64,000 nt of DNA from Branchiostoma lanceolatum. Lineage: Eukaryota > Chordata > Leptocardii > Amphioxiformes > Branchiostomatidae. Within the stretch, counting starts at the first letter, position 1, and each line of letters opens with the position of its first letter. Positions 1-64,000 of this stretch are shown here, one piece after another. The notes under the pieces were generated by a model, which searched no databases, was not told where the DNA came from, and saw nothing but the letters and a program-made list of their open reading frames with translations. The stretch covers positions 7,689,383 to 7,753,382 of the forward strand of contig NC_089732.1 of the NCBI RefSeq assembly GCF_035083965.1, read 5' to 3'. Made by a program: the position numbers and the translations under genes.

Positions 1-1089
1 TGACACATGTACATCCATTTTTGGCTTATTGTTGAGCGCGTCGTGCCAGGTCTGCGTAATGTGGTTGAGGGCTGACACAGTTGATCTCCCCGGCCTGAAC
101 CCGTGTTGGGAGCCATGGATCAGGTGGTCAGTGTCTCTCTGTAACAGCACACGGACAAACGATTCCAGTACTTTACCTAGACAGCTGGTAAGGGAAATCC
201 TCCTGTATTCTTCAGGGCCCTTGGGTTTAGATGTCTTCGGTACTGGAACGACCAACTCCGACTTCCATTGTTCAGGGAATATGCCCTGTTGTAGACAGGA
301 GTTGTAGATGTTACATAGCACAGGAGCAAGTTCCTCATGGAAAGTAGTCAGAATCCATATCGGAATGTGGTCGTCTCCGGTAGCTTTGCGTGGATTGAGC
401 TTTCTGAGTTGGAGTTTAACCTGCCCTATACTGAGCTCTGGCAATGATCCAGTGGAAAGCTGGTCCGAGACGTCTGCAGTGCTCGGTATGTCACGGGTAA
501 CATTCGACCAAACGGACGAGAAGTGTTCACTCAGTGAATCACAGTCTATTCCAGGGGTCGGCAAACTGCCTTCTCTCTTCTTCGGAGCTCCCATCAAGGA
601 CTTCACAAGACTGTACCACTTGCGTGTGTCACCGTGTTTTAGATGGTCTACTTCTTTCTCGTAGAAAGATCTTTTAGCTGACTTCATGTAGTGTTGTATC
701 TTGTTACGTAGACGTTTGAAGCTGGTAGTGTCTCCTGACATAAAGGCTTTCTGCCTCTCTCTTATCAGTCCTTTGATACGTGGGGTAATCCACTCCTTGT
801 CCCTGGAGGTGACTTTCCCCCTCTTGAATGGTAGCAAGCTGTCGAGCAGTGGACGCAGAATTGAATAGAACTGGTGTACTTTCTCTTCTGCATGCGGAGT
901 GTTTTCCACTGGGGAGAAATCAGCGAGGTTCAGTGCCAGTCCAAGCGAACGCACTGTTTCGGGAGTACATTTCCTCCGGCGGTGCACGAAGACAGGCTCC
1001 TTTACCCATGGCGTGCCCGGTAACACTAGTACCTGGTGATCAGAACTTCCCAATGGAGGGAGATGTACAGGTTTACTACTGTTCGGGTT
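1..1089 (-). mobile_element. 5'-truncated non-LTR retrotransposon (LINE, Jockey/CR1/L2-like), endonuclease end plus reverse transcriptase
   Basis: Read on the minus strand, one open frame crosses the whole interval and leaves the window at position 1. It begins in the last part of an APE-type endonuclease (the GSSDHQVL motif near 1040, where SDH is the usual C-terminal endonuclease motif). It continues through a linker rich in Lys and Arg into a reverse transcriptase with RKATGDDHIPIW, VVPVPKTSKPKGPEEYRRIS and QHGFRPGRSTVSALNH, which are typical of domains 0-3 of Jockey-superfamily LINEs. The catalytic FADD box would lie outside the window. The element is 5'-truncated, as is usual for target-primed insertion. 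It sits inside the M1 exon of receptor copy A, in the same orientation and in the same frame. Exact clade is not decided. Confidence 0.85.
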
Positions 1090-1344
1090 GAAGCGATTGT
1101 TGACGGACAGCACCAGGCTAACGGACACGATGGCGGCCACAAAACACAGCCAGACCTACGGCCAGAACGATCGTACAAAAGATGGCTCTGAGCTGCTAAA
1201 CAATTTTATCAAGTACAGTCACAGACTGACAAAAAGCATTCTCCTACGTAGAGCCTCACCTGCGGCCTGTACCGTACCTTGGGAGGCTCTGCTATACCGG
1301 GCTGAGATTTTCACTTGTGAGCGTGACCTCTGAGCAGATATCAG

Positions 1345-1402
1345 CCAATCAGAGAATCGGCTTTACCTAACGAAAACATTTAGGAGATTCTCTGATTGGC
1401 TG
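1345..1402. repeat. Perfect 17-bp inverted repeat with CCAAT cores
   Basis: The arm cagccaatcagagaatc and its exact reverse complement lie about 23 bases apart in intron 10 of copy A. Each arm contains ATTGG/CCAAT. It could be the remnant of a small fold-back element or a paired CCAAT-factor site; nothing here decides between them. Confidence 0.6.
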
Positions 1403-1929
1403 AATGCTGGTTACTGAGTAGATCAAGGCCACGCCCACAAAAATGGGAAAGTCATGCTCTGCGTAGGCGTCAGGCGCTGGTAGGAGACTGACAAAACAAA
1501 GTACAGATGTATCAGATCTTAGACGTAAAAACAAATACCAAGTAAAAACTGCGGATTGACAACAAGGATACAAATCTATGATAATCAGAATAAACTTGTA
1601 ATAATGGAATAGACCTGTTAGAATGTTACGATTTATACCAGCCATGCAAGATAATAATGACTAAAGGAAGAACATGATTAAGTTGAACAGAAGGTATTTC
1701 TATACTTAAATAGTTTTTGCCGATGCAAAGGTATTACTTGCTTTCTTACCTTCTTAGAGAATGGCGCCATGAACTGGAACATGCCCGGAAGACGACGGTC
1801 CGACTTCTTCATGGTCAAGAAGTATCCGCGCGTACGCAGAGGGATGGAGAGCTGCATCGTTTTCAGACGGTGGGAGCGCATGGACATTGGGAACAGCACC
1901 AGATCATACTGCAACCAAGAGAAAAGATA

Positions 1930-2240
1930 AAGATAAGGAAGGTGAGGTGAAAAGGGAGGCCGTAGGGGAAGTGGGTTGTTATCCACTGTGTTTAGGGGAC
2001 AGTGTCGGAAAGCGGAGCCCATCCCACTCCTTCCACCGCCCGCTTTTACCTTCCCAACTAGTTAACTGAAGTCAGATACCAAATTTTACACGTAGGCGGA
2101 GTGAATAAAGTCGTGTTTAGTGTCTTTCCCAAGGACACAACGTCCAGCCCAGTCAGGAATGGCAGGAATTGAACCCGTGACATCTCAATCTCGTGTCGTG
2201 TCTGCTGGTCTAGCCACTCGACCATTCGACACCACGAAAA
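1930..2240 (-). mobile_element. tRNA-derived SINE
   Basis: On the minus strand the head carries a pol III box A-like segment (TGGTCGAGTGGCTAGACC) and a box B (GGGTTCAATTCC) about 40 bases apart. A body with the block TGTCCTTGGGAAAGACAC follows, which I recall as common in invertebrate SINEs, and then a tail rich in CTTTATCT. The 3' tail ends within about 20 bases of the 3' splice site of copy A exon 10 (1908), so the tail supplies most of its pyrimidine tract. Confidence 0.6.
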
Positions 2241-2420
2241 TCACGAGAAAGGATGAGGAAAAACAACATGTTTTGCTCTCGAAAGTAGTTGGATACATTA
2301 GGTCAATATTAATGCTGTGTGTCTTAATCACCCGGCTGCCTGGCAAAACTATAGCTAAGTTAGATCCCTGTTGGCGGTTGACTCTGTCACAGCGTGCTTG
2401 AAAATCAGTATACGAAATTA

Positions 2421-2657
2421 AGCCCCCCTCTCACTGGACCCGCGGCACGCTGGCGGCTTCGCTGTATCCTAAATTGGACTTGTGTTTCCCTTAACTTTAT
2501 AATGGGAATATCATTCAAAACGTACAAGTAACATTATGACCCAAAAGACAACAAGATTAAAGATATTAGTTTTTTCTCGATGAAATGCGTTGAGTGCTAT
2601 GTAAATGATCAGCCGCAGCGACGCCGCCAGCGTGCCGCGGATCCAGAGAGAGGGGCT
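2421..2657. mobile_element. MITE with about 37-bp terminal inverted repeats and TTA target duplication (PIF/Harbinger-like)
   Basis: The ends are inverted copies: AGCCCC(CC)TCTC, then CTGGA, CCGCGGCACGCTGGCGGC, matched on the right by GCCGCCAGCGTGCCGCGG and GAGAGGGGCT. TTA flanks both sides (2418-2420 and 2658-2660), which fits the TWA duplication of PIF/Harbinger transposons. The interior (about 160 bases) is AT-rich and non-coding. It lies in intron 9 of copy A, just below exon 9 in coordinates. Confidence 0.7.
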
Positions 2658-5485
2658 TTAGAATCGTAGGACGGCCTACGAAGAATTTCACCGCGCCTTT
2701 AGCGACTATAACCCACCTCTCCCGATTCTATTGCGCCTTTGTAGTTGGCCCCCATGGTTAGGTTCCAGGTGAAGTTTAACCGAGCCGCCAGCATGTCGGT
2801 CAGGTCCAGCATGAAGCCCTCGTACCGGTGCCGCCCGCGCAGGCCCTCCGCCTCGGCGTGTTTCCTCTCCATGATCCAGGGTTTGCTCTGAAAGGGAAGA
2901 TGGTCTAGAAAATATTTTTTTGGCCCAACATTTTACCAGAAATTCACCGTGGCCGACAGGTACAATGAGCAACACACACCTACTTTCGCTGCGTCAACAC
3001 ACCTATCTTACCAGACGAACACGCCTATTTTGGCTATGCACGTCGACACCTCTACTTTGGCTGCAGTGTACACACAAGAGGGGCCCGCCTATTTACCGGA
3101 ATACACTGGAATGCACAGAAAGAAGGGATAGAGTCTACCGAAATACAGTATGCTTTGATGAGTAAACATCGTAGATTGCTATATCTTGGTGAAAGGGCGT
3201 AGTTTTGCAGGTGCTCACTTTCAACGTCTGAAACATAATTGAATTCTTGTACGCCAATCAGTTGACCCCGTGTGCATTCCTTACTCACCAGTCTCCCAAA
3301 CACCTGGAAGTGCCGTCCACCGAGAAGACCGTTCATCTGCACGTACGAAATGGTGGTGTTCATGTCAACAGCGCCATCTGCCGTCCAGAACCCTACCTGC
3401 AACCCAAAAGATGAAAACATAGCTGAGAATATTGTGACCTTTTGATACAGAAGAGCAGGACGAACAGCAAGGAAGAAATTCTGATGAAGAAAATCAGAGT
3501 TTGAAAGGAAAGAGAAAAGGGAAATGAAATACCAAAATTCAGAAAAGATAGAATGCGCAGTTTATGTCTTCTTGCCTGTTTCTCTTGACCGTCGCTGTAC
3601 TCGCGGATGTAGATGGTGACGTCAGTTCTCCTGCCACAGTCGTCGAACGACACGTCCCCGCTGGCGCCACGAAACGTCACCTGAGAAGTAAAATGTACGA
3701 CGACTGTCATCCACCTTTTGTGTCAAGACAGTCAAATATTCGATTTTTTCTCCACAAATAATTCATCTAAATAAAGATGGAACATGTTGAAGAACAGATG
3801 CCGCAATGGTATTCTTTTGAGCATCCATACGCATTCAGACCCACCTTAGAACTTTGATTTTGTCGGCTGCAGTTTTCCAGTGTCCGCCAGCCTTCAGATG
3901 GTCTGTTGGTGTCTTGCTCTTCCAAAGAGGATAGTAGATCCGCCAGGACGGCCACTGAATCCCGGGCAAGTCGTGCTGTGTTGGACAATGAATCCTTACA
4001 CCGGTCCAGTCTGGACAGGTTTTGGCCAGGCCCACCCAGCTCGAACCGGTCCAGTTCCGTCGCGGATGGTGTTTCACCGGTCCGTTCCGGATCTGACCGG
4101 TTTGGTGTTTCCTCCGATCGGTTCAGATGCGGTGCAGACTGGTTCCCGACGGTCAGCATCGGGTCAGACCAGTTTGGGGTAGTTTTTGTGGCACTTTCAG
4201 GATACTGGCGAAGTAACGTGAACCGTGCTCCACTATGACGAAAACTGTCCAGTTGTTTCTGACTGGCATCCTTTTAGAACAAGATAAACATATTTAAGTT
4301 ATGAGATCAACATACATCAAGGACACAAATAATACCCTTGAAAAAATAAACACCTCCCACACAAGTATGAAATAAGCCCCAAACCCTTCGTTTCTTTGTA
4401 AACGTTTCTCCACCCCTCCCCCCGTACACCCACCTCATTTCTGCATCTTATTTGTTACCACTACTCCTTCTAGCAGTACTCACGAAGCTTGTGATGATCC
4501 AATGGCTTTGTGACGTCAGCAGCATTCTGTGGAAAGCCTGAGCAAAGGTAAAATACAGGAAAGGTTTAGATGTATAGACCAAAGACTGTGCGATAAAACA
4601 ATAAAACATGGTCCAATGACCTTTTTCATAACCAGCATACTTAACTCAAAAGTTTATGGTAATTCAATGGAAAGTTTGAAATTATATGGCTTATTCCCTT
4701 ACCTGGGTCAATAAAACGTTACCTGTTCTAATATGGCGTCAATGACGTCATCATCCGTCATCATCACGACATGGATCCTTCCGGATGTTCTGACATCAGA
4801 CAAGATGGCGTCCACCGAGTCTCTATCGGCCTGGGTGGCAACCTTAGCGGGAACTTCCCTGAACCACGTGTACCACCGTCTCGTTGTCACGATGTTCTCC
4901 ATGGCTTCAATGCATCGATAGAACTCTGAATATGAAAGAAATTATTTTCAGTCAGCCACACTTTTGTACGGTTATTTGTGTACTGAATAGTGTTGAAAAT
5001 CTGTTGATCTTGGCGGCTGGCCAATCCTATTGTGAAGCTTCGTAAATCGGTGCCCGCTCTCCTCTACAATTGTTATAAATCTGTATCATACTCGTTAACT
5101 TTATATATTATATCCTAACAAATCCCACTTACCCGACTGCTTGTTATATAGCACATAGGCTGACTTCCAGCCGTAAGCCTCCATGACGTCAATCAACATG
5201 GTTGCCAGGTGCTCTGGGGACGGGAACATGTCCAGTACCCTGGAGCGGAGAGTTGGTTCAGCCGGTCCTGCCTGGTAGGTGCGCACTGTCAGTGGTGGCA
5301 GCGATGGTCTTTCCGAACCTCCGCAGAAACATGGGGGTGGGATCAGGGGGTCCAGCAGAATCAGAGCTTGGAGAGAGTGTTGTTGTATAGCTGGAGTTGA
5401 CCAGGGGCAGACAAGAACAGTACATTATAAACAACAGACAACTTATAATGTAAAGAATGGTAAAAGGTAAAAAATGACAAACCTT

Positions 5486-5766
5486 GACGGCCGCGTGGCG
5501 CGTTGGATACACCCGATCCCTCGATCTCGGAAGTTAAGCAACGCGCGGTCCGGACAGTGCTTGGATGGGGGACCAACCAAGGACGTCCGGATTGCTGTAG
5601 CCTCACGAAGCTTTCCACGAAATCGTCTTCCGGGAGGGACGTAAAACGGGGGTTCCGTGCTCGAGGAGGTGCCTCGAACACGTTAAACAGCCTCATTACC
5701 CTACACATTGGGTACCTGCCTGTGGCACTGGCTGCAAATACACCTGATATTATTATTATTATTATA
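5486..5766 (+). mobile_element. 5S rRNA-derived SINE (SINE3-like)
   Basis: The first 120 bases follow 5S rRNA from end to end: GACGGCC, CACCCGATC, GATCTCGGAAGTTAAGCA (box A region), GTGCTTGGATGGGGGACC (box C region) and GCTGTAGCC at the end. A non-5S body (GGGACGTAAAACGGGGG and onwards) and an (ATT)n tail at 5747-5766 follow. The internal pol III promoter elements are largely kept. It is in intron 2 of copy A, opposite to the gene. A true 5S gene is unlikely, because the match is imperfect and a SINE body with an (ATT)n tail is attached. Confidence 0.75.
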
Positions 5767-6137
5767 TTGATGAAGGTTAGACATCCAGGTAATAAGATAC
5801 GCCAAAAAACAGTTACTCAGCAGCACTAGTGGATCAAGCAAAAGCATATCCGATTGCTTGAGCAACTGTTTTTTGGTGAAGTATGACATGATAAATTTCA
5901 GACCAGAAGCAATATGAGATCAAAACAACAAGAGTAGTTGTCAAAATAAAATCCTGGCCGCAATACTAGTATTCGACGACTCAACTGACTTACATTGATC
6001 CAGTGCGCATGCGCTGTCGTTCATTTCCACGGGAACTACTGAGACGATGGCGTCGCTATCCTGTCTGCTGTTCAGCTCCTTTGCGCTAGATGTCACTTCT
6101 GCAAGGTGGCATTCCTGATTTCCCGTGTGCACAACTC

Positions 6138-8970
6138 CTACAAAAACAAACGATATCGATCCAGTGTTTAAAACACTCCGTTTCATACTTCAAAGAAGAT
6201 CAAGAACAACTAATTTCATAAGTGGTAATTATAAGATCAAGATTGCGATGCACTCTTTAAGTCTTGTCAGATCTCTGTAGACGATCTTAGAATGAATAAT
6301 TGATAAGACGGATGATTAAAAGTTAGTTAAGTCTGGATAACATCAGTCGGTTTGTCATCATGAATCATTGATGTGTTTTCCGTAAGACCTTATCTCTACT
6401 TCTACCTGTAGTTACAGATAAAGACTGTGTAACATTAACTGATCACTCCGGGGGGTGAGAGATCAAATCTAGTTCTTCATCACAAAGTTTTCAAAACAGA
6501 AACCTACGTTATACGGCTGTCTGACATATCTGTTTGGACTGAAATCCGTATGGGTTAATGGATCTTCTTTTTTTATAGACAGCAGACAAGCAAAACCGTT
6601 CTAGTAACTATGTACACAAAATGTAGTTTCTTATTGCAGAGAGTATTTTACGCTGTGTAAATGACATAGAAGTGACCTAGGTTTTATATTGGAATACATT
6701 GCCTCGTAGCTCTAGGCCGTTATGCAAGGTAAATCTCCATTTTAAGCTCCTGTCCTGCCTTTCAACTACAGATCATACCCCAGTGTATACCTTACACAGC
6801 AACATTGCGCTACCTTGGTGCAGATTTGAACCATATGCATGTCCTTTTTAGTTGATGATATTTTACCCCTCCCCACTCAAACCACACAGCCTATGGAGCA
6901 AAATAAACCAGGCCAAGGGACATCTGAAAAGGGAGGAAACTCTTGCCACCGTGAAAGCGATTTTATCATATAGTAATAACACCAACCCGTAATCGTATCT
7001 CTGGAAAGTGGGCCGGTAGATTGGTTCATAATTAACTCACTGCAAGCTTTATCAAAGCCTCCAGAGCTTTTACAGCAAGCAGAAATGTAATTACAGCGCG
7101 GAAACACGAAGCTCTCAGAAACTGACTGAGAAAGTGGTAACACTGCCGTACTAAATAGGTACATGCGATAAGAAAACAAGGCGCTCGGTGCATCCTCAGG
7201 TCGGTGGTATGGTGGGTTTGCAGGGCAGTCTTTGTCTCGTATGCTAAAACTCCTTGGAGTTAGAGGTCTACGGCCCAGAAAGGCCATTTAAACATTCTGG
7301 AGGTAGTAGAAATGGCCTCACGTTGATTGTTGTCCCGTAGGGGGTGACCTCTACGTGACCCCTACCCCCTGCGGTTGCCGTGCTATTTGTGGGCCCGGTT
7401 GGGATCCCGAATATTCTAACTCCGACTTAAATTGAACGCGGGACCCGGTAACAAATAGACGCCGTCAGCTAGTCGTGCGAGCACCAGGAGGTACCCCCCC
7501 CCCCCCCCCCCTTCCGTACCCGGCAGTCCACCGGGACAAATTAGTGGCTTCGGGGCCCGGCCGGGAATACACCCCCTACGGACACCGGCGCAACTTGGGA
7601 CCAAAGCAGAAGTGACTGCTGCTTGCACACAAGTCGGGGAGTGATAAATCACGGCTGGGCCTCCCGGGCAAGGGTGTATGATTATCAAAGACCGGAAAAA
7701 CCTGATGACACTGGGTTCATCACTGATTAAGTGTCCATATGTTCAGCACTGTCTCTGGTGTGTATTGTACAGTTTTGAAGAATTTTCTGCGCAGCGGAGG
7801 CGAGCAGAGCGTAATTCGGCTCACACAGCCTCCAGTGGCATACCTGCAACTTTGCTAAAAATGTCACACTACTGAAATATTTATCAACTTCGAACTTTAA
7901 CAGAAAATCCCTATATCCCTATGTCACTGCAAAATGTCAAGAAGGCAATTGGGTTTAGGATTGAAACGAAGGAAGCCAGACTCCCTTACGAGACCATTCA
8001 TAGCCCAAGGCAATTCTAAAGTTATTCAAGCATTTTCCCATCAAAGCATTATCCATTGTGTGGTGGGGGAGGGGGACACCGTCCTGTACTAGGCCATCTT
8101 TGTATTACACCGCGTATCGTGTAAAGTTGTCCATCTAACACAGGGATGGCCACGGAAACTTCGTGATAAACTGTACTGTCTTAAGAGATTAGCACAACAA
8201 TGACTCAGGCTCAGGATCTTCTCCATCTTTTCACACGATGGAACCCTCAGCGATTATATACTTTAGTCGGCACTTTAGATGGTGATAATCTTCACCTGAT
8301 ATGAAGATTTGTTCCACTTGAGATTTCGGCATTCTCCACTGAAAGGTATTCTAATCTAGGTCACCAATCTCTGCCACAATTTGTGTTCTCCATGATCCCT
8401 CACTGCACGAAATAACGTTTAAAGCAAATGCATTAACGTAGTATTTTGCGAGTTCAGTAGAAGCTTTGCTTCCATTGTAACACAGAACATGGAAACTGAA
8501 TTTCGACCATGTTTCAAAGAAAGCACTGCACAAAGTCATATCTTTAAGCACATCTTAAAACATGCGCGTGTGCTGTTCTTCTTCCAAACATGTAGCCTTT
8601 TCGTGTGCTTTATGGTATGCTTAAAGATACTGTTTTGTGCAGTGCTATCTTTGAAAAATGGTCGAAATTCAGTTTTAATGTTCTAGCTGTGTTACAATGA
8701 AAGCGCAGCTTGTACTGAACTGGAAAAAGTTACGTTAACACATTTCCGTAGAACGTTATTCGCTTTACAATTTACTAGGATATAGATATACTAAGACACT
8801 ACATGGTGCAGCATTTCCAAAATGTAGAAGAGTAATAAGGACTACTGCCAAGTCATCAAGTGAACACACATCCTTCATACACTCTATGTACTATTTAGCA
8901 TTCAGTCAAAGAGAAGGAAAGTCTTCACTCTTGTGTACCCCGCGTCATAGGTTACACAACTCGGACTCAC
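6138..8970. other. Intron 1 of copy A: no gene, GC-rich block and fold-back element
   Basis: No exon is supported here. Positions 7310-7690 form a GC-rich block (CCCCTACGGG-type motifs, a run of about 18 C at 7493-7510) unlike its AT-rich surroundings, probably an old repeat of unknown type. A long fold-back element lies at 8408-8765. The remaining sequence is unique-looking and AT-rich. Confidence 0.5.
8408..8765. mobile_element. Long fold-back (hairpin) element, arms about 150 bases
   Basis: The left arm (about 8408-8560) and right arm (about 8600-8765) are imperfect reverse complements. Paired blocks include ATTGTAACACAG with CTGTGTTACAAT, GAATTTCGACCAT with ATGGTCGAAATTC, AAGCACTGCACAAA with TTTGTGCAGTGCT, and TATCTTTAAGCA with TGCTTAAAGATA. 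The two outer ends pair as AATAACGTT with AACGTTATT. The pattern fits a non-autonomous DNA transposon. No coding capacity is seen. Confidence 0.7.
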
Positions 8971-9216
8971 CCACATGGATATCCCTCGCGTTGCCATGGC
9001 AACAGATGAAAAGGAGCAGGTACGTCACTCCCAAGAGGCTTCTGTTGGAAAGGCACGCCCTCATCACTGCACCTGGTACATGCGTAACTGCTGCAGGTGG
9101 ATTTCAAACTCACGTCGTTGGTGGAGATTACTGTGCAGGTGGTGTGTTGGGGATATAACTGTAGATGGTTGGTATGTGAGCAGTGACTCCGTCCTGCAAA
9201 GGAAAATGTAGTTACA

Positions 9217-9317
9217 TAAAGACAATTCAGACTCTACAAATTGATAAATTTGGGAGATTTACTATCCGGAAGTGAATCTCCGAATTTTATCAAGTTGTAG
9301 AGTTTGGATTGTCTTTA
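9217..9317. mobile_element. Fold-back MITE, TAAAGACAATTC family, short copy
   Basis: The terminal inverted repeats are TAAAGACAATTCAGACTC and its complement ending in GATTGTCTTTA. The arms continue through ACAA, TTGATAAA and GGAGATT. The same termini and arm sequence recur at 56855-57087 in STK11, so this is one family. Confidence 0.7.
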
Positions 9318-9789
9318 TACGTATACATTGTTTACCTGAACATAGAACCTTCATAAATGAAAATGTAATTAGATTACTGTAATGTTTTATCCAAACAATG
9401 TCATCGAATTTGCAAGTGGCATTGAAGATGTCTGAATCTCTTTGCAAAGATCGAAACATGGAGTGTGCATTGACAAGGGAAAAAAACCCCGAGTCGTATA
9501 ATATCGCAAACAGAATTATTGAATTGGCAAGCGGAGAGTGAAACGGACTGAGAGTCTTTACGCTTAAACAAAATATATAGTTTGAACGAACAAAGATCCC
9601 ACAAGCAATATGGTCGAGCAGCGTCACTTGTGATTATTTGATCAGTCGTCCGACGACCAGGGAAGGCCGCGAGAAGTCCCATAATCGACCTTAACCTTCG
9701 TCTTTCCAAAACCTTCATGTATACTATATATCATCGCAATCCACTCAGACATTCTCAAGTTTTTCCTAGCCAAAATATCAGGAAATATG

Positions 9790-9860
<71 letters not shown>
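9790..9860. repeat. (CA)n microsatellite, about 35 units
   Basis: An uninterrupted run of AC dinucleotides. The open frames across it are artefacts of the repeat. Confidence 0.97.
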
Positions 9861-9862
<2 letters not shown>

Positions 9863-11019
9863 TCAGGACTCTCCATGGTATCTTGGTTATATCCATAACA
9901 TCTTAGGCTGTGCTTACACACGCGTTTCCAAATACACTCGGAGCAAAATACGTTTGTATACCCAGCGAAGGTCGTGCCAGCATTCAAGATATGGACATTT
10001 ACACAATGAAGATGAAAATTGAACCTTACAACACAACATGCGGAGAGCAGAATGGATCAAGATTACATATTGCAGGAAGCCTGAACAGGAGTCTTGCGCA
10101 ATATACACCCGAGTGTTTGGAAAGGCCGATACTCAAGAAAGCAATGATGTCATAGTACAGATTGAAATAGAACACAAAACGTAGTGGGTATATAAATTGC
10201 AGACCTTACAACTTGCAAATGGCTCAGGGGGTGACTTTACAAGTGGGTTGGCCGGAATAAGTTTAAAGATGGCGTTTTAGAATAGAAGGTTGGTTTCTGT
10301 GGCTGTTTATGAAATAATGCAGCAGCTATTTCATTACATCAACTTTGTATTCAGTGGATGTTGGATCATGGAGGGTCGCCAAACCCGCATGCAGCACAAT
10401 TTGGCAATAATTCTTGCCTGATTCATTATTTTTGAAAAGGGGCAGGTCACTAGCATGACTGTGTTATAATTTACATATGTCAGATAGTTTGACCTATAGG
10501 ACACTCCATGTATGTTCTTAAACATACGGAAGACTTCTTCGTTTTCGTTTTGGCTTTTCATCGAGGACGGAGATTATTCAAGGACGTCCGCGTTGGCGAC
10601 AGTCCAACAAAAGGGATTTTCTGTCAGAGTACTACATCTAACCGCAGGCCCTTACCAATTCAATTCGGCTGCTTCTTCGTCTTCTGTTATCATAGAAATC
10701 AAGTTATGAGAGACATCGATTTTACTAAACGTGTTACTGGCTTGTTTGCCTGTTTTATGTGCAAGTGTCACTCCTGTTACAAAGCAGCACAGTTGGACGA
10801 AGCTATTTGCTTCAAATGTGGATAGAATATCAAACTTTTTTACGCAGACCACACTGCAGGGAATACACTTATTGAAGGCAATATTGGATATAAGGCTCTT
10901 GATTTCTAAGGCAAATGCCTCATAAGACGCCGGTAAAATCTGAGCACCTTTCCCATCAAAATGAAGTCTAGCGCCGGCCATTCCGCACGGAAATGTTGCT
11001 TTAGCTTTAGCCTTTACCT

Positions 11020-11720
11020 GGTGTTGTTTCCATACCAGATGTTCTGTGGGTACTTCACGCCTCGTTGATTATGTAAATAAGGCTGTAATTAGCATAATCT
11101 ATATCAAGTGATGTTCTTCTCTGCCAAAATTGCATACATTGTAATGTGGGAAGGTCCTAGCATTTGGCAGAATTTCAAATTAACATTTCATTATTAATTA
11201 ATGCAAATAACTACAACATAAAGTTACTAATAGTATTATTTCATGATTTGTGTTTTATTGTACATCTGTACATATGTGTCTAAGTAAGGTACCACCATTT
11301 CCAAAATCACTAAAATACGATATTTCTTCAGTTACTTCCTTTGAAAGATGTTAACAAAAACGCCCTTGCATTTCCAGAACAAGATCCTAGGGGGGGGGGC
11401 AAGCCTATACCTACACAACTTTATCCTGACGTCCAAAGCTATCTGCTACCAAAAATAAAGACCGTAGCATGTCCGGGACAAAAGATACAAAAACCGCATA
11501 TTCTGCAGCCGCACCAAGGAAAGCCAGAGGCCTAAAATCAACATTGAGCTTCGTCTTCCCAAGACCTGCTCAAATATCAAATATCATCACAATCCGTCCA
11601 GAGCTTCTTAAAGTTATGCTGACCAAAACTCGATTCGGAAACACATAAAAAGACATACAGACAGATGAGCTGACAGACAGTGCTCCATTTTATTTTCACG
11701 GAGGTAAAAATGAAATAGTT
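11020..11720. repeat. AT-rich interspersed repeat (copy 1 of 3)
   Basis: It contains several TTTGCATAATT/ATGCAAAT-like motifs and the block ACAAAAACGCCC, CAAAGCTATCTGCTACC, AAAATAAAGACC, which recurs at 39275-39385. A 3' part with CACATAAAAAGACATACAGA and TTTTCACGGAGGTAAAAATG also looks repetitive. The family is unknown. Confidence 0.55.
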
Positions 11721-13151
11721 GCGTAATGCTTTGGTGCTAAGGCAACTTCGCCATCATGTACAGCTTATAAGGCATATCGTTGTCCTCGCGTGACACACTC
11801 CCGCAACTCTAATTATCATATCATACAAAGTCTTAAACTGGTAACATAACCACGTCAAGTCATCCCTCTTAGATAAAGGGTCCCATATATGTCCTTGAAC
11901 CGGCTTCAAAAGATCCTTGAGGGACTGAAAGATTCCTTATGGCTTAAATGTTATCAAGCCTACTCAGCCATAACGTCTCGTGCATCTCTAAATCACTCTG
12001 TATCGATAGTCCTCCATTCCAACTGCATTGTAGGTCAGCTATCACAGATTCCCCCGCTATCTTAGAAGAGGAAACGGAACGGCGTTACGACGGCGTTAAA
12101 GCTACGGTAATAGAACAAAAGCTTACCGGCAACTGAAACAGTCGGGTGCGGTCCGGTATCCACTATTACAGGAGTTCCACGCTGTATAGTTGCTGGCACC
12201 GAACACGAAAAACGTGGGGGTATTGGGAAGACAGATTTGTCTGATGACAGTGATGCTTCTCCATTAGTCCTCACATGTGAGATGTGTAGCGCTGATACTG
12301 GTTGCGCCTGCGTCATCTTTACTTAATCTTCGCTATTTACCCTAATTAGTCGGGTTCCCGAAATGGTTCATTTGTCACACACGTACTGAAGCCTGGCTAC
12401 AACAGAACTCAACAACAAAATCCATGTAGACTTGCCATACTCTCTTCGAGTGGCTGTCAACACTGCCACAACGTCAACGGATTGTTTACTTGCTTCTGGA
12501 CTAGGTTATATCTGTACATAGCTCCCTCGGTAATCTTTAATCTTCAGTGAACATCGTACCGTATGTAAAACATAAGTAGGATAGCCAACACCGTTTCAAA
12601 GTCCTGGTTTCCCTGGATCCTTGTGTGCTGGTATGTGACATAGTGAAACTCAAAGACTTTGTACTCACTGACACAAGTCCATAGAGACTCACAGTCGTGT
12701 TTTCAACCGATAGATATTAAACTTACTCTGCAAGGCTTCCTCATCTTGTGTTAGAAAGAGGGGTAATTCTATTTTATCACGAACACTAAGAATTTGTTGA
12801 GCACGAAACTTGAAACAAGTACTGGTATATGGACTGTACGGTAAGCACATGCAGGGCATTACGATGTCTTTATATGTGGTGCTGCTCCGCAATCTGCAAT
12901 TCACCTAATTTGAGATCCGATTACCGTTTACTTTAGCGGCTATTAGCTCCAATCCATTATGAATAGCCTTCTATTGAGCAACCATAGACCGCATTAAGTT
13001 GGAGTGGGGACTGGCCTATGTGCATTATTTATCAGGCAACAAAGAATACTGCTCTGTATGTATCGTCGGATGGGTTGAAAACAAAGGAAGCCTACAAGGT
13101 TTAAGTATATACATATGGCCTCCGTCGGTCAGTATTGACCATGGTAAAATC

Positions 13152-13355
13152 TTAATTCACAGCAGCCCTACAGCATCGACTATGGCTAAACAGCCCTATA
13201 CGAGAATGGCAGTCTCTGCCACATAAATCACATCTGTAAGCTGACTCGGTTCTGTTGCGAAGTTCTTTTCTGCGGATCCGCTTTTCTTCTGCGTTGTGCA
13301 TCAGTCTGGCTTCCCCTGATTTCAGCTGTCTAGTCTGGACAGTGTGCATGTCCAT
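13152..13355 (-). pseudogene. Remnant of a retroelement C-terminal C2H2 finger
   Basis: The minus-strand frame contains YRCDLCGRDCHSRIGLFSHS, a C-x2-C finger with the SRIGLFSH signature often found at the C-terminus of LINE-encoded polyproteins. It starts from a Lys/Arg-rich stretch (RIRRKELRNRTESA) and stops soon after the finger. No reverse transcriptase motif was found next to it, so it is a 3' fragment. Confidence 0.5.
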
Positions 13356-13989
13356 ATGGAGCGGCCACTATAAATATGTAGAGCCTTATAGAGCAGAACA
13401 TGTAATTGTACACTGTAGGAATATGATTATATGGTAAAAACAGTAAAAAGCTCATCGTGTAATCAACCATCGCAAAGGCAGCTGGAGAAAGCTGCTGTAA
13501 GGTCATCATTTGAGTTTTCAATGCCTTTAAAACGTCATTTCATGTCTTAACATTACCAGAAATTTCTAATCAGCAACTATCCGATTTTCTCAAACAAAAA
13601 TACAGTGAAAGAATGTTTTAATGAATGCTCTTTTGCATCCAGAACTTGATCGTAGGACTTTGTTCATCAGCAAACCGCGTATGCTTTTTTTCAGTAGTAG
13701 CATCAGCAGCATGACGTTACAGTGTTTGTAATTTGTAGTCAATCCCACATTGAGTTTTACTGTAGGTTATCTCGGTAAAGACACAGTCATCTAGTAGGTT
13801 TGATATGTTTTAAGCGCCACAGACATTTGTATCCCCCAAATATAGCAAGTCCTGATGCACTGGGGCTTTGAGTTCCATTGATATCATTGAGAAACCAATG
13901 TCAAGGCTTAATTTTAGCTTAGTATAGGCTATGTCACTCAGTATATGGCTTCAAAATCCTCCTCTGAAACAAAAATGACTCGGAGGCTA

Positions 13990-14105
13990 CCATTATTGAC
14001 CACAATCAGTGTAGTTTATTCAGTGTTGTTCAATGGCCTGGTGGCCTTTAAATACAACATGGTCTGCACTTTTTAACACGAAGCGTTACAGTTTCTTAAG
14101 TTAGC
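13990..14105. repeat. Conserved spacer block, copy 1
   Basis: About 110 bases including CAATCAGTGTAGTTTAT, AATGGCCT, TACAACATGGTCTGC and AGCGTTACAGTTTCTT. The same order is found at 26845-26960 and 35755-35880. Each copy lies 0.7-1.1 kb past the stop codon of a receptor gene. Confidence 0.7.
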
Positions 14106-14840
14106 TATATGAGACAGCAAACTGTTCTGAGATTCCACAACATCAGACATGCTTATGTTTGTCTAAATCCGAATGCTATGTAAGTACACCTCTCTAATGT
14201 ACTTGGCGACGATTCCACATGCAACATGCCTTAGATAAGAAATAATCCTTGCCACATTTTTGAAGGGTCATATTGACAATGGGAAGTGTCTATATGTTGA
14301 CATGGCAGAGAGTTTGATAGCGTAAATCTCCCATGATCAGAAGATATTAGTGTCATTGGTGAGGTCCATGACGTCATAAACATCCATAAGACAGCTATGA
14401 GAAACACACCTCCGACCTCTAACGATATCTGACCGTGGAAAGGTACTGGACTTGATTTTGAATTACGATTCTGATTTCATGATTAAGTGTTTGCATAAAT
14501 GCTTCTATTTGATTATTCGTATCATGTATCATGTATTATCTATCCTTCTTACGATTTCATTTTTATTCATATCTGTATCATTTCTATTCATTCTCAGTTT
14601 CTGCTATGTAATGTATGTACCAATATTTCCTGTTATTATGTTCTATATTTTTTAGCCCCCCCCTTCAACGAATTTCAGTAGGGGGTACCCAGATGTTTTA
14701 AAGATTAAAGAAATTGATTGTGACGTCACTGTGATTGACTACTTCATTGGTGCTACATTTTTGTCAGTGCTGTCTTTCCTTTTCCATTTGCATGCAAATA
14801 ATGTTCCCTGTTCCGATGACCCTATCCCAATAACACGACT

Positions 14841-17800
14841 TTAACTGGCAGGTTCGCTGGGCCCGTCGTTCCTAGAGCCGCTTTTCTTGCATCTGAAATG
14901 TAACCATTCCAGACAGGACGCCAACATGGCGACACCCGTTCCAAGCATGAGATAGTAGAAAATCCCATTCAGATTCTCCAAGTCCAAGACACCATCACTC
15001 TCTGTTGAGCCAGTGTAACATTTGTACTTCTTCTTGTTAAACCATCTGGGAAAGGACGAAATAGATAAACATAATTCTATAGTAGTTTCGTTGTCCGACG
15101 CACACGGTTTATGTATGTCTTCTTACTTGTACCTTGCGCCCCCTGGATACACTAATCTAGAAAAGAGGCTGACCTAGGAATCTTGTGCTTGCTTGTTTGC
15201 TTGTTTGTTTGTTGTAAACACAATAAAGATAATTTACCTCTCTCTCAACCCGCAGCTTAATGTCAGGACAGCTTTGAACCAAAAGGATCTCTGTCGAGCA
15301 GCCCATCTGTTGGTTTTCCTTTGTAGACGTTTGGCCATTATACCATTTTACGATGGTAGGAAAACTGACCACTTTCTTTGCAAATTTGAAAAGCATATTG
15401 TCCTGTAGCGTGCAGCAGCCTTGTAGTTCACTTTGTATAGGTATCATGTTCAACAACTTACCGGTTATTAAGTAAGTCCATCTGCCCGTTCTCTGTCATG
15501 TTCATCAGGGCCAGGTTGATCTCCATCCGGTAGGGTGATCCGACCGGAAACGGAAGTGCGGACTGATACTTGAAGAAGTAGTCGTCAGTGAGGATGACCA
15601 TGTCACACCTCTCGTTGAGGATCTCGTACTCGTAAGTTGTGGGGGAGATGAAGATGTAGTCGCCCTTAGCAGCGCGCTCAAATGACTGACGACCACTTTC
15701 CAGGAGGACTTCATCTGTGAAGGACACGATGGAACCATAAATGTATCACTCTGGACACCAAAATCATGTCATGCCTTACTATGAATCATTGTGTCTCCAT
15801 TAAACTCTACTGTTATATCATGTTTTGGGGTTCGTGCGAGAAGCAAGCCCTTTCTGATATCTGTAGCCATGTTTCACCACGAGACACTCACATAATCAGG
15901 AGTTACAACCACATTTGTAACAATGGGGAAGTCTCACGGATTCAGGGGAACGCATTACCTTAGGAAATAAACGAGATTAAACGAGATATTAGAGAACGCT
16001 GCGCAGAACAGATGTGCATAGAGCCCTGTGGTTCGACTGTAGACTGAATTGTTATCCCATATATGTGATGCGATGGCCTGGCGGCATATTCGTTCAGTGC
16101 TGTCACGAAGAAACAGAGAATATTCAAGAATCCAATGACACTCCCAAAGAAGCCATTGCCATGATTGCTATGGTCATTTGACCATATCTCTGTGTCAAAT
16201 TTCAAACTTATTGATGATTTTGCTTGATAAGATCTGTTGTTGTTTGAAAAAAAACAATTTCACAGTTTTGTAAGCATACTTTTGTAGGTGACTTTACCTG
16301 AATTCTTGTCCAGATATCGACCAATGGTCTTGAAAGGCTCCTCCTGAGACTTCTTCAAGAACTTGACGATGGTGTATCCCTTGTACGTCCCGTACGGCAC
16401 GTCCGTCTGTCCGGCCAGATCAGCCAGGCTCCTGATGCTCCGGTCTGCTGAAGTCTTGGACAGGAAGGCTGCCAGGTTGGCTGGACAAATACAACGTTTT
16501 GTAAGTCGAGGACATAACCACAACTTTGAGAAACCCAGGTGTAGAAATGGGTATACTGTTCTCTGTACGTGGCACGTGAAATAAGTTATAAAAACTTGAG
16601 TGCATTGCCACGTCGTCCTTGTCTGTCCAAAAACAACGTTATAAAACTATGAGAAACTTGACGTGCACGCCCAACTCTTCTAAAAATTCTATGCTTAACA
16701 CGCACTCTGTTGTTTTTACCATGTTGTCAGCTGAAGTACAATAAAATTTTATGAAATATTTGACACCGAATACAGACAAATTTCCACGTTATGTATTCAT
16801 TATCTTGGCATACGCTTACCGGTGTAAGACGCGATAATAACCAATATGAAAAACCACCAAGTTCCAGCTATCACTCGTCCGGTAGCTGATCGGGGTAGAA
16901 ATTCCTGCCCCTGACTCACAGCCGCTCCATAAATCGACCTGTAGAGGACAAAACAATCATATGTTATCAAGGCACACATTGTACATGTCATATGCTATCA
17001 AGGTATACCTTTATCGAGTTTTCAAGTGATAACCATCTCAAGGTTTTCACGATCTTCATCTGAACTCGTGAGGTTCTAGGAACCATCTTCATGTGAAACT
17101 ATCGACACAATAAGACGTTTTTTTTTAAATTAACATGTCTGATTTTCAGTGTCCTCAGCTTACCAGAGACTGTTGACGAGGCTGAGGTTGTCTGCCTCCT
17201 CTTCCGACACCTCTCCCCGCCGGGCTGCTTTGGACCACTCGTACGGGTTCAGACGGCCGTTTGCCGCCAAGGCAAGACTCACTCCCACAGCGGCGGCCAC
17301 AAAGGAGAGCCACACCTGCATTTAACACATGGAAGATGTAACGATCTATGATTTGGAACAAAACGTTGATACCATGAATCTGAAAACTGATGAATTTAGT
17401 ACAACCATATATTTACTCAAGCAAGACATGCACAAGGCTGAAGATCAATCATCTCCCATTTTTAAAATCTCTATTGGTATTTTCATTTCCTCCCGATGTA
17501 AGTTTCAAAGCCATAGAATACAAAAATAACAATTAAAGAGGAAAAGGGTCGTCGACAAATTGCTTATTGTATCCAAAGGTACTAGAATTGGGGCTTTGAA
17601 TTGGGACGAGTACCATGAATCCCAAAAGGTATGTTGCAACAAACTGTTAGACGCTGTTCCCCGTAATAGGTCCGAGTGATCATGGACAAAATAAAATGCT
17701 GGCCAATCATTGGTCTACGAACAGTAATCAACTGCAAGAATTTGACACTCATTGATGTTCATGTGATAGATTAGAAAAAAAAACATTTGATATCCACCTC

Positions 17801-20800
17801 TCCAGAAAATGGATCCATAAACTGGAAGATGCCTTGTTTGTCCAGACGGTTTGGCTTCTTCATGGTCAGGAAGTACCCTCGTGTGATGAGTGGGATGGAA
17901 AACTCGATTTTTCCATGGTAAGCGGGGCGCAGGGAATAGGGCGACAATGCCATGTCATACTGTGTGCGAAGGAGGTCAAGGACTGAATGAAGGAACCGCC
18001 TACAAGTAAATGATTATGTGATGCAATAGTTTGAGGAATTGGGAAGCCAATCTACAATCACCCGTACAAACACGAATTCTTTCCACAGCAGCCAAGGGGA
18101 CCTACTTACAGAGCAAACATATTGAATTCATAAGCATATTATCAGTTTACTTACACATGTTGAGTGCAAAGAATGCAAACTTAGTGAAAGATTGGCAATT
18201 CTATTTTCTGTATCCTATCACAGCAAATGACAATGGAGTCGCAACATCTTTTTCAAAACACAAAGAACAACAGTTCCTATGGTGTTGTCTTACCATACAA
18301 ACTATCCATACACGACTTACATTTGAGTGACATTTGCATAAAATCCATAAGAGTTTAACGTGACTTTTTTTTTTTTTTTTTTTTTTTCAAGAGTGAACTT
18401 TATTTTCCATTCATGATACATACATGTATGAATCCGTCCCAACTTTTTTAAAGTCCAACAAAAATGTATTTGTATTTTTATAAGCCATCTGCTAATTACT
18501 AATACATGTTCTAGCATTACTATTCATGTCGATAACATTCTGGAGAATTATCATAAATAGCATGACAGCACTTAAGTAAAGCTGTTGGATAATTTTCTAT
18601 AGTACGTTACACATGCGTTCTTGTAATTGTGCATCAAAAATTAGTCAGCGTTGTGTATAAGTGAAATATATTGTGTTTTTGAAATGCCTGCAGGTCATCC
18701 TTATGTCTTAACCAAGATATATAAATAGCATATTTTGCCAGGGTAACATGTAAGTTTTCCCCAAATATCACTGACGCAGCGTCAGCTACATGTATACTGA
18801 TACAATTTTTAAGGAGTGAGTTCTTAATGTTAACCCAGTAGTTTTTTAACCTTGTGCACTCGAAAAACATATGTACATAGGTTTCATCCTGATTACAAAT
18901 GTCGCATTTCGGGCTATAAATGTTCCCGAGAGTGTTAACTATATTCCATTGGTGTAGTAGAAATTTACAAGGCAGAATTTTGTGAAATAATTTGAAATTA
19001 AACTCTTTGAATTTATTGTCTTTTATCGCGGTTTGCGATTTCCATATCTTTTCCCAATTTAACTTGGGAAATAAACTGTCCCAGTAGATTTGTGAAGTAG
19101 GGGTTGCTGGGATTTTGGAAAGATATAGAAAGTACAGATATCTACTATTAAGTTTTTCAATTGGCGTCTTGCTTAAGTTAATCCAGATCATATGATCTTC
19201 CTTGGATATTTTCATCTTGAAGTTTTTGTTTAACCAGAATCTATCGTTATTTATCTTAACAGGATCTGCCTTCCCACCTCCAAGTTTCTGCCAGGCCAAG
19301 ACTACTTCCCTATAAAAGGGTGGGAGTTTCATTAAGGGTGGGGCATCTCTTTTAGCATTTAAGTTACCTCTGAAAAAGTTGAAGTTTTTCCCAAGTTTTG
19401 CAATAAAATGTTACTTGCCATCGTCGTATGTCGTTTTGATCTGTCTGTATCAGTCTCTTAACCCATGCTGTTTGTAGACTTTTACATTTTGCATATATAT
19501 CAATCATTTTAATTCCCCCTTCTGTATAACTGCAGTAAAGGGTTTTACGTTTAATCTTATCAGGCCTTTTGTCCCAAAGGAATGAAAAGGTTAATTTTTT
19601 AATTTTCTTAAGGGCCCAATCGGGAGTTGGGATCATGGACATGTTGTAGATAACTTGTGATAAACCTAAAGTTTTTATGACATGACATTTACCAAATAGA
19701 GTCAAATTGCGTTTCTGCCATCTTTGAAACAAACTATCAATTTTATTTATCCGTTTCTCCCAATTTAGGATTTCACAAGCTTGTTCCGAGAGACTAAAAT
19801 GTATTCCAAGGGATTTAATGGGTGTTTCCGGCCATGAAATACCGAAGGGTTTATCCTTACGGTTATGAAAAGATCCAATCCATAACGCTTCACATTTTCC
19901 AGGATTTAGCTTGGGTCCTGCAACTTTGCTAAAATTCTCAACAATGCGAAGGGCGATACGTATTGATTGGTCGTCTGACAAGAAAAGTGTTGTGTCGTCA
20001 GCTACTTGACTAATTTTTAATTCATATTCAGTGTCATAAACATTAACGTTAATACCTTTAACCTGGTCTGTATGTCGAACTTTCAGAGCTAGTATTTCTA
20101 CCACTAGATTAAATAAGAGAGCGGAGAGTGGGCAGCCCTGCCGGATGCCACGCTGGAGCTGGAAAAAGGCTGTCTTCCAGCCAAAGTTGGATATACTACA
20201 TTCTATGTTAGTGTACATCATTTTAACCAAGGAGGTAAAATTAGGTCCGAACCCAAATTTCTCAAGGGTTTTAAACATAAAGTCCCAGTTGATAGTATCA
20301 AACGCCTTTTGGAAGTCGAGGCAAAGGATAGCTCCAGGAATATTATAATGGTTGCAAAAAAATATGATATCATGCAAGACACGGACATTCTGTCCAATGA
20401 ATCTTGATTTCAAATACGCTGTTTGATCGTGAGAGATAATGGTTGGGAGAGCTGTCTGAAGTCTCTTTGCCAGAGCAGCTGCCAACAGCTTGTAGTCCGT
20501 ATTAAGGAGGCTAATGGGTCTCCAGTTGGCGAGATCTTTTCTGTCTCCTTTCTTGAAAATAAGTTTAAGAATTGCTCTTTTTTGAGACGGGGACATATTC
20601 AACCGGTTTTTCCAGTTGCCTTTGGCATTATTTTTTGCAAATAGCAGGAGTATGCAAAAATGGCTAATGCCATTATGCAATTTTATCCATAATGGAGTGA
20701 ATGGGAAATGGTTTGGATTTTCAGAATTTTATGCATATCCCCGAAATATGCTATTAACCGTAATTCAAATCTACTGTAACAGTAAGAGTCACAAAGAATG

Positions 20801-23800
20801 TTGTAGGTATACTGACCTTCCCCGAATCGAATATCTTCTTCACGGACCCATCGCCCCTACTGCCAACCGTGATGTCCCAGGTGAAGTTCAGGCGGGAAGC
20901 CAACATCTCCAGCAGGTCCAGGAGATAGCCGTGGTACGTAGTGGAACCAACCTCACCACGTTTGCCTGCTGTTTTCTTCATGAAGAATGGTTTATTCTGT
21001 GGAGCAAGGTAGATTCGACATAAGCAGTGACCGGTCCAATTTAGAAACACGTGACACCAAATTCTGTGTAGCAACCCTGGTTCGAAAACACTAAATCACG
21101 GATCGTATCAAGTGCGGTGAACTGAGCTCTGCACAGAATACCTGTTGAGTAGATATCATTTGTGCTATATTGAAATTAATCAGGGAAATGATACGGTTCA
21201 AAGTATTGGTTAAGAGAAGCAGTTTAACCTTTCCATTTTTTATTACTTTTACAAACGTCGCGACGACGGCGTAGCCTCCACCAGGCCCTCCTACGGGCGT
21301 ATGAATTGTAGAATTCGGAAGAAAAGGGAATAATTAGCCAGTAGATAGAGTCAGTCCATGGTGAAGATCACATTTCGCCCGCGGAGCCTTCAAATGAAAC
21401 CCTGGCAAATATTTTACCTATTCCCGGCGTAGTTAGTCTAGTAGAGACAACCGACGTCGTGTGTGAACAGAAATGTCACATAGTACAGGTGGTACAAATG
21501 TCCAACTTACCAGTCGACCGTACACTCGAAGATACCGTCCCGACAGGTGATGAATGTCGGTGGGTCTCTGCAATTTTTGTTGAAAACCGGTCGTGCCTTC
21601 CAAGGTCCAAGTCCCCAGCTACGGACAAAAATGAAATGTGTGAATCAAATGTTTCCTGATGAATGCGCCGCTTGTAAATGTCGGTAAATTCCCCCTGCCG
21701 CGTTGAACACAATTTGAATTAATCAAAAGAGGTTTTTACCTGCTTAGACTTTCCTCCAACATATTCGTGGGCAAAGACAGTTACGTTCTTTCTTTTTCCG
21801 CAGCTATCAAAGGACACGTGGCCGCTGAATCCGGAGACGATATCCTGAAAACATCAAGCTGTCAGCCGAATAAAAGTTTATCTAGTCGTAACGTGAGATG
21901 ATCGAGCTATGGTACAAAATGATGAGCACTCATCGGATTTTCTACTGATGTTCTTCAGGACCCATAGTCATAGTAATTTCTGATTTGTGACCTTGTGATA
22001 GGACGTCAGTAATTGGTAAAAGGTGTCCGAATGTCTTTGGGAGAGGTAAACGATGACGTACCTTAGATAGGTAGTTCCTCATTCCAGAACGACAGTTCAT
22101 GCTTTTAGGAGCCGACTCAACCTTGTCCGATCTCCGGGAGTTCGTCCCCAGGTCCAGAGACAGACTTGTAACGAGATTGACTGCATCCAAAGCCAGCCGC
22201 ATCCTGTAAGACATCTGTCCATCAGGTGAGCCACGCCCCCAGGGCGGGACTGTCTCAGGGAAGGGGCGGAGCAGGGTCAGGTGTGCTCCACTGCTCCGTG
22301 CGCTCCGCAGCTGAGTTTCTCGGACATCCTGAAGAAAAAGAAACTCTATCAATCTGACACCCTCCTTGCCTATACGAACAGTACTCATTCCATTCTAGCT
22401 TTCATACCACATCACAGTCTTCCTAACATCACTTCACCGAGTGTTACAAAATCGGTTGAACCGGTTCACAAGAAGGTATGCTTGACGACGAAACTCTAAG
22501 ATGAAGCTTCCCAAAAGGCATGGTGAAACAAATTAAATAGTATGGTATCCTGAAAAATGAATAAGGTTTTCTTTAGTACAGCCCAGTCCCTTCAGCACCA
22601 TACAAATCTATACTCACGAAGCTGGTCACGATCCAGCGACTCTCCGATGTAAGCAGCAGCATATCGGCAGCCTGATGGGAGATGAAGACGGCACAAGCTT
22701 GTTACATACAAAACCAGTTAGAGGTACCGGATGTCGATGACGCCACCAGCGATTAGTGATATACAAATTGGCAAAACATAACCATTTGGAACTTCTTTTT
22801 CACAAAGATGTGAATGATTTGGTCATATATCCGGTCTTCTTCAGAATGATGATCTGGCCGAGATCAGGTCGAAAACTACTTGATACTTCTCTTCATAATG
22901 TTAATCACCAACACAAATACCCTTTCATGAGTTCCTGCTAATACATGTATAAACATTTGATCTGTGACCTTGTCCAAAATGACCTCCACTACATCAACAC
23001 TCGTCATCAGAAGCACATTCCGCCCAGCAGTGCTGACGTCATACAAAATGGCGCCCAGACCGCCGCCGTCCTCCTTGTCAGCTGGAATCTCCTGGGACCA
23101 GAGATGAAACATGCGGGAGGCTGCTTCATTGAGCATGGCTAAAAAGCAGCTGTAGAACTCTGCGAAATGGTGAGAGGATTCATGATCAGGTCAGCCTTCT
23201 CTTTGTAGTATGTTAAAGCATGCTACAAAGACATCCGCCATATTAATTTGAATAGTAAAGAGAAATCCATATCCCCTACAGCCTTCGACAAACCAACTCT
23301 AACTAATCATACAGCCTCCTTCATTTATACAATTACCAAGAAGCGAGAGGAGGTCGAAAGTACTAGAGCTAGTTTAGTAGATGTTTATATGCATATGAAT
23401 ATGTATAACATGTGACTTGTGCTTAGCCCAGTGGCCAAAATGTACAATAAAGGTCTTCTTCTTCTTCAATTAAAGAAACTTTACCATGAAGAATATGATA
23501 CTAGTATGCAATCTTGGAGAACCATGTCACTGTCAATATGACACTGCTTGTCAGCCAACATCAAATTAACAATGCTCATTCAAGTGGTCAAGCTAAGGTT
23601 TATTGTCCAGACAACTGTCCGAATTTCGCACAGCAGGTAGGTAGATATATTTCTATCGTCGCCTGCAGCTGGCACCAAGTCGGTAATATCACAGCCTCTA
23701 GTACCGGTGTACTTATATACCGCACCGGCATTGGATATATACTTCCCACTCACCTGACCGCTTGTTGTACAGCATATAGGTCTCTCTCCACCCCAGGGCC

Positions 23801-25173
23801 TCCATGACGTCAAACAACATGGTTGCCAGTTGCTCTGGGGACGGGAACATGTCCAGTACCCTGGAGCGGAGAGCTGGTGTATCCGGATCCGGTTGGTACA
23901 TGCGCACAATCACTGGGGGCAGCTGTGGTCCGTCTGCAACTCCGCAGGTACAGGAGGAGGGGAGGGGGGCCATCAGAATCAGGGCGTGGAGGGGGTGCTG
24001 ACGAACTGGAGAGTAAAGAGTGCAATGCTCTTAGTCTACATACACTGAGAACTCCAAGACACCGAAAAACAGATGTTAGTACCCGTTAGGAACAGAGGGT
24101 TATACTAAGTCTTATAAGTTGATTACCCTCTCTTTTATCATGCCCGCTTTTGCTTCTGCATAATCAGAGAGCACAAGAGGTTACGGGGAATAAAAACTAA
24201 TGCAAATGATGGCAAATTAAATCTCCAAATGGAATGTAACATGGCACCGACGACGTCTAAAGATATATAACGTTATACGCTATGCTGTCAGGTTTTAACA
24301 CACTATATGATGACACAATAGCTGTTGTAAAAATGTGTTTTCAGTTTGACCTTTTACCGTGTAATTTATGTTCTTGCTACGCACAAAGGTCAACACTGTT
24401 GAATAAGAGCGTTCATGGTTCTAAGTACGCATGCGCAAGGTCAAAGGTGAAGACCCCTATCTTGTAAACAGTTCTTGTCTCGACCATGCTTCAAACATGT
24501 AGGTCGGTTTGCACAACAATGCCAGAAGTGTCTTGTGTCTGTCTCAGGGGACCTTAAAAACTTGTACGTGCGTTCTTTGAATCGTGAGTGTCCTGATTGT
24601 TCACCCACCTTGATGAAGGGGGCAGCCTGTTGTGCTTTTGTCCAGCTGAAAACTGGTAAGCGCCAGGTCCTTGCTGATGTTGAGGCCGCGGGCGCTAGAA
24701 GTCATCGCGGAAAGAAAGTGCTCTTCCCCTTCGTCATGAATGATACCTAAAACCGAAAAACTGAGCAAATTAAGAATTGGTTGCATTGTTAGGGTTTTTG
24801 TTCAAGCTATATGGTGATTGTAATCAGGGATCAGACGTTATCCTGTGCTTCACGCTCTAAAGCTCTAAAGTTGGCGACACCCTGTACATGGCTATGCAAT
24901 GTCCAGTAAATGTTGTGCTGCCCTCTGATTGTATATCAATTCTGAATGTACACTCTCAATTTCTCAGTTTCAGGGTAGGCTGATATACAATCATGATACT
25001 GTACAAAATAAGCCAGGAAAGCCCAGCCAACCTCTGGAGGCTGTATGAGGTAACTGAGTTTACCTACCAACGTTTAACTTGTTTCCGTCACCATGGCAAC
25101 TGCAGAGCAACGCCAGGAAGATACCGATCGTCCAAGCAGGAGGACCACTGTGGCAGCTCAGAGTCGCCATCAT
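14841..25173 (-). CDS. Ionotropic glutamate receptor-like channel, copy B
   Basis: Fifteen exons, high to low: 25068-25173, 24609-24746, 23754-24005, 22969-23159, 22618-22671, 22062-22328, 21740-21844, 21511-21618, 20817-20996, 17798-17959, 17164-17315, 16820-16938, 16298-16480, 15462-15714, 14841-15045. All have GT-AG borders and sum to 2475 bases (824 residues). The signal peptide (IGIFLALLCSCHG) follows the first of two adjacent ATGs. Domains: amino-terminal domain about 36-407; S1 about 408-521 (YHGYLLDLL, LNFTW, RGYFLTMKKP); M1 from 522 (FVAAAVGVSLAL); NPYEW linker; pore loop with GAAVSQGQEFLPRS; M3 gate SYTANLAAFL near 610; S2 (LAGQTDVPYGTYKGYT, ERCDMVILTDDYF); M4 (GIFYYLMLGTGVAMLAS); 25-residue tail ending PAS. 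The protein is expected to be a tetrameric plasma-membrane cation channel. The pore Q/R site is Ser, the S1 Arg position is Tyr, and the S2 acidic contact is replaced by Ser-Pro. Intron 9 carries a LINE. The family (Phi, Epsilon or other) is not decided. Confidence 0.88.
18365..20650 (-). mobile_element. LINE of L1/Tx1 type, 5'-truncated, frameshifted, with poly(A) tail
   Basis: Minus-strand reverse transcriptase with LIFKKGDRKDLANWRPISLL, DQTAYLKSRFIGQNVR, LCLDFQKAFDTINWDF, RGIRQGCPLSALLFNL and the catalytic VADDTTLFL. These belong to the L1/Tx1 group. A second frame (18634-19332) carries the C-terminal part with a Cys/His knuckle (CDICNQ, HMFFEC). The frame shifts once near 19400, so the enzyme is not intact. 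The T run at 18365-18387 is the poly(A) tail of the minus-strand copy. The 5' end near 20650 is approximate. It lies in intron 9 of receptor copy B, in the same orientation as the gene. Confidence 0.88.
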
Positions 25174-26400
25174 TCTGTTACAGGAGACTAGCTCGAGCCA
25201 GAGCAGTATAGCAGGCCTACACCAGATATCACACGGCCCCGCGACACTTTGTTGTGGCTAATGTAGTCTGTTTGCCATTCTCAGTAAAGAGCTCTGCAGA
25301 AACCAAATTATACTTGACTTACGTGTTCATCCGCAAAAGCCTTTGGTCCATTATGGTTTCATGTTTGTTATCTTGTGCTTGATCCGGCTCAAGCAATGTC
25401 TATTAGTAATTGACCCCTAGCCGATTGGTGCTAATTTCTGCCCCTGAAGATGAAAGAGATTCTTTCGGTTGACTTTAATTTTGTTTCTGGTTTTCAAGAC
25501 GGACCAAACTTGTTTATGTACATTACATTCTTGCTATCTTATCATAATTGTAAGTTGTTCGTGGAACAGAGTACCTGTGAAAAGCCCCGAGTGCTCATCA
25601 TTGAATCTATGACAATAATAACTTTATTGCACACCAATTGTACAAGGTACAAAGTGTGGCATCTACTGGTACATAACTACAGTTCCATAAGACAAATCTA
25701 CCTAATACCAGTATAGGATGGGATGAAAATGGGCTTTTACAATCTTTGCAGGAATTTCAATGGTGAAATGACACGATAGCAAGATAGACGGCAGTTTCGT
25801 CATAGCAAAATAGGATGTTTCAATGTCTTCAGCTTTAGTCGAGTTATAAACGGCTTCATTTCTTGAATAAGTACCAAACAGTCATTTAGAAAGCACATAC
25901 GGTGTTACGATGCGTTTATGTGGTCTGTCCGCGAGCTCCAATTTGGCTAATTTGAGCTTCGTTTGCTGCTTGCTCTGGCGCTATTAGTACCGGGCCCAAT
26001 CAATTGAGCAGTAATATACCGCATGAGGCTGGAGTGGTGCCTGCATGGTTTACGTGCATTATTTATAAGCTTAACAGGAACAGAGTAGATTTATATTTTG
26101 CGCTGTATATGTACGTTGCCACGGTGCATTGTATGAGGTTCTAAGATAAAACATATAAACCAATGGGTTGGCTGCAAGTCTTACACCTACCTCATCTCTC
26201 TCACGTCTGGTCTTTCTTTCATTTCAGGGTAACCATGGTCCTGTAGTTCTTCTTCACGTCTCGACTGATCAGCATGTCTTGTTTGTTCACCAGTGTTCCG
26301 AGGAAAACTAAAACCGCAGAGATGTAGATTCAACTCATGCCCACTTCGTCCTGCCACGGTTCTGAAGTCTGCCCATCCTCCTAATCATCACTTGAATTTC

Positions 26401-26518
26401 ACTCTTCAAGCAGAGGCTCGGCCCCGGGTTGTTTTTGACGCCTTTGTAATTTTAGCTTGGCGGCAAATCGAAATTTCGACAGAATAAAAAGCTGGAGCCG
26501 AACCTCTGCTTGGAGAGT
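26401..26518. mobile_element. Fold-back MITE, ACTCTCCAAGCAGAGG family, copy 1
   Basis: Ends are ACTCTTCAAGCAGAGG and CCTCTGCTTGGAGAGT. The flanking direct repeats are ACTTGAATTTC (26390-26400) and ACTTGAATTTT (26519-26529), an 11-base target duplication with one difference. The interior also folds back (AAATCGAAATTTCG). Confidence 0.8.
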
Positions 26519-26844
26519 ACTTGAATTTTGCCGAAGTCTTTGCCATACTTTATTTCTGAATCCTTGTCATTTTTCTGTGCGGCATGCAGTGTTTCCCATT
26601 GGCCATGGCCTGATGGCCCACAGCTGCGACTATAGAACCTTTACTCAAAACACGTCACTTCGGAAAAGTACGTTAGTACGTTGGAACCTAATTGGTATCA
26701 CCATGGTATAAAAGGAGACGCCAACCAATGAAAAAGGTCACTTTTAGCAGCTTAAGATATGTTTCGTCAGCCACTGCAGCCTCCGACTGAAATGAAAGAG
26801 ATAGAATAACGCAGAGTCTGTTGTAACAGTGTTAGATTGACTAC

Positions 26845-26960
26845 ACAATCAGTGTAGTTTATGCAGCGTTGGTAAATTGCCTAGTGGGCTGGAAATACAA
26901 CGCGGTCTGCGCTTTTAACATAGTTTGAGCGTTACAGTTTCTTTACATACGTCCTTCTGC
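26845..26960. repeat. Conserved spacer block, copy 2
   Basis: It shares CACAATCAGTGTAGTTTAT, ATACAACGCGGTCTGCGCTT and AGCGTTACAGTTTCTT with 13990-14105 and 35755-35880, and lies about 0.7 kb past the copy C stop codon. Confidence 0.7.
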
Positions 26961-27624
26961 AATACAAGTAACAGCTCCAAAACACCCGAATTTTTCAAGT
27001 GTCTGAATACAGTTACCATTTGTGAAATACCTGGCTGCAGCTCAACATTTAGCATGCTTAAGGTGACAGCAAAGTTCTCCAATCTTGTCCACATCTACAC
27101 GGCAAGGTAGCGCACTTGAATGTTGGTAATCTAAGACACAAAATTGTTATGAGAGCAAAATATCTGGATGGAGCAACGGGTCTGTCAACATGGTGACCAA
27201 AATTGGATGTAACATGATCTTCATTTTGTCGTAGATTACAAATTGTGCATTGTAGTTCTACCCCCTAGTGTACTTCAGCAACATAAAAATGTTTAATGCG
27301 GTCGTACAAACCCTCCCTAGCCCTACCAAACTTTATATTGTACTTGAAAGAGAGAAGCCGACCCAGCAGTTCATCCTAGCGTAGTGTATGTAGCAGTATG
27401 AATATCCCATAGATGTCTACATGTTTGTGAATACTCATTAGTCGTTTGACAACTACGTACATGGCCCACTGTGGCGCAAGTTACAATAAAAGTTATAATA
27501 TATATGTTATTTCGGTGGCGTATTTCAATCTATAATAGCGAGTGTGCTTGCAGGTTGATTAACAAGCTCCTTGAACTGGTCATGGCCATGGCACTGGATC
27601 TAATGAGCTCGCCTGGAAATTGAA

Positions 27625-30600
27625 CTACACACCACCACCTCCGTTGCCAAGCTTGCCGGAACGTCCCTTCTTGTATCCCTTCTTGAACTTAAAATGCACC
27701 CATTCTAGGGCGAAGACCAATATGGAGGTTGCTATCCCAATCATGAGGTAGTAGAAAATTCCATCCAAATGCTCCATATCCATCACGCCATCGAGTGTTG
27801 ATCCATCGTTACATTTGTACTTCTTATAAAACCACCTGTGAAAGGATGAAAAAAGCCGGAGTAAGAAAAATTTGTTTGAATTCTAATAAAGTTTTGAGTG
27901 CCACATTAGACTAGGAAATCCAGTTTTTCGATGTGTCTTAAAACGGGTACGAATTGCCTTGTATTTCTTAGCATGTGGGGCGAATAGGGTGAGTATTGTC
28001 CACCATACTGGATGAAAGAACCTAGAAACGAAGTTGGCAGGTAATCATGAAATTTCTTACATAAAAATCTATACGTCGGACACTTCCGGGCTCAACCAAC
28101 CAGTGTGGCGCCTGGGATGACACGAGCAAACGCCCTCAATACACTGATGGGCCTTACCAATGATCTTTACATAGACAGCAACATTTCAAACAATATAGAA
28201 TCACCTATTCTCAAGGGCATCCATCTGCCCGTCCTGTGTCATGTTCATCAGGGCCAGGTTGATCTCCATCCGGTAGGGTGAACCGACCGGAAACGGAAGT
28301 GCGACCTGATACTTGAAGAAGTAGTCGTCAGTGAGGATGACCATGTCACACCTCTCGTTGAGGATCTCGTACTCGTAAGATGTGGGGGAGATGAAGATGA
28401 AGTCGCCCTTAGCAGCGCGCTCAAATGCCTGCCGGGAATCGTTCAGAAGGGCCTCATCTGTGAACGACACGATGCAACGACAACTTCATCACTCAGAACA
28501 TAAAGATATGTGAATGTGTGGTCGGATGTCCGAAAATGTTTTCTTCGCTGCTTTCATACAGAAGAATTGGATGACACTCCCAAAAATGAGTACTGCTATG
28601 TATAACCATTTGTCTATGTGATTACTAGATACCCATGATTATATCCGCACAAGGAATGTGTGTGTGTGTGTGGGGTTGGGGGGGGGGGGGGGTTGGGTTG
28701 GGGTCATCGGTACTAATGGAGACTGAAATAAAACATATAACTACTTCTGTTACTTACCGATAGCAGAACTAGTTCAGGATTTAGCGCATGAAACCTCCAT
28801 AAAACTTGGATAAAAAGATATCTGTAGCCCTCACCGTCAACACAATGTCAATGAAATAAGAGGTTCCATCCTATTTCTTTTTCATTGCGTTTTCGGTGTA
28901 CCGAAACATCTGTCGTCAGAGCTGACATTCCACTGTCCTTTTTTTTAGAAATAGAACCAATGGTTTTCTTTCATATGAATGGATCCAAAGTTCTTGAAGC
29001 CTCAATATCACAGTTTTGTTGTAAACATACGTGTAAAGATGACTTACCTGAATTCTTTTCAAGATATCGGCCAATGGTCTTAAAAGGCTCCTCGTGAGAC
29101 CTCTTTAAGAACTTGACGATGGTGTATCCCTTGGACGTCCCGTACGGCACGTCCGTCTGTCCGGCCAGATCAGCCAGGCTCCTGATGCTCCGGTCTGCTG
29201 AAGTCTTGGACAGGAAGGCTGCCAGGTTGGCTGGAAAAGAACAATATATCTTACGTCAAATGCAAATCTGTTAAATAATTCCATCTACAGTGTCCCATAC
29301 CCAGTGGGGACTTCCACAACGTTCACGGCTAGAAAACAAAGACCTTATCACATAGCCGCTTTACCATTTAAAACTATTACTAGTATTACTAACGTATCTT
29401 TTACAATGGCCTCTATTCATTGTGCCCCGGCCTCAATTCATTGTGCCCTGTCTCTACGGGAGTATGCATTCATTTAGTAGAATATCATGTTGATTTTATT
29501 GCTGCACAGCAGCAGCAGAAGAACATCACCATTCGATTTTCTCATTAATTTGGACTACAGTTTCCGGTGACATACCAGTGTAAGATGCGACAATAACCAG
29601 TACCAAGAACCACCAGGCACCGGTGATCAGTCTTCCTGCAGAAGATCGGGGAAGAAACTCCTGCCCCTGACACACAGCCGCTCCAAAGGTAGACCTACAA
29701 GGAAAACAAGAGATTCTGAACAAGTCTCTCAAACAACAATGGTCTCAGTTTGATTAACAATGGGGGGGGGGGGGAAATCCCATTCATTTAAAATGAATGG
29801 CTTTTCTTTCTAGCTCTCTGGGGTTAACGCTAGTGACAATTTGTCAAGATGGCTCACTGAACGTCTGAAGAATGATTGTCCACATAAGTGCATGTGGCAA
29901 TTTCAATACAAATTCAAGATAATTAAGATCAAGATAATCACAAACGCGCTCAACTTACCAAAGACAGTTGACGAGGTTGAAGTTTTGTGCTTCCTCCTCG
30001 GGTACCTCTCCCCTCCCAGCGGCTCGAGCCCACTCGTACGGGTTCAGACGGCCGTTTGCCGCCAAGGCAAGACTTACTCCCACAGCGGCGGCCACAAAGG
30101 AGAGCCACACCTGCATTCAACACACGTGGAAGATACAACGATCTTCGATTTGGAAGACAAGGTTGTCACCATGAATTTGAAAACTGATGAATGTTGTAGA
30201 ACTGACAGAATGATGACCTGACCCATTGGCGAGATGGATGAAAACGTTTTGATACGCACCTGTGCAGAAAATGGTCCCATAAACTGGAATATGCCTTCAC
30301 CGCCATGACGATTTGGCTTCTTCATGGTCAGGAAGTACCCACGAGTCCGTATGGGGATGGAAAATTCGATTTTTTCCGAGCCGGGAAACCCGGTGCGCAT
30401 GGAAAGGGGAACCAGCAGCAAGTCATACTGATGGCATCGAGAAGAAGGGAAGACTGCTCAGTAATAACCAATAGCTAAGATAATTCGAACAAAATGGATT
30501 TCAGAGCTGCACAAAATGTAATAGATATGCGATAACCAATGTGCTTTAAAACCTTATATTGTGTGTATTGATTATTAATACAGCTATTCACATCGCAGTC

Positions 30601-33600
30601 AGCCCTACTGTTTGGGTTCCGGAAGTCTGCATGTGAAACTTCATAAATAATAGGAACAAATGAAAATTATATGTCCTGCTTCAACTGCAAGGAACAATGT
30701 CGGTACTCCCGTCGTGCAGGATGAGTGAAGTCAAAGAAACTACTCTAAGCAAAACGAGTGAGCAGGAGAACGATACAGCTGCGGGCAAAACGAAAGAGTG
30801 AGGGCCTACCTTCTTCGACTCTGCTGCTGCTACGATCATCATCCGGTGCTTGCTACCAACTGTGATATCCCACGTGAAGTTCAGGCGGGAAGCCAACATC
30901 TCCAACATGTCCACAAGAAATCCGTGGTACGGAGTGGAACCAACCTCACTACTTTTTCCTGGTTTCTTCATGAAGAATGGTTTGCTCTGTGAAATAGATT
31001 TAACATTAACTATTGACCGATTGAAATAAACGGATCCAAATGAGCAACACTGGATACAAGTTTTCAAGTTGATCCTAGAATAAAAGAAGTGAAACAAAGA
31101 CTTAAACTAATTCACCAGAGCGGTGTAGACTCGGAGATGTCGTCCCGAGAGTAGGTGAGTGTCGATTGGTTTCTGCCATCCAGGCTTGAATCCAGTCGTG
31201 CCTTCTGTGGTCCATGTCCCCACCTGTAGACAGAGATGGTATATGCATCAGGTTCAAGTAAGTCAGCCAAGGTGGCTTCCTTGCCGGATTTCCGGACTTT
31301 TATATAGATTTTCCCTTATATCCATCAAAAGACACCATGTAATGATGACGATTTTGCAACTCAACGTATATGATTTGTTGTGACTGACTTGCTTCAATCC
31401 TCCTTGCAGATATTCATCGACGAAGACAGTCACGTTCTTTCTCTTCCCACAGCTGTCAAACGACACGTTGCCGCTTTGTCCAGAGAAGTTGTCCTGGAAT
31501 ATCACAGGAAGGCGTTAGAATGTTAACAATCTGGTCAACTGACATTTCGTACATTTTCACGTCCCAGACATTTCCCCAACAACAAGCGGTAGTACCTCCT
31601 GTGTCTCTTGGTTACAGCAGGTTACTGTGTCATATATATGCAGCCTCAGTAGTAGGGATACAAAATTCGTAGCCGTGTAAACTGTTGATTTTTACATGTC
31701 ACATCCCTAATTGCACTCTTTGTAATTCAGATCTTAAGGGAAGATCTATAGGTAAGATGAAACAGTCCAACAGAGTCTTACCTTGTACATATAATTTGCC
31801 ATCTCTGCACGGCTGCCTCCTTCACTCGTGGCCAGATAAAGAGAGTCCTTCCTGTTCGAGCTTCGAGAGTATCCCGTCCCCAGGTCCGGAGACAGACTGG
31901 TCACCAACTTGACCGCATCCAAAGCCAGCCGCATCCTGTATGTCAGCTGTCCATTAGGCGAGCCACGCCCCGAGGGCGGGACTGTCTCAGGGAAGGGGCG
32001 GAGCAGGGTCAGGTGTGCTCCACTGCTCCGTGCGCTCCGCAGCTGAGTTTCCCGGACATCCTGCAGAAATTGGAGTGGGAATCTGCTGACTTATATTTTT
32101 ATCATCAGCGGAGTAGTGCTGATTGTATTGGTTTCAAATGATTCCCAATAGGCAATACAAACAGCGTACCACCCCAACCTACCACACTTCCTAATATCTC
32201 TTCATCTTGTTTAACAAAGATGTTAAACCGGCCGACCAGAAGGCATGCTTGGTGAGGAAATCTTTGAAACAAAACTTTCAAGAAGGTATGGTAAATCGAA
32301 TCGAAATAAATTTTTCAATAGTAGATCAGAACAGTGCCAAATTTCGTCTAATCTGTACTCACGAAGCTTGTAACAATCCAGTGGCTCCGCGATGTAAGCA
32401 GCAGCATATCGGCAGCCTGTCGGGACGACACAACCTTGTTACGTGCATAAACCAACCAATACCCGAGAGCCGGATGTTGACAACAGCACCAACATAAACA
32501 CATTGATAAAAACATAACCAATATAAGATTCCTTTTAAATAGCACAAATAAAGATGTGGCTCGCCGTTGAATATTTGACCATATCTTTGGTCTTCTTCAG
32601 GATGCTGACCTGATTGTGGTCCGGTCGCCAATTCAAGGCTGAGTTGATTCTAATTGTTTTCATAATGTTAAATGCCAACACAAATATCATTTTGATACAG
32701 ACATATCAATCTCTGACCTTGTCCAGAATGACCTTCACTACATCAACACTCGTCATCAGAAGCACATTCCGCCCAGCAGTGCTGACGTTATACAAAATGG
32801 CGCCCGGACCGTCGCCGTCCTCCTTGTCAGCTGGAATCTCCTGGGACCAGAGATGAAACCTGCGGGAGGCTGCTTCATTGAGCATGGCTTCAAAGCAGCT
32901 GTAGAACTCTGTAGAATGGTGTGAGTAGTCATGATCGTATCGGGTAATCATTGACATTTCAGCGGCGCTGTCTATGTGATATGCAAACATGGTCAAACAC
33001 CACACTGCCAATATGATACTGCTTGTAAGTCAACATCAAATTAACAATGCTCATTCAAGTGGCCAAGCTAAGTTAAGAAAATAGACTTGTTCAGCCAACG
33101 GACCGGAGTTTGCACAGCAGTTAGGTAAGTGAAATATGCTTCCTTCGCCGTTTGGTAGCAAGCTGTTGCATCACGGACCACCTAGTACTGGTGCATTTAT
33201 TCATCGCACTGGTATTGGATACTTCCCACTCACCTGACCGTTTGTTGTACAGCATATAGGTCTCTCTCCACCGCAGGGCCTCCATGACATCAAACAACAT
33301 GGTTGCCAGTTGCTCTGGGGACGGGAACATATCCAGTACCCTGGAGCGGAGAGCTGGTGTATCCGGATCCGGTTGGTACATGCGCACAACCACTGGGGGC
33401 AGCTGTGGTCCGTTTGGAACTCCGCAGGTACAAGAGGAGGGTAGGGGGGCCATCAGAATCAGGGCGTGGAGGGGGTGCTGATCACGAACTGGAGAGCAAG
33501 AAGTCCTGTTCATACTCTTAATCTCGGTAGAGATTGCTTGCAAATGCTGGCACTTGGAGAAAATTATCACTATCTCAGTTACAACAGAGGGTCATCAATC

Positions 33601-34767
33601 AACCGACATGGTCTGCAGTAAGCTAATGAGTAGTTACCTATCGAGTTGATTGTCCTCTCTTTTCACATGCCCGTTTTTCATATTTAGGGAGCAGGAGAGG
33701 TTACTGGGGCATAAAAACGTATGCAAATTCCGACCATGTTAATGGCCAGCTGGGACACAATATGGCAGCGAAGACGGCTGGAGATATTTGAGATACAACT
33801 TCGGGTTCAGCCGTTGAACTCCCTATAGGATGACACCATGACTGCTATGCTACTTTTTTCTCGGTATGATATTCTCTCGTGTCATTTACGTTCTTGTCTT
33901 GCTACGCACCACTATTCACCACGTGAGAATGTCCACCCACCTTGCTGAAGGGGACAGGCCGTTGTGCTTTTGTCAAGCCGAAAACTGGTCAGCATCAGGT
34001 CATTGCTGCTATTGAGACCTCGGGTACTAGATGTCATCGCGGCAAGATAATCCTCTTCCCCGTCGTTATAGACAACACCTCACACAGGAAAAAAACAACT
34101 AGTTAAGAATTGGTAACATGGTAAGAGCTTTCATTCAAGTTTCATGGTGATTGTCTGCAGAAACTAGACTTTATTCTGTGATAAAGGCTTATATGATACA
34201 TTCCAGACAGCAATAGATACGCAACGTTTAGTAACTCCAAATTCCAGTAGAAAGGTTAGATAGTGTGGCTGTTTTTTAAATACACAGCATGTTGTGAAGT
34301 GATAGAAATGATAAAGCTTTCTTTCAACTTCCAGCATCGTTGATTAACTTGGTTTACATATAGCTGTCTCACGATACAGAATACAAAAGTATGATTACCA
34401 AATAAACCCCACTTGACGTGAGGTACATGTAATAGTGTCCATAACAGGGTTCTTGGCTTTCCCTTTTGTGCTTGCGTATTTTGAGGGTTTTTTTTCTGAT
34501 TGAATATCAGTTCTAACTGAATCCGAGTTCTAACATGTTTAGGCTGGGTGACTTGCAAACCGGGTACTATATCAGAGATGATATACAATTAGATAACCGC
34601 ACAAAAATAAAACATCCCAGACAAGAAGCCCGCTAAGTAGGCCAAAATGTAACTTTAGTTCACCTACCAACGGTTAACCTCTTTCCGTCACCATGGCAAC
34701 TGCAGAGCAACGCCAGGAAGATCCCCATCGTCCAAGCAGGAGGACCATGGCAGCTCAGTGCCGCCAT
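27625..34767 (-). CDS. Ionotropic glutamate receptor-like channel, copy C
   Basis: Fifteen exons, high to low: 34668-34767, 33941-34078, 33234-33488, 32718-32908, 32363-32416, 31782-32060, 31389-31493, 31116-31223, 30810-30986, 30260-30427, 29959-30110, 29576-29694, 29048-29230, 28205-28457, 27625-27835. Together they give 2493 bases (830 residues) with consistent phase. The signal peptide is MAALSCHGPP then WTMGIFLALLCS. The amino-terminal domain includes SRVLDMFPSPEQLATMLFDV and the AADMLLLTS exon. S1 has YHGFLVDMLEMLASRLNFTW and PLSMRTGFPG. M1 is FVAAAVGVSLALAANG. The pore is FGAAVCQGQEFLPRSSAGR, with Cys at the Q/R site. Then come SYTANLAAFL, S2 with ISPTSYEYEILNERCDM, M4 GIFYYLMIGIATSILVF, and a Gly-rich tail ending GGGGV. 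This is the most compact copy, with no large insertion. Gene structure and phases equal those of B and D. Confidence 0.9.
28655..28712. repeat. (GT)n followed by a G run
   Basis: TG dinucleotides, then about 16 consecutive G and GGGTTGGGTTGGGG on the plus strand, in intron 13 of copy C. Another G run is at 29762-29774. The G tracts could form quadruplexes; assembly length here may be unreliable. Confidence 0.85.
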
Positions 34768-36788
34768 CTTTTTCTGCTACATGCAGGCGATTAACGTTTG
34801 CTGGAGCCAGAGCAGTATGACATGCCTACACGTACATCATACGCGGCTTAATGGCACGTTGTAGTGGCTAATGTCGTGTGTCTAGCTAGTGCTTATCGTA
34901 AAAGAGATCTGCAGAAACCAAATCATACGTGACCTAACGTTATATCCGATACTATATGTTAGCCCTCACAGTGGTCCATTATGGTTTTGACTTTGTTATT
35001 CGGGTTTGATTCCTTGTAATTTCAGTAATTTCACCCCTAGCTATTGAAGGCAATCTCCCGCATTCTAGATGAAAACGAATTCATCAATCGGTTGACCTGC
35101 TTTATTTCGTTTCAGGTTTCTAGTTACGTGCATTATTCATAAGCTTGTCATGAACTTGAAGTGTATATCTATCATCGGTTGTACGTTGCAGTTCTCGAAG
35201 GAGAAGGATAAAAAATATAATCAAATGGGATTGCTGCGTGTTTTACATCAGCATCCTTCAACCCTCTCACGTCTTTTTTTCTATTTCATTAATTTTATAG
35301 CAAACGTGGTCTTGTAATTCTTCTTGGCGCATTTACTAATGAGCATATCTTGTCTTTTTCACTAACATTCTGAGGAAAACTAAAACTACATTCGTACTTC
35401 TTTGTCCTGCTACGATTCTGCGATCTGCGAAGATTGTTAATTCTTCTTTGTATTTTGCCGACGTCTTTGCTCTTGTCATTTTAGATATTCATGTTTATGT
35501 CCATGTCAATTTTCTGTATTGTACACAATTTCTGCCATAGCCCAACTATAAAACCTTCTCAACACGTAATTTTGAACATAATACGTTAGTACAATTGAAT
35601 CTCATTCAGATCATCGTGTATGTTATGAAAGTAGACTTTGACCAACTGGAAAAGCCAATTCTAGCAGCTTAAAATACGTTTCGTCAGTCACCACAACCTC
35701 CAGCTGAAATGACAAAGACAAAATAACGCAGAGCCTGTTGTTACAGTGTTAGATTGCTTACACAATCATTGTTTATGCAGCGTTGTTCCATGGCCTAGCG
35801 GCCTAGAAATACAACACGGTCTGCGCTTTTAACAGGAAGCGTTACAGTTTCTTCACATATGTCCTTCAGGAATGGGAATACAAATAACTGCTCAAAAACA
35901 TCACATTGTGTCCAAGCGTCTGAAATCTGAATATAGCAATACGCCGTACGGTTAATATTCTTTCTAACAAAATCAACCAACCCACTTATAATTCAAAACG
36001 TGGGTCACTTCATTTTCCACTACCTTCAAAAAATAAGTCAAACCCAACCATAGTCAACCATAATTAACATAGAGCTTTCAAAGTAGAGTACGAGTAGATA
36101 ACTATTTCGATTTCCATGTATCTCCATGTACTTGTTTGTCTGCAATTAGCCTTTGGGCATAAACTTGCAATAAAGTTATCTTATACTCGACTGCAGTTCC
36201 ACATACAGTATACTACAGATAGGTTTTCCACTTTTATCCGCTTCCATATGACGGGAAAGTGGACTTGAATGTTGGTGATGTATGACACAAAACCACGAAA
36301 ATACACATTGTAAAGGATAATATGAGAACAATTATCTGGAGCAACGAATCTGTCGACATGGCAAGAGAACCTTCCTCCACCTAGTATACTTCTGCAACAC
36401 AAATAAGTATTCTCTTTAACGCTATCATTCAAATCATCTAAACCAACTTTTTAAAAGTGGGGAGCCGCGAACTTCAATTCACCCTAGTGCAGTCTAGTAG
36501 TATGAATATTATATATACATTTATATGTTTATATGTTTGAAATATAAAACCCCAATAGTTATTGATGACCTCTACTTAGCATACGGAGGCACAAGCTACA
36601 ATAAAAGTCTTTTGTTAATTCATTGTCAAGCATTTCTATTAGTAAGTTTCATCTTATATATGTTGTTTCGGTGGTATATTTCAAGCAATGATAGCGAGTG
36701 TGATTGCAGGTTAATTGACAACCTCCGTGAACTGTCCATGCTCCTTGTTCTTGCACTTGGTCTAAACAACCTATAGCTTGCAGTTGAA
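34768..36788. other. Spacer between copy C and copy D
   Basis: No gene is supported. Segments match the B-C spacer: 35105-35150 (TTACGTGCATTATTCATAAG), 35297-35390 (GAGGAAAACTAAAAC) and 35755-35880. The sequence 36590-36788, directly past the copy D stop, matches the corresponding region of copy C (ACAATAAAAG, TTTCGGTGG, ATAGCGAGTGTG) and is probably 3' UTR. Confidence 0.55.
35755..35880. repeat. Conserved spacer block, copy 3
   Basis: It shares TACACAATCA, TTTATGCAGCGTTG, AATACAACACGGTCTGCGCT and GAAGCGTTACAGTTTCTTCA with the blocks at 13990 and 26845. It lies about 0.9 kb past the copy D stop codon and about 1 kb before the copy C start. Confidence 0.7.
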
Positions 36789-39700
36789 CTACACGCCACC
36801 ACCTTCTTTGGCAAGCTCACTGGAACGTCCCTTATTGCACCACTTCTTGAACTTAAAATGCACCCATTCCATGGCGAATACCAAAATGGAGGTTCCTATC
36901 CCAATCATGAGATAGTAGAAAATCCCATCCAATTGTTCCATACCCAGCACGCCATCGAGTGTTGATCCCGTGTAACATTTGTACTTCTTCATGTTAAACC
37001 ACCTGTAAAAGGATGGAAGAAAAAATCTTCAAATTCCAGTAGCTTTGTGTGCCACAATAAAGGGGAATCTAGCGACGATAGGAGTGTAGCACCAACCAAA
37101 ATGTCCTAATCATGACCCAGGTTTGAACCGGGATTTAACCCAGTTAGAAACATATTGGAACCGCGAGTTCAACTGTAAGGCTGCTACCAGTTGAGCTATA
37201 GGGACATCCATACACCTTGATGTACATACATCATAGTATGTTGTTTTCCTTAACAGCAACATTTCTATCAACATAAAATCACCTATTCTCAAGGGCGTCC
37301 ATCTGCCCGTCCTGTGCCATCTTCATCAGAGCCAGGTTGATCTCGGTCCGGTAGGGTGAACCGACCGGAAACGGAAGTGCGGCCTGATACTTGAAGAAGT
37401 ACTCGTCGGTGAGGATGACCATGTCACACCTCTCGTTGAGGATCTCATACTCGTAAGTTGCGGGGGAAAGGAAGATGAAGTCGCCTTTAGCAGCGCGCTC
37501 AAACGCCTGCCGGGATTTGTTCAGGAGGGCCTCATCTGTGAAGAACACGATGCAACGACTTCATCACTCAGAACTCAAGAAAACAATCAGTGATAACTGC
37601 ATGTGTGGTACGATGGCGGAATGTATTTCAGTGCTTTCATAAAACAAAAGAATTCAATGACTCTCCTAAACATACCATTGTTATGGTCATTTGATCATAT
37701 GTCTATGTGATGACTAGATACTCGTGATTATATCTGGACAATGAATGGCGGGGACCAGCTAACGTTACTCAGCAAGACTAAGGTCCATTTAAAAGAATAA
37801 TGAAAACTTAGAGGAAGAGATACGTGTTGGTCACACCGTGAATACAGTATCATTTGAAAATGTTTCCCGTATACTATGACACTTTTCTCATTGTGCCTGA
37901 AAAAGGCATCAACGCCAATGTTATCTACAAACTGAAATGTGAAGAACCGAACTGCAATAACATGTACATTGGGGAGACAAGTCGACCACTAAGCCAAAGG
38001 TTCAATGCACATTGCAGAAAGAGCGCTAACTGCTACTCCTCTGCCATTTTCTACCATCTAAAACACAACCAGGGACACTCATTCAATCTCGAATCCACGG
38101 ACATCCTAGATCGTCAAGCCCGCGCTGGTTCGAACGGGGAGTTAGAGAAGCAATATACGAGAGGATGTACAATCCTGCCCTCAACAGGAAAGGGGGTCTA
38201 CGCGTTGAACTTTCAGGTACTTGGGATAATGCACAGTTATTTAAACATCAAATTTCACATGCACAGGTTTGTTAACATACATGTAAAGCTGATTCTACCT
38301 GAATTCTTGTCAAGATATCGTCCAATGGTCTTAAAAGGCTCCTCCTGAGACTTCTTCAAGAACTTGACGAGGGTGTATCCCTTGTACGTCCCGTACGGCA
38401 CGTCCGTCTGTCCGGCCAGATCGGTCAGGCTCCTGATACTCCGGTCTGCTGAAGTCTTGGACAGGAAGGCTGCCAAGTTGGCTGGAAAAATACAACGTGT
38501 ATATACATATCTAACGTCCAATGAAAATCTGCTATTCGATGCCCAAAGTGGCCGGACACTTCCACAACGTTTATGGCTATGGCTCTCTAGTAACGACATC
38601 AATACACAAGCCGCTTTCCAACTCAAAATTATTCCTGAAGTATCTTTCACGAGAGTGAATCAATAAGTAATGCAATGCTCACTTTTCATCGGGTTGAAAT
38701 TTGGCAAAAAAGGTTAATTCTTGATCTCATTTTGTTGATCAGATTTTTATGAGCGACAGAGAGATTTGTCGGAACATCAGTTCCTCTGGATCTGACCGAC
38801 TTAAAAGCACTCTAGGAAGCTGACATTACACCTGTATAACGGTTCGGAGAGCTCATATCTCCATGAACTATTCTGATTATGCAAATGAATGCATCATTTA
38901 CATAAGCTATGGTTGGTCATGAACACCTTTAACTAACTTACACATGTCGCCATATTGGCGGTCCAATCATTTACCAATTAGATTAATTATGTCACGCTTT
39001 TGCATAGATTATGCAAATTAGGAATAAATTTCTATAATTTATATCTGTTAATGCTCCACCTATCATAAACTACATATGTAACATGTATCTGAGACCTATA
39101 ATGGAAAACACTGCAAATATAGATTTTCCTCATCAATTATGCAAATTGAGTCCGAATTTGCATAATTTACATTTCATTATGTGCATCTCTGTCTAAGCTA
39201 TACCTACATACTAAATATGGAAATCCGTTGTTTTTGTTCAGTTATTCTTCTTGAAGTTATTCTTCTTCGAGGATTTTGACAAAAACGCCCCTGTAGTTCC
39301 AGAGCAAGCTGCTAGGGTGACCAAACCTACACCACTTCTTCTTCCTTACATCACAAGCTATCTGCTACCAAAAAATTAAGACCAGTCTGTGGCTTACCAG
39401 TGTAAGATGCGACAATAACCAGTACCAAGAACCACCAGGCACCGGTGAGCAGTCTTCCTGCGGAAGATCGGGGAAGAAACTCCTGCCCCTGACACACAGC
39501 CGCTCCAAAGGTAGACCTACAAGAACGCAAAAAGAGTCTGAATAAGGCTGTCTTTTATTTAAAACATCAAGGTCTTATCTTGGATTGACAACGGCGTAAG
39601 AATGAATGGCTTTAATCTCACTGGAGTTAACACTAGCGAAGAGTTGTTCATCAAAAGCTGCTCATGTCAAGATGTCAGGCTCACTGAAGGGTGGTTGTCC

Positions 39701-42700
39701 ATATATGAACACACATGGGTCCCACGTCAAAGGCTGCTGTTATTACGTGTAAGCTTAACTTAACTACGGCGCGGTCAGACTTGTCGTAGATTGTCGTACG
39801 ATTTTCATGCCTTTGAATTTTCATAATCTCCAAGCAGATCTGACGGTTGCAATGACCGTATCCAACTGGCAAAACGAGTTTTTATTGCAACCGGTTTGCC
39901 AGTTGGATACGGTCATTGCAACCTTTAGATCTGCTTGGAGATTAGAGTTTTCAAGCAGGGTGTGGCAGAACCAAAACCCGACAAGGATAAAAGACAGCCT
40001 TCTCAGTAACAACACAGCTGAAGTTTCTACAAAACGTGCATTACTATCCCAAGAATACCCCCAGTTTGCGATCGCACGACTTATGTAACCGGTAACCGAG
40101 CCCTTACCAGAGACTGTTGCCGAGGCTGAGGTTGTCAGCTTTGTCTTCCGACACCTCTCCCCTTCCAGCGGCTCGAGCCCACTCGTACGGGTTCAGACGA
40201 CCGTTTGCCGCCACGACAAGACTTACTCCCACAGCGGCGGCCACAAAGGAGAACCACACCTGCATTCAACACACGTGGAAGATACAACGATCTTCTGATT
40301 CGGCAGACAATGTTGTTAACATGAATTTGAAAGTTGATGAATGTAGTAAAACTGACAGAATGACCTGACCAATTGGCGAGATGGATGAAAACGTTTTGAA
40401 ACGCACCTGTGCAGAAAATGGTCCAATGAATTGGAATATGCCTTCACCGCCATGACGATTTGGCTTCTTCATGGTCAGAAAGTAACCACGAGTCCGTATG
40501 GGGATGGAAAACTCGACTTTGTCAGAGCCAGTGTACCCGGTGCGCATGGAAAAAGCGACCAACAGCAAGTCATACTGTTGGCATAGAGAAAATCATTCGC
40601 TCTTGTGGTAAACCGATTAAGAGCGAAATGGTAACAATTCTAAATCCATTTCTACTTTCTCCAAGCAGTGGAAGATGAATGCATAAACCTCATATATATA
40701 CTGTACAGCACAAACTTTCAGCGTCTGCTAGGGATAGGGTCCAGACGGACCCCATTAATTTTTTGCTCAAAAATATATTCTTATGGTTCTTTTTGTGATT
40801 AGTATACCATATATCTATGAAGAAAATATTGACAAATTTTGGTGTATATAATTGATGACCGGTAGTGTAATTTATGCAACAACAAAAAAAGAAGAGCATA
40901 AAACTTACGCATTTTGCTAAAAACAATTATTATCTTCGACTGATCTATTAGTCTTATTAGAAAAAAAACAATTCTATAAGGAACGAATGGACATCATATG
41001 TCCTGCTTCACCGTTGGTATACCCGTGCAGGAGAACGATACAGCTGCGGGCAAAACGAAAGAGTGAGGGCCTACCTTCTTTGACTCTGCCGCTTCTATAA
41101 TCATAGACCGCCTCCTGCTACCAACCGTGATATCCCAGGTGAAGTTCAGGCGGGAAGCCAACATCTCCAGCATGTCTACAAAAAATCCGTGGTACGGAGT
41201 GGAACCAACCTCAGCACTTTTGCCTGCTGTTTTCTTCATGAAGAATGGTTTACTCTGTGGAGCAAGGTCGATTTGACATAGATTCTTAAGTGTCGCGGTA
41301 AACGTAGCCAATTCAGCAACCCTTTTTTTGGCGACGCCTCAGGGGCGAGCCAAATTTTTACTATATTGTGTGCAGATTGCAAGAATTCTAGGAATTGTAC
41401 AGGAATGTGAAAGTCCATGGGACGATAACTCAAGAATGCCTGGATGCATTGTCTTCATATTTTGTAGGTGGGTAGGTCTGTGGGAGAGCTTGTAATGATT
41501 GGATTTTGGGCCCCCTAGCAACTTTCTATGGTACTGCAGGGGAACTCTCACTTTTCAAATCTCGTCTTCTGAACATGCTATAGTCATGATTTTTAAGTGG
41601 CGGATAGCTCTTTGTTAGAAAAATATGTCCTGTAGATTTGGACCCCCTAGCGGCTTTTTTTGGAACTGCAGGAGCTGATTTTGACTCAAACTTTGAAAGA
41701 GAATAACGCAAGAAGGGGATGACAGATCATCATAATTTTTGGTGTGTAGATAGCTTAAGTGATGATTTGCATAATGATATATGCTAATTAGGCAAATCAA
41801 GTTCTGATTTGCATAATTAATGAGGACAGGTTATAAATCAGCTGCATTCTATTATAGGACTCTCAAACACATGACATATGCAACTGAGAAAGAGATAGAT
41901 ATCGATAGATATCAATTATGCAAAATGATACTTAATTTGCATAATTAATGACAAAATACTATAAATCCATAGTGGTAAATGATGGGGATTTCATTTTTGC
42001 ACCATTTGGAAGTTAAGTAAATGTGGCCACTATTAGACACAAATCTTGCATAGAGCGCCTCATTTACATAATTTATGAGGAAATGGTACGATATCTTTTT
42101 TTGTGAAAACAATATATTCATACATTGGACAACTTGTGTTATTTTGGTAGAGAAGGTGATCGACTGATATGATTTATGCCGCTTATGCGAGGTCCTTATT
42201 TGCATGTGGGCTAAAAACGAAAACGTTAACAGAGACCACCGTCGCCATGGCAACATCTTTTTATGTTGCCAATCTTGTTTAAATTTAGAAGTACAGTAAC
42301 AGAGACCAAACACAAGGACACTGCACTGCACTGCACTTAAGTACAAAGCTTTTATCACAGTGTCACAAAAAGCTAAGCAATATCAGACAAGGACAAACTT
42401 AAGCAAGTTTCATCAAACAAAAAGTAGGATAAATCATATATGACTTAACTAATATGACATCAAACTGAATCCAATGACATATACAAGCGGTATAGAAATT
42501 AATACAAATACAAATACAAAAACAAATATAGCGAATTACAGCAATAATTGACACCCCAGGTGTTCCTGAAAGAAAGAAGGAAAGAAAGAAAGAAAGACTC
42601 TTACCAGAGTGGCAAAGACGCGAAGATGCCGTCCCGAGAGTAGGTGAGTGTCGATGGGTTTCTGCCATTCGGACCGGAACGTGCACATGCCTTCTGCGGT

Positions 42701-45700
42701 CCATATCCCCACCTGCAGACGGTAATGATTTATGTGAATTCAAGTTCCAATCAGCCAGTCAAGACTATAGATTGTGTAACTTAATGTTGAAATCCTCTTT
42801 CTTACACAGATGCAAATATGTATTGTCATCTATTCCTTATTCTCTAGATGATAAATAAGGAAGCTGCATGTAATGATGAAGAATTCAAGATGAAGTACAT
42901 GATGTGATGCTGCTCACCTGTTTTGTTTCCCCTTGAAGATATTCATCAACAAAGACAGGCATGTTCTTTCTCTTCCCACAGCTGTCGAAGGACACGTTGC
43001 CGCTGTATCCCGAGAGGTTTTCCTGGAAAATCATAAAAAGGCGTTAGAACCCTTACAAGAGAACTCTCCCCATGCACATAATACCTGCCGTGTCCATTGG
43101 CCACATGGCAAGCAATAGTCCCAGACATACCGCCCCAGTAGAAGTAGGGACAGAATTCGTAGTCGGCCTGAAACGTCTTCAACCAGGCAGACATCCGAGT
43201 TGACCCCAGTTTATCATGTATCCATCCGCATGACGCAACAACTAACATATGTCCTTACGATAACTTATCTCTTGAACTGACCAAAATTTGACCAAAATAG
43301 GAAAGCTTAGACCCTACTTTTTTTACCCAAAATGTCTCCAGATTGGGCCACAAGTTGCAAAAAAAGAAGGATTTCAAGGATTTTAGGGTGGCATATAATC
43401 GTAATCCCAGTTTTGGCACTCCACTGCGCAATGCAACTCTGACGTCTGCCCAAGAAGCTGACAGTTGTTACCTGTCATATGTAACATTGTTTGCTTCATT
43501 ATCTGCATCTTGATCTTGAGGTACGAATGAACAGTCCATAAGAGTCTTACCTCGGATATATAGCTTGTCATCTCTGCCTGGCAGCCCCCCTCTCTCGGGG
43601 CCAGGTAAAGCGAGCCCTTCCTTTCCGACCTCCGAGAGTCCGTCCCCAGGTCCGGAGACAGACTGGTCACCAGCTTGACTGAATCCAAAGCCAGCCTCAT
43701 CCTGTACGTCAGGGGTCCATCAGGCGAGCCACGCCCCCAGGGTGGGGCTGTCTCGGGGAATGGGCGGAGCAGGGTCAGGACCGCTCCACTGCTCCGTGCG
43801 CCCTGCAGCTGACTTTCTCGGACGTCCTGAAGAAAAAGATAAGAAATCTGACTTTCCTAGACATATCTTATGTATTTTGCATCGAAATCTTGACATACAT
43901 TGCACAATACATAGTTAAACTTAAAGCTATTCTAAACAAATCTGGGTGTGGAGGCGTCTCAATTTTTTCAAAGTTAGATAGCACCAGACTAATGTATACT
44001 TACGAAGCTTGTCACAATCCAATGGCTCTGCGATGTAAGCAGCAGCATGTCGGCAGCCTGTCGGAAAAGGACGACATACGTATTGATATACATTGCAAAT
44101 GTCTATCAGTTAGGAATAAGGTCATGTAACAGTCTGGTAAGTTAAACAGACTATGATGTCACTGGATGATTTGTAGAATTCAAAGTGGCAAGCAATAAAG
44201 AAGTCCAAATCTCTGACCTTGTCCAGAATTACCCCTACGACGTCAGCAGTTGTCACCAGAATCACGTGCTCCCGTCCGGCTATGCTGACGTCATAGAGCG
44301 CGGCGTTCAGAGCCTCCTCGTCCTTCTTTGTAGTCATGGCAACTGGAACCTCCTTAGACCATAGGCTAAATCTGCGACGGGCTGATTCGTTGAGTAAGGC
44401 TTCAAAGGACCTGTAGAACTCTACAAACCAGTGGGAAAATCAATTGTTTTATGGTCTGCAGTCATCCTTCCTTAACAGGGGTTACAAAGCGTACAGTTTG
44501 GTAAACGTAGGGCTAAATACTTTGGACTAATGCTTCTAGCTATTGCCTCTTGAATCTTAAACTTACATATCATATATCTAATAAAAAACGTATTTGTCAC
44601 ACAACAGATCATAATGACTTGTCATAATCTGAAGATATTCAAACAATCTTAATGCTGCTTTAAAAAATCTCAAGCTACTTTGAAAAACATATCAAAATAC
44701 TTGAAAGGGGTGCTAAGAAACCTTGAAAAGATCTCAAGATGTTTTCAAAAGATCTTAAGATGCTTTGAAAACATCTCAAGAGGGTTTGACAAAAGATCAG
44801 AAGACAATCTAGTTCTGGTGTATCTATCTACCGTACAGTACTGGTATTGGATACTTCCCACTCACCTGACCGTTTGTTGTACAGCATATAGGTCTCCCTC
44901 CAACCCAGGGCCTCCATGACGTCAAACAACATGGTTGCCAGTTGCTCTGGGGACGGGAACATGTCCAGTACCCTGGAGCGGAGAGCTGGTGCATCCGGAT
45001 CCGGTTGGTACATGCGCACAACCACTGGGGGCAGCTGTGGTCCGTCTGCAACTCCGCAGGTACAAAAGGAGGGGAGGGGGGCCATCAGAATCAGGGCGTG
45101 GAGGGGGTGCTGTATAGGAACTGGAGAGTGGGAACTGGATAAGTAACTAAACTCTACTCTCCAAGCAGAGGGGTATTTTGACGTGTTTTGAGGCGTTTTG
45201 TCGGGCTTTCTACTTTGTCATTCAATAATCCGGCAGGTTTTTGACGTGTTTTAGGCGTTTTTGTCGGGCTTTCTACTTTGTCATTTTTCATTGAATGACA
45301 AAGTAGAAAGCCCGACAAAAATGCCTAAAAACACGTCAAAAACCTGCCGGAACCCCTCCTCTGCTTGGAGAGTAACTAAACTCTATCTATCCACCCATAC
45401 ATCTAATATATATCCAACGTTACATGTATAGTGATAAAGACAAAGAGAAAGAAAGAAAACAGATTTTGATCATGTTACATTGTACACATATAGATATTTG
45501 GATGACACTGGCATTTCTATTACAGTACTGTTAGTGTAACGTTTACACTACGCATATCTTACGACGCACGAATATTTACCTACCTTGATAAAAGGGACAG
45601 TCTGTTGAGCGGGCGTCAATCTCAAAATTGAGCAGTGTCAGGTCCTTGCTGCTGTTCAGGCTTTTGGCGCTAGATGTCATCGCTACAAGGACATCCTTTT

Positions 45701-46631
45701 CGCCACCGTCGTGAACAACACCTAAAACCATCCCGGCAGAAATTGCAATGAAGTCATAAGACATCACTTAGGTCTTAACATTGTATGAATATAAGACAGG
45801 CAACAGTGTGCAACCTGTAGTTAATCATATCATAAAACAAGCCAGTCACTTAAGAGGTTATCAAGTACACAGTATCCTCTTCTACTTCTAGACATCTAAA
45901 CCTCCTAAGATGGTTCTTCCATATCCATTACAGAGACTTTCGTAACTTTAAGAGCAACTTGACAGTGGTCTGTAAGTCTTGTCTTATACGTCACGCATCC
46001 ATTTTGCATATCTCATTTGCCTTCGTGCCCGAATGGCTAAAATGACACTTTTTGAGTACGTTCCCGGCTGCGTTATCACGCCAAAGATATCCTATTTTAT
46101 TCACGAGGAAAATAGCCTCTAGAATGGTTATAAAATCACATGAAATAGCAACTTTTAGCCTCATTTTAATATCTTAAATATCTGTAAGGATCAAACCTTG
46201 GCTGTACCGATTAATACGTCAGACTCTACGTATAGTACATAAGTCAAAATATTTCTCTTCGACACTTTCATTGCTTTGAAAACAGCACACAAATTGGCAA
46301 TTTTAATGGGAGTAGAAGATACACGACCTACTTTAAGGAACAACCACCCAAAGCAAAGAATCAACAACGACAAAATTAACCAGAAGATAAATAATGATCT
46401 TGTGACACAACCTAGAAAGTACTTACCTGGCAGACGTCTCGGAAACTACTACCTTCCTCAGGGCCAGAATGGACTCTACTACTCCAAAAGTTTATCTTTG
46501 AGTAAGAAACAATTTTGAAAAGTTGCACACAAATTTTACTCACCAAGCTTAGTTCTGTCGCCATGACAACCGCAGAGTATTGCCAGGAAGATGATAACTG
46601 ACCAAGGAGGGAATCCGCTGGGACAGGTCAT
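36789..46631 (-). CDS. Ionotropic glutamate receptor-like channel, copy D
   Basis: Fifteen exons, high to low: 46544-46631, 45584-45721, 44866-45120, 44218-44420, 44004-44057, 43551-43826, 42918-43022, 42605-42712, 41075-41254, 40407-40574, 40108-40259, 39398-39516, 38299-38481, 37283-37535, 36789-37002. They sum to 2496 bases (831 residues), in frame throughout. The signal peptide is MTCPSGFPP then WSVIIFLAILCGC. The amino-terminal domain is about 30-409, S1 410-525, M1 from 526. The pore is FGAAVCQGQEFLPRSSAGR (Cys at Q/R), the M3 gate SYTANLAAFL, S2 with LSPATYEYEILNERCDM, M4 GIFYYLMIGIGTSILVF, tail ending EGGGV. The S1 motif that is usually P-L-T reads AFS here, so the conserved Pro is also lost. 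Exon 4 is 203 bases as in copy A, against 191 in B and C. Introns hold a tRNA-type SINE, a Penelope fragment, two copies of a fold-back MITE and two AT-rich repeats. Confidence 0.9.
37102..37207 (-). mobile_element. tRNA-like SINE fragment
   Basis: On the minus strand TGTCCCTA at the start can pair with TTAGGACA at the end. There is a box A (TAGCTCAACTGGTAGCAG) and two box B-like segments (GCGGTTCCAAT and CCCGGTTCAAACCTGGG, the second with a T-arm stem). The spacing is too long for a normal tRNA. It is in intron 14 of copy D, next to exon 14. Confidence 0.45.
37854..38205 (+). mobile_element. Penelope-like element fragment with GIY-YIG endonuclease
   Basis: The plus-strand frame encodes VIYKLKCEEPNCNNMYIGET, then RPLSQRFNAH, an N-terminal half of a GIY-YIG nuclease of the type fused to the C-terminus of Penelope reverse transcriptases, followed by HLKHNQGHSFN and DILDRQARAG. 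No upstream reverse transcriptase is present, so it is a short 3' fragment. The frame then reads into antisense of receptor exon 13, which has no meaning. It lies in intron 13 of copy D in antisense. Confidence 0.75.
38880..39390. repeat. AT-rich interspersed repeat (copy 2 of 3)
   Basis: It contains repeated TTATGCAAATT/TTTGCATAATT motifs and a 3' block (GACAAAAACGCCC, AGAGCAAGCTGCTAGG, CAAGCTATCTGCTACC) matching 11340-11470. It ends 10 bases from the donor side of copy D exon 12. Confidence 0.55.
39825..39943. mobile_element. Fold-back MITE, ACTCTCCAAGCAGAGG family, copy 2
   Basis: An almost complete hairpin. The left arm starts AATCTCCAAGCAGATCT and includes GGTTGCAATGACCGTATCC. The right arm is its complement (GGATACGGTCATTGCAACC) ending AGATCTGCTTGGAGATT. 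The loop is about 20 bases. Flanks TGAATTTTCAT and AGAGTTTTCAA look like a decayed 11-base duplication. It lies in intron 11 of copy D. Confidence 0.8.
41330..42095. repeat. AT-rich interspersed repeat (copy 3 of 3)
   Basis: Two near copies of CCCCCTAGC(A/G), GCTTT/ACTTT, GGTACTGCAGG/GGAACTGCAGG (about 41510 and 41645) are followed by repeated TTTGCATAATTAATGA motifs to about 42080. It is in the large intron 8 of copy D. The orientation is opposite to the copy at 38880. Confidence 0.5.
44636..44812. repeat. Degenerate minisatellite, about 20-25-base unit
   Basis: Repeated variants of GCTTTGAAAACATCTCAAGA on the plus strand (AGATCTCAAGATGTTTTCAA, AGATCTTAAGATGCTTTGAA and others), in intron 3 of copy D just below exon 3. 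Confidence 0.7.
45156..45373. mobile_element. Fold-back MITE, ACTCTCCAAGCAGAGG family, copy 3
   Basis: The ends ACTCTCCAAGCAGAGG and CCTCTGCTTGGAGAGT are exact inverses. The perfect 11-base duplication AACTAAACTCT flanks it at 45145-45155 and 45374-45384. The interior has a near-perfect hairpin (TGTCGGGCTTTCTACTTTGTC with its complement) plus a partial direct duplication of the left arm. It lies in intron 2 of copy D. Confidence 0.88.
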
Positions 46632-48168
46632 TGCCGCGCTACTCTTCTAGAATCTTGATGAGCTTGGCTGGGAACAGAGCAATGTGGCAACCGTATGTCT
46701 TCTGTCTGCCCGCTGTCCGCTGGACGAGCCCTGCCGAAACTGTAACCCTCTGATGGGGTTACTGTCTTTGAAATTGTCACGGGATACATAACATTGCACT
46801 CTTCATACCTCATCGTAGATCTCTCATAATGATAAAACGGATTTAGGGCAATTTTCGCTCAAAAATCGATTTATAGCATTCATTCACTTCAGCCACCAGA
46901 TTTCTACTCAGACGATCCACTGGGCGACTAGTTTTATGACTCAGTAACACCGCGTGGGTTTTCGTGCGATGCAGTCAAGACAAACGCATGCAAGACTCCA
47001 CTGGGCAGGGGTTAAACATCCACACACCAAATGACATTGACAAAACCTCTGGAAGATAATGTAACGTTCCATTTGATCTTCAGAAGGTTATCGTTATGAT
47101 CATAGATGTAGGTTTCCCGCCGTTGACCTACTGTCCTACTTTAAAGGCAAATTCCATTAGAACGGTAAGAAGCTTTCAAATGATGGTTATAACCCAGTTA
47201 AGAATACTGGATGAGCTTCGGAATGTTATTTGCTCTGTTTACTTAAGATAAAGTGGTGATTCCAAGAAACCGTGAGGATCAGGACAATATTGCACCCTGT
47301 TTCTACTGCACTCGATTCGTTCAAGAGTTGCCAGCCTCCGTAGAGGCAACAACGAATCGAATAGAACTCATATGTCATCAAAAAAAGAAAACAAGCCAGA
47401 CTTGTAGAGTCTGCTAAGAAGTGACCCTCTTGCGGCACTCTTCGGAACTGCAGGGATTGTCGTTGTTTATTTGTGCCCCCACAAAGAAGAAAATAGCAGG
47501 CAAAGCCCCCTAAACCGTACGCCACATACGTTGCTATAATTACACATTCTGGCTGCGGCCAGACGAGCCAGGGTCACTAGGGGTCAGTCCTGGGAATATA
47601 GGTCAACATTGTGGGAGCACCTAACATCTCAACAGCTCCAGCTATATTATTTATGCCGTCGTTAGTATCAAATATCTATTCACATACATGTATTTATCTC
47701 TATAATTCTGTTTCTACTGAGTGTTTTAAAGCTCAGTAAGGTATGTAGAAGAAACGTTGCACGGTACGTATTTTGATACAGTGAAACAAGCATAGGAACG
47801 TTCCGGGGATATCTATCTGTCACTTTGGGGTCAGTGACAAGTGGGAAGGTTGGGAGGGCGAGGTGCACTCAGCAGAGGCTGTTTTGAGCTCTTTCTTGCA
47901 TCACGTGACGTCACCGTTGTCGCATACATCGAGTCACCTGTTGGGCTTCACCTGTGTGAATAGTTAGCGGGTCTGCTAGTTCCGACCAACGCGACCTTCT
48001 TCCTAGATACCCCTGCCCCCTGACACACGATACAGCTGAGGACTATATTTATAATGTGATATGCAGCGCACGGGGCCCCGACGTGGGAGGAATTGAAAGT
48101 ATTGCCCGGGCCAGGTTTATTCCAGACGGCCGGGGGGAGCAGTGGTGCACGTACTCCGATGAAGTGTC
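46632..48168. other. Spacer between copy D and the acidic-protein gene
   Basis: No gene is supported. The two flanking genes point away from each other, so this spacer should hold both promoters. The right part (48060-48140) is GC-rich. No shared spacer block of the kind found after copies B, C and D was recognised here. Confidence 0.4.
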
Positions 48169-48204
48169 TATAAACTCGTCTGAGGTTGGTGCAGAACACT
48201 GTAG
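48169..48204 (+). promoter_or_regulatory. Candidate TATA box and short non-coding first exon
   Basis: TATAAA at 48169-48174 is followed about 30 bases later by a good donor, CACTGTAG then GTAAGC (exon end 48204). A good acceptor (TTCATACAG, exon from 49462) lies 20 bases upstream of the ATG of the acidic-protein gene. Together these suggest a short 5' UTR exon spliced over about 1.26 kb. This is inference from motifs alone. Confidence 0.35.
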
Positions 48205-49481
48205 GTAAGCATTCTCTTCAGGTGCTGTAGGGGGTACAGGCAGTGCGCCGCGTGGGAAGGGGGTATTTCATAAGAAACACACGGTACTAGTGATCGACTT
48301 TTTGAGCTGCAGTCTCGATCATACATTGACGGTCAGACTTGTCTCAGGAAATCTAACCTAGTTACAACACGGTATCTGTACAATACGTTGTAAAATTGTT
48401 CAGAAAAATGAGTATTTTCTTGGGATTGATTCCGGTAACTTTAATAGATAGCTAAAACTACTTCTACAACTCAGAATATCTGTCAGTACAAGTTCTATTA
48501 TCAGTTCTGCAGTGTTTAAACATCAGTTTTTAAAACCACTGCCGTTGGCGATATTCAACCCCCAACCGTCATGTACAAACATTCTTGCGAACGCTCTTGC
48601 AAATGCGCATGTCATTTTAGCTATTTTTGTGCGATTTTTTTAACAGAAGTTTTCACAGAAGTCACACGTACAAAACATAAGCTTTAGAAGAACGTGCACA
48701 AGAACAGGAGAACGCGTGCGCACAGACTCCAAGCTCGCTGAACTTCTGAAAACCTCCCGGTGACTTTACAAAAGGGTAGAGAAGAGGTAAACAGCCCTCC
48801 CCTCTGCTTCCTACAATAGAGGGGTTGAGTGGAACGTGACAAACGTGTTTGTTTGTCGCCATATCTCCGAGTCGCTGGTGCAACCGAAAACCAAGAAGAG
48901 ATACGAGGCCGTAGCAGTTTGAAATTCCAAAAAAAAAACTACCACTTTAATTTCCTTCTTGCTGTTTAGAAACGTATTACCTACGATGGTTGTGTACATT
49001 TTAGATGTTCTGTGAAAAGATGGAGAGTAATTTTGTGTAAAACACGTTCGGTCGGAGAACCTAGCGCCCTGGGAGCGACAGAGGTCGGTTATCTTGGCAT
49101 GATTCCCAGGAGGACCCGTTCGTCACTTCTGCCCCAGTGCTCACAGGCCGAGCTGACAGGCCGATCAGAGCTGTGCGCGGAAATAGCGTTGTGGAAGATA
49201 CGTGACTATGGTGTATTGTAAATGCCTTTAAGTTCGCGGTGGTTTGCTTTCGCGCGATTTGTACTTATCAAAGGAACATATTTCAAAACTACATCATGGT
49301 ATCATAATGACTACTTCTGTTATAAGGTTTATGGTATTAGAGAAATCATGTTGATTTGATTTTTCTAACATCACTATTTATACATATAGGTCAAAACTTG
49401 AAATACGAACGGAATCTGATATGAAAGTTCATCGGCCTTGTTCTTTTGTTTGTTCATACAGGAGAGCCACCTAGCGGAACA

Positions 49482-50576
49482 ATGAATAAGTTGTTGTGGA
49501 AGTTCCTGGCGTTACTGGCGCTGTTGGTAGTAGGTAAGGGGTCAATGTCGCAGTATATGTGATGATGTAGGGTGTGACGTCACGTCAGTGCATTCAAAGG
49601 CTTGTCGATAAAGTACGGAGAGACACTGTATGTGTATACTCACGCTACGATTCACAAAAAAGCGAATAGAGAGCGTTTGTTGCCGATGACATTTTCTAAA
49701 TGCCCTAACCATGTAAGAGTACACATTCTTAATACAGATCATCGGATTTATGCCATTGCCATGCGACCAGTCATATATATCACTACTACAAAGGTTAAGA
49801 ATTTTTGTTTATTCTGAATATACCCCAAACTGCAATAACACCACTGCTTTGTTTCCATTTACCTTCCCTCCTAGCCTCTGCCGATCACCATATGCATTCG
49901 GAAGATGAGAATGACGGTTACGAAGGTAAGAAGTGTGGTTGACATGATTTACAGACCTGCATTGAAAAAAACCTGCACGAAACCCGGCATGCGTCTTTGT
50001 TCCCGTTATGGGGTGCTTCGAGTTCTAATTGCATGCAGTGGTCGACAACCGTAAAGATTGTAAGATGAACGAAGAAGATACACATCTTTAAAGAACGACA
50101 CAGAGCTGTGACCCCCGTATCCTGTTCGCTTATCTATTTTTTTCTTCTAAATTTTAGAGGCCGGCGAAACGCACGACGACGATGATGATGATGATGAGGG
50201 AGAAGATGAGGATGGGGAGGATGGTGCCGAAGAGGATGATGGGGATGATGATGGGGATGATGATGGGGGAGATGGGGATGAGGAAGATGCTGGGGACGAA
50301 GATGAGGACGAGGATGAAACAGAAGAGGAGGAAGAGGATGAAGTAGAGGGTGATGATGAGGAGGAGGCAGATGAGGCAGAAATGCCCACCGGTATCCCGA
50401 ACCTCGAAGCGGAAGACGTCGGCGCCACAGAAGAGACGGGAACAGCCGGGCCCGATACTACCGATGATGGGGGCGCCGTAACGAAAGCGGGAAAGCGTTC
50501 CCACGCTGCCGCAGGCGCTACAACCAGCCTTATTCTGCACCTATCGCCCTTGCTGCTGCTCTTGCTTTCCCATTAG
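49482..50576 (+). CDS. Small secreted Asp/Glu-rich protein, probably GPI-anchored
   Basis: Three coding exons: 49482-49533, 49875-49925 and 50158-50576 (522 bases, 173 residues), all with GT-AG borders and matching phase. Residues 1-20 are a signal peptide (MNKLLWKFLALLALLVVASA). A His/acid-rich segment follows, then about 80 residues made almost only of Asp, Glu and Gly, coded by a GAT/GAG/GGG microsatellite. Next is a less extreme linker (MPTGIPNLEAEDVGA). The C-terminus has KRSHAAAGATT followed by a hydrophobic end with LLLLLL and SH, a typical GPI-attachment signal. No family is recognised. A mucin-like or calcium-binding surface protein is possible, but function is unknown. The acidic tract is likely length-polymorphic. 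Confidence 0.75.
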
Positions 50577-51570
50577 ATAACTCAGCTGCGCCACCTACTG
50601 ATGTTAGGACGAAGTGCAGCTGGAGACTGTGCCTTACATGCTGCAAGCAAGAGTTTGAAACCTGATATATTGCGGATATTCTTGTGGTGATGACGGCTGA
50701 GGGATAATGACTCTGGCTGCGGAGTATGACGTGGTACTATCGTTCAGTTGCGCCACCTAGTGGAGACATTGAGCATCGCATCACGGATACATTGAAACAG
50801 CCTGACGAAAAATCAAAAGAACAGTACTAGTAAATGTCATTAGCACCATAAATGTTTTCCAGAAGCACTCATCTAGATCTCAACTTCTTAAAGCGAATCG
50901 GATCTCAACTTCTTAAAGCGAATCAGATATATAATACTGAAAGATGTACGTACTCATTTGTAAAGAAAGCAGCAAAACAAGGGAACCTCTCTCGACTTTT
51001 GTAATGTAATGTGTTATGTTAGATCTCTCTGGCGTTCACAAATGTGACAAAGGTTTGTTATGGGGCTGTTCTGAGAACTGTGCAATATGAATGTAAATGA
51101 TATGCATGAGACTACTAACAACAGTGTATGGCATTTGTTCTTAGTGGGAAGAGATCCAATATATCATTCAGAACATGTGATTCTAATAAAGAACCTGTCC
51201 ATTGTTTGTTGCTGGCCATATACAATGTAGGTAGAATCAAAAGCAGGCATGTTGCATTGGAGGAAAAGCAAGTGTTTCTTGCAATATGTCCTGAATAGGC
51301 AGGTGCTAAACAATGTAATAGTGATGTTATGGTTAACACTGCTCATGTAGTGGGATGTTACATTACCATAGTACCCTGGCTGTCGTGTTTTTGTCTGTAA
51401 AAGTAAAACAGAAGTGGAACCCTAACTGTGCCCTGTGGAACCCTAACTGCGCCCTGTGAATAGAACTCCCGCAGCCTGACGCCAATTGTACAGAATGTAG
51501 ATGTTTCCTAATTGTCAATTAAAAGGGAACCTGTTACCATAACTCTCTCTCTGTTTCTGTCTATGTCTCA

Positions 51571-51756
51571 AGCCTCTATCAGGCTTCAGATGTAGCTGGA
51601 AAGAGAATTGGCCAAATAGACAGATAACATATGCCATAGTTTAGTCACCTCAGATGGCAAACTGTACTCCTAAGCCGGCTAACTCATCTGGTATGTAGTC
51701 TGTCTATTTGGCCAATTTCTCCTCTTTCCAGACACATCTGAAGCCTGGCAGAGGCT
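51571..51756. mobile_element. Fold-back MITE, AGCCTCTATCAGGC ends
   Basis: The left arm AGCCTCTATCAGGCTTCAGA, then CTGGAAAGAG and AATTGGCCAAATAGACAGA, is answered by TCTGTCTATTTGGCCAATT, CTCTTTCCAG and TCTGAAGCCTGGCAGAGGCT. The loop is about 70 bases. No clear target duplication was found. Confidence 0.75.
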
Positions 51757-53547
51757 ATGTGTCTTATGGAAGGTGCAACAACTTTTAGGGTAACTGTGCA
51801 CAACTCTGTTTTGTTTCATCGTCCTCAAAAACCTCTGATAGCATCTGTCCAAAGGTACACTGTGTTGCCCACACACACTGCCCCTCCCCCTGCTGTTCTT
51901 GTTTTTACCGAGGAGTTTCAAAACATTACCAAGGAGTTTCAAAACACAGACTAGGTCTCCATGTTTTCATGTGGCCTCTAGAGCATTTCCATGTAACATC
52001 TTTACTGTGTATATACTTAACTGTTTTATGCACTAAAATGTATATGCAGGCTGGAAAACCAGTGAACTAGCTTGATGGGTATTAGGTGGACTAGTACCCA
52101 ACTGAAAACGTGTCCATCTTATTCTGTAAAAACAGAGGGTTTGAAAGAAAATGCTACTAAGGACTGGGTAATAGCAAGAAGGTTCTATCAAAACATCCTT
52201 GACAATAGATAACACTGGTATCATCATATCCTGGATGTGAAAAATTCTACTAAATGGGCAGGTTAGGCTAAATAAGGCAAGCTCATAAATATTAACAACT
52301 GCTAGCTGATTGGCTGGTTGTGCCAAATAAGGTGTAAGTTCATGCACATGATCAATGACAAAGAGGCGACTGTTATCATTGGCAGTTTGTATAGCATCAT
52401 TTCTTGTTTACTGAAAGCTCTATATACAGCATAATCTATGTATAAACGGTGAAATATATAGCCTCTTTCGCTGACTTCCAGGAGCGCTGACATTTTTTTA
52501 GGGAGCCCTGACTCGCAATTTTAAACACGGGCCAGGTTCTCTAATGCCGAGGGGGATTGTTCCCGCACCTAGAACAGAAATCAGGCACGCCTGAACTATC
52601 TCCCCTATTAGGGAATCTGGCTGGTGCTGATAATCGCAAATCAGCGCAAGGCCAGAAAATAAATGCTGGCACTCCTAAAAGTCTGCGAGGGAGGCTAGAA
52701 GTTTAAATGTACATGTACATCTTCTTCCACGGTTGTAGGCAAGACAGTCAGTACAAGTAGCTGCTCTATAGTTTCTCACTGTGTATAATACATATTCATA
52801 CATGCTATGTATATTCCATGGATAAATTTTGCATTTTCATACATACAGGACAATATCTTTTGTGTACTTTATATACTCGTTTTAACTACAAGCTGTATAA
52901 AAGTGTGAATCTTTTGGGTCCAGTAGTTATATGGTATCCAAATGTGTGTTTAACTTTTTTTCACCACGTTGACCTAGACTAAGGTAATGCTGTTTTGTTC
53001 TTGTTTTTTTTAAACAACTATTACATCTTGTTACAGGAGAACACTGGGCAGCACACACATACATGTACATTGCTGTACGACAAAAGTTTACAAATAACCT
53101 GGTTACAACAAGGACACTATGTCTGTGGTCTGCAAGGCATCTTGCTTACATGAAATGTTGTGATAATACTGAGATAATAACAATAGGCTGAACAAAAGGA
53201 TAGAATGCTGTTACTTATACAACCAACTTAAAGGAATTTGTATAAACAACATGGCCCAAGTACCAAGCACAGAGTACTATGAACTACTGCTGTTGGAGAC
53301 CTCTACTTTTTGATGTACTGAGCTGTTCAAGTAACCTGCTGGCTAACCTCATAATCTAACAACTTTTGTGCAAAATGGCTGCCTCTGTAGTCAGAAGGAT
53401 AAATCTGATTTTTTTTTTTTTCAAACCCTCTGGTTCCTCACTTAATGCTGTTCCCATATAGGAGGGGACTGTTAGAATGCCAGGTTATAGATGTATGTTC
53501 ACAGTGTAAAATAAACTCAGAGACAAGCTTTCTAGACCCTTGCCATA

Positions 53548-53953
53548 AGGTCATAGTTTAGTAAAGCCAATTGCAAGGCAAATGGTTTAGCCTTCAAGTG
53601 ATGGTAAGGTGTCAGGTCAAAGTTCAATCTGTTCATGAATCCAGAGGTAAGCCTCACTGTCAGGTCATAGTTCACATGGATAACAATACATCACATAGCA
53701 GTTCCAGTGAGTTGTACTGGATCTAAGGTCGTCAGTACCAGGTTGTCTTAGATGTCAACATGCCAGCACCAGGTTGTGTTAGAGGTCAACATACCAGCAG
53801 CCAGTTGTGCTGGGATATCTTGCCAGCAGTACTGGGTCAGAGTGCATCTTACTTTGTCATGTTGTGTAGGGTCACAGGAACTCCTTTTCAAAATAGGTTA
53901 TGTGAGGTGAAAGTTCATCTGATAAGTCGTAGGTTGTGTTAGGTCAGAGGTCA
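53548..53953 (+). promoter_or_regulatory. Cluster of five DR1-type AGGTCA pairs in a degenerate repeat
   Basis: AGGTCATAGTTTA (53548), AGGTCAAAGTTCA (53614), AGGTCATAGTTCA (53662), AGGTGAAAGTTCA (53905) and AGGTCAGAGGTCA (53941) are hexamer pairs one base apart, the form bound by RXR partners, HNF4 and COUP-TF. Between them are variants of CACCAGGTTGTGTTAGAGGT. The cluster may simply be a decayed tandem repeat; binding is not shown. Confidence 0.35.
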
Positions 53954-53999
53954 GTCTGACAGCACCTGGTTGTGTTGGGTTACAGGTTGGCCAATCAGA

Positions 54000-54179
54000 A
54001 ACAGGCTGTGAAGAGTAGTTTGACTTGCCAGTTATAAGTTATGTTAAGTTCGCTGTCAGCAAAGTGCTGGGTTTCATCAGAGGTTGGCTTGCAAGGCTCC
54101 AGCACCCATGCTTCTGCATCGGGAGGAAAGAACTGAAGGTGGATATGTAGGCTGCCCAGGGTCCCCCCAACACAGGTAC
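54000..54179 (-). other. Candidate non-coding last exon of STK11
   Basis: A good acceptor (CTGACAGCAG) ends at 54180, and a good donor (GTAAGT) lies just past the STK11 stop codon at 54762-54761. Human STK11 also has a non-coding exon after the stop. A short frame here (with HIHLQFFPPDAEAW) has no family match, and its protein status is doubtful. Confidence 0.3.
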
Positions 54180-54764
54180 CTGCTGACAGAAACAAGGGAG
54201 AGCATTGTTGGAACACTGTCAAGGATTAACACTAAGGCTACAGCAAGTAAATTTTATGGATGACATCCTCTGCAAACTCCAATTTTAATGTGAGAGAGTG
54301 AAAAGAAACAAGATGGATAAAACAAGACACAAGTTGCCTGAATTTGAAAATAAAGATCATATATGTTATAACAGGAATGGAAGCAACAAAGTCTTTTATT
54401 CCTGTATTCAAGTAGTGCACAAAGTGACGCTAGTGTGGTAGCATCCTTGAAGTTGGCAACTACACCCAAGGCTTCCACACTAGTATTACTTCTTCAAGTA
54501 CATTCAAGGCTATGACAGGACATATTTTCCATTTTCGGTTCTTTCTTGTCATCTTGAAGGGAGCAAGTTCTTTTTCTCTCTTCTTTTCATAAAGAAAAAT
54601 ACAACTAAAAAATTGAAAGACTTTGGAATTGGACACATGGATCAAGAGAGTGAAACAGATCTATCTACCAATTTGAAAGCAAGTATCAAATGAAAAGCTA
54701 AAGACTGGAAAACAAACTGTCAAACCTTGGGAGGTGAGAGACAAAGCTGTTCAAGTACTTACTG

Positions 54765-57700
54765 TCATTGTTGTTTGCAGGAGCTGATTTTGCGGACCTT
54801 ACTGAAGCGAGACTTGCTTCCTATGGAGGATGTGCTGGCTGTTGTGGCTGGACCTTGTTGTATGGACGTACTGGACTTGTCGTCTGGCTCTAGGGGAGGG
54901 TCCTCCTGGCAAGCTTCTCCTTCAAAATGAACAAGAACTGTTGAAATGATACAGCAAAAGAATATAAATGCTCCTATACAAAATAAATGCTCTCAGTCAA
55001 AGCCTCAGCTGTCAAAGCCATTTTCTTTTTCTGATTCTGCCATGTAAATCTTGAAATGTTTGTGGTGGATTCTCTGCGATGTTACTTGGCATACCTCCTG
55101 ACAATGGCTTCATTGCAATTTCCATTAGTGTATCTTCTGCCCAATGGCTTCCCTGCAAGATAGATTAGCATATCTCTTGCCCAATGGCTTCTGTGCCTGG
55201 CTAATTAGCATATCTCCTGCCCAAGGGCTTCCCTGCAAGTTTAATTAGCATATCGTCTGCCCAATGGTTTCCCTGCATGGTTAATTAGCATATCTCTTGC
55301 CCAATGGCTTCCCTGTATGGTTAAATAAAAGACCTCCTGTCGAATAGCTTCCCTGCAAGGGTAACTAGCATATCTCCTGACCAATGGCTTCCCTGCAACT
55401 GCAAGATTAATTAGCATATCCCCTGCCAATGGCCTTTCTGCATGGTTAATTAGCATATCCCCTGTCCAATGGCTGACCTCTCCTGCCGAAGCCTGCCTGC
55501 AGCATGTCCTGTATCGCCCTCTCCTCCTCCTCTTCCTCATCCTCATAATCCTGGTCTCCATGGAGATCCTCCAAATATGGCACGACAGTCATGCTGCGGG
55601 TGGGGTCCTCGGTGTCCGGTAGTGGGGGGAGGGGGGTGGCGGGTTCCGTCCGAGGATGTTTCCTTCTACACCAACTGGAACAAAGGACCCACAGACATGA
55701 AGACTGTCCTCTTTAGGAGCTAACCACAGCCAGGGAAAGACTGCCAAATTCATTCCTTTTCAGAAGGTAATATTAAAGACATTCAATGTACAGGCATAAA
55801 GATACATTCTAAAAAGTTAGTGAACCGAACAGAGTCATCATGACATTGTCGCCAAGGGAACAATAGCATCAACCTTTGGTATACAAGAGAATCAGACCTG
55901 TATTCTGTATCAATATCGTATTGGCACACACACATATTTTATAGTATTGCTGAGAAGGCAGACTTGCACTGTATACTGTTATTTGGAAAGCAAATGTACT
56001 CATGTATTTGGTACTATTGCTAGAGAGGCAGACTTACTCATGTATTCTACACTGTTGTAAGGTAAACCTCTGCTCTGGTTCATGTTGCAGCATTCCTAAA
56101 GAAAAGAAAGACACATGAGGTTTCTGCTATCAAGTAGAACACAAATATATACAAATATGGATGGATGTAACAAATAAAACTGGACACATATATATGCAGA
56201 ATCATAGGTGGACCTTAAGCCCCTGTAGCCAACAATGGGCTTCCAACCTTCTCCAGACCATGGTTGGGAGTTAGTTGTGAGCAAGGTCATCTGTGGTTTT
56301 GAGTAGGTCGGTGAGGTTTCTTACTATTCTATAGCTACACAAGTCGTCTGCACCAGCCGACTATGAGTTTTGAAAAATCTACATAGGAAAAGGCATGTTC
56401 TTCTTGGATGCAATCAGAGAAGCAAACTGGAGCAAGAATAAAATGAATTTCAGGCTACTTCAACCTTGGTTGGGGAGTGGTCAGGAGCAAAGTCATGGGA
56501 AAGTCCCGAATGTTTGACAACATTTTCTCTGACAAAAAAGAATAATTACATGACATGTCACCAACCTACCTCTAAGTAAGTCTGATAATAGCGGCCCACA
56601 TTCATCAGGTATTGTGTACTCTCCCCGTCCTATATTCTCAAACAGCTTGTAGATGTTGTCTCCCTCAAATGGATACTTCCCCGTTGTCATGTTGTACCTG
56701 GAACAAACAAATAAACAAGTACATGATGTGGGGAAGCTAAGGACGCAACACCAAAACATTAGATCAACAACGACTTCTACTCAAGTGACTGACTGTCACA
56801 CAAGAAGTAAAGCTCATTGAGATTTGAAAAAAAAATATTGAGACTTCAAACAAAAAAGACTAATTCAATCTCTACAACTGGATAAAATTCGGAGATTACT
56901 TCCGGATGTTTTAAGTCACATCCACCACTCTTCTTCAGTGTCACTAGAATTAACTGGCAGACTTGACAGTATTGACTTCTTTTGCCAGTTTATTCTAGTG
57001 ACTCTGAAGAAGAGTGATGGATGTCACTCAAAACGTCCTGAAGTAATCTCTGAATCTTATCCAGATGTAGCGATTGAATTGTCTTTATAAAGAAAAATCA
57101 TTTCTTATGTAGGATAAGACTTAACCACATACCAAATTTTAAGACAATCAATAACTTGTTTATTTGTTTACCCATTGCTTTTTGAGGTATGCTGTTAAAC
57201 AGTGGACATGCATAAATGCAAACAAAATCCTCTATTGCCTCCGTTGGTCAAAACAACATACATACAAACAAATGCTACCAAAAACATAATGTTCCTGGCA
57301 AAGGTACTGACCGGATGGATAACTGGGTAAGTGAATGATGAAATGAGTGCACAAATGAATGTAGAAAGAAGACCCAACTTACAGTGTGACCCCAGCAGAC
57401 CAAATGTCTACTTTAAACCCTAGAAACGTCTCCAGCCCGAGGGCGATCTCCGGGGGTTGGAAGGCGGGGGAACCTTGGCTCGTCCGACAAACGTCCCCGG
57501 GGATGTACAGGTCCAGTTGCTGAGGGGGAGGGGCGTGTGTTTGTTTTAGAAAATGTTCATCCTAGCAACGCCAACTAACTAGTACTAACTGAAGTAAAAT
57601 ATATTCAAACAATGAAACTATGTCCTGCAATTTCATAAAGAAGCGGTTGCATGGACATAATCATAATATTTCTGAAAGATACTGTATAAGCGTCTTTATA

Positions 57701-59202
57701 CAAATCTTTGAACAACTGATAACTTACTATAATAAGATCACTCATTCAAGATTTTGTGACCTTCAGTCTCACTTATCCATGATCATCATTATTGGGACTA
57801 CTTTCTTCTATAATCTTACAAGTAAGAGTATATCAGTTTTGAGAAACAGCAACTGATTCCGGTGCATAGATATCTTCTAAAGCAATGACACCTGAATATA
57901 TCAGTCAATAGACACTTTCAACTTTGAACTTTGCTGTCTGACCTCTGCGACCCCCAGGTCGGTGATCTTTAGTGTCCCGTTGGTGGCGAGGAGCAGGTTC
58001 CCAGGTTTGATGTCCTTGTGGATGATCCCCTGACTGTGCAGGTAGCACAAGCCTTCCAGCAACTGGCAAAAGTACCTGTTGTACATAAGTAGAAGAAGAG
58101 TGAGTTAACACTTCTGAAAAACAAATGGTTTCAGGGTGTGTATAGCTACAAGGTTGAAGAGACTGACATCTTCAGTAAAGGGGGTTCAAAAGAACCTATC
58201 AATGGGTAGTATTATGTGCAGAGGGGGATATCTAATGCTCATTCAGAGTAGACAGCAAGACAAAGAAACTACTAGAATTCCACCTTCAGGAAGACTAGAA
58301 GAATGTTATATACATGTACATATAGAGCTCATTTTATGACAATATTTAATGCATAAACTTACCTGACGGCCAACTATAATAAGAATGTGCCCAATAAGGG
58401 TTGTATATACATTTAGTGATGTAGTGCATTTGCATAGGAAGAGAGATATATGCACCAATACTTATAATATTGACCCTTACTCACCCGTGGGCTTGCCAGA
58501 TGGGGAACTTTTTGCCCGGCGCACTCTCTAACATCTCCTGAAGGCCTCCAACACAATACTCCATCACAAGGTACGTGTGATTGGTTAAGGTCTAACCTAC
58601 TCAACACACTGTATACGCAATCCTTAACCTTATCCCTGATGCCTAACTCTGTAACCAATAGAGAATGGGGTGCCGAACGGTTACTTCAGTGTGCTAAAGG
58701 TTACAATGGCTAGTGATATCACTAATACTAGCGATAATTGTGATCTCTATCTACAGACTACCATGCATGTATAAAAGGCCCACTTTGTTTGCATACACAA
58801 AGTCCTGATGGCAAGTAACTCATCTAAATCTGCAGGGAAACATATATCAGGGAATCTATGATATCAACACTGACAATCTATGTTAATTGTTTTGCCAGAT
58901 TAGTTTCAATTGACTCTTATCGGAGAACTCCCAGGTTTAGGTGAAGTAGCGTTACAGAATAAATGCCAACAAGCTGTCAAACAACTTGACATTCAAGCTA
59001 AGAGGAAATTGTGCGTGTGTATGCATAAGTGTGTGGGTGTTAACATTATATACAATCATAATGAAAAAACAAGTTTTGTTTGCACAATTTGTGAATGTCA
59101 ACAGGTGACAAAGGATATATTTTCTGCTTCTCCTCGTTGTAGAGGACGTCAACCATATGGATGATGTTCTTATGTCTTAGCTTCCGCAATAACTGGATTT
59201 CT
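54765..59202 (-). CDS. STK11: Serine/threonine kinase 11 (LKB1), exons 2-9; exon 1 outside the window
   Basis: LKB1 is the master kinase of AMPK and related kinases, acting with STRAD and MO25. Exons, high to low: 59119-59202, 58485-58574, 57943-58075, 57383-57519, 56570-56697, 56038-56095, 55478-55674 and 54765-54919. Phase is consistent to the stop codon (TGA, 54767-54765), giving 327 codons including it. Motifs: [31 protein letters not shown], catalytic [11 protein letters not shown] in place of [59 protein letters not shown], and the C-terminal [10 protein letters not shown], which keeps the phosphorylation and farnesylation (CKQQ) tail. Lengths of exons 2-7 (84, 90, 133, 137, 128, 58) equal those I recall for the human gene. 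Intron 2 is of AT-AC type. The ATP-binding loop and the activating N-terminus are coded by exon 1, to the right of 64000 or not found. Confidence 0.97.
55085..55477. repeat. 40-base minisatellite, about 9-10 units, in STK11 intron 8
   Basis: Units start near 55085, 55125, 55165, 55205, 55245, 55285, 55325, 55365, 55411 and 55450. Each contains ATTAGCATATCTC, TGCCCAATGGCTTCC and CTGCA. Period is 40 bases, one unit is 46. The array reaches to the donor side of exon 8 (55478). Confidence 0.9.
56855..57087. mobile_element. Fold-back MITE, TAAAGACAATTC family, long copy
   Basis: The left arm (AAAGACTAATTCAATC, CTACAACTGGATAAAATTCG, GAGATTACTTCCGGA) and right arm (GAAGTAATCTCTGAATC, TATCCAGATGTAGCG, ATTGAATTGTCTTTA) are inverted. 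A second nested hairpin (CACTCTTCTTCAGTGTCACT with AGTGACTCTGAAGAAGAGTG) lies inside. It is in STK11 intron 5 and shares ends with 9217-9317. Confidence 0.85.
58575..59118 (-). other. U12-type AT-AC intron (STK11 intron 2)
   Basis: The intron starts ATATCCTTTG (59118 downward), the exact minor-spliceosome 5' consensus. It ends in AC (58576-58575) and has ACCTTAACC (58591-58583) about 10 bases before the end, matching the U12 branch site. Splicing there joins AAAAT to GTACCTT and restores K-M-Y-L-V-M-E-Y-C, as in the kinase family. No GT donor fits the frame. Confidence 0.92.
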
Positions 59203-59360
59203 CTGTGGAGGGAAAGAAACACAGGCTGTAACACATGGGTGTAATCTGCAGAAAACATTCTCTTACATTCTCAAATTTTTAATGCTAACATTGGGAAGGG
59301 GGTACTGCTAATCTAAGATACATGTACATTGTATGTAGAAAGGATGATGCAAGACGTCAA

Positions 59361-59501
59361 AAACTTGTTAACTGCAGACTGGTATATGTATTGCGGATGA
59401 AAATCATCTACAGACTCACTGGTGCTGCAACTGAAAATCATTCAGTCTTGAAGATGATGATGTTCAGTTGCAGTACCAGCAGTCTGTAGTTCAACAAGTT
59501 T
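59361..59501. repeat. Fold-back repeat in STK11 intron 1
   Basis: AAACTTGTTAACTGCAGACT pairs with AGTCTGTAGTTCAACAAGTT, and inner arms GGTGCTGCAACTGAA and TTCAGTTGCAGTACC pair as well. Probably a decayed MITE. Confidence 0.65.
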
Positions 59502-60665
59502 TCAACATGGTAAAGATAGACAATTTCCTCACTCGACTCAGGTGTGAGTGGATCAAATAAATCTGTCCGGATATGCAGCTTGTGCTGTCCAGTACAAATC
59601 TGGTGAGTTACGCCATGAGGCGGTTTACTGACTGTGCAATATAAATGAAAAAACAAACTGAAACAGCTTTAGTACAAAACAGTATCCCATATACAGTGCT
59701 TTATTGCTTAATATCATTTTGAAATGCTCTTGACAAATTTTGTTGATACCTGTACACTAGTACTGGTCAGGCCAATCTTGACCAAAAACATCCAACCTAT
59801 ATAGTATATGTAGCACAAAGCATTGAACTATCATTAATGTGGCTTGAGATATGCGTGTGAGAATGCTGACAAGTCCTTTCTACCCTCCATACGACCTTTG
59901 ACACATGTCACTGCAGTTATGCCAATACTGCACCTTTGTGACCTTAGATCGCCCCCTCAAGCGATACATAAAATAATAATGATAACAATAACAGATGTAG
60001 GAGTCGGTTAAACCCTTTAAACCCAAATGCTCTATGAATACAGTATATGATGCAACAATCATTTGTCTTACATGGTATTTTTCCAGTCTACATGTATCTT
60101 TATAACATCTCAGGACATGATCATTTTATGGTATGAGGAAAATTTCCCAACATCGATAACTGCTATCCTGACAGTCCTAGCTATAGGAAGCCAGCTGGTT
60201 GACAAATGATGTAAGCTACATGTACAATCACTGCAGCTAACGGAAGCATTTGAACTTTTCCTAATGAAAGTAACTTAAAATTGCATGCTGGCTCAAAATA
60301 TTAAGACATTCCTTTATCATCAAGTTTATACCCTTTCTACCCCATCCCCTATTCTTTACCATGCTTTCTACCTAATACCATTCCTTCCTTCCTTCCTTCG
60401 GAAGTTCCTTCCTTGACCAAGAGGCACGTAACATAACAATTTATCCTCCCTACCGCCTAATCATGTAATCAAATTGTAAATCTGATGATAAAAGGCTACC
60501 TCAACACAGTACATGTACATATTCCTCCCTCTCATGCTTTGAACAGTACAGCCCTCAAGGGCATAGTCGGAAGGTAGTGTCATTTAACCTACATAAGAAT
60601 GACCTTGTATGATAATTACCAGCCTGTAGTAGCTTGTCCCACATATAAGCAAGATCAGAGTTATA

Positions 60666-61452
60666 CAGACGAAGCCACTTAATTGCACCTCGGATAAACG
60701 CACCTACCGTTTAATTGCACCGAATCCCAATATCCAAAACCGATTCCCATTCACTGCATTGTTAGTGACTCCGCATATCTGCACCGCGCATGGACATCAA
60801 TGCCGGATAACTGCACCAATTTTTTTCAAAAATCCTCGACAAGTTAACTGAAAAGGTGCGCTAAAATCGGCAAACGCGGTACAAATGAGCCGATACCTGC
60901 CGGTGTAAAGGCGCAATACCGCCAATATGTTTAAAACTGTTTTGAGTAACAAAAGAAGGTGGTCTCCATTGACAGTTACGTTGATAGGAATCGTATGGGA
61001 GGTCCCGGGCGGGTCACCCGTAATCAGTAACCAAGTTTTAGTTTCAATTCCTAGTTTCATGGCGGTACATGATTTACGTAAATCGACAACTGCACTCTAC
61101 GTAATGTAACACAGAAACTGTTATCCCATGAGTGGCATGACCATGTTTCAGGATGCCTCCCCTGTAACATTACGTTTGTTGTAATGCGGTAGATCGCATG
61201 GAAAAATGAAAGAATGCGAAATGTTTTAAAACAGGTTCGTAGTCATTTCTTTATTTTCAGCAAAGGGTCAATAAATAAAGTCAATAACTGAATAATTTCG
61301 TCTGTTTTCTTTGTGCTAGTGTTTCTGACTAACAATACACCCCCTCGCCCATGGTGGTGCGGTCCAGCTGGGCATTTCGCATAATTGCACCAGCCGGATA
61401 ATTGCACCAAAAACGTTGACAAATGGGTGGTGCAGTTAAGCGGATTCTACTG
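60666..61452. mobile_element. Non-autonomous pogo/Tigger-like element (Tc1-mariner), 787 bases
   Basis: The right end, read inward, is CAGTAGAATCCGCTTAACTG followed by CACC. The left end is CAGACGAAGCCACTTAATTG followed by CACC. Both are flanked by TA (60664-60665 and 61453-61454). The ends match the pogo terminal pattern as I recall it. AATTGCACC-type subterminal repeats occur at both ends. Short frames inside show no transposase motif. Confidence 0.75.
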
Positions 61453-64000
61453 TACTGAAATGTTACCAACCTTTAGCTGTATAAATCAAGATCATTAATC
61501 CTATTAGATAATACCTATCCAAGGGGTAGGTTGGAAAAGGTGGTTATCTAGCTAGTACTAGTAGTAGCACATTCTTTCTGTACCCAATTACAAAGCATCG
61601 CTTTAGGCGCTTTCACGTGCATGATGCAATAAACACCTTGGTAAATTTGGTGGTAGGGTGCACGTGGGTGTGTCACCCACAACTGTTTATCTTTGAGTTT
61701 GAGAAATCTTATTCTAAATACTATTTTGATGGAATACTTACATTGTTTACCGTACAACATATTATGATTTATCAAAAAGTGAAAGAAAATTGTCAAGGTC
61801 TAGTACTTTGGCAGCAGTACTACATAGTTTCTAGTCCAATGATTGTTATCAAGTATAACAAACAATGTTGATAATGTCAGGAATGTGGAATTAGTTAACC
61901 TTGTGCCGCCCTCATAGAGATGACATTTACTTTGGGATTATGTTGACTAATCAGATCAGAAACGATTTACTGAAGCTGTCACAACATAGACCTGAGGCTA
62001 TACAATGGCTACTATACAATGGCTAACCACATAACCACTACGAACTAACTACAAGTTAGTTAGATTAGAACCACCGCAAACACTCTATTTTATCCCTACC
62101 ACGAAATTGAATCCCCGTGAACTTAAAGGCATTTACAGTATTAGTAATAATGATACTGTATACTAATACTAGTAGTATTCATTTTGGTTGGAAGACACAG
62201 AAAAGATTTGAAATGTCTTCAAATATATCATGATGACTTTGATACTAGTGTTTCAGTCCATACAATACAACTAAACTGAATGTGATCTACATGATGTAGC
62301 AGTAGCACAGTACAGAAGTACAGCACTGTGGCACTGTCGACGCCAATTAGTTTGGCCCAGCACTAATACAAGGCTTTCATCTGGCAAATCTGTCTAATGC
62401 ATTTGCAAATCTGTCCTTAGGTCACTTTCTATTGTCCTGTATTAATGTGTGTGCTGCCTCAAGTGTAAACATTCACGTGTGTAAACACACTCCTGTTTAC
62501 ACGGTTGTTTGTTCAAACATACGGGACTGATGACGATGATATGCTAACTTACTTGATTACAGAGTTGATGACTTTAGAGTAATCACTGCATGTGTGTTTG
62601 TAGTAATCTAATAGAGGCACCTAATACAATGTAGTTTGGATATCTCTGTTTAACAAAGTCTGACCCTTTTCATTCATTAATCCTACAACAACATACCTTA
62701 CTTGTTATTGACGGAGCTATTGTGTTACATATGGTATGTTTTTACAGCAATTTATGGTCCTTCACTTAAGAACTGAGCTAGGAGCTCAGACATGGAACAC
62801 ATTACTTACCATATATATGTCTAGAAGTTAGATCTAAGACAGTTAAAATTAAAAGGTTGATCATCTTCTCAGACAGGATTATAGTCTACTTTAGTAGCAA
62901 TCTGATTCTTAACGAGGATAATCCCTACAAGGAAATGATCTATTTTGTCTGAAGTGAAAGAATTTGCATGTCTTAACAAATCTTCCTTTTAGCACTGATC
63001 CTTCGTGATGACTTCTATTATCAAAACCAATTAAGTCCTAATCACTGTTATCAGTGAAAGAACAACATCAGTTTTCTTTTCCCTAGCAGAGAACTTTTTG
63101 GTAGTTCTATAAAAGTTGTTTAATAGTAAACATCTTATTTTCACACCATTTTACAATCCTAAGGATTAGGGATGACAGTATCATAAGATGTTTTCAATAA
63201 GCATGTTTTTTTTTATCAAAGGAATACTAGTAACCTGTCAATAGTGTCCAAAAAAATTGTATCGACAGGAACATTCTGTCAATAGTGCCCAAAAATCTTA
63301 TTGACAGGAGCATCTTGTCAATAGCTCAGCTATAGTCAAATATCGTCTTTGTATTCAGTTTTCCAACACAATTACAAGATTTACTTGAAAACAAAAATGA
63401 ACATCATGTGACTTTACTTGCTGTGGTGTTCTGTGTGTTTTGATAGCCATGTAATTTGTATGTAGCTTCTAGTCAATGTCCAAGTAGATGCCATGAGTTG
63501 CAGATAACCCAGACATAACGTCATGCTAACAGTAATGTATGTTTGGACTACTTGGGGATGTACCATAATTTTATGATGAACTATGCATAGCAACACGACA
63601 CATGCGTCCGCCATAAATACATAATTTTGGACTACAGAAAACATTGACCAAGACCTTCCCCACAAGTATGTTTAAGTAGATAGGAAAGGTTCGTAAAAAG
63701 ATTAATGAGGGCAAATAATTTCAGGTGTTGCCGCCTATTTTTGTCCAAAGATGTGGCTTAAAAGATTAGACCGCGCTCTGACTTGAGTGGGGAGGGGGGC
63801 ATGCGCATGTTCTGTTCTCTAAGAGAATGATCTTAATTTTCTTATTTCAGTCAGAACCATCAAAACGTATACCACTTGTACATTTTGGGAACATACACTA
63901 TTGTTTTGGTTAAAAAATGTGGAATTTCTCTGTAAAATACCGTCCCAAAACGGCAGGACCGACGGACGCATGTTGTTTGTTTACGGATGGTGGGCGCGTC

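Follow-up and report, generated by a model that had tools for sequence, protein, structure and literature searches.

The window analysed here, a 64,000-nt stretch of the Branchiostoma lanceolatum genome, appears to contain a tandem cluster of iGluR subunits of the AKDF branch, most likely of the Phi (GluF) group and probably acting as ligand-insensitive partner subunits, a reading that we hold with slightly better than even confidence. Both the group and its unusual pocket have been published before; our addition is the cluster and its mosaic history. Among the literature matches listed, judged by titles and the starts of abstracts, no description of this cluster was found.

Organization of the array

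Copies A to D of an iGluR-type gene lie head to tail, as a sequence-only reading of the same DNA had proposed, all on the minus strand and in the transcription order D, C, B, A. Its count of four genes holds for three open genes (B, C and D), but A is apparently broken by a retrotransposon. Gene models bear out its 15 exons with common phases for B, C and D: a splice-site search gave the same donor phases in all three (1,1,1,0,0,0,0,0,0,0,2,1,1,2), and eight of the 15 exons are identical in size, the other seven differing by multiples of 3. The eight include exon 13, for which the donor of D was set by hand to its B/C homologue (183 nt); splice scores alone gave 201 nt. Since the search accepted no acceptor but AG and no donor but GT or GC, canonical junctions are partly found by construction. 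The frames are open, without internal stops, over 823 aa in B, 830 aa in C and 831 aa in D.

Copy D (36789-46631, minus strand), backed by its gene model, the GluA2 profile match and Pfam domains, has its start codon at 46631, the end coordinate given by the earlier reading. From 5′ to 3′, its exons 1-5 lie at 46631-46544, 45721-45584, 45120-44866, 44420-44218 and 44057-44004; exons 6-10 at 43826-43551, 43022-42918, 42712-42605, 41254-41075 and 40574-40407; and exons 11-15 at 40259-40108, 39516-39398, 38481-38299 (donor by homology), 37535-37283 and 37002-36789. Copy C (27625-34767, minus strand), a mosaic that rests on its gene model and Pfam domains, follows with exons 1-5 at 34767-34668, 34078-33941, 33488-33234, 32908-32718 and 32416-32363; exons 6-10 at 32060-31782, 31493-31389, 31223-31116, 30986-30810 and 30427-30260; and exons 11-15 at 30110-29959, 29694-29576, 29230-29048, 28457-28205 and 27835-27625. 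Copy B (14841-25170, minus strand), with the same two kinds of evidence, has exons 1-5 at 25170-25068, 24746-24609, 24005-23754, 23159-22969 and 22671-22618; exons 6-10 at 22328-22062, 21844-21740, 21618-21511, 20996-20817 and 17959-17798; and exons 11-15 at 17315-17164, 16938-16820, 16480-16298, 15714-15462 and 15045-14841.

The array most likely arose through tandem duplication. Self-comparison of the stretch gave matches on both strands, those on the minus strand carrying the coding frames and those on the plus strand being antisense shadows. The genes did not stand out in a motif scan of stop-to-stop frames, probably because the SYT|ANLAAF motif is interrupted by an intron. Beyond 47 kb, a per-exon search returned weak matches only, the best (E 0.009) being 19 residues inside a minisatellite. 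A possible relic of exon 14 in the spacer behind C (26831-26712) and in that behind D (35748-35629) was considered and rejected, and we claim none: at the nucleotide level the three spacers matched no exon of B, C or D, protein comparison gave a single weak one behind D (E 0.089), and behind B there is just a neighbouring block in common.

Copy A and its disruption

Copy A (1084-9064, minus strand) consists of a candidate exon 1, exons 2-10 and a truncated exon 11. Exons 2-6 lie, 5′ to 3′, at 6137-5994, 5390-5133, 4925-4723, 4537-4484 and 4270-3845, and exons 7-10 at 3680-3576, 3396-3289, 2887-2717 and 1908-1750. Exon 7 requires a GC donor, and exon 6, whose start was chosen by hand, measures 426 nt against 267-279 nt in the other copies. 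The earlier claim that A follows the common plan for its first ten exons stands for exons 2-10, which match in phase, while exon 1 is a candidate only. The one candidate found, at 9064-8971, is likely to be the exon; when that 4.3-kb stretch was shuffled 100 times, a similar one turned up 3 times.

From its start at 1155, exon 11 retains about 72 of its 152 nt, homology ending near 1084. Past that point it continues as an open frame to position 1 (1-1083, minus strand), running off the left edge of the window with a reverse-transcriptase domain (RVT_1, PF00078; E 9.2e-7, scoring 29.2 bits where the cut-off is 29.6) that is recognisable in residues 311-369 of the 385. An insert would start right behind exon 11. 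Because exon 11 runs into a reverse-transcriptase frame, A is probably dead, and a retrotransposon would have broken it. A second such frame (19367-20728, minus strand; PF00078, E 1.6e-34) sits within intron 9 of B, 2857 nt long.

Channel architecture of the open copies

A PDB profile search with a profile of B-D matched GluA2 (E 6.6e-80) over a stretch that begins within the ATD and reaches M4, and Pfam ANF_receptor and Lig_chan are present in all three copies (in C, 7.8e-13 and 1.2e-33, respectively). Given these matches, the iGluR identity is not due to chance. Each of B, C and D has an ATD, a two-lobed LBD, M1, a pore loop, M3 with SYTANLAAF (intact at 9/9 residues) and M4, from which we would expect them to be subunits of tetrameric cation channels. 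In D, exons 9-10 (40407-41254) encode the first lobe of the ligand-binding clamshell, exons 11-12 (39398-40259) M1, the pore loop and the start of M3, and exons 13-15 (36789-38481) the rest of SYTANLAAF, the second lobe, M4 and a short tail, all on the minus strand.

The best solved relatives from ATD to M4 are GluA2 and GluK2/3, which share with B-D the PYEW after M1, SYTANLAAF and an acid at +4 of the Q/R site (Glu in D). The Q/R site itself (586) is Ser in B and Cys in C and D, never Gln, whereas GluK2 has Gln there and the edited GluA2 chain Arg. By alignment, the M1-M2 loop is as long as that of GluK2 and three residues shorter than that of GluA2, and carries no insert.

Residues of the amino-acid pocket

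GluA2 and GluK2 have Arg485, Glu705, Tyr450 and Gly653; unlike them, all three open copies align without Arg485, without an acid at 705 and with Tyr653, and the stretch around position 450 is absent. A missed small exon was rejected as the cause of this absence, the gap lying inside exon 9. The exact substitutes at 485 and 705 are uncertain, differing between alignments: position 485 in B/C/D reads Tyr/Phe/Tyr in one and Gly in the other, and position 705 Ser in one and Pro in the other, with neither alignment placing Arg or an acid there. An Arg near 482 was rejected as a shifted Arg485, since it occurs in all four copies and A has both. That A, the most diverged copy, retains Arg485 while the other three lack it suggests that the loss occurred within the array.

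From the altered pocket, the usual opening by glutamate or glycine would be impossible for B-D, and it is unlikely that these amino acids open the subunits. Absence of Arg485 combined with Tyr653 might just as well point to a new ligand. We hypothesize that B-D most likely join ordinary AKDF subunits in mixed tetramers as ligand-insensitive partners, where they would set permeation and leak; alternatively, they might assemble into homomers, either constitutively open or gated by another ligand. A comparable case is Trichoplax AKDF1, a constitutive leak receptor in which, according to PMC12226733, the acidic 705 is likewise replaced (by Tyr) and which ligands, glycine foremost, block; B-D differ in also lacking Arg485 and having Tyr653. 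The same source describes a constitutive leak current in a placozoan AKDF receptor that has 705 replaced.

Constraint and exchange between copies

Omega among B, C and D is 0.38-0.41 (upper bootstrap bounds 0.47-0.51), with 0.37-0.45 in the ATD and 0.36-0.38 in the LBD/TMD, and there is no sign of positive selection by omega at this scale. Exon 4 between B and C shows a dN of 0.05 over a dS of 0.02.

Copy C is B-like in its 5′ part and mostly D-like in its 3′ part. Among informative intron sites, 302/546 in introns 1-4 speak for B=C and 479/1009 in introns 8-14 for C=D, with a chi-square of 92.6 for the contrast, although introns 8 and 9 taken singly do not favour C=D. Fourfold sites alone give a weak test of mosaicism, without significance by runs (737 of 10000 shuffles) and with 409 of 10000 by longest run. 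Exchange between neighbouring copies would have made C such a mosaic.

Placement among iGluR classes and alternative readings

In a rooted tree of eight rows, with GluA2, GluK2, GluD2, GluN1 and GluN2A as references and Phi, Epsilon, "group II" AKDF and GluN3 sequences left out, B, C and D group together as a single clade (100/100), which falls on the AKDF side, in support of the local expansion of iGluR-type channels proposed earlier. They join GluA2+GluK2 with support of just 57/61. Of six AU tests on this tree, four rejected the copies as sister of one receptor alone (GluA2, p 0.012; GluK2, p 0.011; GluN1, p 0.004; GluN2A, p 0.003), clustering with GluN1 or GluN2A alone included; the other two did not reject placing them with GluD2 (p 0.272) or outside AKDF, beside the NMDA pair (p 0.333). 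Nor do they fit the AMPA or kainate class, having neither Arg485 nor an acidic 705 and being rejected as sister of GluA2 or GluK2 alone. The group, left open by the sequence-only reading, is thereby narrowed: four sister placements are rejected, the Epsilon insert is absent and the printed traits of amphioxus Phi are matched, although Phi membership itself is inferred from those traits, B-D being compared with Phi and Epsilon by descriptions and not by sequences.

These descriptions come from Ramos-Vicente et al. (2018, PMC6307864), in the parts drawn on here. Amphioxus Phi (GluF/Grif) resembles B-D in the iGluR domain plan; no Phi subunit has Q586, as in B, C and D; changes at 485 and 705, of a kind that rules out binding of amino acids, are especially frequent in amphioxus Phi; and Tyr653 occurs in Grif1-2, which are well expressed. 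The changes at 485 and 705 and Tyr653, all found in the three open copies, are common in the class and not required by it. Hemichordate and echinoderm Phi have a weak SYTANLAAF, complete in B-D, and Phi is also reported from lophotrochozoans (PMC12226733). The same parts of PMC6307864 describe no tandem array, missing 450 stretch or exchange between copies, and "tandem" is absent from its main text.

That B-D belong instead to the bilaterian AKDF "group II" seems fairly unlikely. This uncharacterised group exists and includes cephalochordates, along with molluscs, annelids and Ptychodera (PMC12226733), and the eight-row tree does not separate positions along the AKDF stem; yet it is for amphioxus Phi that the 485/705 changes, Tyr653 and lack of Q586 are in print (PMC6307864). 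We consider membership in the amphioxus Epsilon subfamily improbable. Some Branchiostoma Epsilon proteins, Grie5-8, do have Tyr653, and placement outside AKDF was not rejected (p 0.333), but B-D lack the M1-M2 intracellular loop insertion that marks Epsilon proteins (both traits as given in PMC6307864), the best 60 PDB matches listed are AMPA and kainate receptors, and PYEW is absent from GluD2, GluN1 and GluN2A.

Insect IRs are iGluR channels that often lack the glutamate-binding arginine and often stand in tandem arrays, and most of them lack the ATD. By description, not by sequence, B-D recall them in the loss of 485 and the tandem arrangement, and one could conceive of B-D as IR-like receptors for non-amino-acid chemicals, each copy tuned to a different ligand, the loss of 485 and 705 under purifying constraint speaking in its favour. 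However, B-D have an ATD and AMPA/kainate receptors as best PDB matches, and omega does not point to positive selection in either region at this scale, although exon 4 compared between B and C has dN above dS. Moreover, all B. lanceolatum iGluR genes tested were nerve-cord enriched, except Grie5 (PMC6307864); the sensory role suggested by the earlier reading finds no support here. We regard these chemoreceptors as quite improbable, and similarly doubtful is the broader conjecture that the array abandoned amino-acid gating and that its constrained, exchange-reshuffled copies answer non-amino-acid cues, as a chordate counterpart of insect IR chemoreception. Most improbable of all is that every copy is a pseudogene on its way out: A is disrupted and B-D have lost ligand residues, but the frames of all three are open, omega is well below 1, and SYTANLAAF and M1-M4 are intact.

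Our preferred reading remains that of AKDF-branch partner subunits, most likely Phi. The work provides full gene models for clustered receptor subunits that have lost the pocket chemistry and kept the channel, and it opens the way to testing directly whether such subunits determine leak and permeation within mixed tetramers or respond to another ligand.

Results

The tandem cluster of iGluR-type genes is genuine. Open-frame self-comparison of the window returned four repeats of one conserved-segment series on the minus strand, the head-to-tail copies D (36789..46631), C (27625..34767), B (14841..25170) and A (1084..9064), in order of transcription. Splice-site modelling with phase continuity, in which acceptors were limited to AG and donors to GT or GC, resolved B, C and D into 15 exons each without a frame break (823, 830 and 831 aa), as the sequence-only reading had proposed, with identical donor phases; eight of the 15 exon lengths are equal and the other seven differ by multiples of three. 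The donor of D exon 13 was fixed to its B/C homologue, the splice scores preferring a site 18 nt longer. The same reading had counted four genes: there are four copies in tandem, but three are open genes and A is apparently broken by a retrotransposon.

Exons 2-10 of A were modelled with the phases of B, C and D, the start of exon 6 (426 nt) being picked by homology; exon 7 terminates at a GC donor (3575-3574, minus strand) where the others have GT. A candidate exon 1 (9064-8971, phase 1) continues into exon 2 like its counterparts, and a comparable candidate arose in 3 of 100 shuffles of that stretch. Exon 11 has its acceptor at 1155, and of its roughly 152 nt about 72 remain; the remnant continues as a single open frame past the window edge, and towards its end this frame contains a reverse-transcriptase domain (RVT_1, E 9.2e-7, residues 311-369, slightly below the Pfam cut-off). 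Copy A is broken, and the simplest reading is that a LINE-like element inserted in exon 11; any exons 12-15, together with the far end of the insert, would be located to the left of position 1. Another reverse-transcriptase frame occupies intron 9 of B (2857 nt; Pfam, E 1.6e-34).

The upstream flank of the cluster holds an STK11/LKB1-type kinase exon (56493-56780, minus strand; PDB match STK11, E 2.7e-19), and the frame at 58582-58535 is presumably, judging by eye, a further part of that gene. MITE-like palindromes (arms 31-98 nt, 76-100% complementary) lie at 8411-8760, 9205-9329, 39824-39944, 45196-45330 and 56862-57080, two of these sites within introns 11 and 2 of D. Also present are a minisatellite of about 10 copies of a 40-nt unit (55082-55474) and, on the plus strand, an Asp/Glu-rich acidic low-complexity open frame of 141 codons on a GAT/GAG repeat (50151-50576). 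Spacer blocks behind D (35924-35545) and C (27007-26629) are conserved (76% over 392 nt) and contain a short frame with a faint resemblance to exon 14, for which we claim no relic; behind B (14097-13995) the sharing is confined to an adjacent block of some 100 nt.

With E no higher than 0.001, a B/C/D profile matched 371 distinct PDB sequences; the best 60 are AMPA and kainate receptors, led by GluA2 (E 6.6e-80). The first lobe of C by itself found GluK2 at only E 0.0002 and is therefore strongly diverged. ANF_receptor, SBP_bac_3, Lig_chan-Glu_bd and Lig_chan (Pfam) are present in all three products, M1, M3 and M4 exceed a simple hydropathy threshold in all three, and SYTANLAAF aligns at full length. 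By the same simple threshold, with no signal-peptide program, the N-terminus passes in D alone, as does a further stretch of D at 82-100.

Pairwise omega (NG86) was 0.38 (BC), 0.39 (BD) and 0.41 (CD), with upper bootstrap bounds of 0.47-0.51; by halves, it was 0.37-0.45 in the ATD and 0.36-0.38 in the LBD/TMD. Synonymous divergence depends strongly on the exon, from 0.02 (exon 4, BC, where dN is higher at 0.05, on few sites) to >1 in exons 1, 7 and 15 for certain pairs. Copy A is far more divergent, its dS to the others being saturated at about 1.6-1.7.

The ligand pocket is altered (GluA2 numbering). At 485, B, C and D carry Tyr, Phe and Tyr, or Gly in the profile alignment; A, the far more diverged copy, keeps Arg485, its second lobe lying beyond the window. 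Position 450 falls inside a stretch absent from exon 9 in all four copies, and 705 in B, C and D is no acid, being Ser by one alignment and Pro by the other. The same three have Tyr653, Thr654 and Ile, Ile and Leu at 655; at the Q/R site C and D carry Cys where B carries Ser, Glu occupies +4, and the M1-M2 loop has no insert.

Discussion

The site patterns suggest a composite history for C. Among 582 informative coding sites in B, C and D, B=C is favoured in exons 1 (26/29) and 4 (49/57) and C=D in exons 9 (30/48), 10 (34/49), 12 (26/28) and 15 (52/72), with no pair clearly favoured in exons 3, 5, 11 and 13. Runs were as few in 0 of 10000 shuffles and a run as long occurred in 13; fourfold sites only (75) gave a weaker signal (737/10000 by runs, 409/10000 by longest run). 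Intron sites show broadly the same picture: B=C holds at 302 of 546 sites in introns 1-4 and C=D at 479 of 1009 in introns 8-14 (chi-square 92.6), sets picked after the coding pattern was known and leaving introns 5-7 (199 sites) outside; introns 8 and 9, the latter represented by its ends only, do not favour C=D when taken singly. Over all 1754 intron sites, 0 of 10000 shuffles were as low in runs. Single intron sites are noisy because many intron alignments are just 40-60% identical. From the coding and intron patterns together, C is best read as a mosaic, B-like at 5′ and mostly D-like at 3′, of the kind expected from unequal crossing-over or conversion within the array.

In a tree of eight rows (B, C, D, GluA2, GluK2, GluD2, GluN1 and GluN2A, rooted on the NMDA pair), B, C and D form a single clade (100/100) with a long stem (1.57) on the side of AKDF, the branch with AMPA, kainate, Delta and Phi receptors. 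A GluA2+GluK2 clade excludes them (98/97); the free tree joins them to it with support of just 57/61. Seven groupings were posed and six tested, selected after the tree was known. Joining B-D to a single receptor was rejected for GluA2 (p 0.012), GluK2 (0.011), GluN1 (0.004) and GluN2A (0.003), and not for GluD2 (0.272); nor was joining them to the NMDA pair (0.333). This tree by itself does not settle the class, being compatible with stem AKDF, the Delta side or a position next to AKDF.

According to PMC6307864, Q586 is found in none of the Phi subunits, changes that prevent the binding of amino acids are especially frequent among the Phi of amphioxus, and Branchiostoma proteins with Tyr653 exist, Grif1-2 carrying it and being well expressed. 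Epsilon proteins are described there as having an M1-M2 insert, whereas the window copies have none; SYTANLAAF is weak in the Phi of hemichordates and echinoderms, whereas here it is complete. This trait set, compared with the published description of the class, points to B-D as probable amphioxus-type Phi subunits. Other groups and hosts are possible, since PMC12226733 places cephalochordates in "group II" of bilaterian AKDF receptors and Phi in lophotrochozoans too.

Channel parts that are intact and constrained, beside an amino-acid pocket that is not, make it most likely that the products would be channel subunits that glutamate or glycine alone does not open. The likeliest role for B-D would be that of ligand-insensitive partners in mixed AKDF tetramers, for which we infer assembly, partners and currents alike. 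A leak role comes a close second, because a placozoan AKDF receptor altered at 705 is described in PMC12226733 as leaking constitutively; by that analogy B-D products may do the same. A putative chemosensory role is possible.
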